This document shows positions 1 to 64,000 of a stretch of DNA of 64,000 nt, piece by piece; the first letter of the stretch is position 1, and each line of letters starts with the position of its first letter. Below the pieces are notes generated by a model that was not told the origin of the DNA, did not search any database, and worked only from the letters and a program-made list of their open reading frames with translations. Location: contig NZ_KV917368.1 in NCBI RefSeq assembly GCF_002019605.1, positions 1,276,997-1,340,996 on the forward strand, written 5' to 3'. This DNA comes from Alkalihalobacterium alkalinitrilicum (GTDB lineage Bacteria; Bacillota; Bacilli; Bacillales; Bacillaceae_F). The position numbers and the translations under genes are program-made.

Positions 1-142
1 TTATTAAATAAAATATGTAAAATTCATTACTCAACCCCTTGATCAAATTCCATTAAAAGAATTATGATAATATCAAATACATAAACTATACTTGGTAATT
101 TCTGTCCGAGTATTACTATTTGTAAGATATGGAGGAATTAAC

Positions 143-394
143 ATGGACATACCTAAATACCCAGAAAATTTTGATGAATGTGGTAGAAGTAAACGGATAA
201 CAGTCGACCAATTGGATAAAAAAATTAACGATGAAATTGAAACGATGATCGACTATATGAAAAAACATAATACTGAAAACTATTCAAAAGCGTTCGAAGA
301 TGTTCTGATCATGATTGATCGAATTCATGAAGATGATCAAACTTATTATGAAATATCAGTCGCCAAACAACACAGCCGAGCCATCGTAAGGTAA
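143..394 (+). CDS. small hypothetical protein (83 aa)
   Basis: Unrecognised acidic, soluble-looking protein with no signal peptide or membrane segment. An open frame extends upstream to 92, but GGAGG at 131-135 places the start at ATG 143. The middle is helix-forming and charged (KKINDEIETMIDYMKK), followed by a stretch rich in D, I and H, and the protein ends in a basic tail. The gene stands alone, and a 340-base non-coding stretch follows it. I do not assign a function. Confidence 0.6.
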   Translation: MDIPKYPENFDECGRSKRITVDQLDKKINDEIETMIDYMKKHNTENYSKAFEDVLIMIDRIHEDDQTYYEISVAKQHSRAIVR

Positions 395-733
395 CAAGTA
401 AAGCGTACATTCCTGTTTAGCCCCTACCAGCAGTCCAGGCTAGGAATTTTAACCTGACTGGATATTTGATCTCGAGGGGCTGGAGTGGGAACTCTGTTGG
501 CATAAGAATCCCCTATTACAAGAATGGTTCTTCAAATACTGAAACTACGCGGACAATAACTCCCCTGTCCAATTTAATGGTGAAAATGACGTGCCCGTGT
601 TTTTCAACAGTTATTTCTCATCAAAAATAAAATAAACGCAAATGATTTCCCATGCGAAAATCAATGCGTTCTGCTGTCGATGGATTCCTCACCCCACTCT
701 ATGAGGTGCACCCCAACAAAAAATTTAACAGAT
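395..733. other. non-coding stretch with weak inverted repeats
   Basis: No credible gene. Positions 419-425 (AGCCCCT) pair with 475-481 (AGGGGCT), and a looser inner pairing lies at 430-438 with 453-461, so a hairpin of about 60 bases is possible. The right end (about 700-725, TGAGGTGCACCCCAACA) resembles the tips of some IS3-type insertion sequences, but no partner end or transposase is present. It may be a remnant. Both readings are weak. Confidence 0.25.
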
Positions 734-1267
734 TTATTTTACGTCAGGTTTTACCGCACTTACTTTGAACTTTTCATTTTCCAAAACTTCAATATTATTT
801 TCAGTTGTTAAAGCAACTGCTTTTGTATGTTCCACTAATTGAATAATAGTGCGGTGTGCTTGTTTAGCGCCCCTAATTAATAAAGGAACTCCAATAACAT
901 CAATATGAAAACGTCTTGAAAATAACCCACCAAAAGTCATTGAAATTGGGACAGTAGGTGAGCAATTCGAGAATACAACTTGATCAATCTCTTTACCGTC
1001 TTCTTGTAACAATGATAATAACGAGTGAAGAGCAGGTATAACGGCAGTAGATTTACCTCTTCCAATCGTATAGACTTTATTACCGTCTTCATCTTTTCCG
1101 TGGTAAATAAACCGCCCAAAGTCCCCTGGGGTTAATTTATTAAAAATATCTATACCTAATATTTCCTCTTTTGTTGGCTCACGATCCTTTGGTAATTTAT
1201 CAAGATGATAAGCAGCAGCCAATGCGGATGAATGTGTGCCTGCAAAACAATTATAAACATAAAGCAA
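734..1267 (-). CDS. DUF3189 family protein
   Basis: A 177-residue soluble protein whose N-terminus (YNCFAGTHSSALAAAYHL) and later GRGKST and FSNCSP motifs match the DUF3189 family of Firmicutes as I remember it. The function of the family is unknown. The glycine-rich N-terminal turn and the GRGKS motif suggest a nucleotide- or phosphate-binding fold, which is inference only. The start is TTG, supported by AAGGAGGA nine bases upstream; no in-frame ATG lies near. It is transcribed alone. Confidence 0.75.
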   Translation of the reverse strand: MLYVYNCFAGTHSSALAAAYHLDKLPKDREPTKEEILGIDIFNKLTPGDFGRFIYHGKDEDGNKVYTIGRGKSTAVIPALHSLLSLLQEDGKEIDQVVFSNCSPTVPISMTFGGLFSRRFHIDVIGVPLLIRGAKQAHRTIIQLVEHTKAVALTTENNIEVLENEKFKVSAVKPDVK

Positions 1268-1615
1268 CGCAATGGTCCTCCTTACTAATTAAAAGATCGG
1301 ATGCTGATTTCATAGAGATCGTTATATACCTTGTAAATTGCCTAATTTCCTTACTATTTATACTTGGGATATAAAATAAAAAAAATTTGAATGCAGTCAT
1401 TTAAAGAAGCAACGATGTACCTTATTGCTTAGACAGTGTTGTCAAAATTAGCTACTCCTTAACTTGTATAACGCAAAAATGAATTGGCAAACTATTATTG
1501 AAAGTATCGACAAACAAGAAACACATATCCACTATAAAAAGTACATTCATTTCGTAGGATATTCCTTTTATAGTGTGAATTACGTTTATTAAAAATACTA
1601 AAGGTGGGAATTCAA
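1268..1615. other. intergenic region with a hairpin upstream of a small gene
   Basis: No gene seen. An inverted repeat at 1530-1539 (CACTATAAAA) and 1566-1575 (TTTTATAGTG) can form a 10-bp stem about 40 bases before the next start codon. It could be an operator or a leader structure. Nothing else stands out. Confidence 0.35.
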
Positions 1616-1735
1616 ATGTCACAATCAAAAAGTCAAGAAGACCGTCAATTTAGAAAACGTAAAGAAGCGCAAAATCCTCATGGTAAAATTAAATCATTGA
1701 AACAATTAGCTGCAGAAACACCACCTAAGGAATAG
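1616..1735 (+). CDS. 39-aa hydrophilic protein, DUF6254-like
   Basis: A short gene with a good ribosome site (AAAGGTGGG before ATG 1616). The product is highly charged, begins MSQSKSQEDRQFRKRKEAQN and contains NPHGKIKSLKQLA. From memory this resembles the very small Bacillaceae family DUF6254, which has no known function. I cannot confirm that without a search. Its stop codon shares its last base with the start of the dispersed repeat at 1735. Confidence 0.55.
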   Translation: MSQSKSQEDRQFRKRKEAQNPHGKIKSLKQLAAETPPKE

Positions 1736-1911
1736 TGAAACTTCCATCAGTAAGGGTTTTTCTCTTCCCCCAATGATAGTTAGTTTAGGCCCACACGATG
1801 TGGATCACACAGACGTTGCCACAGGACACGGCAACGTCTATGGCCATTTAGTGGAGTCTTGCTGAGTCTTGCTGAGTCTTGCTGAGTCTTGCTCCAGTTA
1901 AACGGGATAAA
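1735..1911 (+). repeat. dispersed structured repeat, copy 1 (with internal 10-mer tandem)
   Basis: A full-length copy of the window-wide repeat. It opens GTGAAACTTCCATCAGT, continues with the GGCCCACACGATGTGGATCA block and the stem GACGTTGCC/GGCAACGTC, and closes ...GGGATAAA. Where other copies carry a GGCAGTATTACTGCC hairpin, this copy has four perfect tandem units of GAGTCTTGCT (1854-1893). Confidence 0.85.
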
Positions 1912-1950
1912 CTCATTAGCTTATATTGCTCTCTTACATTCATAAATGAA

Positions 1951-2037
1951 AAAAAAGCTGACTCATGTAAAGGTGTCCTTCTGAGGCTTGATTAAATATT
2001 CATCCTCAGAGATGGTTGGACTTACGAGTCAGCTTTT
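1951..2037 (-). terminator. rho-independent terminator of the HExxH gene
   Basis: AAAAGCTGACTC (1953-1964) pairs with GAGTCAGCTTTT (2026-2037). Read on the minus strand, the stem is followed by a T-run. The stem begins just inside the 3' end of the gene that stops at 2022. The long loop holds its own small hairpin. Confidence 0.7.
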
Positions 2038-2663
2038 CCTTGTTGGAATTTCTTTACCATTATTCTTAAATTGTGACTAGCAAAAAGATCAGCTGCTTTC
2101 TCATGCGGAATATTTCGATACTTTTTCTTTTCTTCGTACGTATGACCATGTTTCATTTCGGCAATAAACCGATCATAATAATACTCTCCCCGACTAAAAT
2201 AATCAAACAAACGGTCCCTTTTATCACTACCTCTTCCTCCAATTAATCCATGAAAAAGATGCCCAACCTCATGTAAACAAATAAAAGCAGCATATTCATA
2301 ACAACACACTTGTGTTTTTTTCATGTCGAGAATATACTCTTTATTTTTAAAGTCTTCTGCGATTGCCATGATATTCAGATAGATAACTGGCTTAAAATCG
2401 CCTTCATCGTCTATTTCTAACTGTCCTGGATAATTAATAGGTACATCCGATATAAAAAATGTAACATCTTCAATGATAGGTTTGTAAATGGAAGTTTCTA
2501 ACCATTCAATTGTAGCTCGAATTCCTGATAGAGCCTCTAGAATATGTTGTTTAGAAACTTTATATTGCTTTTTGATTACCTCTTCAGGTTCGTATATAAA
2601 GTCTAATGCTTCTATTGTTTTAAACTCTAAACACCCCCCAATAATGAATGTGCAGAAGTCCAA
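2022..2663 (-). CDS. putative zinc metallopeptidase-like protein (HExxH)
   Basis: A 213-residue soluble protein of unknown family. The clear feature is HEVGHLFHG near residue 125, an HExxH zincin motif with a following glycine. A second HEKAAD motif near the C-terminus could supply a third zinc ligand. No signal peptide or membrane segment is seen, so a cytoplasmic ImmA/IrrE- or WLM-like role is possible but unproven. The start is uncertain: TTG 2663 is the only conventional start in frame, yet the strong GGGGGG site lies inside the reading frame, so the 5' end may be damaged or begin later at a rare codon. Confidence 0.55.
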   Translation of the reverse strand: MDFCTFIIGGCLEFKTIEALDFIYEPEEVIKKQYKVSKQHILEALSGIRATIEWLETSIYKPIIEDVTFFISDVPINYPGQLEIDDEGDFKPVIYLNIMAIAEDFKNKEYILDMKKTQVCCYEYAAFICLHEVGHLFHGLIGGRGSDKRDRLFDYFSRGEYYYDRFIAEMKHGHTYEEKKKYRNIPHEKAADLFASHNLRIMVKKFQQGKADS

Positions 2664-2778
2664 TTAGAAGATTTTATTCTTAAAATGATCAAGTTATGTT
2701 TCAGTCAGACGAGTTTATTTACTTGATGATTTTATTGAGCGAATAGAATTTAAAAGTTTACAAAAAATAGGAGGAAAA

Positions 2779-2814
2779 TGAAGAAGCAGAGAACTTATTG
2801 TCCTCTGCTTCTTC
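2779..2814 (-). terminator. terminator of the CNNM/CBS gene
   Basis: GAAGAAGCAGAG (about 2780-2791) pairs with CTCTGCTTCTTC (about 2803-2814) around a short loop, just past the stop of the gene ending at 2831. Confidence 0.75.
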
Positions 2815-2830
2815 ACTGCGTCTTCATTCA

Positions 2831-4096
2831 TTATGCAGTTTGAACTTCAGAATGAATCTCCACGGTTGCTTTTTGAATTCTACGATTACGCACTTCCTCA
2901 ATATAAATTCGGATGTTCTCGTATACCATCGTCTCCCCTTTTTTCGGGAGATAGCCGAGTGTATCAGAGATCCAGCCGCCGAGTGTATTTGAGCTTGTTT
3001 CAGGAAGTGTTACGTTAATGGACTCGCAAAATTCCTCGACAGAAATTCGTCCATCTAATCGAAGCTTCCCGTCTTCGAGTCTTTCAATTAACTGTTCATT
3101 TTCATCATGTTCATCCCAAATTTCACCGACAATTTCTTCGAGTATATCTTCAATCGAAATAATTCCAGCGGTTCCTCCATATTCGTCAAGGACAACAGCT
3201 AAATGGACTTTGTTTTTTTGTAAATCCTTAAGTAGGTGCGAGATTTTTACCGAGCCAATTACAAAATGTGGTTTTCGTAAGATTTCTTCTATCGTAAATG
3301 GATCTTCTTGGACATATTTTGTAAAAAAGTCACGATGAGAAATAATTCCAACAATATTATCAATCGAGCCATTATATACTGGAACTCGTGAATATTTTTC
3401 CTTTATGAACACATCTTTAATTTCATCAATTGGTGTATCAATAGATACGGCTACGACATCAGGTCGTGGCGTTAGAATGTCTTTAACAACAATGTCATCA
3501 AATTCAATTGCGTTATGAAGAAGTTCCCGTTCTTGAGTGTGAAATGTCCCTTCCTCTTCTCCAATTTCCACTAAGGCTTTAACATCCTCATCTGTCACAC
3601 TTGGCTCTTCCGCTGTGTCTCCCATTAGTTTATTGACTCCTAATTTGAGTTGAACAAAAAGCCACGTAATTGGAAAGAAGATTTTCATGACTGCCCTCAA
3701 AGTTGCAGAGATTGCAAGTAAATACTTTTCTGCATATTGCTTCGCTAAAGATTTCGGTAAAATTTCACCAAATACTAAAACTAATATGGTAATAGCAACA
3801 GTTGTAAGTAATAAGGTGCTCCCATTACTTCCAAACATATCAGTTGCAACTTTAGTTGCAATGGTAGCCATCGCAATATTTACAATATTATTACCAATTA
3901 AAATAGTTGATAAGCTTTGGTCGAAATTTTCTGCCATCTCTAATGAACGTTTTGCTTTTTCGTTATTATTTTCGGCTTGATTACGAAGCCTAATTTTATT
4001 AACACTCGTAATTGCAGTTTCCGAAGCAGAAAAATATCCTGATAACAATAACAATGCCCCTAATAAGATAATCGAGTCATAGGGTATACTGTCCAA
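2831..4096 (-). CDS. CNNM/CBS/CorC membrane protein (hemolysin C-like)
   Basis: An integral membrane protein of the HlyC/CorC (UPF0053) family. These are linked to divalent cation, mainly Mg2+, homeostasis. An N-terminal DUF21/CNNM domain (about residues 5-180, several membrane helices, SASETAITSVNKIRLR motif) is followed by a CBS pair (about 210-335; TPRPDVVAVS and HLAVVLDEYGGTAGIIS) and a C-terminal CorC_HlyC domain (LDGRISVEEFCE, DTLGYLPKKGE). The frame is open to 4159, but TTG 4096 is preceded by GGGAGAG and begins the first hydrophobic segment, giving 421 residues. Monocistronic. Confidence 0.85.
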   Translation of the reverse strand: MDSIPYDSIILLGALLLLSGYFSASETAITSVNKIRLRNQAENNNEKAKRSLEMAENFDQSLSTILIGNNIVNIAMATIATKVATDMFGSNGSTLLLTTVAITILVLVFGEILPKSLAKQYAEKYLLAISATLRAVMKIFFPITWLFVQLKLGVNKLMGDTAEEPSVTDEDVKALVEIGEEEGTFHTQERELLHNAIEFDDIVVKDILTPRPDVVAVSIDTPIDEIKDVFIKEKYSRVPVYNGSIDNIVGIISHRDFFTKYVQEDPFTIEEILRKPHFVIGSVKISHLLKDLQKNKVHLAVVLDEYGGTAGIISIEDILEEIVGEIWDEHDENEQLIERLEDGKLRLDGRISVEEFCESINVTLPETSSNTLGGWISDTLGYLPKKGETMVYENIRIYIEEVRNRRIQKATVEIHSEVQTA

Positions 4097-4272
4097 AATT
4101 CCATCACTCTCCCGAAATGTATTACTTCTAATATATCTTATAAACTGAAAAAATAGCAATCATTTTTACAAAATATTAAGAGATCTTCATACATTGGACC
4201 TTTATTAATGACTGTTTAGCTACATATTTTCTTTATTGGAATAGCACCCTATCTTCTAAGGAGGTGTGGAGT

Positions 4273-4476
4273 ATGGAAAAAGAAAAGCAAGGAAATAAAA
4301 ACATGCCTGATTTTAATAAGTTATCTGATCGAGTAATTGCAGAACCGACAAACAGCCCTACTTTTGTGATGAAAACAAATTTAGATCCAGAAAACGTGAC
4401 CGAAGAAAATCCTTATTTTGATGAAAAAGCTCAGCAAAATTCTAAAGAGTTTCGCCAATACTTTGAAGAAGAATAA
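4273..4476 (+). CDS. small hypothetical protein (67 aa)
   Basis: An unrecognised, hydrophilic, probably unstructured protein rich in N, E and K, ending in an acidic tail. AAGGAGG lies eight bases before ATG 4273, so this start is preferred over the in-frame GTG at 4264. A clear terminator follows at 4493. Single gene. Confidence 0.65.
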   Translation: MEKEKQGNKNMPDFNKLSDRVIAEPTNSPTFVMKTNLDPENVTEENPYFDEKAQQNSKEFRQYFEEE

Positions 4477-4492
4477 ATAAATCACATATGTG

Positions 4493-4519
4493 AAGCCAGG
4501 AAAAAGTCCCTGGCTTTTT
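4493..4519 (+). terminator. rho-independent terminator
   Basis: AAGCCAGG pairs with CCTGGCTT around a short loop and is followed by a T-run, directly after the small gene ending at 4476. Confidence 0.85.
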
Positions 4520-4633
4520 ACGTATATCTTTTGTGAGTCATCTATAACCTCGAAAAATAAGTTTGTTCCTTTTTGTAATTCAAAATATACTCAAGTAAGA
4601 GATATAGAACTTCAATAAAGAGGAGAGCATTTG

Positions 4634-4975
4634 ATGAAGGTTAATGGAACACAAATGATTGTCACTTATTTTCCTGCCATCATTATATTCTTAATATCGT
4701 TAGTATCGTTTACAACTACACACCCCAACTTAAAAGGTCTGTTTATCATATCGCTACTTGTGATTTTCCCATTATTGTATTTTATACAAAGAATCGTTTG
4801 TTCCGTCTTTAAAGTAAATTTCTTGTATTCATTATTCATTTCTACGATGGCTTTTTTAATAGTCCTTCTTGTTTTCTTAAATTCATCGGCGATCATATAT
4901 ATTTTTATGTACATTGTTACTGGAATTTTAGGATATGGCCTTGTGAAACTCGCTCAAGAATTAAGGAATGAGTAA
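4634..4975 (+). CDS. small integral membrane protein
   Basis: A 113-residue protein with four predicted membrane helices (about residues 8-27, 32-52, 60-80, 85-105) and little else. AGGAG at 4621 lies eight bases before ATG 4634. The TTG just upstream is in frame but less well spaced. No family is recognised. Confidence 0.65.
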   Translation: MKVNGTQMIVTYFPAIIIFLISLVSFTTTHPNLKGLFIISLLVIFPLLYFIQRIVCSVFKVNFLYSLFISTMAFLIVLLVFLNSSAIIYIFMYIVTGILGYGLVKLAQELRNE

Positions 4976-5094
4976 CATAACGGATTAAGTTCTGTCTTTT
5001 AATAAGTAACTAATAGCAATTAATCACTTGTTATTTACCTTAATAAAAACAGTGCGAAATCTGTGTTAAAAACTGTAAGACTGATATGACAACA

Positions 5095-5130
5095 ACTATT
5101 TTCAAAATCACATGCGATTTTGAAAATAGT
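5095..5130 (+). terminator. strong hairpin, probable terminator
   Basis: ACTATTTTCAAAATC pairs perfectly over 15 bp with GATTTTGAAAATAGT around a six-base loop. It lies about 120 bases past the membrane-protein gene and the downstream flank is T-rich. It may terminate transcription from either side. Confidence 0.55.
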
Positions 5131-5303
5131 CGTGTTATTTACTGTTTTCTCTCACTGAACTTAACCCGTTAATGGTAACATACATTCCTATTTTTCTATC
5201 TCACTCATGATAATTGAAAAATGAAAAAAGCCAACATATTAGACTGACCTAGTCATATGAGACAGTAATAAAACACCTTCCTAGGCTGCCATATCACCAA
5301 ACT

Positions 5304-6164
5304 CTATTGGTGGTGGTAGCCTAGTTTTTCTTGGATACGCTCATCGTTATAATACCTCATAAATTGATCTACACGTGCCTTTACTTCTTCTAAAGACAAA
5401 GAATTGAATTTAACATACTGAAATTCTTCTGATTTCAGGTTCGAATGGAAAGACTCAATGACTGCGTTGTCCCAACAGTTTCCCCGGCGTGACCTACTAC
5501 TGACTAAATTCTTTACTTTAATCCGATTTTGATAAGCATAAGAAGAATAGACACTTCCTTGATCTGAATGGATGATGACTCCTTTAGGGTTTCCTCGCTT
5601 TTCTAGTGCTTCATCTAAGGTATCAATCACCAAAGGGATTTGTTGATGAGTATAAAGCTTATAAGCAACGATTTGATTATTAAACAAGTCCATGATCGTT
5701 GATAAATATAAAGTGTCTGGACCATATTGAATGTAGGTAATATCCGTTACCCACTTTTGGTTAGGTTTGCTTGCGTGAAACTCTCGCTGTAATAAGTTTG
5801 GCGCGACAACGACAGATTCCCCTTGAGATTTCCACCTTCTTTTTTGCTTTACTCTACATTGAAGGTGGTATTTCTGCATGATCCGTTGAACAGTATTACG
5901 GTTTAATTTGATGGGATAGTCACGTTTTAATAGCTCCTTGATTTTACGATGGCCATATCGGTACTTTGTTTTTTCGCAAAGGTAAATAATCGCTTCCTCT
6001 TCCTTAGACAACTCGACTAGTTGCGCAGATGCCCAGCGATAATAGGTGGATCTGGGAACATTTAAAGCTGATAAAATAGCTGATACTGTATATTTTTTTC
6101 GTGAAGTCTGGACTAGTTGGAGGACGATTTCTTTTTCAACTCCTTTTTGATCTCCAAATCTTTT
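5304..6164 (-). pseudogene. IS3 transposase orfB (DDE integrase domain), frameshifted
   Basis: The rve-type catalytic domain of an IS3 transposase. Visible are HTH_21-like YRYGHRKIKELLKRDY, then WVTDITYI (first D), HSDQGSVY (second D) and NAVIESFHSNLK (E). The frame is open from 6164, though no conventional start is found before TTG 6011. IS3 elements normally make OrfAB by a -1 shift at an A6G slippery site. That site is present (A6 at 6161-6166), but a -1 shift here runs 18 codons into a stop because the body of orfB lies in the other frame. One missing A in the A5 run at 6132-6136 explains this. Near the end, the typical TPIEF tail is found in another frame down to 5281, which implies a second lost base. 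Confidence 0.8.
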
Positions 6165-6441
6165 TTAAGATTTCATTTTCCTGTTTTAAGTGATTCATTT
6201 GACGTTCTTTTTTCTCTTCATCACTTGAACTGTCAGGTCCATGACCATATGAATATTGTTTCCCTATTGGTTGATCGAATCGATGAACCTGATTTTCACG
6301 ATACCATTTCATCCACGTTTTGATTTGAGACACATTTTTAATCCCATACTTCTTCATGATCTCATGGTTCGTAAACTGACCACTCATCTTATCTTTCACA
6401 ACTGCCCACTTAACCTCATTTGAATAAACGTTTTTGCCCAT
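6136..6441 (-). CDS. IS3 transposase orfA (helix-turn-helix)
   Basis: A 101-residue DNA-binding N-terminal part of the transposase. It begins MGKNVYSNEVKWAVVKD and has an HTH (HEIMKKYGIKNVSQIKTWMK) followed by a leucine-zipper-like tail (QMNHLKQENEILKK) containing the A6G slippery site. GGAGGT upstream of ATG 6441 decides the start; the frame is open further upstream, into the terminal repeat. It overlaps orfB. Confidence 0.8.
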   Translation of the reverse strand: MGKNVYSNEVKWAVVKDKMSGQFTNHEIMKKYGIKNVSQIKTWMKWYRENQVHRFDQPIGKQYSYGHGPDSSSDEEKKERQMNHLKQENEILKKIWRSKRS

Positions 6442-6542
6442 GCAAAAACACCTCCGAATTAGTACTTTGTTTAAGTGTACCATTTCGAAGGTGTTTTATA
6501 GTGTCTCATTAATTTAGGTTAGTCTATATAATGTTGACCTTT

Positions 6543-6977
6543 CTACCGTTTTTTAACTTTATAAAAGGTACCTGATGTTGTACTTACAAGTTCATCTTTT
6601 TCATTAAAGATGTCACATTCCGTAAATACAACATTGTATCCATCCTTTGAATATCTTGCTTTAGCGATTAGTTTCCCGCTTGTCATTGCTTTCATATGTG
6701 TCGTTTTTAATTCTAATGAAACATAATTATCATCTTTAAAACGGAAATTCAAATGACCTATTGCTGTATCAGCAAGATATGTATAAATCCCTCCATGAAC
6801 GGTACCGAATGGATTAAACATCGTTTCACTTACAGGACATTCAATCGTGCATTCTCTTTTTTCATCATCATAAAAAAATTCAAAATCAAAAAAATTGAAT
6901 AAAAATGCTTTTTGTGGAGCTAGTTCAGTGTTTTCTGCTGCTCTTTGTGCTTGTTTTACTACGTATTCTTTATCCAA
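6543..6977 (-). CDS. PaaI-family hotdog thioesterase
   Basis: An acyl-CoA thioesterase of the hotdog fold, PaaI type, expected to hydrolyse aryl- or acyl-CoA esters in the cytoplasm. The family signature is clear: NPFGTVHGGIYTYLADTAIG (about residues 60-79). The C-terminal strands (GYNVVFTECDIFN) also fit. A GGGGGA site seven bases upstream makes TTG 6977 the likely start (144 aa), although ATG 7001 is in frame. Its natural terminator has been split by the IS3 element just downstream. Confidence 0.8.
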   Translation of the reverse strand: MDKEYVVKQAQRAAENTELAPQKAFLFNFFDFEFFYDDEKRECTIECPVSETMFNPFGTVHGGIYTYLADTAIGHLNFRFKDDNYVSLELKTTHMKAMTSGKLIAKARYSKDGYNVVFTECDIFNEKDELVSTTSGTFYKVKKR

Positions 6978-7087
6978 TTGACATCCCCCAATTTCCTTCA
7001 TGTTACAAAAAATTACTATCTTTGTTAAAATTCGATTTTTGATGCAAAAAACCTTCTTATTTTATTAAAAATATAAATTAAAAACTA

Positions 7088-7183
7088 AAAGAGACTGCTA
7101 CCACTAGTCAAGACTAAAACCGACAACTATGATATTCATAGTCAGTGATAATCTAGATATGGCTAGAGAAATTCAGTCTCTTT
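7088..7183 (-). terminator. long hairpin after the alcohol dehydrogenase
   Basis: AAAGAGACTG (7088-7097) pairs with CAGTCTCTTT (7174-7183), just past the stop at 7189. The T-run on the minus strand is weak, and the long loop may fold further. Confidence 0.5.
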
Positions 7184-7188
7184 GTTAT

Positions 7189-8322
7189 TTATGGTTTTAA
7201 TACAACTTTGATACATTCATCTTCGTGATCATTAAAAATTTTATAAGCTTGGCCTGCGTCATCAAGGGAAACTTTATGAGTAATGATTTCTTTAGGGTCA
7301 TAATCTCCATTAACAATTTGTTCATATAGTTTTGGCATAATAGGAATAACGGGTGCTTGACCCATTTTCAATGTAATATTTCTAGCAAAAAATGCCCCTA
7401 AAGGGAAGGCGTTATAATTTGATCCGTAAACACCTGTAAGTTGAACAATTCCATTTTTTCGAACAGCTTTAGTCGCGATTTGTATAGGGCCTAATGTTCC
7501 CCCTTGTAACTTTAATTTTTGTTCAATAAATTCTAGCGGTGATTTTTTACCGTCCATTCCGACGCAATCAATGACTACATCTGCACCCCCTTGAGTAATC
7601 TCTTTCAAGTGTTCCCCCATATCAGGGTATTTTGTGAAGTCAAAGACTTCGACGTTGTTCATCTTTTTTGCGTGGTTTAACCGATAATCTAAATAATCGA
7701 CAGCAATAACTCGTTTTGCACCCTTCATCCATGCATACTTTTGTGTCATTAAGCCAACAGGCCCACAGCCTAGGACGATAACGGTATCTCCTTTTTTTAC
7801 ACCGCTATAATCGACACTCCAAAAGGCAGTAGGTAAAACATCTGATAAAAATAATAGTGACTCATCTTCTAATTCACACGACTCTGGAATAACAAAGGGA
7901 GTAAAGTTTCCAAAAGGAACTTTTAAATACTCGGCTTGTCCTCCTGGATGGTTCCCAAATTTCTCACTATATCCAAAGTAGCCGCCTGAATCGTAATGTG
8001 GATTTGAATTGTCACATTGACTTGTTAAATCGTGCTCACAATATACGCAATGCCCACATGAAACATTAAAAGGAATGACGACACGGTCGCCTTTTTTTAC
8101 TTTTGTTACGTCAGGTCCAACTTCTTCGACGATTCCCATCGGTTCGTGCCCAATAATGTAACCATCAGGTAACGGAAAGTTACCCTGGTATAAATGTAGA
8201 TCGGATCCGCAAATAGCGGTTGATGTAATTTTTACAATAATATCATCTTTTTTTTCAATTTTTGCATCATCGACATTTTTCACGATAACTTTATTGGGTC
8301 CTTGATAGGTTACTGCTTTCAT
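7189..8322 (-). CDS. zinc-dependent alcohol dehydrogenase (AdhB-like MDR)
   Basis: A medium-chain dehydrogenase/reductase of 377 residues, similar to the B. subtilis AdhB and formaldehyde-dehydrogenase-like group. Catalytic zinc ligands are at C38 (ICGSDLHL) and H59-E60 (GHEP). The structural zinc cysteines C89, C92, C95 and C103 are all present. The Rossmann motif VLGCGPVGL is near residue 187, followed by acidic VDYLDYR, which suggests NAD rather than NADP. It should oxidise an alcohol or aldehyde adduct; the substrate cannot be read. ATG 8322 is the first start. Monocistronic. Confidence 0.85.
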   Translation of the reverse strand: MKAVTYQGPNKVIVKNVDDAKIEKKDDIIVKITSTAICGSDLHLYQGNFPLPDGYIIGHEPMGIVEEVGPDVTKVKKGDRVVIPFNVSCGHCVYCEHDLTSQCDNSNPHYDSGGYFGYSEKFGNHPGGQAEYLKVPFGNFTPFVIPESCELEDESLLFLSDVLPTAFWSVDYSGVKKGDTVIVLGCGPVGLMTQKYAWMKGAKRVIAVDYLDYRLNHAKKMNNVEVFDFTKYPDMGEHLKEITQGGADVVIDCVGMDGKKSPLEFIEQKLKLQGGTLGPIQIATKAVRKNGIVQLTGVYGSNYNAFPLGAFFARNITLKMGQAPVIPIMPKLYEQIVNGDYDPKEIITHKVSLDDAGQAYKIFNDHEDECIKVVLKP

Positions 8323-8460
8323 TATTTCACTCCATCCATGTAAGTTCTAATTATTAGGATTCATTTAATCAAACACCTTTTTTACATAGTTAGAGTATTT
8401 CCATTTAGTAGCTTTTCAATTGGTTTTCATGTTTAGTAAGATTTACATATATCAAAGAAA

Positions 8461-8508
8461 GTGAAATTTCCTTCAGTGGAATATTACTGCCAGTTGTAGC
8501 GGGATAAA
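8461..8508 (+). repeat. dispersed structured repeat, copy 2 (internally deleted)
   Basis: Only the two ends of the repeat remain: GTGAAATTTCCTTCAGTGG joined directly to TATTACTGCCAGTTGTAGCG and GGATAAA. The middle (CCCACACGATGTGG block and long stem) is absent. Confidence 0.75.
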
Positions 8509-8553
8509 ATTATGGAGATTTGAAGGGGTGGCAAGAGAAATGGGAAGGAAAAA

Positions 8554-8583
8554 GGAGTACAAATTTATAAGCATTTGTACTCC
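8554..8583 (-). terminator. terminator of the enoyl-CoA hydratase gene
   Basis: GGAGTACAAAT (8554-8564) pairs with ATTTGTACTCC (8573-8583), overlapping the region right after the stop at 8596. Minus-strand flank bases are pyrimidine-rich. Confidence 0.65.
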
Positions 8584-8595
8584 AGAATATCCTGT

Positions 8596-9384
8596 TTATT
8601 TTGGTAAGAAATTTGCTTCGCGCTTTTCAAGAAATGCAGAAATTCCTTCTTTTCCTTCCTGACTGATTGATCGCTCAGTAATGACATTTGATTCAATTGC
8701 CATTTGTGATTCAAGCGTCTCTTGTAAGGAATGGGAGAATAATTTTTTGGTTGCACCAAAGGCATTCACTGGGCCTTTTGCAAGGTTTTCAGCGAGTTCG
8801 ATAACAACGTTCATTAACTGTTCTTCTGAAACGACATCATTAACTATGCCCCACTCACTTGCTTCTTGACCACTTAAGACGCGGTTAGTATACATTAACT
8901 CTAACGCACGCTTCATACCGACGATACGTGGTAAGAAGTAACTACCAGACCCATCTGGTGTTAAACCGACTTTGTTATACGCCATTACAAACTTTGAGTT
9001 GTCTGAAGCATAAGCGAGATCGCATGCACAAGCAAGGCTCATTCCAGCCCCTGCAGCAATACCATTAATAGCACCAATTAACGGTTTGTTCATTCGCGCA
9101 AAATATGAAATCGCTTGGTGCAAGTAAGCGGTAACAATTTTCAAGTGAGAACCAATCTCTTCCCCTTCACTAGCAAAGCTTTTTAAATCTCCACCAACTG
9201 AAAACTTATTACCAGCACCAGTTATGACAACTGCTCGTATTTCTTGATTTTCAGAACAAGCTATAGCCACGTCTAATAATTCTTTTGCCATTTGAAAATC
9301 TAACGCATTTCCTACTTCGGGACGATTTAATGTTACAATCCCTACATTGTTTTCAATTGATAACACGACACTTTGATTATCCAT
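8596..9384 (-). CDS. enoyl-CoA hydratase/isomerase (crotonase family)
   Basis: A cytoplasmic crotonase-fold enzyme of 262 residues acting on acyl-CoA esters. The oxyanion-hole segments GAGNKFSVGGDLKSF and NGIAAGAGMSLACACDLAYA are intact. The second catalytic region reads NKVGLTPDGSGSYFLPRIVG, with aspartate as in PaaG-type isomerases instead of the second glutamate of true hydratases. A CoA isomerase role, perhaps in aromatic or unsaturated acid breakdown, is therefore as likely as hydration. GGGGGATACAT before ATG 9384 sets the start; the open frame begins at 9402. Confidence 0.8.
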   Translation of the reverse strand: MDNQSVVLSIENNVGIVTLNRPEVGNALDFQMAKELLDVAIACSENQEIRAVVITGAGNKFSVGGDLKSFASEGEEIGSHLKIVTAYLHQAISYFARMNKPLIGAINGIAAGAGMSLACACDLAYASDNSKFVMAYNKVGLTPDGSGSYFLPRIVGMKRALELMYTNRVLSGQEASEWGIVNDVVSEEQLMNVVIELAENLAKGPVNAFGATKKLFSHSLQETLESQMAIESNVITERSISQEGKEGISAFLEKREANFLPK

Positions 9385-9834
9385 ATGTATCCCCCTGTAC
9401 AATTTATTTACTTCTTAAGTGTATCAAACTTTCTATATAAAAATAAGAATTTTGTAAATTTATTTTTCGACAAAAGACTACTTTTTTTTTAGAAAACAAA
9501 AAGTATACCCTATTATATGTCTGTGTTCATAATATACAAAATATAAACGATTGATGAGGTGTTGAAATGGCAGCTATTCAATCAAATGCAAATGATTGAT
9601 ATGAAAAATTATATGATACCTATGTAAAAAGATGTAAAAATTCATTTGTTATAATCTTCCTATGGTGAAAACTTGATTTTAACTATTGCAAACTGCTATT
9701 ATAAGTACAATTATTTTTGCTCCGATAACAAAATGAGAAAAAAACTTACATAATAAGTTATTTCCGTATTAAAAAGTGTTAATTGGACAAAAATAGTAAT
9801 ACTACAGTGGAATAACCACTTTGGAGGCATTTAC
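9385..9834 (+). promoter_or_regulatory. intergenic region with cold-shock gene leader
   Basis: No gene of convincing size. A 10-codon open frame with a weak ribosome site (ATG 9567) is probably chance. A promoter candidate is TTGATT (9673-9678) and TATTAT (9697-9702) with 18-base spacing. It would give a leader of about 130 nt before ATG 9835, like the long structured 5' leaders of csp mRNAs. TGGAGG at about 9822-9827 is the ribosome site. Confidence 0.45.
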
Positions 9835-10032
9835 ATGGCACAAGGAAAAGTAAAATGGTTTAATTCAGAAAAAGGTTTTGGCTTTATCGAAGTTGAAGGT
9901 GGCGAAGATGTATTCGTTCACTTTTCAGCCATTCAAGGTGATGGTTTCAAATCACTAGAAGAAGGACAAAGTGTTACGTTTGATATTGAACAAGGCGCAC
10001 GAGGACCACAAGCTGCTAACGTTCAAAAATAA
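9835..10032 (+). CDS. cold-shock protein (CspA/CspB family)
   Basis: A 65-residue single-stranded nucleic-acid-binding OB-fold protein acting as an RNA chaperone. RNP1 (KGFGFIEV) and RNP2 (VFVHFSAI) are intact, and the basic and aromatic surface ([13 protein letters not shown]) is typical. It has full family length, a good ribosome site and its own terminator, so it is a single-gene unit with a long leader. Confidence 0.95.
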
Positions 10033-10040
10033 GTTTAACC

Positions 10041-10065
10041 AGGACTCCTTTTGGGGTCCTTTTTT
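10041..10065 (+). terminator. terminator of the cold-shock gene
   Basis: AGGACTCC pairs with GGGGTCCT (one G-T pair) around TTTT, followed by a T-run, nine bases after the stop codon. Confidence 0.9.
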
Positions 10066-10101
10066 CTATGTACTAAGTTCGAAGTTAAATGGTTGAAAAA
10101 A

Positions 10102-10155
10102 AGAGACTAACTCCTTAGTGGTGAAATTGAAATTCTCACTAAGGAAGATAATCTC
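10102..10155 (-). terminator. hairpin downstream of the YjiH-like gene
   Basis: CTCCTTAGTG (about 10111-10120) pairs with CACTAAGGA (about 10137-10145), with outer AGAGACTA/ATCTCT bases extending it. It lies past the stop at 10197 and before the csp terminator on the other strand. On the minus strand it ends in a short T-run. Confidence 0.6.
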
Positions 10156-10196
10156 TAATCATTTCCTCTTTTATTAACGGGTGCTCTTGCTCTGTA

Positions 10197-11579
10197 TTAG
10201 AAAAGTATATGAGCCATTGCTACGATAACAGGAAGTGTAATTAAAGTCCGCTCAATGAAAATTATGGCTAAATCACTAAACTTAACAGGTAATTTCGAAG
10301 CAAGTAATAGCCCACCAACTTCGGACATGTAGATAAGCTGAGTTACGGAAACACACGCTATAACAAAACGTGTGAATTCACTCTCAATACCACTTCCGAT
10401 TACTGCTGGTAAGAACATATCAGCAAACCCAATCACCATCGTTTGAGCAGCTTGAGATGCTTCTGGCACTTGCATCAAGTTTAGTAGCGGTACAAATGGA
10501 GCTCCAAGTATAGCAAAAAACGCTGTATGCTCCGCAATAATTAATGCTAGTGTTCCGAATGCCATTACAACAGGGATAACACCAAACCACATATCAAAGA
10601 CGTTTTTAATACCACCCTTTGCAATCACCGCAAAATGATTGTTACTTGATGTTGCACGCTCAACTGCTTTTTCCATTCCGAGTGCAAAGAGATTTCTCCC
10701 CTTTAACTCTCCTTCTGCAAACCGTTGTTTATTTTCAACATAGTACGTATCAGCTTTCCGAGATAGCGGCGGGATACGTGGCATAATAACAGCAGCTACA
10801 AAACCAGCAAGAACGATCGTTAAATAATACGGGATAAACAAATGCTCTAAACCCATATACGCTAAAATGACGATACTAAACGTTATCGAGACCACTGAAA
10901 ATGTAGTTCCGATAACGGCAGCCTCTCTTTTAGTATAAAATCCTTCCTCGTACTGTTTATTCGTTAATAATACACCAATGGCCCCATCTCCCATCCATGA
11001 CGCAATACAATCAATCGAAGAACGTCCAGGAAGTGTGAATACTGGTCGCATAATTTTATTCAATAATACGCCACAAAACTCTAATAAGCCAAAATTTAAT
11101 AAAAGTGGTAAAAATAGGCCAGCAAATAAAAAGATCGTAAATAACAGCGGTATTAAATCGTATAATAGCAGTCCGCCAGTATATTCAGACCAAATCCATT
11201 CTGGACCTAATTGAAATAACGTAATGACAGCAAATATAAAGCCGAACACCCGGATCACAAACCATGTAGGGTGTACTAAAAACAATGCTTTCATTAGATC
11301 GCTCTTTAACGGTTTTTCTGGCTTAAGTAACGTTATCCACCCTGTGAAAATAGACACCAAAAACAGTATGGCAGTCACTAACCAAGGTAACACTTCAATC
11401 GTTAGTGCCTCAAGTTGCTTTGCTAAAAACGCAACAGGAATAGTAATACCATCTTCAAATTGTAATGGAGTCATAAACAGGAAAATACCAAGTAATGAAG
11501 GTATTATAAAAAGCAAATAACGGTTCATAGATGAATTTTTATTATTTTGTTTTTGCTTTTCCACATCATTGGATGCCAA
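10197..11579 (-). CDS. YjiH-family membrane protein (nucleoside-recognition domain)
   Basis: A polytopic membrane protein of 460 residues with about eleven hydrophobic segments and a nucleoside-recognition (Gate) domain. The signature region WMGDGAIGVLLTNKQYEEG is well preserved. Family members are annotated YjiH; transport substrate unknown. AAGGAGGG six to seven bases upstream supports TTG 11579 over the in-frame ATG 11597, which would overlap the ribosome site itself. It lies just downstream of arginase, 48 bases away. Co-transcription with rocF is possible because I see no terminator between them, which would hint at an arginine or polyamine link. Confidence 0.75.
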   Translation of the reverse strand: MASNDVEKQKQNNKNSSMNRYLLFIIPSLLGIFLFMTPLQFEDGITIPVAFLAKQLEALTIEVLPWLVTAILFLVSIFTGWITLLKPEKPLKSDLMKALFLVHPTWFVIRVFGFIFAVITLFQLGPEWIWSEYTGGLLLYDLIPLLFTIFLFAGLFLPLLLNFGLLEFCGVLLNKIMRPVFTLPGRSSIDCIASWMGDGAIGVLLTNKQYEEGFYTKREAAVIGTTFSVVSITFSIVILAYMGLEHLFIPYYLTIVLAGFVAAVIMPRIPPLSRKADTYYVENKQRFAEGELKGRNLFALGMEKAVERATSSNNHFAVIAKGGIKNVFDMWFGVIPVVMAFGTLALIIAEHTAFFAILGAPFVPLLNLMQVPEASQAAQTMVIGFADMFLPAVIGSGIESEFTRFVIACVSVTQLIYMSEVGGLLLASKLPVKFSDLAIIFIERTLITLPVIVAMAHILF

Positions 11580-11627
11580 TAATAGACCCTCCTTCATGCA
11601 TAAAAATTATTTCAAACTAATATATCA

Positions 11628-12533
11628 TTATAATAGCCTTTTGCCGAGAAGGGAAGTAATTAATGCTACAGCAACATCACCAGTTTTATTTTTAATATCT
11701 AAAATAGGGTTCACCTCGACAAATTCTGCGGAAGTAATGAGGTCTGATTCCGCTAACATTTCTAAAGCAAGATGGCTTTCACGATAAGAAATACCTCCGA
11801 TAACGGGTGTTCCAACACCAGGAGCATCTGTTGGATCAATTCCATCAAGGTCAAGGCTTAAGTGAACTCCGTCTGTTCTTTCAGCTAAATAGGCAATCGT
11901 TTCTTCAATAACTTTTGTCATCCCAAGACGGTCAATTTCATGCATTGTATATACTTTAATTCCGTTTTTCTTGATTAACTCCCTTTCTCCTTCATCAATT
12001 GATCTTGCACCAATAACAACGATATTTTCGGGTTTAATTTTCGGATGATCCCCACCAATTTTCGTAAGTGATGAATGTCCCATTCCTAAATTGACAGCTA
12101 GTGGCATACCATGGATATTTCCAGATGGTGATGTATCAGCTGTATTTAAGTCCACATGAGCATCGTACCATATTACACCAAGGTTTTGAAAGCGCTTACT
12201 TAATCCGGCAATCGAACCAATACTCATACTGTGATCGCCCCCTAATAGAAGTGGAAAGCTTCCTTCTTCTTGTATTTTTTCAACTTCATTTTGAAGCTCT
12301 TCACTTACTCGAATAACTTCATGTAAATTCGTTAAATTTTCAGGTACCGTTTCTTTTACACGTGATCGATCAATTTGTAAATCACCGTAATCTCTTACTT
12401 CGTAACCAATTGCTTCAATTTCTTCAATTAATCCAGCATATCTTAGGGCACTCGGTCCCATATCAACACCACGACGTTTTTGACCTAAATCCATTGGCAC
12501 ACCGATAATAGAAACTTTTTTAAAATTTCTCAT
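11628..12533 (-). CDS. rocF: arginase
   Basis: Hydrolyses L-arginine to ornithine and urea with a binuclear Mn2+ centre. All metal motifs are present: GGDHSMSIG, WYDAHVDLNT and SLDLDGIDPTDAPGVGTP. At 301 residues it is of normal length for Bacillus RocF. GGAGAGGTGG before ATG 12533 decides the start; the open frame runs to 12626 without a ribosome site. Unlike the B. subtilis rocDEF arrangement it is not next to rocD or rocE. No clear -12/-24 promoter was found upstream. Confidence 0.93.
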   Translation of the reverse strand: MRNFKKVSIIGVPMDLGQKRRGVDMGPSALRYAGLIEEIEAIGYEVRDYGDLQIDRSRVKETVPENLTNLHEVIRVSEELQNEVEKIQEEGSFPLLLGGDHSMSIGSIAGLSKRFQNLGVIWYDAHVDLNTADTSPSGNIHGMPLAVNLGMGHSSLTKIGGDHPKIKPENIVVIGARSIDEGERELIKKNGIKVYTMHEIDRLGMTKVIEETIAYLAERTDGVHLSLDLDGIDPTDAPGVGTPVIGGISYRESHLALEMLAESDLITSAEFVEVNPILDIKNKTGDVAVALITSLLGKRLL

Positions 12534-12708
12534 TTTCAACGTCCACCTCTCCATTTTTGTAATAGCACAATCATTTATTCGAAAAATTGCGACTATACTT
12601 TTTCTCTCAAGTTTTAATATACACAAAAGTATGAATATATAATAAACTTTTATATAAACATAATATACACCAATGTATAAATTTTCGCATTAAAAAAATA
12701 AATGGGAA

Positions 12709-12745
12709 AAGGCTGAAACATGAGATACATGTCAGCCTACTTTTT
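12709..12745 (-). terminator. terminator between helicase and arginase
   Basis: AGGCTGA (12710-12716) pairs with TCAGCCT (12732-12738), with inner CATG/CATG pairing. It lies directly after the helicase stop at 12745. On the plus strand the hairpin is followed by a T-run; on the minus strand by TTTTCCCATTTATTTTTT. Confidence 0.7.
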
Positions 12746-14670
12746 TATTCCCATTTTAAGTCAATCGGTAATACTTTTATGATTTCATTGAGATGTGTTG
12801 CTTTTTGAGTTTGGGTCATCCAGATATGAACCGTTCCATGATCTTCACGACTTCTAATTAATCGTCCAAGACCTTGTCGCAAACGAAGTAACATATAAGG
12901 TGTATCAATATCCTTAATAGGATCTTTTACATGTTTTCGTTTCGCTTGAAAAACAGGGTCATGAGGAGGAAACGGTAACGATGAAATAATAACTTGGGTT
13001 AGTGCTTCACCAGGAACGTCTAAACCTTCCCATAAATGATAAGCACAAAGTACTGTTGAAGGATTTTGTTGGAAATACTGAACAGAAACGCTAATTTCTT
13101 GATCACCTTCATAGACGATATCAAAGCTCCATGTTTGTTGATCGGCCCATTTACGGAAACGACTCATTTCTTCAACAGATGTGAATAGCACAAGTGAATG
13201 ACCAGCATTATTTCCTAATGCAGCTCCAATATTCTCCCATTTTATGTGTTCATCTACTTCAATATGTGCGATAAGTTTCATTTGCTCTTCATAATCAAAT
13301 GGTGATGCAACAGTGAATGAAGAATAGTTTGAAATACCAAGACTATTGGCGATATATGAAAAGTCACCATCTTTTGATAATGTAGCTGATGAAAAGATAA
13401 AAGGAATACCTTGTGAAAACACTTCTTTTTTCAAAATTTCTTCGACGAGACGAGGCATAATAACAAACGATGTTTCGAGCTCACTTTCCTCAAGCCAAAA
13501 TATACCTTCTCCCTCTTTTAATAACTTGGTTAAGCCATAGGAGAAAAATTCTAAATACTCTTCAATAATTTTAACGTGATAATCCTCGAGTGTGAATAAT
13601 TCTGAGTCAAAAACAAGTTGTTCTAACAGTTCTTGTACATAATGGTCCATTTTTTGAGCTACATCAAGCATTTCTTTAGAACGAGGGACATCGAGTCGAT
13701 CCGAACCTTCTACGAGAACAGCTGTTTCTCTTAAAATATCAAACCATTCGTCATGTAAAAGTAAAATTTCTTCGATTAATACGAGTGATTCTTCTCGGAC
13801 ATTTTGGTTCATATATGCTGTTAATACAGTATTTAATGTTTCAGAATGAAAGCGATACGTTAATGCTTTTTGTGCAGCGAACTCAAGTAAATGGCCTTCG
13901 TCAAAAACGACACAGCTTGCTTCAGGTAATAATGGAAGCTGCCCTTCTCGCTTTCGTGATTCCTTCGTCCATACATGTTCCATATAAAAGTCGTGTGAAC
14001 AAATAATTAAATCGGTGGACTCTCTGTAATAATTACGATGAAGTGTTTGGCCGCAACGATGACGCCATTCACAAGTTGAACATTGTTGCAAAGGGTCCCA
14101 GGCCACTTGTTCCCATTTATGATTCGGTACCCACGGGAAGTCTTTGCGATCGCCGTACCGTTCAAACAAAGGCATAGAGAAATTCGTATCGTATACAAAG
14201 CTAGGTATTTCCTCATGCACACGTAATAGGTCATCATCTTCAGTTCGATTTGCAAGTGGGTCTAATTTTTTCATACAGACATATTGCTCACGAGCTTTGG
14301 CTAGTCGAACATCGACCTTAAGGCCTAGTGCCTTTTCAAGCTTTTCAATATCCCCACCTTTTTTGACTAGCTGTTCAATAAGCGTTTCATCAGCACAGGA
14401 AATGATCGCAGGTTTTCTCATATAACGCGCATAGCAAATCGCATATAATAAATAGACGAATGTTTTCCCCGTACCTACTCCAGCTTCAGCAAAACTAATA
14501 CTCTTATTTTTAAAAGCTTGTTCAATTTGAAAAGCCATGTAAATTTGTTCATCTCGTAATTCATAACCATGTTCAGGTAAAATATCATAAAAAACGTCAC
14601 CAACATAGTCCCCGAGGCGATCAAAGAAACGATCGTTTTTTGAAACAGTAAATGGAAGCGATTGTGTCAT
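12745..14670 (-). CDS. ypvA: ATP-dependent DNA helicase, DinG/XPD family (YpvA-like)
   Basis: A superfamily 2 helicase of 641 residues, the length I remember for B. subtilis YpvA. Motif I is AEAGVGTGKTF (about residues 61-71). Motif II reads VFDEGHLLE, a DEGH form of DEAH. The C-terminal half carries FIFSSATLS and motif VI RLRQGLGRLIRS. Four cysteines (YVCMKK; CSTCEWRHRCGQ) between motifs I and II fit the XPD/DinG iron-sulfur cluster. It should unwind DNA 5'-3', probably in repair or replication. Single gene with its own terminator. Confidence 0.8.
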   Translation of the reverse strand: MTQSLPFTVSKNDRFFDRLGDYVGDVFYDILPEHGYELRDEQIYMAFQIEQAFKNKSISFAEAGVGTGKTFVYLLYAICYARYMRKPAIISCADETLIEQLVKKGGDIEKLEKALGLKVDVRLAKAREQYVCMKKLDPLANRTEDDDLLRVHEEIPSFVYDTNFSMPLFERYGDRKDFPWVPNHKWEQVAWDPLQQCSTCEWRHRCGQTLHRNYYRESTDLIICSHDFYMEHVWTKESRKREGQLPLLPEASCVVFDEGHLLEFAAQKALTYRFHSETLNTVLTAYMNQNVREESLVLIEEILLLHDEWFDILRETAVLVEGSDRLDVPRSKEMLDVAQKMDHYVQELLEQLVFDSELFTLEDYHVKIIEEYLEFFSYGLTKLLKEGEGIFWLEESELETSFVIMPRLVEEILKKEVFSQGIPFIFSSATLSKDGDFSYIANSLGISNYSSFTVASPFDYEEQMKLIAHIEVDEHIKWENIGAALGNNAGHSLVLFTSVEEMSRFRKWADQQTWSFDIVYEGDQEISVSVQYFQQNPSTVLCAYHLWEGLDVPGEALTQVIISSLPFPPHDPVFQAKRKHVKDPIKDIDTPYMLLRLRQGLGRLIRSREDHGTVHIWMTQTQKATHLNEIIKVLPIDLKWE

Positions 14671-15005
14671 TCTAAATCTCCGTTCTACTCTAAATTAATA
14701 AAGTTATGTATTTCCTTTTACTAAAGTAAGCCACCCTTTATCATACGAAATAATCGTGCGAATGTAAATGAAAAATTTCTTGACCAACATTACAATGTGG
14801 TGGAATTTAGGATTATATTATTGTACAATTTGGAACTTGGTTCACTTTTCATCCATCCATGTGGTAGAGCAATTTTTGTAATAGAATGTAACGAGATATC
14901 CGTAAGTTAAAAGATCCTTGGTGTTCAAAAAAACGCATGTGTTTCCAGTGTGGAAATACATACGTCCTAAACTTGATATTACTAGATTTAAAAATTTTCA
15001 ATCAC
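14671..15005. other. intergenic region between TRAP operon and helicase
   Basis: Holds the helicase promoter region (no clear boxes) and the TRAP operon terminator: GTATGTATTTCCACAC and its partner pair across 14934-14964, followed on the minus strand by TTTTTTT (about 14927-14933). No gene seen. Confidence 0.6.
14927..14964 (-). terminator. terminator of the TRAP operon
   Basis: On the minus strand CGTATGTATTTCCA pairs with TGGAAACACATGCG (minor mismatches) and is followed by seven T, 40 bases beyond the dctM stop. Confidence 0.85.
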
Positions 15006-16274
15006 TTAAAGAAAAAACATCGATAGTTGTGGAATAAACACAATTAATAACAACGTAAATACCATGACTAAGAAAAAAGGTACAATCGCACGTGAGATTT
15101 CTTCAATTGACAATCCCGAAATACCAGATCCAACAAAGAGGTTGACCCCGAGTGGCGGTGTAATAAAACCAATCGCGAGGTTAACTACCATGATAATTCC
15201 AAAATGAATAGGGTCGTAACCTAAATTTACTGCGATCGGTAATAAGATTGGCGTTAAGATAATAATAGCCGCTAATGTATCCATAAAACAACCAACAATA
15301 AGTAATAAGATCGTTATTAATAATATTAGGATAATTGGACTTTCTGAAATCGAAAGCATCGCCTGTGCCACTTGATTAGGGATTTGTTCGATCGTCAACA
15401 AGCGACCAAATGCTGTTGCTGTTCCAACTATGATTAAAATTGTAGCAGTTGTTAAGGCAGCATCAATGAAGACTTTAGGTAAATCTTTAATTTTCAGCTC
15501 ACGATATAATAGAAGGCCAGCAATCAAACCGTAGACGACCGCAATTACAGCGGCTTCTGTTGGGGTAAAAATTCCTCCGTAAATTCCACCTAGAATGATA
15601 ATAGGAATTAATAAAGCCCATTTTGCATCCCATGTAGCTACTAAAAACTTTTTAAATGACGTTTTTTCGCCATTTCCTCTATAGCCCATTTTCCTTGAAT
15701 AGAAATAAGAATACATAATTAGCCCTAAGCCAACTATAACTCCAGGAATAATACCTGCAATAAATAAATTCCCTATGGAAGTACCACCGACGACCCCGTA
15801 AATAACCATCGGGATACTTGGTGGAATGATGACTCCAAGTGAACCAGCTGCAGCAACAACAGCGGTTGCAAACTTTTTATCATAGCCTTGTCTAACCATT
15901 GCTGGTATCATAATCCCACCAATTGCAGCAACAGTTGCAGGGCCTGACCCTGAAATAGCTGCAAAAAACATACATGTAATGATGGTCGCAATTGCAAATC
16001 CACCTGTTTTATTGCCAACGACGGTATTTGCTACTCGGAATAAACGATCTGAAATACCACCTTTTCCCATGATTTCACCAGCTAAAATAAAGAAAGGTAC
16101 GGCCATTAATGGAAATGAGTCAACTGAAGTAACTAACCCTTGCGCTAGAAATTCAAGAGGGATAGAACCTGAGAAGAGAATAGTAACTAGTGTAGCAAGC
16201 CCTAAAGCAATACCAATCGGCACACTTAATAATAGAAATAATGCGAAACTACCAAATAATACAGCTGCTGTCAT
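15006..16274 (-). CDS. dctM: TRAP transporter large permease (DctM)
   Basis: The 12-helix transport subunit of a tripartite ATP-independent periplasmic-type transporter, which uses a Na+ or H+ gradient to import an organic acid. It is 422 residues and hydrophobic throughout, with family motifs PFFILAGEIMGKGGIS, GSGPATVAAIGGIMIPAM, PTEAAVIAVVYG and GFITPPLGVNLFVG. GAGGAGGA upstream of ATG 16274 supports the start. It follows dctQ by 18 bases and is the last gene of the dctP-dctQ-dctM cluster. Confidence 0.92.
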   Translation of the reverse strand: MTAAVLFGSFALFLLLSVPIGIALGLATLVTILFSGSIPLEFLAQGLVTSVDSFPLMAVPFFILAGEIMGKGGISDRLFRVANTVVGNKTGGFAIATIITCMFFAAISGSGPATVAAIGGIMIPAMVRQGYDKKFATAVVAAAGSLGVIIPPSIPMVIYGVVGGTSIGNLFIAGIIPGVIVGLGLIMYSYFYSRKMGYRGNGEKTSFKKFLVATWDAKWALLIPIIILGGIYGGIFTPTEAAVIAVVYGLIAGLLLYRELKIKDLPKVFIDAALTTATILIIVGTATAFGRLLTIEQIPNQVAQAMLSISESPIILILLITILLLIVGCFMDTLAAIIILTPILLPIAVNLGYDPIHFGIIMVVNLAIGFITPPLGVNLFVGSGISGLSIEEISRAIVPFFLVMVFTLLLIVFIPQLSMFFL

Positions 16275-16292
16275 TTTGTGTCCTCCTCCCTC

Positions 16293-16859
16293 TTACCGCT
16301 TCAGTTTGTCATTTTCAATAATTTCAGTCACATCATCATTAGAGAGAATTTTCTCTTTCTCTGTTAGTGGCTCTATTTTTTCAATACCAATTAACATTTT
16401 AACTTGTTTGATAAGTTGTTGGACAATCCGAATAGCTGTTAATCCCATTCCAATGGGTGTAGCCAGATAAACTAATCCCATTGGAATTTGTAGTGCTGGA
16501 GACTTTTGACCCCAAGTTAGTAGTTTTTGAGCGATGTCATATCCATAGAACATCACGAAAATGGCAAATCCTAAGAATAATAAATTAGCCAATATATTTA
16601 ATACAATCTTTGCTCTGTCTTTCAATAGTAGTAGCATTACGTCAACTTTTATATGTCGTTGTTTTTTGACTCCATAACTGATTCCAAGATACACGAGCCA
16701 AATAAAACAATACCTTGCAAGTTCTTCTGACCAGGCTAATGACGACCCCATTATATAACGCATGAAAACTTGCATTGCGATAACAGTAACCATAATAATA
16801 GAAAAAAGAACGAGAAATACTTCTTCTAGATGTTCATCAATCCATTTTAGTGCTTTCAT
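16293..16859 (-). CDS. dctQ: TRAP transporter small permease (DctQ)
   Basis: The four-helix small membrane subunit that partners DctM. It is 188 residues; the typical segment SSLAWSEELARYCFIWLVYL is present near residue 48, and the acidic tail is cytoplasmic. The ribosome site GAGGGG places the start at ATG 16859, although the frame opens at 16877. Between dctQ and dctP there is a gap of about 290 bases with a hairpin that should reduce readthrough, so the binding protein can be made in excess. Confidence 0.85.
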   Translation of the reverse strand: MKALKWIDEHLEEVFLVLFSIIMVTVIAMQVFMRYIMGSSLAWSEELARYCFIWLVYLGISYGVKKQRHIKVDVMLLLLKDRAKIVLNILANLLFLGFAIFVMFYGYDIAQKLLTWGQKSPALQIPMGLVYLATPIGMGLTAIRIVQQLIKQVKMLIGIEKIEPLTEKEKILSNDDVTEIIENDKLKR

Positions 16860-17106
16860 TAATAAAGCCCCTCTCATAAAAAATACATCCTCACTATTTT
16901 GAGAATAAAAGCATACAAAACTATCTACCTAATGCAAAGGTCAATAATGAATAGAGTTCAAAAATCTGAACAAAATAGTAAAGATAAATACTTTTGTTTA
17001 CTTTTATTTTATCTATAGAAAGTTTCACTTCTCATAGATTTAAAGAGTCATACAACACACAACATTTTCTAGATTGGCGCTAGCTCCATGGTTTTATATA
17101 TTGGAT

Positions 17107-17140
17107 AAAGAGACTTGAACGACTTTGTCCAAGTCTCTTT
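17107..17140 (-). terminator. hairpin between dctP and dctQ
   Basis: AAAGAGACTTG (17107-17117) pairs with CAAGTCTCTTT (17130-17140), 11 bp, ten bases after the dctP stop. It is probably a partial terminator that sets the dctP to dctQM ratio. Confidence 0.75.
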
Positions 17141-17150
17141 ATTTTATTAT

Positions 17151-18215
17151 CTACTGTTTTGCAGCTTCAATTGCATCATAAACTTCTTGAACTAACTCTG
17201 CACCGATACGCTCTGCGTACTTATCAAGTACTGGCTGTATTGCTTCAACCATTTCAGCACGAGCTTCAGGTGTAATTTCAGTAAATGTCATTCCTTCTTC
17301 AATTAAGTTCTCAAGGTATTGAGCATTTGCTTCACGATTCAATTGACGTTGATATAAGCCAGCTTCATATGCAGCTTCGCTAACAATCTCTTGGTGTTCA
17401 GCAGTTAACCCGTCAAAGAATGTTTTGCTCATCAGAAATACAAATGGGCTATAGATATGATGAGTGTTAGAAACATGGCCTTGTACTTCATGAAAAGCTT
17501 GTAAATAAATCGTTGCTACAGGGTTTTCTTGTCCATCAACTGTACCTTGTTGAAGAGCAGTAAATAACTCAGTAAATGCCATGGGTGTAGGATTTGCACC
17601 TAATGCACGGAAAGCTTCAAGATGTAATTCATTTTCCATTGTACGAACAGCTAGACCTTTAAAGTCTTCCATTGACGCAACAGCACGTTTACTATTCGTT
17701 AAATCACGGAAACCATTTTCCCAGTATGCTAAACCTACTAGATTTTGGTTTTCAAGTTTACCAAGGAATTTCTGTCCAACTTCACCATCTAATACTGCAT
17801 CGGCTACTTCACTACTAGGAAATAAAAATGGAAAGTCAAATACTGAAAATTCGGAAATAAAGTTTGCGATTGGAGCAGTTGATGGTACGGTAACTTCTTG
17901 CGTTCCTAATTGTAACGCTTCCATCATTGAACGGTCATCACCTAGTTGTCCACTATGATAAGCCTCAACTACAATTGCTCCTTCAGTGCGTTCTTCAACT
18001 AATTCTGCAAATTTTAATAATCCTTTAAATTGTGGATGCTCATCGTTTAACCCAATACCAGCACGGATGATTTTAACTTGTTCAGTAGCTTCAGGTTCAG
18101 ATGCAGCGCTTCCACTATTACCATCTGTTGTTGTATCACTACTTCCACAAGCTGCTAAGACAAATGCCATTGATCCTAATAAAATAGTAGAGAATGTTCT
18201 TTTGAATTTTTTCAT
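17151..18215 (-). CDS. dctP: TRAP transporter solute-binding lipoprotein (DctP)
   Basis: The extracytoplasmic substrate-binding subunit. The N-terminus MKKFKRTFSTILLGSMAFVL then AACGSS is a lipoprotein signal with a lipobox (LAAC), so it is anchored by a lipidated cysteine outside the membrane. The DctP-fold segments include YWENGFRDLTNSKR and GLAVRTMENELH, where the arginine typically binds the substrate carboxylate, then TALQQGTVDGQENP. AGGAGGAACAGAA before ATG 18215 decides the start (354 aa). First gene of the operon; ligand probably a C4-dicarboxylate or sugar acid, not resolvable. Confidence 0.92.
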   Translation of the reverse strand: MKKFKRTFSTILLGSMAFVLAACGSSDTTTDGNSGSAASEPEATEQVKIIRAGIGLNDEHPQFKGLLKFAELVEERTEGAIVVEAYHSGQLGDDRSMMEALQLGTQEVTVPSTAPIANFISEFSVFDFPFLFPSSEVADAVLDGEVGQKFLGKLENQNLVGLAYWENGFRDLTNSKRAVASMEDFKGLAVRTMENELHLEAFRALGANPTPMAFTELFTALQQGTVDGQENPVATIYLQAFHEVQGHVSNTHHIYSPFVFLMSKTFFDGLTAEHQEIVSEAAYEAGLYQRQLNREANAQYLENLIEEGMTFTEITPEARAEMVEAIQPVLDKYAERIGAELVQEVYDAIEAAKQ

Positions 18216-18330
18216 TTCTGTTCCTCCTCTTAGATGTGTACATTTCATAAAGTTATATTAGAAAATTGATAATCCGAAAAATATCTCACTATCAACTTCC
18301 TAGTTCCATTCACTACCTAATTACATTGTA

Positions 18331-18344
18331 AGTAATCGCTTTCA
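18331..18344. promoter_or_regulatory. candidate cre site (CcpA) upstream of dctP
   Basis: AGTAATCGCTTTCA matches the catabolite-response consensus TGWAANCGNTNWCA at 13 of 14 positions and lies about 115 bases upstream of the dctP start, where CcpA could repress the transporter when preferred sugars are present. Confidence 0.5.
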
Positions 18345-18508
18345 AAGATAATGCTTAAAAATGCTTTAGATCATTATTAATGCATTAAATATGCCTATCA
18401 ACTATTCGATAATACGCTCTATTAGAAAGTGAATGAAATATTTTTTCTAATCCCTATTATATGACAAAAAATTTTTTTCACAATACTTTTTTTGAAAAAA
18501 TATTTTTT

Positions 18509-18522
18509 GTAAAACGTTTTCA
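18509..18522. promoter_or_regulatory. second, weaker cre-like palindrome
   Basis: GTAAAACGTTTTCA has a symmetric AAAACGTTTT core and a good right half but a poor left half compared with the cre consensus. It lies midway between dctP and the RpiR gene, so it could also be a binding site for the RpiR-type regulator. Confidence 0.35.
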
Positions 18523-18583
18523 TTTGAAATATAATGGAACTATATTTAATCTTCTATTTTAAAATAATAACTTTCGATAACAA

Positions 18584-18690
18584 GAAACTTCCATCAGTGT
18601 GCGTTTTCCACTTCCGGACTGATGGTTAGTTGAGGCTCACACGATGTGGTCGAAAAGACGTTGCCACAGGACGTGGCGCATAGTCTGTGT
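18584..18690 (+). repeat. dispersed structured repeat, copy 3
   Basis: GAAACTTCCATCAGTG, the ACTGATGGTTAGTTGAGGC block, CACACGATGTGG and ACGTTGCCACAGGACGTGGC are all present; the 3' GGCAG/GGGATAAA part is missing. It lies 40 bases upstream of the rpiR start, so the regulator gene sits between two direct copies (this and 19612). Confidence 0.85.
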
Positions 18691-18731
18691 AAAATGGATA
18701 TTTTGAATTATTACTAAGGAGTGAATAAAAT

Positions 18732-19586
18732 ATGTCGACGGAACGACAGCACTGGAAGGCAAAAATCAAAGCATCATATCCACTATTTAGTGATAAGGAG
18801 AGATTAATTGCAGATTATATTCTTTCAAATTCAAATAAGATTATCCATTCTACCATTAACCAAGTAGCTGAAGATCTCCAAGTTGCTGAAGCTACGATCT
18901 TTCGCTTTTGTAAAAGGATCGGATTTAAAGGGTATCAAGCTATGAAAATCGCACTTGCTTCTGAAATCGTAACTCCTATTCAAGATATTCATGAGACCAT
19001 TCACGAAAATGACGATGAAAAAATCGTTGCTGAAAAAGTCTTCAAATCCAATATTCGGACATTGGAAGAAACACTTGAAGTAATTGATGGGGTAAGGTTT
19101 CAAAAAGCAGTTCATGCAATATTAAGCGCACGACGTGTGGAGTTTTATGGGAATGGAGGATCAGGAATTATCGCGATGGATGCCCATCATAAATTTATAC
19201 GAACCGGCATTCCAACAACTGCATATCAAGATTCGCACTTTCAATTAATGTCGGCTTCTCAATTAACGAAAGAAGATGTCGTCGTTCTTATCTCTCACTC
19301 TGGGACAAATCGGGATATACTCCAAGCTCTAGAAGTCGCAAAGGAACAAGGTGTCACCACAATAGGAATTACTACGTTAGCAAAGTCACCGCTAAGTAAT
19401 GGAGTAGATATTCCCTTATATACGGTATCACAAGAAACGATATTTCGATCTGAAGCGCTGGCTTCACGACTAGCACAACTTTCAATCATAGATGCACTAT
19501 ATGTTAATGTAAGTATGGCGCGAAAAGAAACGACGAAATTGACTTTAAGAAAACTTCGAGATGCTATTTCATTAAAGCGGATTTAA
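18732..19586 (+). CDS. MurR/RpiR-family transcriptional regulator (HTH + SIS)
   Basis: A 284-residue regulator. The N-terminal HTH_6 domain (residues 1-77; QVAEDLQVAEATIFRFCKRI is the recognition region) binds DNA. The C-terminal SIS domain (about 120-260; EFYGNGGSGIIAMDAHHKF and LISHSGTNRDI) binds a phosphosugar-type effector. AAGGAG before ATG 18732 sets the start. It is divergent from the TRAP operon and is probably its regulator, which would point to a sugar-acid or amino-sugar substrate. That substrate link is inference. Confidence 0.88.
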   Translation: MSTERQHWKAKIKASYPLFSDKERLIADYILSNSNKIIHSTINQVAEDLQVAEATIFRFCKRIGFKGYQAMKIALASEIVTPIQDIHETIHENDDEKIVAEKVFKSNIRTLEETLEVIDGVRFQKAVHAILSARRVEFYGNGGSGIIAMDAHHKFIRTGIPTTAYQDSHFQLMSASQLTKEDVVVLISHSGTNRDILQALEVAKEQGVTTIGITTLAKSPLSNGVDIPLYTVSQETIFRSEALASRLAQLSIIDALYVNVSMARKETTKLTLRKLRDAISLKRI

Positions 19587-19611
19587 TTGTTCCATTCTAA
19601 CTTCATAAGAA

Positions 19612-19772
19612 AGTAAAACTTCCATCAGTGAGGGCTTTATTCTTCCCCTACTGATGGTTAGTTTAGGCCCACACGATTTGAGTCACACAAACGTTACCAC
19701 AGGACGTGGCGCATTTGGTCTGTGTTCATTTGTTGTTACTGGCAGTATTACTGCCAGTTGATGCGGGATAAA
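19612..19772 (+). repeat. dispersed structured repeat, copy 4 (most complete)
   Basis: All three modules are present: AGTAAAACTTCCATCAGTGA with its partner CTACTGATGGTTAG; GGCCCACACGATTTGAGTCA with ACGTTACCACAGGACGTGGC; and the perfect hairpin GGCAGTATTACTGCC ending GCGGGATAAA. It follows the rpiR stop by 25 bases. Confidence 0.9.
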
Positions 19773-19819
19773 AGAGACACCTCCCATCTTTCGTCGGAGT
19801 TGTCATGTCAACTTTTGTA

Positions 19820-20926
19820 TTATAATGCATTGGTAATATTTATGAGTTTATCTGACGCAACCGCAACCTGTTCGGCTGATCCATTAACTTCCATAAATAT
19901 GTTTGTAAGCTCTTTCATTTCATACGCTATTAAGACATTTTGTTCTTTCATATTTACCATTGAATTCACAATTTTATCAAAAAATTGATTTGTCATACAT
20001 GACTCATTTGTTCCCTTTTTTATATGTTCATTATTTTCAGAAATGGACGTTGCCATATTTACGGTATAGCGGTTTATTTGATTCACTAGTACAGTTACTT
20101 CAGAAACTGCATTTTTCGTATCTTCTGCGAGCTTTCGTACTTCATTTGCTACAACGGCAAAACCTTTACCCTGTTCGCCTGCACGGGCTGCTTCAATAGC
20201 TGCATTTAAAGCAAGTAAATTGGTTTGATCAGCAATAGATGTAACCATCGTAGATATTTCTTCAATTTTTTTAGAAGCAGTTAACAATTCTTTCATTTCT
20301 AAAGTAATTTTTCTCATGTTTGCTTCTGTTTCGGTAATCACTTTCTCAAGATGTTCAAGGCGCAATTTCCCTTCCTTAGATTTTTCTTCTGTTAAAATGG
20401 CTATTTGAGAGCTAGTGTTTGTTAATGTCTTAATTTCATTTGTTTTATCGCTCATTTCTTGTATTGCTGCGCTCGTTTCCTCACTAATAGCTGCTAATTC
20501 TATCGCACTAGTATTAACTTGGATTTCCAAGTTTACCTTCTGTTCTTTCGCTTCGTTACGAATTCTTTCATTTTCAATCTCATAAGCTTCTAAGACAATT
20601 TGCTGTTCTAAATTTAGTATCTTCGTTAATGCCATGATAACTTGACTGGCTTCTTCTATATCATTCGTTTTAGGGATAGCGATGTATACGAGCGATTGTA
20701 ATAAATCTTGAAAAGCACACATGTACCACTTCGTGTCTAAACCGATTTTGACATGCACTTGCGCAATCTTGTTTCTTTGAAGGATAAATCTATCATCAAT
20801 CTGCCCGTTGAACATGTCATATATATGAGAATGTAGCGTCTTTTTTAAGCGATCAAAATGGCTATGATTGTTAATAATTTTCATTAAAGATGTTTCTTTT
20901 CCCAAGTTAGTGTAGAACTGGTCAGC
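19820..20926 (-). pseudogene. HemAT-like soluble chemotaxis transducer, N-terminally truncated
   Basis: Homologous to the globin-coupled aerotaxis transducer HemAT. The back half of the globin domain remains, with the probable heme-ligand histidine in [20 protein letters not shown], then a coiled region and an MCP signalling domain ([20 protein letters not shown]). About 80 N-terminal residues of the usual 430 are absent. Homology ([15 protein letters not shown]) runs upstream of the first start, TTG 20905, to about 20926. There it meets a stop codon (20933-20935) and AT-rich sequence. No ribosome site serves TTG 20905 or the later ATG. The front of the gene was probably deleted. A short expressed form is possible but would bind heme poorly. 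Confidence 0.75.
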
Positions 20927-20935
20927 TGTTAATTA

Positions 20936-21273
20936 GAATAATAGAAAACCCAAAATTTATCAATATTTACCAAAAAATTATAAAATTTGCAGAAAAATGA
21001 AATATTATTAAATTGAGTGAAGTCTTTTTAATAATTTAAAAGAGGCTGGGATATAACTAAAATGTCGAACTCCAAAGACGAATGATTTATGTACAGAAAC
21101 ACCATTAAGAGAAAAAACCCGAACTAATTCAAATTCCTAACTGTAGAATCTTGAATTATAGTTCGGATTTTTCTTTGGCTAATATACTTTTATCCCAGCC
21201 TCGAATACAAAATATCTATTTTTCAAAAAGATGCTGTTGTGAATTACATTAAATTTGTATTAACCATTGACCA
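20936..21273. other. intergenic stretch between HemAT-like gene and kinase
   Basis: AT-rich, no gene. Its main content is the inverted-repeat element at 21042-21202, listed separately. Confidence 0.5.
21042..21202. repeat. 160-bp palindromic element with GAGGCTGGGATA ends
   Basis: Perfect 12-bp terminal inverted repeats (GAGGCTGGGATA / TATCCCAGCCTC) enclose an inner stem: ACCCGAACTAATTCAA about 21117-21132 with TTGAATTATAGTTCGGAT about 21152-21169. Elements starting GAGGCTGGGA are common between genes in Firmicutes and act as folded terminators or MITE-like units. It can end transcription of the kinase gene (stop 21274). Only one copy lies in this window. Confidence 0.65.
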
Positions 21274-23964
21274 TTAATTTATATTTATTCCATCTTCTAG
21301 TTTTTGCTTTTCTTCATTATCCTCATTTGAAATCGGTAAAGATATACTAACTGTTGTTCCTACACCTTCTTCACTTTCTATTACAATATGGCCATTATGC
21401 TCTTCAATAATTTTAAAACAGACCATTAGTCCTAATCCAGTTCCATGATCTTTACTAGAATAAAAAGGTTCACCTAGCTTCTCAATTTTTTCCTTATCAA
21501 TGCCACATCCTTGATCATGTACTTGAATGATTACGTATGGATCTTTATTTTCCATATTAATTTCAAGGTTTCCACCTTCTGGCATCGATTCTATTGCATT
21601 TTTTAATATATTGATCAACACTTGTTTAATCTTATGTTCATTACAGAAGATCGTATGTATATTGTCATCGATAGTACACTGAATCTCGATCTGATTTAAT
21701 AGCGCCTCTGTATCAATGATTGCTAATGTATTTTTTAATAAAAGTGCTGGATCTTTTTCACTAAAATTATTCGCTTGTGGTTTAGCAAGAGACAAAAACT
21801 CTGTCACAATTACTTCGATTCGTTCTAATTCAGATAACATTAAATCGGTGTATTCTTTTTTGATGCGATCTCTAAAAAGCTGGATGAACCCTTTTATTGA
21901 CGTTAACGGGTTTCGTATTTCATGCGCTACAGCTGCTGAAAGTTGTCCAATAACTGAGAGTTTATCAGATCGATTTAATAATTCATCTGTTCTTTTTCGG
22001 TCACTAATATCTCTTGATACCGAAGTAAAGCCAAACAACTGACCAGTTTCATCGCTAAGGGGAGAGTACGTAATACTGACATCTATGATGGTACCATCTT
22101 TTCTTTGTCTTTTAGTCTCTAAACCGATGATATCTTTGCCTTCTTTGATTTCTGAGATTACATGTTCCATTTCTTTTTGCTGATCTATAGGTAGGACAGG
22201 GAACTTCTTACCTATGATTTCTTCTAATTTCCAACCATAGATGTTTTCAATTGCTGGATTGACATGAAGTATTTCACCTTCTAATGATAATGTCCCAATA
22301 CAATCAGCGCTATGATAGATTAAAGATTCCAAAAAATTTTTAGTTTGTTTAAGTTGTTCTTCTGATTTTGTTTTTTCTGTAATATCCTCAACGATCGCAT
22401 AAACACCAATTACGGTCTCTTGTACTACAATGGGTACGTGTGTAAGATTTAAATAGACTTTGTTTCCATTTTTGTGACTAACTGTCATTTCAAAGTGTTG
22501 GGATTTTCCTTCTAGTGCTTTTGTAAAATGTCGCTTTACCTTTTCAGCTTCCTCTTGATTTAAATATTCACAGTATTCTTTAAGATCACTGAACTCATAG
22601 CCTAGTATTTGTTCAAGAGAACGATTACAACTTGTCATATCTCCATCTAAATTCATAATAGATATCCCGTTCGGATTATTATCAAACAATGACTGGAATT
22701 GTTGTTGCTTTCTTTCAAGCAACTGTACCGTTTTTTTCCGTTCCGTAATTTCTCGTCCGATCACTACTATTCCCTTACTTAATATATGATCATAATTTAG
22801 AGGAACTTTAATAATATCATACACTTCCTCTTCCCCGTTGGGTTGTGGAAGGATGAGCTCTCTTCGGATCGGTGTTCCTAGTTCCCATGCTAATTGATCT
22901 GTTTTTTCAACTTCTGATATAAAAGCTTCATAATCAGGGTGTAAAGTTTTTGTTCCATCTATGTCTTTTTTATGAAATAATTTTAGCTTTTCGACTGCCG
23001 TCCTATTTCCCTCTAACCAACCGCCTTGATCATCTTTAAAAACAATGAGGTCTGGTATTAAATCCATAACAAATTTAAAGCGTTTTTCCGTTTCACGAAT
23101 TAACCTTTTTTCGGACTCAGCTCTTTCAATAGCGAGTCCAACTAAATTAGCACAAGTCTCTAACATTTCCAGTTCAAGACTTGTTGGTGTAGATGGGAAC
23201 GGATGATAAATGGCAAAGGAACCAACGACTTCTTCATCAATAAATATAGGAATAGACCAACATGCACGAACTCCGATGGATAAGGCATGATCTTTAAAGT
23301 CATTCCATAATGGGTCGGTTGAAATATCTGGAACAATCACTCTTTCTTTGCGATACATTGCTGCACCACATGAACCTCTTTCACCTAATTTAATATTATA
23401 AAACGATTGAGTAAATTCTTTAGGTAAATTAGGGGCTACTACCTTTTTAATTTCTATATTTTGATCTACTAAAATAATAGAACAATATGATTTTCTTACA
23501 AAATATTCTTCTATTAATATCGATATCTGGCTTAACATATTATGTAAAGATTCGCGTTTTACGATCATTTTAAGTATTTCTTGATTTAATTCTAACATTA
23601 AATCACGTTGTTTTTGTTTGGTTATATCTTCAACACTTAAAAGGTTATACGTTTTATTGTTTTCTTTTATTATTCTGGAATGTAGTTTTAGCCATTTTTT
23701 ATGTTTAGTTTTTACCTCGAAAGATTGAATTGGTTGAGTCGTTTTATTTAGATAAACAAATGAATTAACGATGTAATCATGATAACCTTCTTGAATAAAG
23801 TCAAAAATGGAACCGTCTACTAGATCCGTTTCGTTGTTTAATAAGCAATTAACCTGTGTGTTAGCACTAATAATCAATCCACTATTAGTAATAGCTAGCA
23901 TTGGTATTGGACTTTGATTACAAAAATGATTTAGGGTGTGATACATTTCTTCTAGCTGCTTCAT
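21274..23964 (-). CDS. soluble multi-PAS/GAF sensor histidine kinase
   Basis: A cytoplasmic kinase of 896 residues without membrane segments. Order: PAS (about 8-125), GAF (about 145-290; RGSCGAAMYRKERVIVPDIS), PAS (about 298-415), PAS (about 430-545), PAS (about 552-670), HisKA (about 680-745; phosphorylated His in VAHEIRNPLTSIKGFIQLF) and HATPase (N box NILKNAIESMPEGG, G1 DQGCGID, G2 GTGLGLMV). The HisKA sequence is like the sporulation kinases of Bacillus, so a role in the Spo0 phosphorelay is possible. GGAGG before ATG 23964 sets the start. No response regulator lies beside it. It follows the BREX terminator and is a separate unit. Confidence 0.88.
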   Translation of the reverse strand: MKQLEEMYHTLNHFCNQSPIPMLAITNSGLIISANTQVNCLLNNETDLVDGSIFDFIQEGYHDYIVNSFVYLNKTTQPIQSFEVKTKHKKWLKLHSRIIKENNKTYNLLSVEDITKQKQRDLMLELNQEILKMIVKRESLHNMLSQISILIEEYFVRKSYCSIILVDQNIEIKKVVAPNLPKEFTQSFYNIKLGERGSCGAAMYRKERVIVPDISTDPLWNDFKDHALSIGVRACWSIPIFIDEEVVGSFAIYHPFPSTPTSLELEMLETCANLVGLAIERAESEKRLIRETEKRFKFVMDLIPDLIVFKDDQGGWLEGNRTAVEKLKLFHKKDIDGTKTLHPDYEAFISEVEKTDQLAWELGTPIRRELILPQPNGEEEVYDIIKVPLNYDHILSKGIVVIGREITERKKTVQLLERKQQQFQSLFDNNPNGISIMNLDGDMTSCNRSLEQILGYEFSDLKEYCEYLNQEEAEKVKRHFTKALEGKSQHFEMTVSHKNGNKVYLNLTHVPIVVQETVIGVYAIVEDITEKTKSEEQLKQTKNFLESLIYHSADCIGTLSLEGEILHVNPAIENIYGWKLEEIIGKKFPVLPIDQQKEMEHVISEIKEGKDIIGLETKRQRKDGTIIDVSITYSPLSDETGQLFGFTSVSRDISDRKRTDELLNRSDKLSVIGQLSAAVAHEIRNPLTSIKGFIQLFRDRIKKEYTDLMLSELERIEVIVTEFLSLAKPQANNFSEKDPALLLKNTLAIIDTEALLNQIEIQCTIDDNIHTIFCNEHKIKQVLINILKNAIESMPEGGNLEINMENKDPYVIIQVHDQGCGIDKEKIEKLGEPFYSSKDHGTGLGLMVCFKIIEEHNGHIVIESEEGVGTTVSISLPISNEDNEEKQKLEDGININ

Positions 23965-24283
23965 TAAATAATTCCTCCAATTTCCATTCCTCACTCTAAA
24001 ATTTTCTGTAAGAAGACTTTTTTGATCGAATTTTATAGTATTTGATTTATAGATTACAGCATCGAATCAACTAGTACTCACCTAGAATATACAGATCATT
24101 TATACTTATTATAAATCTGTTTTTCAATAAAATCTTCAATTAATTACAAAAAACATCCAGACACTGAATTTTTGAGATGAATATTAAATATGGTTTGTAT
24201 CCTATCCCCTAAAAACATACTTAGTAAACGTCACCAAAAAAGGCACCACTACCACGGCTAAGTAGTATTGGTGCCTTATTCGG
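23965..24283. other. intergenic region between BREX operon and kinase
   Basis: Holds the BREX terminator (24240-24278) and the kinase promoter region, where I could not choose convincing boxes. No gene seen. Confidence 0.5.
24240..24278 (-). terminator. terminator of the BREX operon
   Basis: AAGGCACCA (24240-24248) pairs with TGGTGCCTT (24270-24278), followed on the minus strand by TTTTTTGG, a few bases after the pglX3 stop. This shows that the kinase downstream is not part of the BREX transcript. Confidence 0.88.
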
Positions 24284-27200
24284 TTAAATATCGGCGAGCA
24301 CATTCAACTTTTTCAATTGCTTGCCGTCACTTTGAGGTACTTCTACTTCTTGAAATTTTGCATAGTTTACTTTTACGCCGTCATCTGGAGCAATCACGAC
24401 TCGTTTATTTGCGATATGTGCAATGACTTGGTCGTATTGCTGAATTTCAATGAGTTGCTTTTCGATGGTTTCTTTTCGCTTTTTCGCTTCACCTTTTTCA
24501 AGAACCGTTCCATCGCCTTCAAGAATGATATATAACTGTTCAGTTTCCGCTTCATATTTTCGTTGCAACTTATGTAAATAATCGGTACGTACACGAGCAA
24601 CAAGGCTTTCATCATAACGATGCATATATATAAGCGCCTTAAACCCTTGGTGTTTTCCACTATCGAATAACCAGTAAATTGGCCGTTTATTGTATGTTTT
24701 TATATGATCTTTGAAAAAATCTTTTTGAAAATAACGACGAAGTGCTTGTCTTGTTGACTCGGTTGCTTTTCTATTTATTGCACCAGTAATAAACTCAAGA
24801 TTTTCTTCTAGTTTTTCTTCACCAAATGTGGCAACAAGAAATTCAACAAAACGAGTGACAATGTCGTCATCAAAATATATTTCATCAGTCAATGGAATAA
24901 CGTTAGATTCGGTTGGATTAAAACGTTTATACCGTTCAGGATCGAACTCTCCACCCGCACAGACTAACCCGTTTTCATCTAGTGAATACCGACCAAACAT
25001 GCACCCGACCGCATAGGAGATAAACGACTTAATATCGCGCTCATAGTTTGCTTTGGAAAGTGTAATGTCTTCATCTAGAGCATGAGGTGTTACGTCACCA
25101 TTTAGTTGATAAAGATCAATAAATAATTCATTAATCTTTTGCTCGTTTTCTTTCATCTTAGTAAATTGTTGCTTGGTATAGTAGGACCAAGCATCAAATG
25201 CATCCTCTATCGTGTCACAGATACCCTTATGTTCAAGGAACGGATGTTCTTTGAATTCCCAAGTCTTCTCAAACGAATTCCAATCGTTTTTACTAATTTC
25301 GATACATTCCTGTACAAGATTAGAAATAGTAGATTCGTCAGTTGAAATAACTGGAATGGATTTAACATGGCCAACTTCATAATTAACAGTGGGGCTTAAA
25401 AAGCTTAAAACAGTTTTTGCCACATTACTATTCATTAATCCTAAAATAAATAAAGGATCTTCTTCTTGAAAAAAGATGGAACAACCTGCGACATCAAACG
25501 GTGTACCAATATCGTTATACCGCATGGAAAACCCGCCAATTGTTACTTTTGACCATGTTAAACAATCTTGAAAATAAAAACTTCTCGAAGGCAAATGGTT
25601 CCCAACTGTTGCCAATTTATCATAGTGATCGTTGTCAAATTTTATAACATTTTCGATATTTCCAAACCATTTTCTATAACTACCACCTTTATTATATGGA
25701 GCATATCTCAAACCGCTATTTAAAAAACTTTCAGTATTCTTATAGTGAAGACCAATTTCACGGAAATCCACTTCATACCAAAATCTTAAAAAGAAGTCGT
25801 TATTTCCTGTAGCTAACCCTTGTCGCGGCGAAGATACTTGTCCAAGCGGGGTTCCTTTTTCATAGGCAAAAATAAAACCGTTCGTCATATTATAAGCGAT
25901 TGGACTGTTTGGAATAATAGAAAAGTTCTTTTGTTCGTTCACGTATGTTCCGACACGGTTAAGAAACTTTTCTCGTTTCACTTCTAGTGATTCAACTGAG
26001 CTTTTCTTTTCGAATAATCGTTGATAGGTTGCTTCATAACCGTCGATAATGCTTTTCTGAAGAACAAATGCTGTCGTACCAAAGTCTGACCCAAAAATGC
26101 CTCTCCCAAAATGAAGCAAGTTAACAATTGTAACTTCTTTTAGTAACATCTTTCTTAGTTCTAGATAAGAAGATAAGTACATCCAGGTTGGAATATTAAT
26201 TAATGAAACAAACCCATTTTTTTTGGATAAAGTATAACAAACTTCCATGAATACTGTGCTCATATCATCTTTTGTCATTGGGTAGTTCGTTTTAATATAA
26301 TTTAATAATGTTTTATTAATTCCAGACCTTCCCATATACGGCGGGTTTGTAATCGCAATATCATATTTTTGATTTAATATTTTTGCCTGTTTCAATAATA
26401 CGGGTAGCTTATCCAATAAAACATCAAGGTATTGTGCTGTAAATAAATTAGAAGGATCACTTGATTGCAACTCATATAGACGTTGTTCTATGGCTTCTGT
26501 TTGAATATCATTAGCAATTAAAATTGAGCCATATTCTTTTGCGTCCTTGAAAAGAGCGAAAACATATTCGATGTCCTCTCGAAGGTGATCATTATCTTCT
26601 ATCATTAGGTCAATCGCTTCAGGTGGAATATCGTTACTTTCTTGTATTGATATAAGGTTGACTCTTACAGGCTCACTGAAAAAACGGCGATGATAACTTC
26701 GTGCCTTCATCATAATCGCAAAATAAGCTAATTGCGCCGCTCGGTCGTCAATATCTATGCCGTAAAGGTTCTTTTCTATAATAAGCTTCGGAATTTCACG
26801 AGGTGAATAACCAGCTTTCGTATAAATTTGATAAAGAACATCAAAAGCGTACACTAAAATGTGACCTGAACCCATACAAGGATCAATGATTGTAATCATT
26901 TCTGGATTTAACCTTGCGTCTACCAACTGAGTAAGTTCATGTTGAACTTCAGAATTTTGTTGCGCATCTTCGATATAATAGATCCACCCCTCTTTAAGTT
27001 CGTCCCCAGGGTGAGAATTCAACCAAAATCTCCCTAAGGAATTTTCAACCATGTATTGAACAATCCATTTAGGTGTAAAGAGTTGAGTTGCAGCTGGAAT
27101 ATTTTCTTTCGTTATTTTTTTATTTTTCTTTAGCCCTGCGAAAACTTCATCTTTTTTTTCGGAAATATAAAATTGATATAACCAGCCAATGATCTCGACT

Positions 27201-27808
27201 TGTTCTTTCCAATCCTCTTCTGGAATGGATGTGACAAGAAGGTGAATAACCGAACCTTCTTGTAGCAAATTTAATGGCAATAGTAATTCTGTATAATCAT
27301 TAATTCTCTCAAACATAACAGGTAAGATTGAATGTAGGGCATTACATTGCTTAATAAGTAAATACTTATATAAATCCTCGGTTTCATTTGTATCAAGAAG
27401 TTGGTATATCAATTCATGGTCTAATTCTAAATCCAGTTCTAATGCGTCTGTTAGGATATCTGGTTCTTGTTTTCCGTCATGCTCGGAAGTCAGCACCCTA
27501 ACTCCTGTTGGTAAATAATCATTTACTTCCATGAAACGTAGTGCAATTAAACGGTTGAACCACGTATAAGCAACTTCCTCAATTACGTGATCGAATCCTT
27601 GATGGTTAATTTTGGTTATTAATTCTTCCCGTTGCTTCAGTTCAAACGTTTTGAAGATGCGCTGGTTCACTCGAAATCCACCTTCAAATAGTTCAGGCTC
27701 TTTTATTTCATTTTTGGCAATACCTAATTCATACGCTTTTTGTTTTATGTCTTCTATTAACTGCATTCTTGCTTGAACTGCAAATTTACGAATAGCTACT
27801 TTATTCAT
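24284..27808 (-). CDS. pglX: BREX adenine-N6 methyltransferase PglX, paralogue 3
   Basis: A 1174-residue PglX. SAM motif DPCMGSGHILVYAFDVLY lies near residue 308, YGIDIDDRAAQLAYFAIMMK near 350, and the catalytic NPPYMG near 488, so the enzyme should be active. The central part (about 590-850) differs from the two paralogues and is the expected target-recognition region. The N-terminal 580 residues and the C-terminal 300 (DDIVTRFVEFLVATFGEE; RPIYWLFDSGKHQGFKALIY) are closely shared. It methylates host DNA so that BREX spares it. GGGGGA precedes ATG 27808. It is the last gene, where type 1 BREX usually has brxL. Confidence 0.93.
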   Translation of the reverse strand: MNKVAIRKFAVQARMQLIEDIKQKAYELGIAKNEIKEPELFEGGFRVNQRIFKTFELKQREELITKINHQGFDHVIEEVAYTWFNRLIALRFMEVNDYLPTGVRVLTSEHDGKQEPDILTDALELDLELDHELIYQLLDTNETEDLYKYLLIKQCNALHSILPVMFERINDYTELLLPLNLLQEGSVIHLLVTSIPEEDWKEQVEIIGWLYQFYISEKKDEVFAGLKKNKKITKENIPAATQLFTPKWIVQYMVENSLGRFWLNSHPGDELKEGWIYYIEDAQQNSEVQHELTQLVDARLNPEMITIIDPCMGSGHILVYAFDVLYQIYTKAGYSPREIPKLIIEKNLYGIDIDDRAAQLAYFAIMMKARSYHRRFFSEPVRVNLISIQESNDIPPEAIDLMIEDNDHLREDIEYVFALFKDAKEYGSILIANDIQTEAIEQRLYELQSSDPSNLFTAQYLDVLLDKLPVLLKQAKILNQKYDIAITNPPYMGRSGINKTLLNYIKTNYPMTKDDMSTVFMEVCYTLSKKNGFVSLINIPTWMYLSSYLELRKMLLKEVTIVNLLHFGRGIFGSDFGTTAFVLQKSIIDGYEATYQRLFEKKSSVESLEVKREKFLNRVGTYVNEQKNFSIIPNSPIAYNMTNGFIFAYEKGTPLGQVSSPRQGLATGNNDFFLRFWYEVDFREIGLHYKNTESFLNSGLRYAPYNKGGSYRKWFGNIENVIKFDNDHYDKLATVGNHLPSRSFYFQDCLTWSKVTIGGFSMRYNDIGTPFDVAGCSIFFQEEDPLFILGLMNSNVAKTVLSFLSPTVNYEVGHVKSIPVISTDESTISNLVQECIEISKNDWNSFEKTWEFKEHPFLEHKGICDTIEDAFDAWSYYTKQQFTKMKENEQKINELFIDLYQLNGDVTPHALDEDITLSKANYERDIKSFISYAVGCMFGRYSLDENGLVCAGGEFDPERYKRFNPTESNVIPLTDEIYFDDDIVTRFVEFLVATFGEEKLEENLEFITGAINRKATESTRQALRRYFQKDFFKDHIKTYNKRPIYWLFDSGKHQGFKALIYMHRYDESLVARVRTDYLHKLQRKYEAETEQLYIILEGDGTVLEKGEAKKRKETIEKQLIEIQQYDQVIAHIANKRVVIAPDDGVKVNYAKFQEVEVPQSDGKQLKKLNVLADI

Positions 27809-27829
27809 CGTTCCCCCTATTTCTTACGA

Positions 27830-27902
27830 GAAATGAGCGGGAGAACTGCGACACGGATAATACTGCCTCTTTACCCTGTTCCAATTCAAAACCACTCATT
27901 TC
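27830..27902 (-). promoter_or_regulatory. intra-operon hairpin between pglZ and pglX3
   Basis: GAAATGAG (27830-27837) pairs with CTCATTTC (27895-27902) across a 57-base loop in the 140-base gap. It is not followed by a T-run, so a processing or attenuation element is more likely than a terminator. Confidence 0.35.
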
Positions 27903-27948
27903 ACAGATTTATTTAACATGTTCAGCCGTTTTTGTTTGCTCCATTCAA

Positions 27949-30486
27949 TTAATCACTTGTCGCTAAATCAATGAGAAACGGGATTTTGTCATAAACCGTT
28001 TTCTCGTTTTCATCCTCTAAAATAAGATAATAGGTCTTGGTTTTATCATACTTTAAATTTTTTAAAACGAATTTTTCTTTATACGTACGATCTTGCGGTG
28101 TTTCTGATGTACTATCCGCAATTATCGTATTTTCATTTGAAATTCGCAAGCCTTCTTCGTCAGCGATATAAGAACTCAAACGTATAGGTAGCCGTTTTGT
28201 TTCGACTTTTTCGGATTGAAAAAACTCCAAATAAGTAATCATGCTTGTTATTTTTCTTGAGATATTCGTTAATTGTACAGTCACTTTCTTTACTGCATTT
28301 TTATCAGATGCACTTCGATCCGTTTTGTATTTAATAACAGGGATGACAATTTCTTGGAGCATTGATCCACCATGAATGAAATTCGCACCTGTTCCTTTTC
28401 GGGCAAATCTCATCGTTCCTCTAGGTACTGTAGTATAGAGTTCACTATCAGCTCCTAATAAGTAATTTAGGGAAATAGTCAATACATCTTCACGGTGCTC
28501 GGGTGAATCCGTAACGGTAAATCTCCTTTTTTCAATTTCATTGTCTGTCAAGGTAGGGCTAGTCTTATCGTAAGCTTCAATCGAACTTTGTTGATAAACA
28601 AAACCATGATCAGCAGTTACATAAATATTCGTTGCACTTACATGATTTACTAAGTCATGTATCAATTTTGAAAGTTCGTCGATGGCGTCTTTTACTGCAA
28701 AAAACACATCATGTTCGGTTGCGGCATGGTCTCCTCTAGCATCAATCGTGTTGTGATAAATATAAATGACTTTTTGACCTTTCATTAAATCGCGTAGCTT
28801 TCTTTTCATATTTTTTATATCTGAATAGTTTACTGCTATGGAATCATTTACTTTCTTTTGTAATATCGTTTGGCGGTTAATGATACCGTTTGTCGAGCTT
28901 CCATCGACTTTTACTTGATCAGCACGATATTCAATGGAATGATGCGGTAACAAACTTGCCATTCCTAATGAAGTATAGGAAGGCACGACACCTTGTATGG
29001 CGTCTATTTCAGTCGATGCTTTTTTTGTGCTATTAAGTAGTTCTACGAGTTCATGCGCAGCTTCGTACCGAAACGCATCTGAATTGATGACAAATACCTT
29101 TTCATCTCGATTAACATGGGGTTGAATGAAATCGTTATAAAAATTATGTTGTTGTTTTATACCTACAATTGGCCAATGAGAGCTTAATTCTTTTTGAACA
29201 GCATTGGACCAATAAACGGACAACTCTTCTAAGTAAGCATTTACATATGTATTTTCTATTAACTCTTTTACTTCTGACAAATCATCTTTTAATTGAGCTT
29301 GGTCAAATGCAAAATGAAATTTACGGTATGCTTGATCAATTAAATAATAGTTGCTCAAATAGTATTCAAAAAGTTGCAATGCATTATTTTCGCGCAACTT
29401 GTCTTTACATTTTTCCATATGTTCTAGAAAGGTAATTGCCCAGTTTAATGCTTCATACTCATGTTGATAATATGGAAACCAGTGTAATTTTCTTCGGGTT
29501 TTTATAATTCGTTTGTAATGATCATAATCTTGAACCATTTCATTGATATAGTTGGAAAGAGATGTAATAAAATATTTATCAAAACAAGGAAATGTGTCAC
29601 TTTCTAAATACTGCTCACTCTTCCATTCTGTCATATGATGTTGCACATTTAATTGTTCTTCTATTAGTTTTGCCCATTGGTTATAAAAGTCAACATCTTT
29701 CGTATGATGCATAAATTGGTTGATGAAAATAATGCTGTTCATTTTTACACTTGTAACGTAGGGTTGCCAACTTCGTGGCAGATCCGCTTGGAAAGTTTCC
29801 TTTAAATGGGAAAGACACATGGTGATGAACAATTGTTGTAACGATTTTTGATCTCCCGTATATCCATAGTAAAATTCTACAAGAGACCAAAACGTTTCTG
29901 GATCTCCAAACTTTTCAATATCGAGCCAAGCTGCATTCGTTTCATTTAGTTCGTCGATAAATAATTTCTTTACAATGTCATCAAAGGTCAAGAAATCGGT
30001 TTTACATAGAGAAGCTAGCACACATAAATGAACGCTTTCCTCAGTCCATTCTTCGACATCATAAGAAGCAAACTTTGAATATCGTTCTTTATTATTAAAG
30101 AACTTTGAGTAATGCTTAAATACATGGGCTAAGGACTCATCTGTAATTCCTAAGTCTCTCATAATGATACTCGTTTTATTTGCGGAAAATTCAATACTGT
30201 ATTTGAATATATCGATGAGCAAATTTTGTCTTGCAAGTGGCTTTGGATCATTTGAGTAAACTATAAAATGAGAATTAGGGTCTACCTTTTCAATCTCATA
30301 CTTAGCAAAGAAAGAATTGTGACTCGTCAAATGTAATATCCGAACTCCTTCGATTTTTAGTTCTGGTATATGTTCTGAAAAATCATATTCAGGGTCGTAC
30401 CAAAAAACAATGTGACGCTGCTTGCCATCCTTAAGTTCACTTGAGAATATATCGACTAAAGATTGTTTAATTTGTTCTAAGTTCAT
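27949..30486 (-). CDS. pglZ: BREX phosphatase-fold protein PglZ
   Basis: The 845-residue core BREX protein of the alkaline-phosphatase superfamily (PglZ type A), which works with PglX in modifying and restricting DNA. Metal-site motifs are visible: VFVINSDAFRYEAAHEL (about residue 460), YHNTIDARGDHAATEHD (about 580) and IYVTADHGFVYQ (about 630). The N-terminus (RHIVFWYDPEYDFSE) matches type 1 PglZ. GAGGAAG before ATG 30486 decides the start; the open frame runs to 30516. It sits between pglX2 and pglX3, an unusual place. Confidence 0.94.
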   Translation of the reverse strand: MNLEQIKQSLVDIFSSELKDGKQRHIVFWYDPEYDFSEHIPELKIEGVRILHLTSHNSFFAKYEIEKVDPNSHFIVYSNDPKPLARQNLLIDIFKYSIEFSANKTSIIMRDLGITDESLAHVFKHYSKFFNNKERYSKFASYDVEEWTEESVHLCVLASLCKTDFLTFDDIVKKLFIDELNETNAAWLDIEKFGDPETFWSLVEFYYGYTGDQKSLQQLFITMCLSHLKETFQADLPRSWQPYVTSVKMNSIIFINQFMHHTKDVDFYNQWAKLIEEQLNVQHHMTEWKSEQYLESDTFPCFDKYFITSLSNYINEMVQDYDHYKRIIKTRRKLHWFPYYQHEYEALNWAITFLEHMEKCKDKLRENNALQLFEYYLSNYYLIDQAYRKFHFAFDQAQLKDDLSEVKELIENTYVNAYLEELSVYWSNAVQKELSSHWPIVGIKQQHNFYNDFIQPHVNRDEKVFVINSDAFRYEAAHELVELLNSTKKASTEIDAIQGVVPSYTSLGMASLLPHHSIEYRADQVKVDGSSTNGIINRQTILQKKVNDSIAVNYSDIKNMKRKLRDLMKGQKVIYIYHNTIDARGDHAATEHDVFFAVKDAIDELSKLIHDLVNHVSATNIYVTADHGFVYQQSSIEAYDKTSPTLTDNEIEKRRFTVTDSPEHREDVLTISLNYLLGADSELYTTVPRGTMRFARKGTGANFIHGGSMLQEIVIPVIKYKTDRSASDKNAVKKVTVQLTNISRKITSMITYLEFFQSEKVETKRLPIRLSSYIADEEGLRISNENTIIADSTSETPQDRTYKEKFVLKNLKYDKTKTYYLILEDENEKTVYDKIPFLIDLATSD

Positions 30487-30504
30487 AGATCTTCCTCTTT
30501 TTTT

Positions 30505-30548
30505 GGTGTTAGTCACCTTTGATTTAGTGAAGTAAAGGTGGTCACACC
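30505..30548 (-). promoter_or_regulatory. strong hairpin directly before pglZ
   Basis: GGTGTTAGTCACCTTT (30505-30520) pairs with AAAGGTGGTCACACC (30534-30548) with one or two mismatches. On the minus strand it is followed by an A-run and then the pglZ ribosome site, so it is not an intrinsic terminator. It may protect or process the mRNA, or bind a regulator. Confidence 0.5.
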
Positions 30549-30565
30549 ATATTTGTATTGCTGTG

Positions 30566-33500
30566 TTATAGTTTGATATTTGCTAATATGTTCATCTTTT
30601 TTGTCAGTTGGCCTTCTCCGTGAATGACGTCAATTCCTTGGAATTTTGCATAATTTGACTTAATACCATGATCTAAGTTCAGTTGTATTCGTTTATTTGC
30701 AACGTGAGCAATGGCCTGATCATATTGCTGGCATTCTATGATCTGCTTCTGTATCGTTTCTTTTCTTTTTTTCGCTTCTGTATATTCTCGAGTGGATACA
30801 TCCGATTCTATAATAGTATCCAGTCTTTCCAATTCCGTTTCGTATTTTCGTTGAATCAAATGTAAATACTCTGTTCGGACACGAGCGACAAGCCCTTCAT
30901 CATATCGATGTAAATATACGAGAGCTTTAAAGCCATTTTGTTTGCCACTATCAAATAGCCAATAAATGGGCCGCTTTTTATACACTTGTACATGATCTTT
31001 AAAGAAGTCTTTTATAAAATATCTTCGGATCGCTTGTCTAGAAGATTCGGTTGATTTTTTATTTACTGCTTCCGCGATAAATTGTAAGTTTTCTTCGAGT
31101 TTGTCCCTACCGTATACGACTTTTACAAACTCTACAAATCGTGTCACGATATCATCATCAAAGTATTCCTCATCCGTAATTGGAATGACATTTTCAGCAT
31201 CTGTTGCATAAGTTTGATATCGATGACTTTCGAACGCATCACCTGCAAATACAAGTCCTTTTTCATCTAAAGAATATCGACCAAACATACAACCAACTGC
31301 ATACGAAATGAACGATCGCACGTCTTTTTCTACATTAGCCATGGTTAAAACAATATCTTTATCTTGTATTTCAGGGGTAACATGCTTTTCTAATCCGTAA
31401 ATTTGAATAAAGATCTCATTTAACTGCTCTTCATACATTTTTAAACGAGAAAACTGATCGTTCGTGAGTGATTTCCAACGATCAAAAGTTTCTTGGAGTG
31501 TGCTGGCTTTACATTTATCATATAAAAAAGGGTGAAGAGAAAAATCCCATGATGTTTCGTGAAGATCCCAGTCTTGTTTTGAAATTTCAATACATTTTGA
31601 AGTCAACTCATTAATGATTAAATGCTCCTCTTTACTCGGCAATAAAATAGGTAATGATTTAATAGTGCCAACTTCAAAGTTAATCGTTGTACTTATGGCA
31701 CTCAATAATACTTCATTCACCTTTGAGTTAAGTAAGGATAAAATATAAAATTGATAAGGGTCCAAATCAAAAATCGAACATCCAGCAACATCAAAAATAA
31801 ATCCATTCCTAATATACCTGACTGAAAATTTTCCTGACGTTACTTTTGACCATGTAATGGATTCTTTAAAGAAGAAATCAATATTTTTTACAGTACGAGA
31901 GTAACTTTTATAAAGGGAGGCTGCATATTCTTTAATTTCACTTCCATTATCTTCCCAATTGACGACATACTCGGCATTTCCAAACCACTTTCTATATTTA
32001 CCACCTTTATTATAAGGAAACCATTTCTTTTGCGATAATGTAGCTTCATCATTACTTTTAAGATTAAATCCAATCTTTCCTTTTCGTACTTCAAACCAAT
32101 ATCGTAAATATTTATCATTATCGGATGTTGCCATGCCTTGGCGCGGACTAGCTATTTCACCTAAACTTTTTCCTTCTGTAAAAATCGTTCGAATCTTATT
32201 ATCGATCCAATATGTAATAGGCTGACTTGGTAATGAATGAAAGGTATCCATGGAAGCAACAAACTTTTTTTCCACATTAGGATAAATACTTGGTGCACCA
32301 TTTGCATCAAGATCTGATAAGCTCACTTTACAAAAAACACCTTTGTAGTTACGAAGCTTCTTCTTTCTCCATACTGTTGCCGCCGTTCCGAACGCGATTC
32401 CCATTACCATATTTTCTAAATGATTTAAAGTTACTATATGACTCTCTCTTTGCAAGTCATTACGAAACTGTTCAAAGGACGATAAAAACATCCAAGATTG
32501 CATTGTCACCATCGCATTGTAGCCATTTTCGTTTAAAAATTTCATTCCACGTGCAATGAATATTGAAAATAAATCATATTTTGCATTAGGATACAATTTC
32601 TCTAATGTTTTTGCCATTTTGGTGTTCATATTCCGAATACCCATATATGGTGGGTTAGTCACAACGACAGAGAATGTCCGACTCAACAATTTAGCTTGGT
32701 GGATGAACGTTGGGAACAGTTGCATTATTAACTCTCGATGATTTGCGGTAAACAAGTCTGACGAATTTTCATTTCTTATTTCATTTACACGTTGTTCGAA
32801 GGCAGAAAAATCCAGTTCTTCTATTTCTAATATAGACCCAAATTCTTCGGCGTCTTCAAACGTTTTTATAAAATATTCAACATCTTCTCTTTGAAGCCGC
32901 TTAGCAAGCTGGGGGTCGTTTGTATCGATAAAATAATCAATTGCTTCTTGCGGAATTCCGTTACTTTCTTGGATCGCACAAAGATTTACGTTAATGTGAC
33001 CCTGAAACAAACGACGATGATAACTTCTCGCTTTCATCATGATTGCAAAATAAGCTAATTGGGCAGCGCGATCATCAATGTCAATTCCATAGAGATTTTT
33101 TTCAAGAATGAGTTTGGGTATTTCTCTAGGAGAATACCCTGCTTTGGTATAAATGTCATAAAGAACATCAAATGCATAAACAAGTATATGGCCAGATCCC
33201 ATGCAAGGATCTATTACTGTAATTTCTTCTGGGTTTAATGGTTCCTTTGTTATTGAATTAATTTGTTGTTGAATATCATCGTCTTGTTTCACGCCATCCA
33301 AATAATACGTCCAGTTCCTTTTTAGCTCTTCATTAGGGTGGGACTCAAGCCATAATCTGCCAAGGGAGTTTTCAACCATATATTGAACGATCCACTTAGG
33401 CGTAAATAGTTGTGTTGCTGCAGGTATATTTTCTTTCGTTACTTTCTCATTTTTCTTTAACCGTGCAAAAACATCATCTTTTTTCTCTGAAATATAAAAT

Positions 33501-34135
33501 TGGTACAACCAACCGATAATTTCAACCTGTTCTTTCCAATCGCCTTCAGGAATGCTTGTAATAAGAAGGTGGATCACAGAATTTTCTTGTAACAAATTCA
33601 TTGGTAATAAAATTTCCGTATAATCATTAATCTCCTCAAACATAATCGGTAAAATCGTATGTAAAGCATTGCATTGTTTAATCAACAAATACTTAAATAA
33701 ACCTTCTGTATCATTAGAATCTTGAAAGCTATAAATCGTTTCTCGGTCGAGACCTAAGTCTAGATCTAGCGCTGCTGATAATATATCGGGTTCAGCTTGA
33801 CCTTCATGTTCCGAGGAAAGTACTCTTACGCCTGTCGGCAAATAATCATTGACTTCCATAAAACGTAATGCGATCAGCCGATTGAACCAAGTAAAGGCAA
33901 CTTCTTCAAGCACTTGTTCGAACCCTTTTTCTGCAATTTTTCCAACAAGTTCTTGACGTTGCTTCAATTCGGTAGGCTGGAAGATCCGCTGGTTAATTCG
34001 GAATCCTCCTTCAAAGACCTCTGGATCTTTGATTTCCCTATTGGTTATTCCTAATTCATACGCTTTTTGTTCAATATCACTGATTAGCTGTAACCTTGCT
34101 TTAACTGCAAACTGTCGAATTGCCGATTTATTCAT
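30566..34135 (-). CDS. pglX: BREX adenine-N6 methyltransferase PglX, paralogue 2
   Basis: 1189 residues with intact SAM motif DPCMGSGHILVYAFDVLY (near 308) and catalytic NPPYMG (near 495). The recognition region (about 590-860) is distinct from those of paralogues 1 and 3, though PRQGMATSDNDKYLRYWFEV shows it is closer to paralogue 3 (PRQGLATGNNDFFLRFWYEV). The C-terminal DDIVTRFVEFVKVVYGRD and RPIYWLFDSGKQNGFKALVY are shared. GGGGGGCAAA before ATG 34135 favours this start over ATG 34147. It follows pglX1 by 76 bases. Confidence 0.93.
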   Translation of the reverse strand: MNKSAIRQFAVKARLQLISDIEQKAYELGITNREIKDPEVFEGGFRINQRIFQPTELKQRQELVGKIAEKGFEQVLEEVAFTWFNRLIALRFMEVNDYLPTGVRVLSSEHEGQAEPDILSAALDLDLGLDRETIYSFQDSNDTEGLFKYLLIKQCNALHTILPIMFEEINDYTEILLPMNLLQENSVIHLLITSIPEGDWKEQVEIIGWLYQFYISEKKDDVFARLKKNEKVTKENIPAATQLFTPKWIVQYMVENSLGRLWLESHPNEELKRNWTYYLDGVKQDDDIQQQINSITKEPLNPEEITVIDPCMGSGHILVYAFDVLYDIYTKAGYSPREIPKLILEKNLYGIDIDDRAAQLAYFAIMMKARSYHRRLFQGHINVNLCAIQESNGIPQEAIDYFIDTNDPQLAKRLQREDVEYFIKTFEDAEEFGSILEIEELDFSAFEQRVNEIRNENSSDLFTANHRELIMQLFPTFIHQAKLLSRTFSVVVTNPPYMGIRNMNTKMAKTLEKLYPNAKYDLFSIFIARGMKFLNENGYNAMVTMQSWMFLSSFEQFRNDLQRESHIVTLNHLENMVMGIAFGTAATVWRKKKLRNYKGVFCKVSLSDLDANGAPSIYPNVEKKFVASMDTFHSLPSQPITYWIDNKIRTIFTEGKSLGEIASPRQGMATSDNDKYLRYWFEVRKGKIGFNLKSNDEATLSQKKWFPYNKGGKYRKWFGNAEYVVNWEDNGSEIKEYAASLYKSYSRTVKNIDFFFKESITWSKVTSGKFSVRYIRNGFIFDVAGCSIFDLDPYQFYILSLLNSKVNEVLLSAISTTINFEVGTIKSLPILLPSKEEHLIINELTSKCIEISKQDWDLHETSWDFSLHPFLYDKCKASTLQETFDRWKSLTNDQFSRLKMYEEQLNEIFIQIYGLEKHVTPEIQDKDIVLTMANVEKDVRSFISYAVGCMFGRYSLDEKGLVFAGDAFESHRYQTYATDAENVIPITDEEYFDDDIVTRFVEFVKVVYGRDKLEENLQFIAEAVNKKSTESSRQAIRRYFIKDFFKDHVQVYKKRPIYWLFDSGKQNGFKALVYLHRYDEGLVARVRTEYLHLIQRKYETELERLDTIIESDVSTREYTEAKKRKETIQKQIIECQQYDQAIAHVANKRIQLNLDHGIKSNYAKFQGIDVIHGEGQLTKKMNILANIKL

Positions 34136-34211
34136 TTTGCCCCCCATTAACCACCTTCAACTAAGAGGTTTCACTTTACTTCTATTAACATGATCTTTTA
34201 TTTTGTCCACT

Positions 34212-37200
34212 CTACAACTTAATGTCAGTTAAAACGTTCATTTTCTGCGTTGCCTTGCCTGCTACTTCGGCAACATCAACATCTTGGAACTTCGAATAGT
34301 TCGCCTTAATACCTGCAGTTACATCGAGCATCAATCGTTTGTTGGCGATATGAGCAATTATTTTGTCGTAATGATAGGTTTCGATGAGTTGCTTGTGAAT
34401 TGTATCTTTTTTTCGATTGGCGACAGTTTTATCTCGAGCGGAAGCATCACCTTCAACAACCGCTTCCAATCGTTCCATTTCCGCCTCATACTTCCGTTGT
34501 AAAAGGTGGAGGTAATCCGTTCGCACGCGAGCGACAAGTCCTTCGTCATACCTGTGCATATAAATGAGTGCCTTGAATCCATTCTGTTTCCCACTATCAA
34601 ACAACCAATAAACAGGACGTTTTTTATAAGTTTGAACATGGTCTTTATAAAAATCTTTTAAAAAGTACCGCCTGATTGCCTCCCTTGAGGATTCTGTTGT
34701 TTTTTTATTGAGTGCTTCCGCAATAAATTCAAGGTTTTCTTCAAAGCCTGTCTCGCCAAACGTCACCTTTATAAAATCGACAAATCTAGTTACGATATCG
34801 TCATCAAAATACTCGTCATCTGTAATCGGTATAATGTTCTGTACATCCGCAGCAAACGTTTCGTAGCGACTTAAGTCAAAATCCCCCCCAGCAAAAAACA
34901 CTAGGCCATCTTCATCTAAAGAATACCGACCAAACATACAACCAACAGCATAGGAAATATACGACTTTACATCACGTTCGCGATCCGCTATACGAATAGC
35001 AATTTCATCTTCAGGAACTTCTGGTTTGAACTCATCTTCTAATTGGTATAAACGTATAAATAGCTCGTTTAATTGTTCTTCATTTGCTTTCAATTGATTA
35101 AATTTTGCTTCTGTATCAATACTCCAGCTCATGAAAGATTCTTCAATGCTAGATGCTTTGTAGTTCAAGAAAGGGTGTTTTTTAAAGTCTAGGGACGTTT
35201 CAAACGAATCCCAGTCTTCTTTCGTCAAATTAATGTTTTCTTGAACGAGTGCAATGATTTGCTGTTTACTTTCTTCAAGCGGAGTGACTAACGGCACACG
35301 AACAACATCATTCAGCTTTACGTGGAGTCCTGAATTCAATAGCTTGAAAACTTCATCGGAAATAACAGAATTCAACAAACCTAAAAGAAAAAAACGATTC
35401 TCTGCGTTACTGATCAGTAATGCAGGTCCTGCCATATCAAAAAGAGTATCATTCGAAAGAATTCTTGCGTTAAATGTACGGGTTGTTAAGTCGGTATACG
35501 TTATACCCTCTTTAAACCAAAATTCTTTGTTCAATAGATTGGATGTTGAATTTTCGCGGTAAAACGTTTTTGCTTCATCCGACCAATCAATAACCGTTTC
35601 TAAATTTCCGTACCACTTTCTTAATCGCCCGCCTTTAGCATATAAAAACCAGCGGTCATTTATTTCATTTAGATTGACTTCCCAGACAAATCTTAAATAT
35701 CGTTCATTGTTAGCGGTTTTATTCCCTGACCCTACATTGTCAATTATCGTTTCAATTGAAGGGTTAGATTGAAAATTAACGAGCATCTTGTCACTTGTCC
35801 AATAAGCAAAAGGGTACTTTGGAATTCCTTTAAAACTTTCAACTTTTTTAATGAACCAGTTATTAGTATTGAGCATTTGTTGTACCTTTTCTTGTGTACC
35901 GAACCCAACGAGATTGATAAAGCAACTATTAAAGTCCGGAATCGGTGAATTCCGTGTAATATAAGATGTCGTTTGAACGACTTCCCCACCAATTTCTTCA
36001 AAGGCACGAGCACCGAGATGGACCATTGAAACAATAGTTTGAGTCTCCATGATAAATTTTCGGACTTTTTCGTAACTACTTAAAAACATCCAAGAGTGTT
36101 GATTGATCGTAGCTAAATAACTAGTTGATTTCCCGAAATAATGCATTTGTTCCATAAAGACCGTAAATAAATCATTGGAAAATTCTTTATAATTCTTTCC
36201 AATATATCCTTTTAGCTTAGGATTCATATTCCCTGTACCCATATACGGTGGGTTGGTTACAACGACATCATATTTCATTGTGAGTAGCTTTACTTGGTCT
36301 ACTAGTGGTGGAAGCCACTTAAGTAACTCATCACGATATTGAGTTTGAAATAAATCAATTGATTCACTCATTGTGATAGCTTCTAACCTTAAGGCAATTT
36401 CATCAATTTGAATGTCTTTTATTTTTATGATGGAACCGTAGTCTTTTCCATCTTGGAAGCTTTCAATTAGAAGATTCATACTTTTTTGAAGGGATTCATC
36501 AATGTCTTCACCGTTAGCTCGTATGAAATAATTTATAGCTTCACGTGAAATTCTGTTACTTTCTTGTATTGAGCACAAATTTACTTTTATTTGCTCTCTA
36601 AATAAGCGTCTGTTGTAGCTTCTTGCTTTCATCATTACTCCAAAATACGCTAATTGAGCAGCGCGATCATCAATGTCCATACCGTATAAATTGTTTTCTA
36701 AGATCAATTTTGGAATTTCTCTTGGTGAATATCCCTCTTTTGCATAGATGTCATATAAAACATCAAAGGCATAAACAAGAATATGGCCAGATCCCATACA
36801 AGGATCTAATACTTTAATATCTTCAGGCATTAAATTTTTATTTATGAGGTGAGTTAATTCTTGTTCAACCTCGATGTTTTGATCTACTTCTTTCACATAA
36901 TAAGTCCAGTTGTTTTTTAACTCTTCGTTAGGATGAGTTTCGAGCCATAACCTGCCAACGGAATTTTCAACCATATATTGAACGATCCATTTGGGGGTGA
37001 ATAGCTGTGTCGCTGCTGGAATGTTTTCTTTTGTAACTTTTTGCTTTTTCTTTAAACCAGCAAATACTTCATCTTTTTTTTCCGAGATGTAAAATTGGTA
37101 CAACCACCCGATAATTTCAACTTGTTCTTTCCAATCTTCTTCTGGAATTGATGTTACAAGCAGTCGAATGATGGAGTGATCTTGCAACAAATTTTGCGGT

Positions 37201-37730
37201 AGTAAAACTTCTGTATAATCATCAATGGGTTCAAACATGATGGGTAGTATCGTATGTAATGCATTGCATTGTTTGATTAACAAATATTTAAATAGACCTT
37301 CTCTGTCATTTGCATCTTGTAGACGATAAATGGTATCTAGATCTACATTCATATCAACGTCTAAAGCTGCGGCTAAAATATCAGGTTCCGTTTTTTCAAC
37401 TTCTTCTGATGAAAGGATACGCACCCCTGTTGGTAAATAATCATTCACTTCCATAAAACGAAGGGCAATGAATCGGTTGAACCATGTATAGGCAACTTCT
37501 TCAATAATCTGTTCAAGTCCTTTTTCTTCCACCTTATCTATTAACTTTTGACGTTGCTCTAATTCTGATATGTGAAACACTCTTTGGTTAATGCGAAATC
37601 CACCTTCAAATACTTCTGGCTCTTTATTTCCATGTTTTGTAATGCCTAGTTCATATGCTTTTTGTTCAATATCAGAAATCAGTTGTATTCTCGCTTTTAC
37701 AGCAAATTTTCGGATTGTGGATTTATTCAT
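34212..37730 (-). CDS. pglX: BREX adenine-N6 methyltransferase PglX, paralogue 1
   Basis: 1172 residues with DPCMGSGHILVYAFDVLY near 308, YGMDIDDRAAQLAYFGVMMK near 350 and catalytic NPPYMG near 493. Its central region (about 590-850, with VGSGNKTANNERYLRFVWEV and RLRKWYGNLETVIDW) is the most different of the three and should read another DNA site. AAGGAGAGTCAT before ATG 37730 sets the start; the open frame extends to 37790 inside the dispersed repeat, which is not coding. First methyltransferase after brxC. Confidence 0.93.
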   Translation of the reverse strand: MNKSTIRKFAVKARIQLISDIEQKAYELGITKHGNKEPEVFEGGFRINQRVFHISELEQRQKLIDKVEEKGLEQIIEEVAYTWFNRFIALRFMEVNDYLPTGVRILSSEEVEKTEPDILAAALDVDMNVDLDTIYRLQDANDREGLFKYLLIKQCNALHTILPIMFEPIDDYTEVLLPQNLLQDHSIIRLLVTSIPEEDWKEQVEIIGWLYQFYISEKKDEVFAGLKKKQKVTKENIPAATQLFTPKWIVQYMVENSVGRLWLETHPNEELKNNWTYYVKEVDQNIEVEQELTHLINKNLMPEDIKVLDPCMGSGHILVYAFDVLYDIYAKEGYSPREIPKLILENNLYGMDIDDRAAQLAYFGVMMKARSYNRRLFREQIKVNLCSIQESNRISREAINYFIRANGEDIDESLQKSMNLLIESFQDGKDYGSIIKIKDIQIDEIALRLEAITMSESIDLFQTQYRDELLKWLPPLVDQVKLLTMKYDVVVTNPPYMGTGNMNPKLKGYIGKNYKEFSNDLFTVFMEQMHYFGKSTSYLATINQHSWMFLSSYEKVRKFIMETQTIVSMVHLGARAFEEIGGEVVQTTSYITRNSPIPDFNSCFINLVGFGTQEKVQQMLNTNNWFIKKVESFKGIPKYPFAYWTSDKMLVNFQSNPSIETIIDNVGSGNKTANNERYLRFVWEVNLNEINDRWFLYAKGGRLRKWYGNLETVIDWSDEAKTFYRENSTSNLLNKEFWFKEGITYTDLTTRTFNARILSNDTLFDMAGPALLISNAENRFFLLGLLNSVISDEVFKLLNSGLHVKLNDVVRVPLVTPLEESKQQIIALVQENINLTKEDWDSFETSLDFKKHPFLNYKASSIEESFMSWSIDTEAKFNQLKANEEQLNELFIRLYQLEDEFKPEVPEDEIAIRIADRERDVKSYISYAVGCMFGRYSLDEDGLVFFAGGDFDLSRYETFAADVQNIIPITDDEYFDDDIVTRFVDFIKVTFGETGFEENLEFIAEALNKKTTESSREAIRRYFLKDFYKDHVQTYKKRPVYWLFDSGKQNGFKALIYMHRYDEGLVARVRTDYLHLLQRKYEAEMERLEAVVEGDASARDKTVANRKKDTIHKQLIETYHYDKIIAHIANKRLMLDVTAGIKANYSKFQDVDVAEVAGKATQKMNVLTDIKL

Positions 37731-37750
37731 ATGACTCTCCTTCTCATATA

Positions 37751-37853
37751 GTGAAACTTCCATTAGTGAGGGGTTTACCTCTTCCCCCACTGATGGTTAG
37801 ATGAGGCCCGCACGATGTGGCAACGTCTGTGTTCTTAGTTGTTGCGGGATAAA
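37751..37853 (+). repeat. dispersed structured repeat, copy 5, inside the BREX operon
   Basis: GTGAAACTTCCATTAGTGAG, CCCCCACTGATGGTTAGATG, CCCGCACGATGTGGCAACGT and GTTGCGGGATAAA. The long central stem is shortened to one arm. It lies between brxC and pglX1, antisense to the operon. Confidence 0.85.
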
Positions 37854-37866
37854 TTCAAACTAAGAT

Positions 37867-37890
37867 CCATGTGGGGACACGCCCACATGG
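37867..37890 (-). promoter_or_regulatory. perfect 9-bp hairpin after brxC
   Basis: CCATGTGGG pairs with CCCACATGG around a six-base loop, 17 bases beyond the brxC stop. No T-run follows on the minus strand, so it is more likely an mRNA 3'-end stabiliser or processing signal than a full terminator. Confidence 0.5.
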
Positions 37891-37907
37891 AAGGTGTGAA
37901 TATCTAT

Positions 37908-40900
37908 CTAAATTAAGCGAATAATGGTATCTTCTTTTAGCTCTTTGACGAGACGCTCCCGCAGTTGATCAAGTAAATTATCGATATCTTGTTCGTCCTC
38001 TACAGTTGTTGTACCACGAAGAACATTAGACATGCTAACATTAACCGTTTTTTTCACTTTATTGACGGTTTTTGCTCCTTCAGTAGTGGCTGTTTCCCCA
38101 GACGATGGTTTTCGAGTGATTGGCTGAATTTGTGCTCGTCGTTCCTCCTCATCGAGCGCATAAATTTCATTAAATGAACGTAGTTTTATTCGGTCACTTT
38201 CCTCTTTCATGGCGATCGCTTCGTAGAAGTTATTCACTCGTTCTAAACGAAGTTTTAAATCGTCAAACCTTTGTTTAATTTGAGGTAAAAGTTTGTCCTT
38301 AAACGATTTACTCGTAAGCTCTTGTAGTACTTTTTCATAGTCAATTTTTATGACTTCACGAACAGGTTCACATTCTTTTTCTAATAGTTCAGTGAACTTC
38401 TCTACAAACCCTTTAATCAAATTTGGTAATCGGTAAATATTTCCATATGGATTTGCTTGGAAAATAATCTTCTTCATCTCGACAATGGCTTTTGTGATTT
38501 CTTCATCAATAACATATGTTTGATTTTTCTCGAAGATTTCAATCTTTTCGATTGCATCGTCAAAAATCATTTGTTGTTCTTCAAAAAAGTGTTTAATATC
38601 TTTTCGATGATCAACGTAATCTAAAACGTCTTCTTTTAGTTGAAAAGCAGTTTTATACCATGTAAGTGTGTCGTTGATCGATATTAGTTCTTTAAATGTT
38701 TCTTCAGCTTGGAGTAAATGTTCTTTTCCTGGATAAGGTTTTTTCTCGTAACGATCGAGATACCTTTTGATGACCGTATCAAGCTCTTTTTCAAGCAAAG
38801 CATTAAACTGACTACGTAAACGGTCTTCATCTGCAGGTAATGCTGTCGTTGCCGTCAATTCTTTAGAAAGGTCTTTAATATTATTCAAATATTTTACAGG
38901 GGTCTTCTCCCGTTCTTTCACTAGTGTTCGTTCTACATACTCTCGTTTCGTCAAATAATTAATAAAGTCCTTATCTTGCAATTGTATTGATTGTTGGTTG
39001 ATTTGCAATTTTATATCTTGAGATTTAAATAGCTTAATGACACAAGCTACGCTATCGTATTCTAGCCAACCGTATGGAATATTTGAGAAGAATGTGATCA
39101 AAGACTTCATTGTTATTGGTATATTACGTTGACTGTTCCGTTTAATGTAAGCATGTACTTCTGTTAGTGCCAACCGATTTGGATCTTCTTCAATTAGCGA
39201 TAACTGTTCGTTTGAACTACTGACGAGTTCGTGCAAATCCTTTATGGAATCGGTATGCTCGGAAACTTGCTTAAGTTTATGATATAGAGATTCAATAAGG
39301 CTTTTGAAAGCTTCATTTAATCTTTCTTCTGGATGTTTAGATTTTACTTTTAAAGCTTGATTGTTTACATAAATATCAGCTTCTATTAATGCGTCTATTA
39401 AGAGTGTTTTTACTCGTTTCTTGCGTTCAGTCGATTCTCTTCTTTTTCTTAACTTAATTTCATCAATGGTTGAAGTTGTTGAGGTACCTCCAGCTTTTCT
39501 AAGGTATGCATCGATTTTTTTTGCTTGTTCCATTTCTTCAATAATAGCTGTATCAGATGGTAGCTTTATAATTAAATTATTCTCTCGAAGTGACATCGAT
39601 TTTAGTTCTGCCTCATTACTATCGTTCAGACCTTCAAAGTATGGAGTGATAACTTTTACGCCGAATTGATGTCCTTGTTGTCGTAAAGCGAGTTCATCAA
39701 TGTATGTGTTAAATGGAAAATGATATCGAGTTGAATATCGGAATTTCTTTTCATTATAAATATCTTCAAAAATCAAAATACCAATTTCTCGGATGGTTTC
39801 AGATGAATCGATATGAATACTATTAATTTCTCGATTCACATCTTGTTCATCATTTGTTAGAAAAATATATTCTTCGCCGTTTTTTAAAATTAATGTTTCA
39901 CGGATAAGTCTCTGCAATGAACTTTGAATAATTTTCGTTTGCTCTACTTTGTCTTCATCAATTTCATGAACGAGTAATGTAGCTAAATTTTCGATATTTG
40001 CTGGCATTTCCTTTACGTACTTAACTAAAAATAATAATTTTAAAACTTCGATATCTTTTTCATTTAATCGACTATTTTGCTTAGCTTGAATAATAACAGA
40101 TCGAACACTAGCATCTAGAAATGCTTCAATCGTTTCATAAAAAGCAGAAAACGGCACAAATGTACCTATTTCTTTGGAAGCATAGGCAATCGCCGATTCC
40201 TGAAAAGCACTTAATAGAGAACGTTCTCCTTCTGATAAACTTTTTCCAGCAGCCCCGTGAACTCGGACACCTGTGAAGACTTTTTGTAGCAACTGAAATT
40301 GGTAAGGAACGAATGGGTATACATCGATAAAATCTTCTTCATCCGCAAACGATTTCATCTCAGGCGTATCTTTGAACGTGATCAAATTATTAATTATTGA
40401 CCGTTTATTTGGATATAACAGTTGTAAAGTTTCTTTTGCTGTATCGTTTTTTTCTAAAATACGTTTACGAATTACTTCATCAACATTGGCGCTTGATAAA
40501 CTTAATCTTGTGTTAAATCGACCTTGAATTTTAGAAAAATCATCACCTTTTACTTTTGTAATTGAATCGATTTCTTGTTGACTCGTGACCATAACCCAAC
40601 ATTTTCCACCACAATAAATACCTAATTGTTCGACAACAGTTTGTAAATTCAGCATCAGATGCGTATCGTCTCCGATGTATTGTCCCATTTCATCAACGAG
40701 AAATAATACATGGTGGTTTTCATCTTTACTATCGATATATTCGTTAATTCTTTGAGCGAATTTTTCAATACTTAAGCTATAATTGTCCTCTGCTTTGTTG
40801 TACCAATTCCTTGCAGCTTTTTCACTCATTTTTGATGTTTCAGCTAGTGCTTCAACGATTGAATCTTCTTCATAATAAAAATCCTCACGTGAATCTTCCC

Positions 40901-41477
40901 AAGTAGAACCTGAAACCTTTTGAAAAGCTTCTTTAAATGAATTATAAACTCCCTCTTTAGCTAATTGTCGTTCTAAATCAGCTACCCAAGGGATTGAACC
41001 ACAAAAGCCTTGCATTTCGTTAAAAGCTTTGTTAAATACTCGTAAGATTGAGTCTTTATGTAATTTAGAGTCAGAATCAGACTTTGCATCTATATTAAAA
41101 AGAATAACATCGGTCGTAACGTTAGCCGCTTTTTTCATATTTTCTAAAATTGTTCGATCGTTAATTTTATCTTCAAAAAAACCAACAGCTCTTTTACCTT
41201 TTACTTCTTTATTTGCAAGAATGTAAGATAAAATTTTAAGGAAATGCGACTTACCTGAACCAAAGAAACCTGAAATCCACACTCCCATTTTATCAGTATG
41301 TGCGAGAACGCCTTTTTGATAAGATTCAAAAAAGTCATGAAAATGTTCGGTTAGTTCATTTGTGACTACGTATTCATCCAACTCTTGATAAATATTTGTT
41401 TCATCATCTTGACCAACTTTAATTACACCTTTTATATCACGATCAATTGGCTTTTGAAACATTTCTTTTATATTCAT
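37908..41477 (-). CDS. brxC: BREX ATPase BrxC
   Basis: A large AAA+-like P-loop protein of 1189 residues, the central ATPase of type 1 BREX. Walker A is GFFGSGKSHF (residues 70-79) and the Walker B-like strand is HHVLFLVDEMGQYIGDD (near 250). The N-terminus MNIKEMFQKPIDRDIKGVIK is typical of BrxC. The second half is helical and rich in charged coiled-coil stretches. GGGGGA before ATG 41477. It follows brxB by 18 bases. The last 60 residues contain a low-complexity T/V/K linker. Confidence 0.94.
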   Translation of the reverse strand: MNIKEMFQKPIDRDIKGVIKVGQDDETNIYQELDEYVVTNELTEHFHDFFESYQKGVLAHTDKMGVWISGFFGSGKSHFLKILSYILANKEVKGKRAVGFFEDKINDRTILENMKKAANVTTDVILFNIDAKSDSDSKLHKDSILRVFNKAFNEMQGFCGSIPWVADLERQLAKEGVYNSFKEAFQKVSGSTWEDSREDFYYEEDSIVEALAETSKMSEKAARNWYNKAEDNYSLSIEKFAQRINEYIDSKDENHHVLFLVDEMGQYIGDDTHLMLNLQTVVEQLGIYCGGKCWVMVTSQQEIDSITKVKGDDFSKIQGRFNTRLSLSSANVDEVIRKRILEKNDTAKETLQLLYPNKRSIINNLITFKDTPEMKSFADEEDFIDVYPFVPYQFQLLQKVFTGVRVHGAAGKSLSEGERSLLSAFQESAIAYASKEIGTFVPFSAFYETIEAFLDASVRSVIIQAKQNSRLNEKDIEVLKLLFLVKYVKEMPANIENLATLLVHEIDEDKVEQTKIIQSSLQRLIRETLILKNGEEYIFLTNDEQDVNREINSIHIDSSETIREIGILIFEDIYNEKKFRYSTRYHFPFNTYIDELALRQQGHQFGVKVITPYFEGLNDSNEAELKSMSLRENNLIIKLPSDTAIIEEMEQAKKIDAYLRKAGGTSTTSTIDEIKLRKRRESTERKKRVKTLLIDALIEADIYVNNQALKVKSKHPEERLNEAFKSLIESLYHKLKQVSEHTDSIKDLHELVSSSNEQLSLIEEDPNRLALTEVHAYIKRNSQRNIPITMKSLITFFSNIPYGWLEYDSVACVIKLFKSQDIKLQINQQSIQLQDKDFINYLTKREYVERTLVKEREKTPVKYLNNIKDLSKELTATTALPADEDRLRSQFNALLEKELDTVIKRYLDRYEKKPYPGKEHLLQAEETFKELISINDTLTWYKTAFQLKEDVLDYVDHRKDIKHFFEEQQMIFDDAIEKIEIFEKNQTYVIDEEITKAIVEMKKIIFQANPYGNIYRLPNLIKGFVEKFTELLEKECEPVREVIKIDYEKVLQELTSKSFKDKLLPQIKQRFDDLKLRLERVNNFYEAIAMKEESDRIKLRSFNEIYALDEEERRAQIQPITRKPSSGETATTEGAKTVNKVKKTVNVSMSNVLRGTTTVEDEQDIDNLLDQLRERLVKELKEDTIIRLI

Positions 41478-41495
41478 GGGAATCCCCCTGTATCC

Positions 41496-42077
41496 TTAGT
41501 TTTCTATTAATTGAAACGCACGATAATAGTTATCATCTTTAATTTCGTTAAACAAAACTAGCTCTAAACCGTCATAAGAACCTGGAAAAAACATGACAAC
41601 AGGAACGTGATCAATGACACCATGTAAATTATTGAGAATTGAATGTGAACGAATGACCGGATAGGCTTTGCCGATTCCCGTTAGAAATACAATATCATGT
41701 TCTTGCACTCGATCAGAAATGTACTGAACGACCATGTCATTATTTAATGTAAGCCGTAGCGCTTTTTTTGTAGCATTTATAACAAATTCACTTCCTTTTT
41801 TTGCTTCTAATGCAAAGTTTTTTTGCAAATATCCTTTTTCTGATAAAATTTCTAATATAACTTCATAAAGGTCAAACTCTCGGATGTGTATACCAGTGTT
41901 ATTATTATTGATCCGTTTTTTTATAAACGTAATATGCTCCCTAACTAGAAGTTCATATTTAGGGTTGTAGTCAAAAATATGAAATCCAATTTCATTTCCT
42001 AATCCTTTGTTTTGTAAAAAAGTAGGATCAGTGATTTTCGGAATAATCATGTCAAGTCGTTCGTGAATTGTCGGCAT
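41496..42077 (-). CDS. brxB: BREX protein BrxB (DUF1788)
   Basis: 193 residues of the DUF1788 family. The segments DIVFLTGIGKAYPVIRSHSI and VPVVMFFPGSYDGLELVLFN near the C-terminus are characteristic. It is a small core component needed in type 1 BREX, with unknown chemistry. Its ATG overlaps the brxA stop by one base (TAATG), which points to translational coupling. Confidence 0.92.
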   Translation of the reverse strand: MPTIHERLDMIIPKITDPTFLQNKGLGNEIGFHIFDYNPKYELLVREHITFIKKRINNNNTGIHIREFDLYEVILEILSEKGYLQKNFALEAKKGSEFVINATKKALRLTLNNDMVVQYISDRVQEHDIVFLTGIGKAYPVIRSHSILNNLHGVIDHVPVVMFFPGSYDGLELVLFNEIKDDNYYRAFQLIEN

Positions 42078-42679
42078 TACTTTACCCCCATCGCTTGTAA
42101 ATAAATCGTATCCCCTTTATTTTCGATATGACTTTTGATTTCTGGGTCAAGGATCGGAAGGAGGATTTCACGATCTCCTTTTTTATTTTTCAACAAACCT
42201 GCTTCAAATAGTATTCGAATATATACTTGTTGTAGTTTATAAAATGTATAATCTTTCCATTTCGCAATCACTTCACTTTGTTTCGCTTTCGTTTCAAAAA
42301 AGAGGTTAAAGTCTTTATCCATTAACACCATATCTCCAAACAGTACTTTGTCTTTAAACACTTCGTTCATAAATTCAAAAAATAAGCGGTCAGTTTTTAT
42401 AACCGTATACAAGGCAATAACTTTACTTGACTCGAGATCTGAATCGATCATCGCCTCCATTAAATAAGGATCTAATAAATGAATTCTTTGAATTACTGTT
42501 GCGGCAATTTCCTTTTTTCGGCTCTCTGAGTTTACTTGAAATAAATTTTCTTTTGTTGCTCGTTCTTTTAGCTCAACTTCGCTAATCCCACTTATATAAA
42601 GTGATACAGCCTTTTTTAAATATAAATACATATAATCTCTAGATTTAATTGTTGTACTATATTTTAATCCATTTACCAT
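42077..42679 (-). CDS. brxA: BREX protein BrxA (DUF1819)
   Basis: 200 residues of the DUF1819 (BrxA) family, a small helical DNA-binding protein that heads type 1 BREX operons. Recognisable are STTIKSRDYMYLYLKKAVSL at the start, KVIALYTVIKTDRLFFEFM in the middle and KWKDYTFYKLQQVYIRILFE further on. ATG 42679 has a moderate site (GAAGGA) upstream. First gene of the operon, 40 bases after the predicted -10 box. Confidence 0.92.
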   Translation of the reverse strand: MVNGLKYSTTIKSRDYMYLYLKKAVSLYISGISEVELKERATKENLFQVNSESRKKEIAATVIQRIHLLDPYLMEAMIDSDLESSKVIALYTVIKTDRLFFEFMNEVFKDKVLFGDMVLMDKDFNLFFETKAKQSEVIAKWKDYTFYKLQQVYIRILFEAGLLKNKKGDREILLPILDPEIKSHIENKGDTIYLQAMGVK

Positions 42680-42708
42680 ATATAACCAATCCTTCGGGCC
42701 AAAATTTT

Positions 42709-42747
42709 GTGTAGTTTCATTCTACACTTAAACATAAATATGGTAAA
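42709..42747 (-). promoter_or_regulatory. predicted BREX promoter with overlapping inverted repeat
   Basis: On the minus strand: -35 TTTACC (42747-42742), 17-base spacer, -10 TAGAAT (42724-42719), 40 bases before the brxA start. GTGTAG (42709-42714) and CTACAC (42722-42727) form an inverted repeat with a 7-base gap covering the -10 box, a likely repressor site. A second inverted repeat, GGACA-5-TGTCC, lies at 42809-42823 nearer the divergent gene. Confidence 0.5.
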
Positions 42748-42907
42748 CGTCAAAGGCGAATTTTGTCGGTAAAACTTACAACATAGAATGAGTATAGCGA
42801 TATTGATAGGACAAATTATGTCCATCTCATATTACTATTATTAAATAACTGAAAAATAATTCTGAATAGTATATAATTACCTTGATTAGTTAATAAAGGA
42901 GGACGCT

Positions 42908-44209
42908 ATGACAGTTTCCGCAAAAACGATAGCATTAACAGAAAAAGTTAAGGTGAATGAGGGTTCACACATTTTGTATTTTTATCAGTCTGAGGAACGC
43001 TATTTAGAGAATCTTTCTTCATTTATAATCACGGCGACCATACTAAATCAACATGCTATTGTCATTGAAACACCGGCCCGTTACAAAGCAGTTAAACAAA
43101 AATTATTAGAGCATATAACTGAAAGTGAGATAGAAAATTTCGTTCATTATGTTAATAACTATGAATTTTATCGGCAATATGAAGATTTTAGGTTTAATCG
43201 TGTACTTGAAAACTTTAAACATACAGTTCAGCCTTTTGTAGACGGTGATCTGTGTGTTCGTGTTTGGGGTCTTGTTGATTGGCAAGATCAACCGAATATA
43301 ATGGAAAAATTACATAACATATGAATGTGAATGTGATCTTACAGTGAGTGAAATTGGTTTTGTTACCGTCTGTTGTTATAACGGAAATAAAGTTCCCGCG
43401 TATATCTTTACAGAAATGATGAGAAGTCACCCTTATTTGATGACAGATAAGGAACTTGTAAAGTCAGTTCTTTATAACCAAACCGAAGAAACGGTGTTCC
43501 CTTCTTTAGCTACGCAACGAAAAATAGAATCAGATCTGGATTTCTATAAACAAAAACTAGAATTTATTCATGTAGTAGCCCATGAAGTGCGTAATCCATT
43601 AACGTCATCAAATCTTTTGCCACCATATTAAAATCAGAATCTACGGAACCCGACGTTCAAGCAAGGTTAAGTTTAATAGAAGACTATTCTACAGCGATTG
43701 ATCATGAAATTCACCATATTATCCAAACTGAACAAATGTTAACTATAGATACGTTTTGGAAGAAAAAACTAATTAAAGTGGTGCCTTTACTAGAAGAAGT
43801 ATATACAGTGATGACTGTTAAAGCTAGAACACAAAATATCATTCTGAAATCAGATATACGTGTTCCTAGTAACACAATAATTAATGGAAACAAAATGGGA
43901 TTCAAGTTAATTATTTCGAATTTATTGAGCAACGCGATCAAATATAGCACTGAAAATAAACCTGTGTTTCTAAATAGTTATATACAAGGAAAAAAGCTTA
44001 TTATTGATATTATTGACCAAGGTATTGGGATGTCACCTGAAGAGGTGGAAAAGCTCTTTCAAAAATATCAGAAATTAAATGATGAAATAGCACGACAAGG
44101 TATTGGGCTGTTTAGGGTTTATAAGCTTGTAAAGCATTTTGACGGAGAAATTCACGTAGAAAGTGAATTAGGCGTAGGAACGACTGTTAGAGTTATTTTC
44201 CCATTGTAG
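42908..44209 (+). pseudogene. MEDS-domain sensor histidine kinase, two frameshifts
   Basis: Divergent from the BREX operon. The conceptual protein of about 433 residues has an N-terminal MEDS sensory domain (SHILYFYQSEERYLENLSSF; later GFVTVCCYNGNKVPAYIFTE and RSHPYLM). A HisKA domain (VAHEVRNPLTS then IKSFATILKS) and a HATPase domain (NLLSNAIKYS, DQGIGMSPEEV, GVGTTVRVIF) follow. One extra base near 43314-43322 shifts the frame and gives a stop at 43324. One missing base at about 43606 restores it after another stop. The two changes cancel, so only about 95 codons are out of frame. GGAGGACGCT precedes ATG 42908. A sequencing error is possible. If intact, it is a plausible signal input next to the defence operon. 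Confidence 0.75.
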
Positions 44210-44265
44210 GAATATGGTCAAATTAGATAAATTTCCTATTAATTTTGTGATTGCAAAATTAATAA

Positions 44266-44367
44266 AGTGAAACTTCCATCAGTGAGGTTTTTTCTCTTCC
44301 ACTTATCTGCTTTGATTCCTCGAAGTTTTGAAGTGGGGGGTATTACTGCCAGTTTTCGCGTGATAAA
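44266..44367 (+). repeat. dispersed structured repeat, copy 6 (alternative middle)
   Basis: Starts AGTGAAACTTCCATCAGTGA and ends TATTACTGCCAGTTTTCGCG then TGATAAA. The middle is a different block, ATTCCTCGAAGTTTTGAAGT then GGGGGG, also seen in the copy at 62402. The ACACGATGTGG block is missing. Confidence 0.8.
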
Positions 44368-44370
44368 TTG

Positions 44371-44408
44371 AAAGCGCATAAATTCCGTATAGGAGTTCAA
44401 TGCGCTTT
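44371..44408 (-). terminator. terminator of the MATE gene
   Basis: AAAGCGCA (44371-44378) pairs with TGCGCTTT (44401-44408), 16 bases past the stop at 44424. Confidence 0.7.
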
Positions 44409-44423
44409 TATCGTGATTCGTAT

Positions 44424-45830
44424 TTACATACTCGAGTGAGTTGGTTCTTTATAATCAATAGACTTACTTTTACTTTCATCAGTCTCACCTTTTAGGAACG
44501 TTTTTCGATGACGATACAACAAATAGAATGCTAATACAAAAGAAAAGAAATCGGCAATTGGAAAGGCTAACCAAACCCCTGTCGTCCCAAAAAAGTGCGG
44601 TAAAATTAATACGAGCGGAATTAAGAAAATAAACTGACGTGATAATGATAAAATTAACGCAAGTTTAGCTTTCCCTAATGCTTGATATAAACCGCTACTA
44701 ATAATTTGAATTCCTATCAAAAAGACGGCAGCAAACATGACTCTCATTGAGTCTGCCCCTGCTTCAATAACAGCAGCATCTGATGTGAAAATAGACATTA
44801 AAAATGCTGGGAACATCATAACGATAAGAAAAACACCGAACGAGATCACAGTAACAATTTTCAGGCTTAGCAATACGGTTTGGCGAAGTCGTGCGAAATT
44901 GTTAGCCCCGTAATTATAACCAACAATCGGTTGCATCCCTTGCATCACTCCAGCCATTGGCATAAACGACATCATAATAATTCGCTGAATAATTCCGAAT
45001 ACACCAACATAAAACTCCCCACCATAGCGGATGAGCATCACGTTTATAGCAATCATCATGACACTACCAGCTGCTTGTTGAACAAACGCGGGAAGTCCGA
45101 CTAATATTATCTCTTTTACTAGTTTTAATTTTAATTTAAAATCAGCAATCTTTAATGATAATGTGCTGTTACCTGAAATAAAATATTGAATGACCATTGC
45201 ACTAGCAATAGCTTGTGAAATGACTGTGGCATATGCAGCCCCTTTAACACCCATATTTAAACCAAAAATAAAAACCGCGTCAAGGATGATGTTAAGTACA
45301 GATGGTATAATCATAGCCATCATCGCAAACCGAGCATTTCCCTCTGATCGAATGATACTATTGGTTGCAAACGAAAACGTAAAAAAGAGCGTTGCTAATA
45401 AGATGGGAAACATATAATCGATTGCATATGGTAAAATATCAGGCGTTGCACCAAATAGAATTAACACAGGTTCTAAAAAAGTAAAAGCTCCAATTACCCC
45501 GACCACACTTAATAGAATGATGATGGTAAGGACATTACCAAACACTTGGTTCGCTTCTTTTTCATTTTTCTCCCCTAGTCTTCGTGAAATAACAGAAGCT
45601 CCACCAATACCCATTGCTGCTGATATGGCCATCATAATCATCATTAAGGGGAATGAAATCGTAACTCCAGCAACCGCTGAAATCCCAACCCCGTACGAAA
45701 TAAAAATTGTATCTATGACATTGTATAGAGCCATTACGACCATTCCAATGATCGCTGGAATAGATAAACTTCTTAATAACTTTGGTATCGGTTCTGTTCC
45801 AAGGCGTTCACTTTGAAATTTTTGCTTCAT
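44424..45830 (-). CDS. MATE-family multidrug efflux transporter
   Basis: A membrane antiporter of 468 residues with twelve helices in two MatE repeats, of the NorM/MepA type. It should expel cationic drugs or dyes using Na+ or H+. The N-terminus LRSLSIPAIIGMVVMALYNV (first repeat) and LVKEIILVGLPAFVQQAAGS (second repeat) are typical; GYNYGANNFARLRQT is the conserved inter-helix loop. ATG 45830 has AAGAAGG upstream. It follows the marR-type gene by 30 bases in the same operon and is presumably controlled by it, as in mepRA. Confidence 0.9.
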   Translation of the reverse strand: MKQKFQSERLGTEPIPKLLRSLSIPAIIGMVVMALYNVIDTIFISYGVGISAVAGVTISFPLMMIMMAISAAMGIGGASVISRRLGEKNEKEANQVFGNVLTIIILLSVVGVIGAFTFLEPVLILFGATPDILPYAIDYMFPILLATLFFTFSFATNSIIRSEGNARFAMMAMIIPSVLNIILDAVFIFGLNMGVKGAAYATVISQAIASAMVIQYFISGNSTLSLKIADFKLKLKLVKEIILVGLPAFVQQAAGSVMMIAINVMLIRYGGEFYVGVFGIIQRIIMMSFMPMAGVMQGMQPIVGYNYGANNFARLRQTVLLSLKIVTVISFGVFLIVMMFPAFLMSIFTSDAAVIEAGADSMRVMFAAVFLIGIQIISSGLYQALGKAKLALILSLSRQFIFLIPLVLILPHFFGTTGVWLAFPIADFFSFVLAFYLLYRHRKTFLKGETDESKSKSIDYKEPTHSSM

Positions 45831-45860
45831 GTTGTTGTACCTTCTTTCTATTAAACTCTA

Positions 45861-46289
45861 TTATTGCTTTAAATTATCGGCTATTTTCTTTAACCATAGA
45901 ATAAGGATTTGCTGTTCTTCTTTTGAGAGGCCTATTAAGAGTTTTTCTTCCACTTGACCAATACCGTTCCATAATTCTTTTTCTAGCAACCTACCTTTTT
46001 CAGTTAATAGGATGGTTTTGCTCCGTCGATCGTTTTGATTATCTTCTTTTTCAATGAGTCCTTTTTTTAACATCGAGTCTATTATGCCATTCATCGTTGG
46101 CGCTTTAATGAAGAGACTTTTTTGAAGTTCTGCTTGGAGTTGCTCTCCCTTAGCATGTAATAAATGGATTACTTTAGCTTGGGCGACTGTTAATCCAAAT
46201 TCACTTAATTTTTCATTATATAAATTTTGCATTAGGTGACCAACAATTCCAATATGATAACCGACTCTTTCCTCCAAATTGTGTTCCAC
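45861..46289 (-). CDS. MarR-family transcriptional regulator
   Basis: A 142-residue winged-helix repressor. The recognition region is AELQKSLFIKAPTMNGIIDS and the wing is KEDNQNDRRSKTILLTEKG, with the DxRSK/R motif of MarR proteins. The start is GTG, served by AGGGGG eight bases upstream. It probably represses itself and the MATE pump and is released by a drug-like ligand. A palindrome suitable as its operator lies upstream. Confidence 0.9.
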   Translation of the reverse strand: MEHNLEERVGYHIGIVGHLMQNLYNEKLSEFGLTVAQAKVIHLLHAKGEQLQAELQKSLFIKAPTMNGIIDSMLKKGLIEKEDNQNDRRSKTILLTEKGRLLEKELWNGIGQVEEKLLIGLSKEEQQILILWLKKIADNLKQ

Positions 46290-46377
46290 TTCATTAGCCC
46301 CCTAACTAATACTATTACGCTATTTTATAAGATAATTAAGGGTTTCACAATACATATCGATTGATTTCCAGAAAAAT

Positions 46378-46393
46378 AGTTAGTATCCTAACT
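46378..46393. promoter_or_regulatory. candidate MarR operator
   Basis: AGTTAGTATCCTAACT is a near-perfect 16-bp palindrome (AGTTAG-4-CTAACT), 89 bases upstream of the MarR-type start. Its form and position fit a MarR/MepR operator. Confidence 0.6.
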
Positions 46394-46487
46394 TTTCGAT
46401 TTGTAAAATAGTTACGTTAATACTGCTTTATTTGACGTAAATTTGAATAAAAAAGTTTCTTTTTTAAAATGGGGTTTAAATCAACAA

Positions 46488-46522
46488 AACAGCCTTACCA
46501 CTGACAAAAGGTAAGGCTGTCT
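46488..46522 (-). terminator. terminator of the HAD gene
   Basis: ACAGCCTTACC (about 46489-46499) pairs with GGTAAGGCTGT (46510-46520). On the minus strand the flank is TTTTGTTGATTT. Confidence 0.8.
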
Positions 46523-46565
46523 ACTTTTTATAAAATTCATATTAATTTGATTTTCGGTCACTACT

Positions 46566-47312
46566 TTACAGTGCCCATTTTCGAATAGCGACAGCTACAC
46601 CGTGTTCTACATTTGAGGTTGTAACCCAATCAGCAGCATTTTTTACAGATGGTTGAGCATTTCCCATGGCCACACCTATTCCAGCTTCTTTAATCATTGC
46701 CAAGTCATTAAGACTATCGCCCATCGAAAGTACATGGTCCATTGTTATACCTAACCGTTTACATACTTTTTCAATCGCTCTTGCTTTGTTTACCCCTGCA
46801 GCATTAATTTCAATGTTCGTTAAGCTAGAATTACTTACTTCAAGTTCTTTAATTTGTAGTAATTCATCTAAAATTACCTTTCTGATATTATCATCTTTTA
46901 CATCAAAGCCAAACTTCATCCATTCGTGTTCCGTAAATTCTTCAGGAAACTTTTCTTTCCAAACGTTACCTACTGATGCTGCCCAACAAAACGTATTATG
47001 TTGTTGCTTTAATTGCCACATATGCTTAATGTGTTCCACATCCAATATTTGTCTATCGATAAGCTTTCCGTTCTCATCCCATATTTCACTTCCATTTACT
47101 GTTATGAGATATGAGCTGAGGGATAGAGACTTAACTAACTCTTCACACGCCATGATTGTCCTTCCTGTACTTATAACAACGTGAATACCTTGAGCTTCAG
47201 CTTGTTTTATTGCTTTGCGATTTTCCATTGAAATTTCATGTTGATGATTTAACAACGTGCCATCCAAATCAATAGCTATTAATTTTATGTTTTTTTTCTT
47301 TACAATTTCCAT
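46566..47312 (-). CDS. Cof-type HAD-superfamily phosphatase
   Basis: A cytoplasmic sugar-phosphate or flavin-type phosphatase of 248 residues. HAD motif I is LIAIDLDGTLLNHQHEIS, motif II is VVISTGR, motif III is the lysine in NKARAIEKVC and motif IV is LSMGDSLNDLAMI, with a C2-type cap between II and III. GGAGAGGA before ATG 47312 favours it over GTG 47318. Substrate not readable. Single gene. Confidence 0.88.
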   Translation of the reverse strand: MEIVKKKNIKLIAIDLDGTLLNHQHEISMENRKAIKQAEAQGIHVVISTGRTIMACEELVKSLSLSSYLITVNGSEIWDENGKLIDRQILDVEHIKHMWQLKQQHNTFCWAASVGNVWKEKFPEEFTEHEWMKFGFDVKDDNIRKVILDELLQIKELEVSNSSLTNIEINAAGVNKARAIEKVCKRLGITMDHVLSMGDSLNDLAMIKEAGIGVAMGNAQPSVKNAADWVTTSNVEHGVAVAIRKWAL

Positions 47313-47489
47313 ATTCACTATCCTCTCCCATGGACTAAGAATTACTTTTATTCTAACAGATTTTTTGGAATAATTTACTTTGATCGTCTTATAGGGGCAT
47401 TTTAGAATCTTGGGTAAGATAATAAAAAGACGGCAGTTTACTCATTCAAAAGTTATGATTTGCTGTGTTTTCATTTAGGAGGATTAATG

Positions 47490-48170
47490 ATGAGAAGGAT
47501 ATTGCCAGGCTCAATATTATCTTATAGTCAGTATGGTCATGTGAAAATTCCTAAAGAGGTGAAATGCAAATGTCCAGAATGTAGTAAAACCGCACGTTTT
47601 TCACTGAAGGCGGATTACCAAGCAAACCGTACGGGATTTTTCTCAAAAGGGAATTGCACTGAATGTAAGTCATTATCTTCTTTCGTAATTATGCTTACAG
47701 ACTATATTGAAAAATCGAATCAAGAAGTTGAAATATTTATATATGATTCAAAAACACCGTTTACTCAAATTGAAAACCATTCGAACATACCAGAAGACCT
47801 TATCCGTGCTTATCGTTCAGCGTTGAATGTTCACCAGTCTAAAGATCCATCCGCTACCGCTGTTCTATCAAAACGGGTCCTTGAAAGTGTTGTAAAAAGC
47901 TTTCTAGGTGAGAAGGTTAAAGGACAATCACTTCCTGAACAATTAGAGCATCTTCCAAAACACCTTGATTTAAATAAACCGATTACATCGTTATCTAGCC
48001 TCATTCATCCTGAAAGTCATTTTCATCAAATTTTGGAATTAGAACGAGAACTTGATGATGACATGGCTAAATTATTAATTGAATTATTAGAAGGCCTAAT
48101 TGAATATTTATATATCCTCCCATCAAAAATCGAAACTACACACGATCGAATTCAACAACAACTTCATTAA
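47490..48170 (+). CDS. zinc-ribbon protein with DUF4145-like C-terminus
   Basis: A 226-residue soluble protein. The N-terminal 70 residues carry CKCPEC and GNCTEC, a likely zinc ribbon. The second half (LIRAYRSALNVHQSKDPSA then TAVLSKRVLESVVKSF) fits DUF4145, a domain often found with restriction or defence proteins but of unknown function. AGGAGG (47477-47482) is seven bases before ATG 47490; ATG 47487 is also possible. A terminator follows at 48209. Confidence 0.65.
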   Translation: MRRILPGSILSYSQYGHVKIPKEVKCKCPECSKTARFSLKADYQANRTGFFSKGNCTECKSLSSFVIMLTDYIEKSNQEVEIFIYDSKTPFTQIENHSNIPEDLIRAYRSALNVHQSKDPSATAVLSKRVLESVVKSFLGEKVKGQSLPEQLEHLPKHLDLNKPITSLSSLIHPESHFHQILELERELDDDMAKLLIELLEGLIEYLYILPSKIETTHDRIQQQLH

Positions 48171-48208
48171 ACATCCTTCCTACCCATATAATTAAAAATC
48201 TACATATA

Positions 48209-48236
48209 GAAGCTGACTTTAAGAGTCAGCTTCTTA
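48209..48236 (+). terminator. rho-independent terminator
   Basis: GAAGCTGACT (48209-48218) pairs with AGTCAGCTTC (48224-48233), followed by TT, 39 bases after the DUF4145-like gene. Confidence 0.75.
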
Positions 48237-48380
48237 CCTATCTAAATAGTATGAAATTCCATTACTAAACAATACGCGTCTTTTGCGTTGTTTTGCTATA
48301 ATAAGAAAGTCCTTATAACTATTTTGAGGAAAATTGAATTCTACAATGACTAACTAGTTATAGAAAAGAGGAATACCCGA

Positions 48381-49259
48381 TTGAAAAAGTTTAAAAAATT
48401 TTATTTGGAAATTACCAGTGTTTGTAATCTTGCTTGCAGCTTCTGTCCTCCTACTGAAAGACAAAAGCAATTTATTTCAGTAGAAGATTTTTCAAAACGC
48501 TTGGATCAAATTAAGCCTCATACAGATTATATATATTTGCATGTCAAAGGTGAACCGTTACTACATCCTAAAATAGATCAATTATTAGACATTAGTTACG
48601 AAAAAGGATTTAAAGTCAATATTACTACAAACGGGACGTTACTTCGTAAAGCTAAGAATAAAATTATCAATAAACCAGCATTACGACAAATGAACTTTTC
48701 ACTTCACAGTTTTGATGGCCATGAAGGATCTACTGATAAAGAAGGATATGTAGGAAGTATTTTACAGTTCATTAAGGAAGCTACAAGTCAATCTGAGTTA
48801 ATCGTCTCCCTCAGGCTTTGGAACTTAACCGAGGACAACTTGACTAATGTTCAAAAAAAACGAAATCGGGAAGTCCTTGAAATTATTGAAAATGAATTTA
48901 ATCTCGATTATAAAATTGAGGAAAAAGTCGTACCAGGGACTGGTGTGAAAATTGCAGAACGTATTTACTTGAACCAAGACATTGAATTTAAATGGTCAAG
49001 TTTACATGAAGAAGAAGATGAAGGAAAAGGGTTTTGTCACGGTCTAAGAAACCAAGCAGGAATATTAGCAAATGGCACTGTCATTCCATGTTGTCTTGAT
49101 GGAGAAGGTATTATTAGTTTAGGTAATATTAACGAAACGCCCTTCTCAGAAATAATCGAAGGTAAACGAGCCAACAATTTATATAATGGGTTTTCACGCC
49201 GAGAAGCGGTTGAAGAATTATGTAGGAAATGTGGGTATCGAAAACGATTTGGTGCTTAA
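48381..49259 (+). CDS. radical SAM/SPASM protein
   Basis: A 292-residue radical S-adenosylmethionine enzyme. The N-terminal cluster motif is CNLACSFC (residues 13-20), followed by the SAM-binding VKGEPLLHP and NITTNGTLL. The C-terminal SPASM half has CHGLRNQ, VIPCCLDGEG and CRKCGYRKRF for an auxiliary cluster. SPASM proteins modify peptides or activate sulfatases; no precursor peptide gene was found beside it. The start is TTG 48381 with GAGGAA upstream. Confidence 0.85.
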   Translation: MKKFKKFYLEITSVCNLACSFCPPTERQKQFISVEDFSKRLDQIKPHTDYIYLHVKGEPLLHPKIDQLLDISYEKGFKVNITTNGTLLRKAKNKIINKPALRQMNFSLHSFDGHEGSTDKEGYVGSILQFIKEATSQSELIVSLRLWNLTEDNLTNVQKKRNREVLEIIENEFNLDYKIEEKVVPGTGVKIAERIYLNQDIEFKWSSLHEEEDEGKGFCHGLRNQAGILANGTVIPCCLDGEGIISLGNINETPFSEIIEGKRANNLYNGFSRREAVEELCRKCGYRKRFGA

Positions 49260-49266
49260 TTTTAAG

Positions 49267-49300
49267 AAAAACGGGCGGAATTGAAAAACCACCCGTTTTT
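49267..49300 (+). terminator. terminator of the radical SAM gene
   Basis: AAAAACGGG (49267-49275) pairs with CCCGTTTTT (49292-49300), eight bases after the stop. Confidence 0.88.
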
Positions 49301-49316
49301 CATTTGGTTAACATAA

Positions 49317-49432
49317 AGTGAAACTTCCATTAGTGAGGTTTTCCTTTTCCCCCACTAATGGTTAATTGAGGCCCACACTATGTGGGTCACACAGACGTTG
49401 CCACAGGACATGGCAACGTCTGTGTTCATTTA
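49317..49432 (+). repeat. dispersed structured repeat, copy 7 (perfect long stem)
   Basis: AGTGAAACTTCCATTAGTGA and CCCACTAATGGTTAATTGAG form the first hairpin, and both arms share the C-to-T change, so pairing is kept. ACAGACGTTGCCA and TGGCAACGTCTGT form a perfect second stem around CAGGACA. The third module is missing. Confidence 0.88.
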
Positions 49433-49571
49433 ATTTTTTAATGATACGTTTTACAAAAAAAGTAAGGTATTTAATTAAGAGAACACCAAAAAAAAGCAAA
49501 GAAAAATTAAGGGAGAATGTCTTCCCTCGTTCTTCCTTGCTTATTTATGGAGCACATGCTCATAAAGTCTA

Positions 49572-49943
49572 TTATTTTAGTTGTTCTTTAGCATACTTTT
49601 TTAATTCATCAATGATTGCCTGTTCCATCCCTGTAGTTAGAAACTGGATACCATACAGATTTCCATGAAATTCATTTTTTTTCCAAACGACTTCTCCAAC
49701 CAATATGAAAGTATCTGAGGTTAAGGTGAACGTTATTTCTAATTGATCACCTATTTTTATGTCAGTTGAATTTGCTCCATCACCTAGTTGTAACCCTTTT
49801 GGACTTATATTTATAACTTTTCCTGCAGTTCGATCATGTTTGGTCATGCTTTCGTTTGCAGATTTTGTTAGTTTAAATTCACAATCTAAAGAAATTCCAA
49901 AATCATACCTAAATGCTTCATTTCTTTTAAACCTTTTCCCCAT
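49572..49943 (-). CDS. PilZ-domain protein (c-di-GMP binding)
   Basis: A 123-residue stand-alone PilZ domain. The RxxxR-type arm (KRFKRNEAFRYDF) and the second motif NISPKGLQLGDG are present; asparagine replaces the usual D in (D/N)xSxxG. The sequence FHGNLYGIQF near the C-terminus completes the barrel. It probably binds cyclic di-GMP and relays it to surface behaviour. ATG 49943 is preceded by AAGGGG. Single gene. Confidence 0.75.
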   Translation of the reverse strand: MGKRFKRNEAFRYDFGISLDCEFKLTKSANESMTKHDRTAGKVINISPKGLQLGDGANSTDIKIGDQLEITFTLTSDTFILVGEVVWKKNEFHGNLYGIQFLTTGMEQAIIDELKKYAKEQLK

Positions 49944-50235
49944 TTTGAATCCCCTTTTTATAGTATCATCGTAAAGTCCTTAACTTATTAAAATATTCCC
50001 CATCTCTATTTCCCTAAACTTATTTTCTCTAGTTTTTTTTAGAATATTTATATGTTACATATTATCAGAACAATTATACCTTCGTTTTAATCATGGTAAA
50101 AAAAGAAAATTAAACAAATTTGTTAACTTTCATGTGTGATTTGATCATATGAAATAGAATGTTTTCTATCATCTCAATACTATTAATGATAAAATAGAAT
50201 AAAATAATCAACGCGAAATAAAGGGGAAAATTACT

Positions 50236-51744
50236 TTGTTGAACTGGTTCAGCAAGTCAAAGAAGAATATACTCTTATATTTGATGATTACATTGATACC
50301 AGCCATCATTATAAGCCATGCACTTGCATTACATAAAATAGAAGATTACGAAAACAAATATCTAAACCTAGCCCAAAACTATGCTCATCTTCATGCTAGC
50401 CATATTGAAAGGTTTATTAGGGAAACAGTGAGTAGACTTGATATGTTAGCAACTTTAATTGATGTTAATTCTGGTGATTTGAGTACTGTGGAAGAAATTT
50501 TGACGAGGACTCATGAGAAAGATGTTAGGTTTTCAGGTTTTTATTGGTCTAATCCACAAGGTGACTTATTAATTGGAACGAATGAACTAACTCAACCTAT
50601 AAATATTTTAGATCGTGAATATTTTCAAAATGCAATCAATACTGGGCAATACACAATTTCTCCAGCTCATATTGGCCGGGTTACAAACCGGTTTATTATT
50701 ACTATTGCTACTCCCGTCATAAGTGGTAGTGAAGTGAACGGTGTTTTATTAGGTAGTTTGAGAATTGATAAAATCGAAGAGTCACTATTAGGACAGCTAA
50801 ATAATGAGAAGGTTTTTGTCACAGATGATATCGGGCAAGCCGTCATACATTCCTCGACTCCATATGATGAGCCCATAAGCTTTGAAATTCAAATGGAGAG
50901 CGTACCTTGGACGGTTCAGGCTCAGGTTGAACCTGTCGAAAAGATTTCTTACGTCCAGATTTTATTACAATACTTTGGTTTGTTACTAATCTTTACCCAT
51001 ATTTTATTTTTGTTAGTTCAATATTTCTTACTAAAAAAACAAGTCAAACTAGAAAAGAAACAAAATGAAATGCAAAAACTAGAATTAGTTGAAAATTTAG
51101 CTGCAAGTACAGCTCATGAAATAAGAAATCCTTTAACAGGGATTAAAGGTCTTATTCAACTATTAAGTGAGAAATATAAAGATGAAAAAGACCAACTTTA
51201 TTTTACGATCATTCAATCCGAAGTCAATCGTATTAATTCAATCGTAAGTGAATTATTACTCCTTGGTAAACCAACTGCTCAAACGTTAAATACGTATTAT
51301 GTAAATGACATCATTAAAGAAATAGAGCCCATAATTAGCTCAGAAGCCAATTATAAAAGTGTACACCTATCAATCATTTATTCCAATGAACCTCTGCCGA
51401 TTTCTTGTGTCAAAGATCATGTAAAACAAGTGATTTTAAACTTAGTAAAAAATGCATTGGAAGCAATTGGTGATGGTAGAGGTAAAGTTATCATTTCTTT
51501 AGAAAAGCATCAAAATCAGTCGATTATCAAAGTCATCGATAATGGATCGGGTATGCCTGAAGAAGTATTAAATCAAGTTTTCAATCCTTTTTTTACAATG
51601 AAAGATGATGGATCAGGCTTAGGTCTAGTAGTTTGTAAACGAATTATTGAAACTTATGGTGGACAAATTAATATTCGTAGTACAATGGATAAGGGTACTG
51701 TGGTCGAACTCAGAATACCACTCACATCGGAAGATAACGATTGA
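50236..51744 (+). CDS. membrane sensor histidine kinase (Cache sensor)
   Basis: A 502-residue kinase. Membrane helix 1 is about residues 14-33; an extracellular Cache-type sensor (about 40-225; FYWSNPQGDLLIGTNEL and LDREYFQNAINTGQYTISPA) follows; helix 2 is about 237-258; a short coiled coil leads to HisKA (STAHEIRNPLTGIKGLIQLL) and HATPase (NLVKNALEAI, DNGSGMPEEV, GSGLGLVVCK). There is no HAMP domain. The HisKA is KinB/KinD-like, so input to sporulation or biofilm control is possible. The start is TTG 50236 (a second TTG follows) with AAGGGG upstream. No response regulator is adjacent. Confidence 0.88.
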   Translation: MLNWFSKSKKNILLYLMITLIPAIIISHALALHKIEDYENKYLNLAQNYAHLHASHIERFIRETVSRLDMLATLIDVNSGDLSTVEEILTRTHEKDVRFSGFYWSNPQGDLLIGTNELTQPINILDREYFQNAINTGQYTISPAHIGRVTNRFIITIATPVISGSEVNGVLLGSLRIDKIEESLLGQLNNEKVFVTDDIGQAVIHSSTPYDEPISFEIQMESVPWTVQAQVEPVEKISYVQILLQYFGLLLIFTHILFLLVQYFLLKKQVKLEKKQNEMQKLELVENLAASTAHEIRNPLTGIKGLIQLLSEKYKDEKDQLYFTIIQSEVNRINSIVSELLLLGKPTAQTLNTYYVNDIIKEIEPIISSEANYKSVHLSIIYSNEPLPISCVKDHVKQVILNLVKNALEAIGDGRGKVIISLEKHQNQSIIKVIDNGSGMPEEVLNQVFNPFFTMKDDGSGLGLVVCKRIIETYGGQINIRSTMDKGTVVELRIPLTSEDND

Positions 51745-51765
51745 AAATAACCATTAAAAAAATAA

Positions 51766-51803
51766 CCCTTCACTACAGTCGAGCTACTGTGTGGCGGGTT
51801 TTA
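51766..51803 (+). terminator. terminator of the sensor kinase gene
   Basis: AACCC...CACTACAG pairs imperfectly with CTACTGTGTGGCGGGTT, followed by TTATATTTT. Confidence 0.6.
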
Positions 51804-51828
51804 TATTTTAGTTTTTTGAATTAAAAGT

Positions 51829-51856
51829 AAAAGAGAACCATTTAGGGTTCTCTTTT
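51829..51856 (-). terminator. terminator of the tusA-type gene
   Basis: AAAAGAGAACC pairs with GGTTCTCTTTT around ATTTAG, directly before the stop at 51864. It is usable on both strands. Confidence 0.85.
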
Positions 51857-51863
51857 ACAGCTA

Positions 51864-52100
51864 TTATTCTCCTTTTTTTATCCAGAACGTTAACACACCA
51901 GCTTCTTCTGCATCACTCAATAACTCATGCCCGCCTGTTTTGGCCCAAGCCGCTAAATCATTTTTGGCCCCTTTATCCGTTGCATGTATTTCTAATACTT
52001 GCCCCGAATTTAATTCATCCATTGCTTTTTTCGTACGAACGATTGGCATCGGGCACGCAAGTCCTTTTGCATCTAATACTTTATCTGCTTTCATTGTCAT
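51864..52100 (-). CDS. tusA: TusA-family sulfur carrier protein
   Basis: A 78-residue two-layer sandwich protein with the CPxP active-site motif (GLACPMPIVRTKKAMDEL, cysteine near residue 16). It carries a persulfide sulfur between enzymes. Here it is the last gene of the sulfur-detoxification island, so it likely takes sulfane sulfur from the rhodaneses. GGAGTGGATATT supports ATG 52100; the frame opens a little earlier. Confidence 0.85.
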   Translation of the reverse strand: MTMKADKVLDAKGLACPMPIVRTKKAMDELNSGQVLEIHATDKGAKNDLAAWAKTGGHELLSDAEEAGVLTFWIKKGE

Positions 52101-52187
52101 AATATCCACTCCTAGTTAGATGTTTTTAAGCTTAGTGAATCAGCTATAAAGTTCTCACTTTTTCAATTCTTTTCATTTAATTTGAAG

Positions 52188-53300
52188 TTAACGCACTGCA
52201 CAACGGTTTGGACCAATTTCCATTTCACGTTGTTTTTCAACGTCTGGATTCATTTTTCCCATATTCGTTTCACGGATTTCTTGATACGCATTGGGTTGAG
52301 GAGGTAAATTTTCGGTCACCATTTTTCTAAACTCTTTTTCATCTTCTATATTTAAGCCGTGGTTATTTGCAAATAATGTTCCGAGTTTCTCAGCAACACT
52401 TCCGTCATCATTTAATTCGTCGATAATCATGAAGTGTGCTGGCAATACAACTAATTCCTCAGATAGTTCACGATAACGGGTGTAAAGCGATTCTCTTAAG
52501 TCAGCAACCCAATCTTCAGCTTTTCCAGCTAAATCTGGTCTCCCAATCGAGTCAATAAAAAGAATATCACCTGATAATAGGAATTTCTCATCAACAACAA
52601 ACGATGTTGACCCAATTGTATGACCTGGTGAATATAGGGCATGAATATTAATCGTTGTATTTCCAATTTTCACATTGGTATCTTCCTCTAATTTTGCGTA
52701 TTCGAATGTTACTTCCGTTGCATCTTTTGGTGGTAACCAGTACGTTCCTCCAGTTTGTTCTGCGATTCTACGTCCACCAGAAATATGATCTGCATGAAGA
52801 TGTGTATCAAATACATGTGTAATCTTCGCGCCAATTTCAGAGGCAAAATCCGTATAAACTCCAGTCATACGAGTTGCATCAATAATCGCTGCCTCCCCAT
52901 TGGAAACGACCATGTAAGATAAACAACCTTTTCCAACACGAACAAATTGATAAAGTTCGCCACCCATTCTTAAATCCCCAACTTTTACAGGCTCTAAATG
53001 CTCACTCCATGCTTTCATACCACCTTGTAAATAAGAGACTTCTAAACCTTGTTCCGCAAGCATTTCTGCAACCATAATGGAAGAACCTTCTTTAGCACAG
53101 ACGACTAAGATGTCCTTATTGGTTGGAATTTTATCGAGAGTTCCTTCAATACCATCTAGTAAATCAAAATATGGGACATTTAAATAATCGAACTTTTCCC
53201 CTTCAATCTTCCAATCTGTAAAGTCCGTTTCATTTCGCACATCTAATATAAATAATTCTTCTTTATTGAAAACTTTCTTTGTTACATCTTTTGCTAACAT
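52188..53300 (-). CDS. rhodanese-metallo-beta-lactamase fusion (persulfide dioxygenase-like)
   Basis: A 370-residue fusion. The N-terminal rhodanese-like domain (about 5-110) has [19 protein letters not shown] and [11 protein letters not shown], with the loop cysteine at VVCAKE. The C-terminal metallo-beta-lactamase fold (about 118-360) has [23 protein letters not shown] and [20 protein letters not shown]. This matches ETHE1/CstB-type enzymes that oxidise persulfides to sulfite or thiosulfate, although CstB has the domains in the reverse order. The start is taken as ATG 53300; the weakly spaced GAGGTG leaves it uncertain. Confidence 0.85.
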
Positions 53301-53374
53301 TGCTTTTACAGTCACCTCACATACCGCCACTAGTATATTTTAATTAAAAAAAATATAGATTTCTATTTAGAACG

Positions 53375-53508
53375 TTAACGAAACATTTGCAACTTTGGCA
53401 AATTTAAAAATGTAATCGCACCACCCACATCGATACCATTAACAAATTGATCTTTTTCTAATCCCATAACATCCATTGTCTGTTGCTAAGACTCCCACTG
53501 ACTGTAAA
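53375..53508 (-). pseudogene. remnant of a DsrE-family protein gene
   Basis: Minus-strand translation gives SVGVLA and then, after a small frameshift, QQTMDVMGLEKDQFVNGID and VGGAITFLNL, ending at a stop at 53375. This is the C-terminal third of a DsrE/DsrF-type (DsrE2) sulfur-relay protein. Nothing of the front remains: the fragment begins right after the rhodanese gene stop at 53514. Not functional. Confidence 0.65.
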
Positions 53509-53513
53509 TTACT

Positions 53514-53810
53514 TTATGCGACTTCACCCAACCAAGCATTCATTCCACTGATAAGGTTGGTGACATTATAGCCGTAATTATCAAGGAAATTAACTGCTGT
53601 TGCGCTTCTAGCACCTGACCGACATACGATAATATAGTCCTTTGTCTTATCTAATTCATGCATTCGAAATTCCAACAATCCCAAAGGTATATTTATTGAT
53701 CCAAGTATTTTGCCTGCTGCGACTTCCGCTACTTCACGGACATCTATGATGATTACTTCATTCTCACTTTTTAATAATTCAAGGACTTCGTTTGCTGTCA
53801 TTTCTTTCAT
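53514..53810 (-). CDS. single-domain rhodanese
   Basis: A 98-residue sulfurtransferase with EVIIIDVREVAEVAAGKILG and the active loop VCRSGARSAT, where the cysteine carries the sulfane sulfur. It moves sulfur from thiosulfate or persulfides to acceptors. GGAGG nine bases before ATG 53810. It lies 25 bases downstream of a second rhodanese in the same operon. Confidence 0.9.
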   Translation of the reverse strand: MKEMTANEVLELLKSENEVIIIDVREVAEVAAGKILGSINIPLGLLEFRMHELDKTKDYIIVCRSGARSATAVNFLDNYGYNVTNLISGMNAWLGEVA

Positions 53811-53835
53811 AGTTGCTAACCTCCAATTTTATTAT

Positions 53836-54195
53836 TTAATTCCAAGCACTCATGCCACCTTTTACATTGGCTATTTTTTTAAATCCTAATTTTTTTAACA
53901 GTTTTGTCGCTTTATTACTTCTCATCCCACTTTGGCAAATTACTACGATCTCTTTCTCCTTGGATAGTTGACTTACTTTGTTTGAAAGGTCTTGGAGTGG
54001 GATGTTTTTAAATTTTTTAATATGGTTGGATTTGTACTCTCCAGTTGTTCTCACATCAATAAATTGAACTTCTTTCTTTATGAGTTCCTGCTTTAACTCA
54101 ACTGTTGTCATTTGTCTAACACCTTTTGTTGGCAATATCTTTTGTAATAGAAATAAGAATAGAAGTGCTGGGATAATGAAATTTAAGTATTCCAT
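53836..54195 (-). CDS. membrane-anchored rhodanese
   Basis: A 119-residue protein with one N-terminal membrane helix (LNFIIPALLFLFLLQKI) followed by a rhodanese domain facing the cytoplasm (VQFIDVRTTGEYKSNHIKKF; active loop VICQSGMRS). It probably handles sulfane sulfur at the membrane. It is the first gene after a CstR-type operator (54216-54231) and probably starts the operon running to tusA. Confidence 0.88.
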   Translation of the reverse strand: MEYLNFIIPALLFLFLLQKILPTKGVRQMTTVELKQELIKKEVQFIDVRTTGEYKSNHIKKFKNIPLQDLSNKVSQLSKEKEIVVICQSGMRSNKATKLLKKLGFKKIANVKGGMSAWN

Positions 54196-54215
54196 AGTTA
54201 AAATTCCTCCGCTTT

Positions 54216-54231
54216 ATACCCAGTTAGGTAT
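54216..54231. promoter_or_regulatory. CstR-type operator 1
   Basis: ATACCCAGTTAGGTAT, an ATACC-N6-GGTAT inverted repeat, 21 bases upstream of the membrane rhodanese start. It shares its pattern with three other sites in this island. Confidence 0.65.
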
Positions 54232-54254
54232 TTGAATGTTCAAAAATTTTTTTG

Positions 54255-54515
54255 TTATCTGCTTTTGACTAACATATTAACAGCTTCTTGTATTAGAGCT
54301 TCTGTATCTTCACCTTTATTGATCTGCTCTCGTACACATTGTTCTAGGTTTGCACTAACAACGACAGCTAAAGTTCGATCTAATGCATTACGCGCTGCTG
54401 ATAGTTGTATAACTAGTTCTTTACAATCTTTTTGTTCTTCCATCATTCTTACTATTGCTCTAATTTGGCCTTCCACTCTTTTTAATCTATTTTTCATTTG
54501 AACATTATAATTCAT
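54255..54515 (-). CDS. cstR: persulfide-sensing repressor CstR (CsoR family)
   Basis: An 86-residue helical tetrameric repressor of the CsoR/RcnR family. The two sensing cysteines are at residues 31 (QKDCKEL) and 60 (LEQCVRE). The copper-binding histidine of CsoR, expected four residues before the second cysteine, is asparagine here (NLEQC). This is the CstR pattern: the cysteines form di- or trisulfide bridges with persulfides and release DNA. Its neighbours (rhodaneses, TusA, metallo-beta-lactamases) agree. Four matching operators lie around it, including one about 100 bases upstream of its own start. Confidence 0.88.
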   Translation of the reverse strand: MNYNVQMKNRLKRVEGQIRAIVRMMEEQKDCKELVIQLSAARNALDRTLAVVVSANLEQCVREQINKGEDTEALIQEAVNMLVKSR

Positions 54516-54612
54516 GGCGGTACCCCTCCCGTACTAATGGATTGTAATAATGATATGTGTTCTTTCAGTCTGTTTTTATATAAAAATGTGACGTGTTGAT
54601 ATTTAATACAAT

Positions 54613-54628
54613 ATACCTATACAGGTAT
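54613..54628. promoter_or_regulatory. CstR-type operator 2
   Basis: ATACCTATACAGGTAT, a perfect ATACC-N6-GGTAT inverted repeat with flanking AT/AT symmetry, upstream of cstR. Autoregulation is likely. Confidence 0.7.
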
Positions 54629-54640
54629 ATTGTCAACCCT

Positions 54641-55003
54641 TTATAAACCAAAATAATATATGGTAAACAATAATAAAATACAGCATATAACAACCGTGAT
54701 AAAAATGATAATCTTATATGAAGATTGAAAGGTTTGTGTATTTATATTTTTTCTATTTCTAAAATAAATAAATGTAGCAAATAAAATCGTTATAAGGCCT
54801 AGGATTAACGAAAAAAGACTAATAAACATGGCCAAAGTATTATCTAAGTAGTCAACAAGAGGAGTATTGAAATGTAAAGTAGTTGCTAAAAATCCGATCC
54901 CAATCATTGCAATAGCAGTCCTAATCCATGCAAGATATGTTCTTTCGTTTGCCAAATGTTGTTGAATGTATTTCGAATCTTCCGTTTCTTCTTTTTTATT
55001 CAT
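54641..55003 (-). CDS. DUF202 membrane protein (YidH-like)
   Basis: A 120-residue protein of the DUF202 family with three membrane helices. The signature LANERTYLAWIRTAIAMIGIG is near residue 19. Function unknown. GGAGGTG precedes ATG 55003. It lies within the CstR island and may share its control through the site at 56074. Confidence 0.8.
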   Translation of the reverse strand: MNKKEETEDSKYIQQHLANERTYLAWIRTAIAMIGIGFLATTLHFNTPLVDYLDNTLAMFISLFSLILGLITILFATFIYFRNRKNINTQTFQSSYKIIIFITVVICCILLLFTIYYFGL

Positions 55004-55030
55004 TTATAGCACCTCCCATGTATTCAGAAA

Positions 55031-55063
55031 ACCTCTTGTAAAGTAGAAACTTCAACAAGAGGT
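55031..55063 (-). terminator. hairpin between DUF302 and DUF202 genes
   Basis: ACCTCTTGT pairs with ACAAGAGGT (9 bp) just past the DUF302 stop. The minus-strand flank TTTTCTGAA is a weak T-run, so readthrough is likely. Confidence 0.6.
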
Positions 55064-55072
55064 AAGTACCGG

Positions 55073-55459
55073 TTAAATACTTTTATTAATAGAAGCAATG
55101 AGGCGTTTTTCAATATCATTTGCGATTGCATTTAACTCTTCGTCATCTACTGACTGAATTAATGCTGTCGGTTTTGGCATACCAATTTTTGTTTTGCCCT
55201 CGTCGCTATAAACGACGATTTTACAAGGTAAGAAATAACCGACTAAAATATTCTTATCTAATACACGTTTAGCTTCATGTGGATTACATACTTCTAATAC
55301 TGTAAAAGGTTGCGAAAATTCTAAGCCCGTTTGATTTAATTTTTGCTGTACATCAAATTCCCAAAGAACACCAAACTTATCTTTTTTTAAATTTGCTTCT
55401 AGTGTTTTAATTATTTCTTCAGTCGATTGATCTGTTTCCACAGTATAATGAAACATCAT
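55073..55459 (-). CDS. DUF302 domain protein
   Basis: A 128-residue soluble protein matching DUF302 (HYTVETDQSTEEIIKTLEAN; NPHEAKRVLDKNILVGYFLP). DUF302 proteins often accompany CsoR/CstR-type sulfur or metal genes; activity unknown. A cysteine at FLPCKIVVY is conserved in the family as I remember it. GGGGGGTATC precedes the start (two consecutive ATG). Confidence 0.8.
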   Translation of the reverse strand: MMFHYTVETDQSTEEIIKTLEANLKKDKFGVLWEFDVQQKLNQTGLEFSQPFTVLEVCNPHEAKRVLDKNILVGYFLPCKIVVYSDEGKTKIGMPKPTALIQSVDDEELNAIANDIEKRLIASINKSI

Positions 55460-55486
55460 GATACCCCCCTAGTATTATGCGTCTTA

Positions 55487-56056
55487 CTAAATTGGTTTTG
55501 CGATCATTCCATAAATAACTGGAGCGAGTTCTACAATTTCTACTTTAAAGTCATTTTTTTCTAAAATTTTTTTCATGGCATTTGAAGAAATTCTTTCATT
55601 TAACGGTGGTCCCATTTTAGAATCGACAGCTTCCCATTCGATAATTAGAAGTTGACCATCTGTTTTTAGTATTCGTTTCACTGCAGCTAATACTAGTTTG
55701 AGGTCTGAAACCTCATGGAGAACGAGAGAAATAAGTGCATGATTGACGGAGTGATCTTCAATTTTGATATCTTGCAAATCACTTGTAACATAAACGATTT
55801 CGTCAAGATTTGCTTTCTTAGCACGTTCCTCCAGTAAAGTTAACATTTGTGGCTCAATATCAACTGCATATACTTTTGTTTTTGTTTTTTCAGCTATCGG
55901 AATCGTAAAAAAACCATTTCCTGCGCCTAAATCGGCTACGATGTCCCCTTGTTTTATACCGAATCGTTCAATCGTTTTTTCAGGTGTGATCAGTTCATAT
56001 CGTTTCGGATTAATAAGTTTATCAGCTTTCCTTGGATCAAAACGTACACCAGCCAT
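55487..56056 (-). CDS. class I SAM-dependent methyltransferase
   Basis: A 189-residue Rossmann methyltransferase. The SAM motif is VADLGAGNGFFTIPIA (about residues 40-55), then VYAVDIEPQML (acidic ribose contact) and HALISLVLHEVSD. Its substrate is not evident; arsenite or thiol methylation are options. A CstR-type operator lies 18 bases upstream of ATG 56056, and the gene heads the group methyltransferase-DUF302-DUF202. Confidence 0.82.
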   Translation of the reverse strand: MAGVRFDPRKADKLINPKRYELITPEKTIERFGIKQGDIVADLGAGNGFFTIPIAEKTKTKVYAVDIEPQMLTLLEERAKKANLDEIVYVTSDLQDIKIEDHSVNHALISLVLHEVSDLKLVLAAVKRILKTDGQLLIIEWEAVDSKMGPPLNERISSNAMKKILEKNDFKVEIVELAPVIYGMIAKPI

Positions 56057-56073
56057 ATTTTTGCCCTCCTCAT

Positions 56074-56089
56074 ATACCTATATGGGTAT
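56074..56089. promoter_or_regulatory. CstR-type operator 3
   Basis: ATACCTATATGGGTAT, a perfect ATACC-N6-GGTAT inverted repeat, directly upstream of the methyltransferase gene and covering its likely promoter. Confidence 0.7.
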
Positions 56090-56134
56090 AATACTTGATC
56101 ATACAAAAGTTGTCAAACAGTTAATAATCCCTTT

Positions 56135-56209
56135 TTATAACGTTACTCTTTCTAATTCTCCTGATTCAACATGAAATATACAGCCAATGATGTCAACACC
56201 CTTGGTTGA
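56135..56209 (-). pseudogene. short remnant resembling a carbonic anhydrase C-terminus
   Basis: Minus-strand reading gives NQGVDIIGCIFHVESGELER then VTL and a stop at 56135-56137. The pattern (GxxY/F-x-V-x-(T/S)-G-x-L) fits the last strand of a beta-carbonic anhydrase. It is only about 25 residues, so the assignment is tentative. Confidence 0.4.
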
Positions 56210-56324
56210 TAAAGTGAAACTTCCACATCGCCATAACTTGAGGAATTAACATAATCGCAACAATTAACCATGTCCGATCGTTTATACTTTGGTAGCATTC
56301 TAAATTATTTTTTAAAATACTCAT
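56193..56324 (-). pseudogene. 43-codon fragment of a membrane protein
   Basis: ATG 56324 has a good site (GGAGATAACCC) and encodes MSILKNNLECYQSINDRTWL followed by one hydrophobic helix, then stops at 56193 after running into unrelated sequence. It looks like the start of a longer membrane protein cut off at a deletion junction near 56210. A functional short membrane peptide cannot be excluded. Confidence 0.45.
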
Positions 56325-56357
56325 GGGTTATCTCCTTTTGCTACTAATACTATGTAA

Positions 56358-56383
56358 AAAGGGTGCTCTTAACAGCACCCTTT
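56358..56383 (-). terminator. terminator of the second metallo-beta-lactamase gene
   Basis: AAAGGGTGCT pairs with AGCACCCTTT, followed on the minus strand by TTTTACA, 38 bases past the stop. Confidence 0.85.
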
Positions 56384-56420
56384 ACTATTAAGGTTTAACC
56401 AGATAAAATGAATTTACTTC

Positions 56421-57215
56421 TTAACGAACGGCACAACGATTTGGTCCTATTTCCATCTCTCTTTGTTTTTCTGCATCTGGTGTTATTTTACCCATATTTG
56501 TTTCGCGAATTTCTTGATATGCATTTGGTTGTGGTGGAAGATTTTCTGTAACCATTTTTCTAAATTCATCCTCTGCCTGAACATTTAAGCCATGATTTTT
56601 TTGATAAAGAGTACCAAGTGAATCTGAGATGCTTCCATCATCATTCATTTCGTTGATTCCCATATAATGAGCAGGTAATACAATTAAATGATCTGCTAAC
56701 CCCTTATACCTTTTATAAAGGGTTTCTCGTAAATCTCCAACCCAGTCCTCTGCTTTACCAGCCAAATCTGGTCGACCAATGGAATCAATAAATAAAATAT
56801 CCCCAGTTAAAAGGTACATATCATCAACAATCAATGAGGTACTTCCGATTGTATGACCTGGTGAATATACGGCTTTTATCATAGTATTACCAACTGTTAT
56901 TTCATTTCCGTCTTCTAAAGGTGTGTAATTGAATTCGACTTCTTCTGCATCTTTAGGTGGTAAATGATACGTTGCTCCATATTTTTCGGATAATGTTCTT
57001 GCACCTGAAATATGGTCAGCGTGCAGATGGGTATCAATAACATGCTGTAACTTTAAGTTATGTTCATTCATGAATTGTTCAAAAGGCTCCACAATACGAA
57101 CGGTATCAATAATTGCAGCTTCACCGTTTGACTCAATGATATAAGATAAACACCCTTTACCAATGCGAATGAATTGATAAATAGCACCACCTGTAATAAT
57201 GCATGAAGTGAGCAT
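56421..57215 (-). CDS. metallo-beta-lactamase protein lacking its rhodanese domain
   Basis: A 264-residue paralogue of the C-terminal part of the fusion at 52188. The metal site is complete ([43 protein letters not shown]), and both proteins end with the same [10 protein letters not shown]. The conserved part begins at [11 protein letters not shown], which aligns with [11 protein letters not shown] in the fusion. The six residues before it look like junction sequence, and no ribosome site precedes ATG 57215. The gene has therefore probably lost its rhodanese half and start by deletion. Activity is possible if translated. Confidence 0.7.
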
Positions 57216-57227
57216 TTAGAACCGATA

Positions 57228-57310
57228 AAAATATCTATTCTTCTTAAGCGTGCTGCAGCTGTTGCTCCTCCAGCGACTCCACCGACAATAACTATTTATT
57301 TACTCATCAT
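57228..57310 (-). pseudogene. N-terminal remnant of a CoA-disulfide reductase-like gene
   Basis: Minus-strand codons from ATG 57307 read MSK, a stop, then IVIVGGVAGGATAAARLRRI. This is the FAD-binding N-terminus of CoA-disulfide or persulfide reductases (Cdr/CoADR). It then runs directly into the truncated metallo-beta-lactamase gene, so one deletion removed the rest of cdr and the front of its neighbour. Confidence 0.75.
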
Positions 57311-57349
57311 ATTAGCCTTCATTGGTCCCTTAATTACCACTTAAGGTAT

Positions 57350-57365
57350 ATACCCTATAATGTAT
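57350..57365. promoter_or_regulatory. CstR-type operator 4 (degenerate)
   Basis: ATACCCTATAATGTAT keeps ATACC-N6-(T)GTAT with one mismatch. It lies upstream of the cdr remnant, so this promoter once belonged to the CstR regulon. Confidence 0.5.
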
Positions 57366-57416
57366 ATTACACTATGATTTCTTTATAGAATGTGACAAAA
57401 ATCACACATTTTATTT

Positions 57417-58949
57417 ACTCAACTTTCGCACCAATAAAAGTTCATTAAGCTCAACCAACAGTAGTTGCTGACGTCATTGAAATACTTTCATTGACACGAA
57501 AAATTTGCATAAAAAAACACCCATCCGTTTGGTATAGTTGATTTGTCGAGAATCAAACATTCCATACAGAAGAGGTGTCCTCTATATGATAGCGAATAAT
57601 GACCAAACTAAGCAACTACCAAATGAATTAAAATCTACCTTTAAAGAACTAAAAGTGTTAAAACATCTTAGAAAAGCTGGAATTACCAAGTCTTTTGGCT
57701 TTACCTGTGCTTATTTATTTCAGCTCATTTTCTGTTTGATCTTTGAAAACAAAAACTGGTTTCGAACACTCGAAAGTAGGAAATCTACGGATATTCCAGC
57801 TAAAGACGCGGTCTATCGTTTCTTAAACCATTCCACTTATTCATGGAGAAGGTTTCTACTCTTATTAAGCACACACTCGATTGAAAAAGTAAGTAACCTT
57901 ACGAATCATGAGCGTATCAAAGTGCTGATTGTTGACGATTCTTCTTATGATAAAAATCGAAGTAAATCAGTTGAACTTCTTGCGCGTTGTTTTGACCACG
58001 CTTCTCAAAAAATGCGCTTTTACAAAGGCTTTCGTATGCTTACATTGGGTTGGTCTGACGGTACAACGTTTATGCCTGTAGACTTTTCCTTATTGAGCTC
58101 TAAAAACAGTGTCATCAATGGAATATCAGATAAAATTGATAAACGCAGTTCTGGTTATAAGCGACGTGTCGAAGCATTACAATCTTCACCTGAACAAATT
58201 CCATCGATGGTTCAGCGTGCCATGAACTCGGGAATTGAAGCCTCTTATGTGCTGATGAATACTTGGTTTACACATCAGCCGCTTATTAAAGAGATCAAGG
58301 ATCAAGGTCTTGATGTCATTGGCATGGTGAAAAACTTAAAGCAACGTTATCTTATCCAAGGAAAGAAGTTCGGTCTAAAAGAACTGTATCACTTAGCCAC
58401 TCCTATCCAGGGTAAGAAGGGAATTCTTCGTTCGATTCATACCACACAAGCGAATGGGATTCCTGTCAAAATTGTCTTTGTCCGCAATCGTAATAAAAAG
58501 AGCAAATGGTTGGCAATTTTAAGTACAGATTGTTGTTTAAGTGAACAAGAAATCATTCGTATCTATGGAATTCGCTGGGACATTGAAGTCTTTTTTAAAA
58601 CAACAAAGTCATTATTAAAGCTACAAAAGGAGTTTCAAGGTCGTTCTTATGACTCCTTGATTTGTCATACCACGATTGTGTTTACTAGATACATTGTACT
58701 CTCTTGGCAGAACCGTTGTAGCACAGACCAAAGAACATTAGGCGGTCTATTCTATGAATTATGTGATGAAATCAGTGATCTTGATTGGGCTGTTGCACTT
58801 GGGCAGCTAATCGAGCTTCTTCAAGATATTCTAAAAGAAAGTAACAAAAAGATTCAAAAATTAATTCAATGTCAACTACAACACTGGATTGCAGGCTTAC
58901 CTAACTACATCAAGGTCTACCTGCCTATTTCAGTGTGCGAAAGTTGAGT
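57417..58949 (+). mobile_element. IS4-type insertion sequence (about 1.53 kb)
   Basis: Terminal inverted repeats ACTCAACTTTCGCAC (57417-57431) and GTGCGAAAGTTGAGT (58935-58949) match over 15 bp. TATTT flanks both sides (57412-57416 and 58950-58954), a probable target duplication. It carries one transposase whose stop codon lies inside the right repeat. The element looks intact. Confidence 0.85.
57586..58947 (+). CDS. IS4-family transposase
   Basis: A 453-residue DDE transposase with an RNase H-like fold. The first acidic motif is VLIVDDSSYDKNRSK; the second region includes SYVLMNTWFTH. The IS4 YREK signature is YGIRWDIEVFFKTTKSLLKL near the C-terminus. The N-terminal part binds the ends. GAAGAGG precedes ATG 57586; the open frame begins at 57538 without a site. 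No frameshift seen. Confidence 0.9.
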   Translation: MIANNDQTKQLPNELKSTFKELKVLKHLRKAGITKSFGFTCAYLFQLIFCLIFENKNWFRTLESRKSTDIPAKDAVYRFLNHSTYSWRRFLLLLSTHSIEKVSNLTNHERIKVLIVDDSSYDKNRSKSVELLARCFDHASQKMRFYKGFRMLTLGWSDGTTFMPVDFSLLSSKNSVINGISDKIDKRSSGYKRRVEALQSSPEQIPSMVQRAMNSGIEASYVLMNTWFTHQPLIKEIKDQGLDVIGMVKNLKQRYLIQGKKFGLKELYHLATPIQGKKGILRSIHTTQANGIPVKIVFVRNRNKKSKWLAILSTDCCLSEQEIIRIYGIRWDIEVFFKTTKSLLKLQKEFQGRSYDSLICHTTIVFTRYIVLSWQNRCSTDQRTLGGLFYELCDEISDLDWAVALGQLIELLQDILKESNKKIQKLIQCQLQHWIAGLPNYIKVYLPISVCES

Positions 58950-58976
58950 TATTTATTAATGTCGACTAGAAAAAAA

Positions 58977-59009
58977 GTAGTGCACATCAATGTTATCGTG
59001 TGCACTACT
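58977..59009 (-). terminator. terminator of the acyl-CoA dehydrogenase pair
   Basis: AGTAGTGCACA pairs with TGTGCACTACT, followed on the minus strand by TTTTTTTC, 31 bases past the stop at 59041. Confidence 0.9.
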
Positions 59010-59040
59010 AGATAAAATTCTTTTATTTGTTATTCATATA

Positions 59041-60194
59041 TTAAAGCATCTTTTCTATATACCTTTCTGCCAAATCATTATTGATGACTTCTGAATTCAA
59101 GAATTCCAAACGGGCAAATCGTAATTCTTTATATAAACGTTCGAAAGGCAAATCCTTTGTATAACCTGCTCCCCCATGGAGTTGTAAAACATCATCTATT
59201 ATTTTAAAAGCGACATCTGTCGCATACCTTTTTGCCATTTTAGCAAAATATGGGCCATTCTCATGATTATTCGTTACATGTTTCGCTGACTCTTTTACTA
59301 ATAAGCTTCCTGCTTCTATTTCAGTAATAGATGTTGCTATCATCGTACGCACTGCAGGGAATCGTGTTAATGGTTGTCCCCTAGTTATTCTCATTTGGCC
59401 ATAGTCGATTGCTTGATTTAATGCGAATTTAGCAATACCTAAACAACGACTAGCCAATAATACCTGAGATTCTGTTATCCAAGACTGAAGAAGACGATCA
59501 CCCTCACCGACTTCGCCAATGATACGATCTTGCTCTAACATTAAATGATTAAATGTTATATCTGTTAGTGTTCTAACATCTTTCAGTTTGTTTTTTTCTT
59601 TTTTAGTAATATCTTCGTTATTGATAATAAATAAGGTTGGTTTTTTTTTCCATTCTTAATAACATGTACTAAAACGATACCAAAATAAGCTTGTTCTATG
59701 TTAGCTACATACTTTTTTTCCCCATTGAGCAACCAGCCATTATTCGATCGTGTAGCATGTGCTTCTAGTTGCTCGAGATCACTTCCTTCATGTTTTTCCC
59801 ACATTGCAACATAACATCCTCGCCCTGATTCGATAGATGGTACAACATATTTGTCTATTTGTTCTTGTGTACAATGATCTAAAAAACTAGGAAGGTCACT
59901 GCCGAAGGCGCCGCAACCAGGGTCGAAAAGTCCGCGATGATGTTGAGAGGCTACAATATTTAAAAGGACCTGATCATAGATGGATAATTCTGATCCGCCC
60001 CATTCATTTTTCCCGTTTAAGAACCATAGACCCATCTCTTTTGTTTTTTTCTGTAATTGCATAACCACCTCTTCTGGCAGTTTCTCCAAGCTAGGCATGA
60101 CCTTTTGTTCTTCAGGTATTACATATTTATGAAGAAAAGAAGCAATATTTTTTTGTAATAATTGTGAATCTTCTTCAACTAACATTTTTTTCAT
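59041..60194 (-). pseudogene. acyl-CoA dehydrogenase, frameshifted at an A9 tract
   Basis: The full protein would have about 384 residues and the ACAD layout: helical N-domain, FAD-binding middle (WEKHEGSDLEQLEAHATRSN, GWLLNGEKKYVANIEQAYFG) and C-domain (LQLHGGAGYTKDLPFERLYK). On the minus strand a run of nine A (59641-59649) makes the frame run out to a stop at 59583. With ten A it reads on without a break (NGKKKPTLFIINNEDITKKE) into the rest of the protein. It overlaps no neighbour and follows another acyl-CoA dehydrogenase by 38 bases. This may be a real mutation, slippage-corrected expression, or a homopolymer error. Confidence 0.85.
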
Positions 60195-60232
60195 TTCTAG
60201 TCCCCCTCAAAATGTACATCTGGTCATTCCTT

Positions 60233-61432
60233 TTAAGAAAGAATCAGTGAATGGTCTTTTTTATAATCTTTAATAGCCTGTTTCGCAATAACCATTTGGT
60301 GGATTTCATCAGGTCCGTCATAAATTCTTGCTGCACGTGCTTCACGATACAATGCTTCTAGAGGTGTATCTTTGGTTAAACCGTACAAGCCAAGCACTTG
60401 AATCGCCCGATCTACAACGTGATTTACCATATGCGCTCCATATAATTTAATGAGCGACACTTCTTGTCTAGCTTCATCACCTTGATCCATTTTCCAAGCA
60501 GCTTGTAAAGTTAAAAGTCGAGCAGCTTGAATTTCTGTTACAGAATCAGCAATGAAATTTTGAATGGTTTGATCTTCACTCAATGATTTCCCGTTTTTCT
60601 CAGTCTTCGTAACATAATCAATTAATATCTCTAGACTGCGTTCGGCCACACCCAACCAGCGCATCGCATGAGTAATTCTACCAGGACCAAGACGTAATTG
60701 AGCTAATTTAAAGCCATCACCACGATTACCTAACATGTTTTCTTTTGGGATTCTACAATTTGTAAAAAGAACTTCACAGTGTCCACCAACCATATGTTCA
60801 CCCATAACATCAACTTCCCTAACAATTTCACAACCAGGTGTATCAGCATCAACAAGGAATAAACTCATTCTTTTATGAGGGGGGGCTTCAGAATCTGTTA
60901 CAACCATTACGATAGAAAATGCTGCACCCACAGCCCCTGTTGAAAACCATTTATATGCATTAATCACCCATTCTTCTCCATCTAAATGAGCTATCCCTCG
61001 AAGCATACGCGGGTCTGAACCTGAAACTTCTGGCTCCGTCATAGCAAAGTAAGATCGAATTTCTCCATTTACAAGTGGTTTAAAATATTTTACTTTCTGT
61101 TCTGGTGTCGCGGCATGCCATAATATTTCTGAATTCCCTGAGTCTGGTGCCATTGATCCAAAAATGTACGGTGCAATGGGGCTTCTACCAATGACTTCAG
61201 AAAGTAGACCCAAGGATACAAAACCCATACCAGTTCCACCTGCTTCTTTCGGAAGATGAGCTGCCCACATTCCTAAACTTTTTACTTTTTCTTGTAATGG
61301 TTTTAATAAGTCATCAGGTAATCCCCGGTGAGATATCATATACTTTTCATTTACATAAACATATTCATCCATAAACTCTGTTGCTTTTTTTAGTAAGTCT
61401 TTTTGCTCTTTCGATGGATTAAAATGATACAA
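60233..61432 (-). CDS. acyl-CoA dehydrogenase
   Basis: A 399-residue FAD flavoenzyme that introduces a trans-2 double bond into an acyl-CoA. It has AMTEPEVSGSDPRMLRGIAH and NAYKWFSTGAVGAAFSIVMV around the flavin, LGLYGLTKDTPLEALYREAR further on, and RIYDGPDEIHQMVIAKQAI at the end, as in the ACAD10/11-like long-chain group. It is first in a two-gene operon with the frameshifted paralogue. ATG 61432 follows TGAGGGAG. Confidence 0.9.
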   Translation of the reverse strand: MYHFNPSKEQKDLLKKATEFMDEYVYVNEKYMISHRGLPDDLLKPLQEKVKSLGMWAAHLPKEAGGTGMGFVSLGLLSEVIGRSPIAPYIFGSMAPDSGNSEILWHAATPEQKVKYFKPLVNGEIRSYFAMTEPEVSGSDPRMLRGIAHLDGEEWVINAYKWFSTGAVGAAFSIVMVVTDSEAPPHKRMSLFLVDADTPGCEIVREVDVMGEHMVGGHCEVLFTNCRIPKENMLGNRGDGFKLAQLRLGPGRITHAMRWLGVAERSLEILIDYVTKTEKNGKSLSEDQTIQNFIADSVTEIQAARLLTLQAAWKMDQGDEARQEVSLIKLYGAHMVNHVVDRAIQVLGLYGLTKDTPLEALYREARAARIYDGPDEIHQMVIAKQAIKDYKKDHSLILS

Positions 61433-61690
61433 TTTGATTCACTCCCTCAAAATTAATGAATAACAACAAAGAAACAGCCTTCTTTTTTTCCATAAGTCCC
61501 CCTATCTTAATTTAACTAAAATTTTATAAAAATTCTGTGATTTTAATCATAATTCAATAAGTTGATACAATTGCATGTAGTTTCGCTCACGATTCGGAAA
61601 AAACAGTTGCTTTTAGAATATTTCATTTTTCATAGTAGAAAATAATGCTGTATAAGTTGAGAAAAAACAACAATTTTCAGGAGTTTTAGT

Positions 61691-62401
61691 ATGGCGGAGC
61701 ATATTGAAGTAATCATTCGGTCGATTATGGCATTTACCATTTTATTAATAGGTGCGCGTTTATTAGGTAAACAACTCATTTCACAGATGAATACAATGGA
61801 TTTTATTGCAGCAATTTCGTTAGGTTCAATCACTGCGAATTTAGCTTTTAATACAACGATTGCCATTCATCATTTTCTGCTTGCCTTTTTCATATTTATT
61901 TTTGTTAGCCTCGTAACAGCTTTTATCTCTATGAAAAATAGAAAGGCGAGAAAGTTTTTTGCTGGGGATCCAACCATTCTCATACAGAACGGCAGAGTAT
62001 TAGAGGCAAATATGCGAAAGATGCGTTATACATTTGATTATTTAAATCAACAGCTTCGAGAACGGGATGTTTTTAATATTGAAGAGGTATTGTTTGCAAT
62101 TATTGAACCGAACGGGACGTTAACGGTGTTAAAAAAGCCACAATATCGTACGGTTACAAAACAGGACTTAAACTTACCTGCACCTCCTGAAACGAAATTA
62201 CCAATTGAATTAATTATGGATGGAGAGATTTTGGAAAAGAATTTACAAGAAAACGATCTTAGTCATTGTTGGTTAGCGAGCGAGGTAAAGAAGCGGAATT
62301 ATTCCCTTAATGATGTGGCTTATGCGGTGCTCTCACCAAATGGAAATGTCTACATTGATACATATCGGGATCACATAGTATCTCCTATTGATAAAGAATA
62401 A
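61691..62401 (+). CDS. DUF421 membrane protein (YetF-like)
   Basis: A 236-residue protein with three N-terminal membrane helices (about 8-26, 35-55, 60-80) and a cytoplasmic DUF421 domain (ISLGSITANLAF; GDPTILIQNGRVLEANMRKM; LNQQLRERDVFNIEEVLFAI). It is of the YetF/YkjA/YrbG type in Bacillus; some are linked to spore or membrane stress, but no mechanism is known. AGGAG lies ten bases before ATG 61691. The dispersed repeat begins directly after its stop. Confidence 0.87.
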   Translation: MAEHIEVIIRSIMAFTILLIGARLLGKQLISQMNTMDFIAAISLGSITANLAFNTTIAIHHFLLAFFIFIFVSLVTAFISMKNRKARKFFAGDPTILIQNGRVLEANMRKMRYTFDYLNQQLRERDVFNIEEVLFAIIEPNGTLTVLKKPQYRTVTKQDLNLPAPPETKLPIELIMDGEILEKNLQENDLSHCWLASEVKKRNYSLNDVAYAVLSPNGNVYIDTYRDHIVSPIDKE

Positions 62402-62610
62402 AGTGAAACTACCATAAGTGGGGGTTTCCTCTTTCCGACTGATGGTTAGTTGAGGCCCACACGATGTGGATCACACAGACGTTGCCACAGGACGTGGCGC
62501 ATTTAATCTGTGTTCATTTAGTTGTTACTAGCAGTTTATCCCCCACTAATCCTTCTGGGATCCTCGAAGTCTTGAAGTGGGGGTATTACTGCCAGTTTCT
62601 CTGGGCTAAA
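62402..62610 (+). repeat. dispersed structured repeat, copy 8 (longest, composite)
   Basis: AGTGAAACTACCATAAGTGG, CCCACACGATGTGGATCACA, GACGTTGCCACAGGACGTGG, GTTGTTACTAGCAG, then the alternative block TCCTCGAAGTCTTGAAGTGG, and finally TATTACTGCCAGTTTCTCTG ending GGCTAAA. It combines the middle of copy 4 with the middle of copy 6. Confidence 0.88.
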
Positions 62611-62618
62611 TGAAAACA

Positions 62619-62655
62619 TAAAAAAGACACTGCGCACTGATGTACATTGTCTTTT
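62619..62655 (-). terminator. probable terminator of the nitrilase-fold gene
   Basis: AAAAGACA (about 62622-62629) pairs with TGTCTTTT (about 62648-62655) around a GC-containing loop, 60 bases past the stop at 62713. The minus-strand flank is T-rich. Confidence 0.6.
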
Positions 62656-62712
62656 CTTGTGTAAGTTTAAATCATTCTAAATTAGGTTTAATCATTCTAG
62701 AGTTTTACGTAA

Positions 62713-63609
62713 TTAAAAATAAATGACATGAGGATATGTTCTTACTTTCACATCAACATCAAACCGACTTTTTCCGATCGTCATTCTTCCACTGTCCATC
62801 TGCGTCAAACTAGCCATATGAACAAAACTTGGCACATGTTCATCTTGATAAAAAGCAACATTTTCTTTAATTAATTGGATGCGGTCCCAATCTGTAAGTT
62901 CGACCATTTCTTTTGTTTCGTCTTGCTTTATGTAATCTGTTGCTCTCTGAACTAAAGGTGTTTGTGTAGGTTTTTTCAATTTTTGATAAGGATTAGAAAA
63001 GATTGTCGTTTCAAAGATCCGAGCTAGTCTAAATTTATCTAAAATACGATAAACCGCTTGTTCCGCACCGTTACCGAAGTTTCCGGGAGTAATACAAAGA
63101 TCAGCCTTCAAGTCTTCAATTTGTTTAACCCCTGCTAATAATGTATACATGTCAGAACAAATGACAAATAATATTGTTTTCTTTTCACCATTGATGTCAA
63201 TTTCGACTTTGTTTAAATAGTCGTAGTCCCCTACATTAATAGCAGGAAATTTCTCGTCATATTGTTTGCGCTCAAATGATTGTGGAGTTATTTTAGCTTG
63301 GGGTGTATGTACTTTTCCTTTTTTTGTGAAAATCGTTAAGGTGTTGTAGTTTTTTCCTGCTTCTGCTTCAGGTAAATCTACAGGAATGATATTAAGCGTA
63401 GTGATTATATTTATTTTTCGTTCTTTACTTACTTCTTTTAATTTTGAGAAAGCGATTTCAGAAAACTCCACTGTATTTCCTACATATTCAGGTAATACCG
63501 CAATTCCACCTACTGGAACGTCCTGCAATTGTTGCAGACAGTCTTCTAAAATGGTTGTTTCTTTACTAAGTGCATAACTTAAGACATACCAAGGATGGCT
63601 TGAATTCAT
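62713..63609 (-). CDS. nitrilase-superfamily amidohydrolase
   Basis: A 298-residue carbon-nitrogen hydrolase. The Glu-Lys-Cys triad is visible: E in AVLPEYVGNT, K in TPQAKITPQS and C in LFVICSDMYTLLAG. These enzymes split amides or nitriles, but the substrate cannot be read. The C-terminal 80 residues (GRMTIGKSRFDVDVKVRTYP) look like a tail replacing the usual one. GGGGGA precedes ATG 63609. No partner gene is adjacent. Confidence 0.8.
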   Translation of the reverse strand: MNSSHPWYVLSYALSKETTILEDCLQQLQDVPVGGIAVLPEYVGNTVEFSEIAFSKLKEVSKERKINIITTLNIIPVDLPEAEAGKNYNTLTIFTKKGKVHTPQAKITPQSFERKQYDEKFPAINVGDYDYLNKVEIDINGEKKTILFVICSDMYTLLAGVKQIEDLKADLCITPGNFGNGAEQAVYRILDKFRLARIFETTIFSNPYQKLKKPTQTPLVQRATDYIKQDETKEMVELTDWDRIQLIKENVAFYQDEHVPSFVHMASLTQMDSGRMTIGKSRFDVDVKVRTYPHVIYF

Positions 63610-63755
63610 TTATTCTCCCCCTAAAACTTTAAATACTATTTGTTTTAATATTCTAACACTTATTTCCTTGGCTGGATAGTTCACATAGTAAGAGTTTTCC
63701 ATGTAAAAGTGTTATTGGCAGTAAAAAAGAAGAACAACACGGCGTTAACAGGTGA

Positions 63756-63953
63756 TTAAATTCTGATCTGTTGATTATATCTTTCTAAACACTCTTTACA
63801 AATACACGCTTTGTTACGTTTTTCATCAGATATTAATTTGAAAATTTCATCAGGGAAAGACTCCATACTACACCAGCATGATGGTTGATTTTGTTCATTT
63901 CCACAACGATTATCTTTATTACAAATAGGACATTTCTTAGCATCAATTGTCAT
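63756..63953 (-). CDS. cysteine-rich CWC-family protein
   Basis: A 65-residue zinc-binding protein of the CWC family: CPICNKDNRCG, then PSCWCS (the CWC motif) and a C-terminal CICKECLE, eight cysteines in all. It is small and cytoplasmic with unknown role. GGAGAGAATGAAGG lies upstream of the ATG at 63953. Confidence 0.85.
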   Translation of the reverse strand: MTIDAKKCPICNKDNRCGNEQNQPSCWCSMESFPDEIFKLISDEKRNKACICKECLERYNQQIRI

Positions 63954-64000
63954 CCTTCATTCTCTCCTTTCATATTTCAATTTTTTACTACCAATATTTA

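Follow-up and report, generated by a model that had tools for sequence, protein, structure and literature searches.

A type 1 BREX operon with three full-length pglX genes and no brxL in Alkalihalobacterium alkalinitrilicum

Gene content and predicted signals of the operon

The window, a stretch of 64,000 nucleotides, carries on its reverse strand a type 1 BREX operon (positions 24284 to 42679) in the order brxA-brxB-brxC-pglX1-pglX2-pglZ-pglX3. All seven frames are open, in agreement with the first-pass annotation, which had described this order on one strand with frames intact. The host genome (5.52 Mb, two contigs) is 100% complete. All seven genes were named by PADLOC and Pfam (BrxC through its Pfam domains); when the seven operon proteins were scanned against NCBIfam, BrxA and BrxB gave no matches. 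Genes and predicted signals are listed below; the cut-off of the PglX profile NF033452 was 500 bits.

42719..42747, minus strand: promoter-like site TTTACC-17-TAGAAT upstream of brxA (consensus scan, weak alone)
42077..42679, minus strand: brxA, 200 aa; PF08849, 192 bits; PADLOC BrxA
41496..42077, minus strand: brxB, 193 aa; PF08747, 151 bits; PADLOC BrxB
37908..41477, minus strand: brxC, 1189 aa; NF033441, 1257 bits (cut-off 400)
37866..37891, minus strand: hairpin between brxC and pglX1; -20 kcal/mol, z = -3.7, no good U-tract
34212..37730, minus strand: pglX1, 1172 aa; NF033452, 1382 bits; ORF extends to 37790
30566..34135, minus strand: pglX2, 1189 aa; NF033452, 1453 bits; ORF extends to 34147
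27949..30486, minus strand: pglZ type A, 845 aa; TIGR02687, 699 bits (cut-off 270); ORF extends to 30516
24284..27808, minus strand: pglX3, 1174 aa; NF033452, 1411 bits
24220..24284, minus strand: intrinsic terminator 3' of pglX3; fold of -30.1 kcal/mol, z = -6.7, followed by TTTTTT

The starts of pglX1, pglX2 and pglZ were placed by eye at 37730, 34135 and 30486, and likely lie slightly inside the listed ORFs. Of the features that mark type 1 BREX, brxA and brxB are found upstream in the same putative operon (PF08849, PF08747 and coordinates), BrxC has both Walker A (GFFGSGKS) and Walker B (LVDE) intact, PglZ is of type A, and the SAM and NPPY motifs are present in all three pglX products; brxL is missing. 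In PglZ, residues T515, H715, D480, D592, D596, D636 and H637 (numbering of the 855-aa ORF) were invariant among 52 aligned PglZ proteins. The operon was confirmed as an intact type 1 BREX without brxL. DISARM was considered for the PglX proteins and rejected: the best PADLOC scores were 1474-1540 bits for PglX against 977-1068 bits for DrmMI, and the partner genes are those of BREX. No recombinase gene was named inside the operon by PADLOC. A histidine kinase gene near the operon is broken in the window.

The promoter scan returned 62 sites against a shuffled mean of 77.8, fewer than expected by chance, and was never used as sole evidence. A stretch resembling the brxA promoter-like site was read by eye from MAFFT alignments upstream of brxC in the congeners G146, near the brxC start, and G089, some 200 bp ahead of the gene. 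The strong hairpin between brxC and pglX1 is a possible attenuator; an internal terminator after brxC has been described for Salmonella BREX (PMC12707154). Sequences resembling ribosome-binding sites were seen by eye before the three pglX genes. The terminator noted at first pass directly after pglX3 was borne out by its fold and T-run, and was not among the sites listed by the simple consensus scan.

Absence of BrxL from the genome and among relatives

No match to BrxL (PF13337, TIGR02688) was obtained in the 5.52-Mb genome, and no remnant was found in the window by tblastn with 17 BrxL queries (best E = 0.34). The absence of a BrxL-like gene from the 64 kb, claimed previously, therefore holds, and a BrxL borrowed from elsewhere, which had also been suggested, is excluded genome-wide at the sensitivity of the two profiles. 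PADLOC gene naming placed no helicase in the operon in BrxL's place, and a search of the genome with 628 residues of the helicase from relative G274 gave only partial matches elsewhere (best 43% over 125 aa); a replacement helicase was rejected, since no close relative of the G274 protein was found in the genome.

In a sample of 397 genomes from the same order, BrxL was missing from 17 of the 32 with a type A PglZ over cut-off. Eleven of these 17 carry a helicase directly 3' of pglZ (934-1067 aa, SNF2-type by eye), and six, the window genome counted in, carry neither. In G129 pglZ and the helicase are separated by one short ORF. Alignment of BrxC gave 33 loci, where a locus search with PglZ alone gave none. 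BrxL was absent from 14 of the 28 genomes reached in this way; five of the 33 loci were outside the whole-genome BrxL search (L108 and L121, cut off; L132-L134, with BrxL seen in the locus). On the BrxC tree, presence or absence of BrxL needs at least eight changes over 58 labelled rows (nine in a four-state version), and still five in a 41-row subset from which helicase loci, lone brxC, brxC-pglX pairs, G224 and G099 were dropped; such counts cannot separate gain from loss. Four rows on cut-off contigs were left unlabelled, and the BrxC trees carry a long-branch warning that includes G089. A decayed BrxL C-terminus stands beside pglZ in G096 (74% over 135 aa), and its sister L131 keeps a full BrxL. 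BrxL-less loci with full-length brxB, brxC, pglX and pglZ are common among the relatives, and many loci with a single pglX also lack BrxL. A shared BrxL substitute was not found by Pfam in a selection of ten proteins from or beside the BREX loci of BrxL-less relatives (three of the ten gave no hit). These ten include Fic, Schlafen AlbA, HipA parts, Uma2, a sigma-54 activator and an MFS transporter; the neighbour names 'helicase', 'MATE', 'PAS kinase' and Cas come from visual inspection or from blastp against a relative.

The earlier premise of one copy of each type 1 part is too strict: a published figure puts BrxL in 76% of type 1 systems (PMC12839542), and duplicated pglX genes have been noted in PMC11842806. 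BrxL was treated as non-defining because its printed share is only 76% and because near BrxC relatives variably have or lack it; if BrxL is counted as defining, the locus is type-1-like. The gene brxL is reported to be dispensable for defence in Salmonella BREX and essential in E. coli and Acinetobacter (PMC11341690). Methylation and defence are both reported to need BrxB, BrxC, PglX and PglZ, with BrxL dispensable for methylation (PMC13326643). The suggestion that the system may work without BrxL is supported by the frequency of BrxL-less relatives and by the Salmonella result. BREX without BrxL encodes a BrxH helicase instead, according to PMC11842806; with no BrxH in the window, either this rule has exceptions or some part is missing.

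Three PglX paralogues and the reduced loci of two congeners

Three PglX proteins above cut-off, and two short matches far below it, were found by profile search of the genome. The pglX2 protein, the one queried, matched the solved BrxX/PglX structures 9ewz and 8c45 over its full length, and the catalytic motifs DPCMGSGH and NPPY are kept in each of the three. Their ends are alike and their target-recognition domains (TRDs; limits taken from the E. coli structure paper and mapped by eye on a HMMER alignment) are far apart, with identities of 28, 30 and 42%. The median over all 1770 pairs of the 60-row PglX set was 37%, so the paralogue TRDs are like those of random pairs; PglX below 1100 aa (split, truncated and cut-off genes, e.g. 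L107, L125, L130 and L133) were excluded from the set. TRD identity to the congener orthologues was 77% (PglX1 and G146 PglX) and 84% (PglX2 and G089 PglX). Because the TRDs have diverged between paralogues yet are conserved in orthologues, the three PglX likely represent three specificities, although TRDs that differ need not read different motifs. The TRD comparison lends good support to the multi-specificity BREX that had been proposed. Similar TRDs were also found on otherwise distant PglX (e.g. G047 and L119, TRD 69%, N-terminal domain 43%), and for this reason TRDs may have been moved by recombination. Pairwise comparison of the three pglX genes at the DNA level found no exact match longer than 26 bp.

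All five PglX proteins from the genus fall into a single clade (support 100), with PglX1 joined to the G146 protein (99) and PglX2 to the G089 protein (97). This tree, 'quick' like the BrxC tree and with SH-aLRT support only, shows duplication in this lineage as the origin of the three PglX, with PglX1 and PglX2 separated before the species split.

More than one full-length pglX was found in 6 of the 53 loci having a full-length pglX, and three only in the window. In the other five (G084, G139, G372, L124 from Clostridiaceae BL-3, and G099) TRD identity is 34-41% against 78-100% for the N-terminal domain; the L124 pair has 98% N-terminal, 93% C-terminal and 35% TRD identity, and the G099 pair 100, 74 and 41%. 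The second full-length pglX coexists with BrxL in G084 and with a helicase in G139 and G372. PglX3 does stand where brxL usually stands, as had been noted; the stand-in role given to it there was rejected, since extra pglX and BrxL loss are uncoupled in other loci. In a plasmid collection the best BrxC was only 42% identical and a near-DNA search gave only matches of 76-79 bases; 273 PglX places fell in 265 records at E < 1e-60, so several pglX per record are rare.

At the site of the window operon, G089 and G146 carry only brxC and one pglX, orthologous to pglX2 in G089 and to pglX1 in G146. Type A pglZ and brxB were not found genome-wide in either, and no brxA was found within the 19.5 kb fetched of each; the absence of BrxL refers to the locus. 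A PglX C-terminal scrap lies downstream of the pair in G089. The two pairs are open over about 7 kb, with intact motifs and low dN/dS, which is only indicative at saturated dS (brxC 2.4-2.6; pglX 2.0-2.9). The brxC dN branch, calculated by hand, was about 0.06 for the window lineage against 0.09 for G146 and 0.20 for G089. Judged from these two congeners, the BREX locus is reduced in the genus. A rather doubtful extension is that BREX in the genus is resolving into exchangeable brxC-pglX modules that are functional minimal systems, with A-B-C-X-X-Z-X as the multi-specificity parent form. The pair, under an ancestral promoter, would then act as a methylation module, or as a toxic BrxC-PglX effector otherwise restrained, independently of the partners currently regarded as essential. 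A report of toxicity when BrxC and PglX are co-expressed in E. coli (PMC12205998) makes retention of the pair more curious. With these congeners the least that BREX methylation requires can be put to the test: the pair is retained without BrxB or PglZ, though published genetics demands BrxB, BrxC, PglX and PglZ.

Interpretation and comparison with known systems

The gene content, intact frames and motifs, genome-wide absence of BrxL and pattern of TRD divergence and conservation observed directly here probably reflect a type 1 BREX operon that has lost brxL, has expanded to three PglX paralogues on one core and defends without BrxL. The BrxB-BrxC-PglZ core, with BrxA, would be common to three PglX with diverged TRDs, each of which would methylate N6-adenine of the host at its own asymmetric site; phage DNA with unmethylated sites would undergo replication arrest by the core, PglZ nuclease included. 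We infer that all three PglX are expressed and methylate, using the core in turn. PglZ is reported to be a nuclease whose loss lowers E. fergusonii BREX defence by about 3 logs (PMC12205998); considerable defence remains with nuclease-dead PglZ in the same report, so PglZ is a candidate effector.

Since brxL is essential for defence in the E. coli and Acinetobacter systems, the operon could instead be a modification-only or decaying BREX that methylates up to three motifs without restriction, has an epigenetic or anti-restriction role and is heading to the brxC-pglX state of the congeners. Their lack of type A pglZ and brxB, and the PglX scrap of G089, fit such a course, which is a possibility we consider unlikely: in the window all seven genes are full length, motifs are intact where checked (BrxC, PglX, PglZ), the brxC dN branch is the lowest of the three, and BrxL-less loci with the full-length core genes and pglX are common in relatives. 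It is improbable that phase variation or recombination allows production of only a single PglX at any moment, with the other two as a reservoir of specificities. According to PMC11341690, pglX often undergoes phase variation, and L124 and G099 have near-identical pglX N-termini with differing TRDs; in the window, however, the three genes are complete and collinear ahead of a single terminator, each with its ribosome-binding-site-like sequence, exact matches of at most 26 bp between copies are poor substrates for recombination, and the operon has no recombinase gene. An assembly error joining three separate pglX loci, raised at first pass, is scarcely credible: with a longest match of 26 bp and one continuous operon on a 5.5-Mb contig, a repeat-driven join is unlikely, and congeners carry orthologues of pglX1 and pglX2 at the matching site, within the one PglX clade.

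With three PglX sharing one core, the operon would illustrate how BREX broadens its recognition, a new TRD being enough for a new specificity. A natural core operon with neither BrxL nor an adjoining helicase offers a direct test of what the BREX effector is in a Gram-positive, as well as a test of the BrxL-or-helicase rule in print (PMC11842806).

The order brxA, brxB, brxC, pglX and type A pglZ is shared with type 1 BREX of Bacillus cereus, E. coli HS, Acinetobacter and Salmonella D23580, from which the window genome differs in having no brxL and in carrying three pglX rather than a single one. A brxL deletion mutant of Salmonella BREX is reported still to defend with A-B-C-X-Z, against some phages better (PMC11341690); in the window the absence is natural and there are three PglX. 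The five two-pglX relatives share conserved ends and divergent TRDs, and L124, with the order B-C-X-Z-X, resembles the window also in that BrxL was not found in its genome. They differ in having two full-length copies, in BrxL kept by G084 and the helicase of G139 and G372, and, in G099, in two pglX that belong to different clusters and are surrounded by broken copies. The 11 helicase loci share the A-B-C-X-Z core; the helicase after pglZ is missing in the window. A helicase replacing BrxL has been described in print for types 5/6, and none was found in that place here by operon naming or with the G274 query. The window operon is most likely a BrxL-less, multi-specificity variant of type 1 BREX. 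In the way it would work it is comparable to type I restriction-modification with several HsdS, where one core takes exchangeable specificity subunits, except that PglX is methyltransferase and specificity subunit in one.

The seven-gene operon

The first-pass annotation had described a seven-gene operon with three intact pglX genes, a terminator and no brxL, a description that was borne out by coordinates, family assignments, folding and a genome search. The genes lie on the minus strand in the order brxA, brxB, brxC, pglX1, pglX2, pglZ, pglX3, and operon GC (34.7%) equals window GC.

Table. Genes of the operon, window positions.
42679-42077, minus strand: brxA; PADLOC and Pfam, no NCBIfam match
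42077-41496, minus strand: brxB; PADLOC and Pfam, no NCBIfam match
41477-37908, minus strand: brxC; PADLOC, Pfam and NCBIfam far above cut-off; Walker motifs present
37790-34212, minus strand: pglX1; PADLOC, Pfam and NCBIfam far above cut-off; DPCMGSGH and NPPY
34147-30566, minus strand: pglX2; PADLOC, Pfam and NCBIfam far above cut-off; DPCMGSGH and NPPY
30516-27949, minus strand: pglZ; PADLOC, Pfam and NCBIfam far above cut-off
27808-24284, minus strand: pglX3; PADLOC, Pfam and NCBIfam far above cut-off; DPCMGSGH and NPPY

Directly 3' of pglX3, folding and sequence show a hairpin (-30 kcal/mol) followed by a T-run. Folding placed a second hairpin between brxC and pglX1, the place matching that of an internal terminator reported in Salmonella BREX (PMC12707154). 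Metal-site-type residues are retained in PglZ and are invariant in an alignment of 52 PglZ proteins. By motif and spacing rather than by alignment to that protein, T515 and H715 are on our reading the probable counterparts of T538 and H741, the residues tested in E. fergusonii (PMC12205998).

The histidine kinase gene adjoining brxA (42908-44080, plus strand) is broken (the stretch that could be aligned contains 11 in-frame stops), unlike the open copies of the congeners G089 and G146. Five Bacillaceae-1 RNAs (RF01690) were found on the minus strand of the window, at 1790-1852, 18636-18699, 19668-19734, 49372-49434 and 62456-62522.

Three PglX proteins and their recognition domains

Full-length PglX proteins (>1100 aa; 60 from 53 loci) were compared. 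More than one was present in 6 of the 53 loci, and three in the window only. The products of pglX1, pglX2 and pglX3 (X1, X2, X3) form one clade with the PglX of G089 and G146 (support 100), in which X1 pairs with G146 (99) and X2 with G089 (97), the placement of X3 within the clade not being settled by the tree. It follows from these pairings that X1 and X2 separated before the species split.

Domain limits follow the paper on the E. coli structure (PMC11842806) and were transferred by eye through an alignment to 9ewz. Identity among the window paralogues is 70-76% for the N-terminal domain and 59-61% for the C-terminal one, against 28-42% for the target-recognition domain (TRD), where the median of all 1770 PglX pairs is 37%. 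Between orthologues (X1-G146, X2-G089) the TRD is the best-conserved domain, at 77 and 84%. The contrast of conserved ends with the TRD was repeated in each of the five further loci that have two full-length pglX. It is the strongest evidence that the three proteins would have separate specificities, and we infer that selection maintains these. Against this evidence, TRDs that resemble one another occur on PglX proteins that are distant in other respects, so that TRDs seem to move.

An independent B-C-X-Z-X locus was seen in Clostridiaceae BL-3 (L124, 9387-23463), in a genome without brxL and with no brxA seen alongside; between its two PglX, identity is 98% for the N-terminal domain, 93% for the C-terminal domain and 35% for the TRD. 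Duplication of pglX has been mentioned before (PMC11842806). No description of three pglX in one locus was found in a literature search that largely missed subscription papers.

Loci with only brxC and pglX in two congeners

The unexpected finding of the analysis was an apparent reduction to brxC-pglX at the site of the window's BREX operon in both congeners (L146 of G089, 8476-15751; L147 of G146, 6348-13490). Each has one PglX above cut-off, and neither genome gave a match to type A PglZ or to BrxB. BrxC was above cut-off in 34 of 397 genomes of the order, among which only these two were without PglZ above cut-off. One flank shares with the window a transporter (MATE by eye, 87-88% identical) and the histidine kinase; on the other, a PAS-type kinase is shared by G146 and the window (68%), and G089 differs. 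A stretch resembling the window's promoter-like site before brxA precedes brxC closely in G146 and by about 200 bp in G089.

Downstream of its pglX, G089 carries a 19-aa fragment of the C-terminus of another PglX (68% identical to X3; E 1e-4 in a search of four sequences), and G146 has, on a different contig, a short PglX C-terminus match with a stop (below cut-off, E 1.8e-5). Judging by these fragments, the G089 locus at least seems to descend from one with additional pglX. In both pairs the frames are open and the motifs retained, and dN/dS is 0.06-0.12, with dS saturated. Three-point dN, calculated by hand, was about 0.20 (G089), 0.09 (G146) and 0.06 (window strain, G000) for brxC, and 0.03, 0.03 and 0.06 for the neighbouring transporter gene. 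BrxC thus evolved faster in the congeners than in the window lineage, which fits relaxed constraint after partner loss and equally fits a changed function.

A lone full-length brxC, adjoining a FeoB-like gene (by eye), occupies the same syntenic place in two Clostridium genomes (L128, 10001-13531; L136, 9995-13525); neither locus showed a further BREX gene.

Absence of BrxL and the type of the system

The window strain genome (5,523,573 bases, 2 contigs, 100% complete) was searched for brxL beyond the window, as had been proposed with the first-pass annotation, and gave no PF13337 or TIGR02688 match; 17 BrxL proteins used as queries found no remnant in the window. TIGR02687 (PglZ type A) matched in 33 of the 397 genomes, in 32 above cut-off; BrxL was present in 15 of these 32 and absent in 17. 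In 11 of the 17 (G274 and 10 others) a protein of 934-1067 aa, an SNF2-type helicase by eye, follows pglZ in the BrxL place; all 11 loci fall in one BrxC-tree branch, which has 12 loci. Neither BrxL nor helicase was found at the locus in the remaining six (G000, G007, G096, G099, G224, G311), one of which, G099, shows disrupted pglX copies next to pglZ together with transposase-like sequence.

A scan with a BrxC alignment yielded 33 named loci, four of which (L110, L111, L118, L122) lie on contigs already covered by the order sample. BrxL was found in 14 of the 28 searched genomes behind them; the loci of the other 14 comprise ten B-C-X-Z, two cut off and two lone brxC. On the 62-row BrxC tree, BrxL presence or absence changes at least eight times over 58 labelled rows, and five times in a strict subset of 41 rows. 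G096 retains a BrxL remnant (135 aa, 74% identical), and its sister L131 has full BrxL. The change counts give no direction; repeated BrxL loss among relatives is the simplest reading.

A Fic-domain gene lies between pglX and pglZ in BrxL-less G007 (L062, 14815-15399). In many Bacillales relatives BREX has a Cas9-like neighbour, frequently accompanied by a Cas1-like gene, on its upstream or its downstream side depending on the locus (L110-L114, L117, L118, L122, L123, L062; the names were given by eye for G096 and L062 and otherwise by blastp to G096).

BrxB, BrxC, PglX and PglZ are reported to form a complex required for both activities (PMC13326643, PMC11842806). Each PglX would dock in turn on a common B-C-Z core and mark its own motif, and phage DNA without the marks would be arrested in the absence of BrxL. 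PglZ might contribute as a nuclease; nuclease-dead PglZ is reported still to give much defence in E. fergusonii BREX (PMC12205998). The main rival is a modification-only state of the window BREX. BrxL is reported not to be required for methylation (PMC13326643) or for Salmonella defence, but to be required for defence in E. coli and Acinetobacter (PMC11341690).

Apart from BrxL, all the features tested place the system in type 1 BREX, and BrxL, for which PMC12839542 reports a presence of 76% among type 1 systems, is not dependable as a marker of the type. According to PMC11842806, systems without BrxL encode a helicase instead, a statement from which the window and several relatives depart at the locus. 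What is new would be a BrxL-less type 1 BREX with three putative specificities, rather than a new kind of system.
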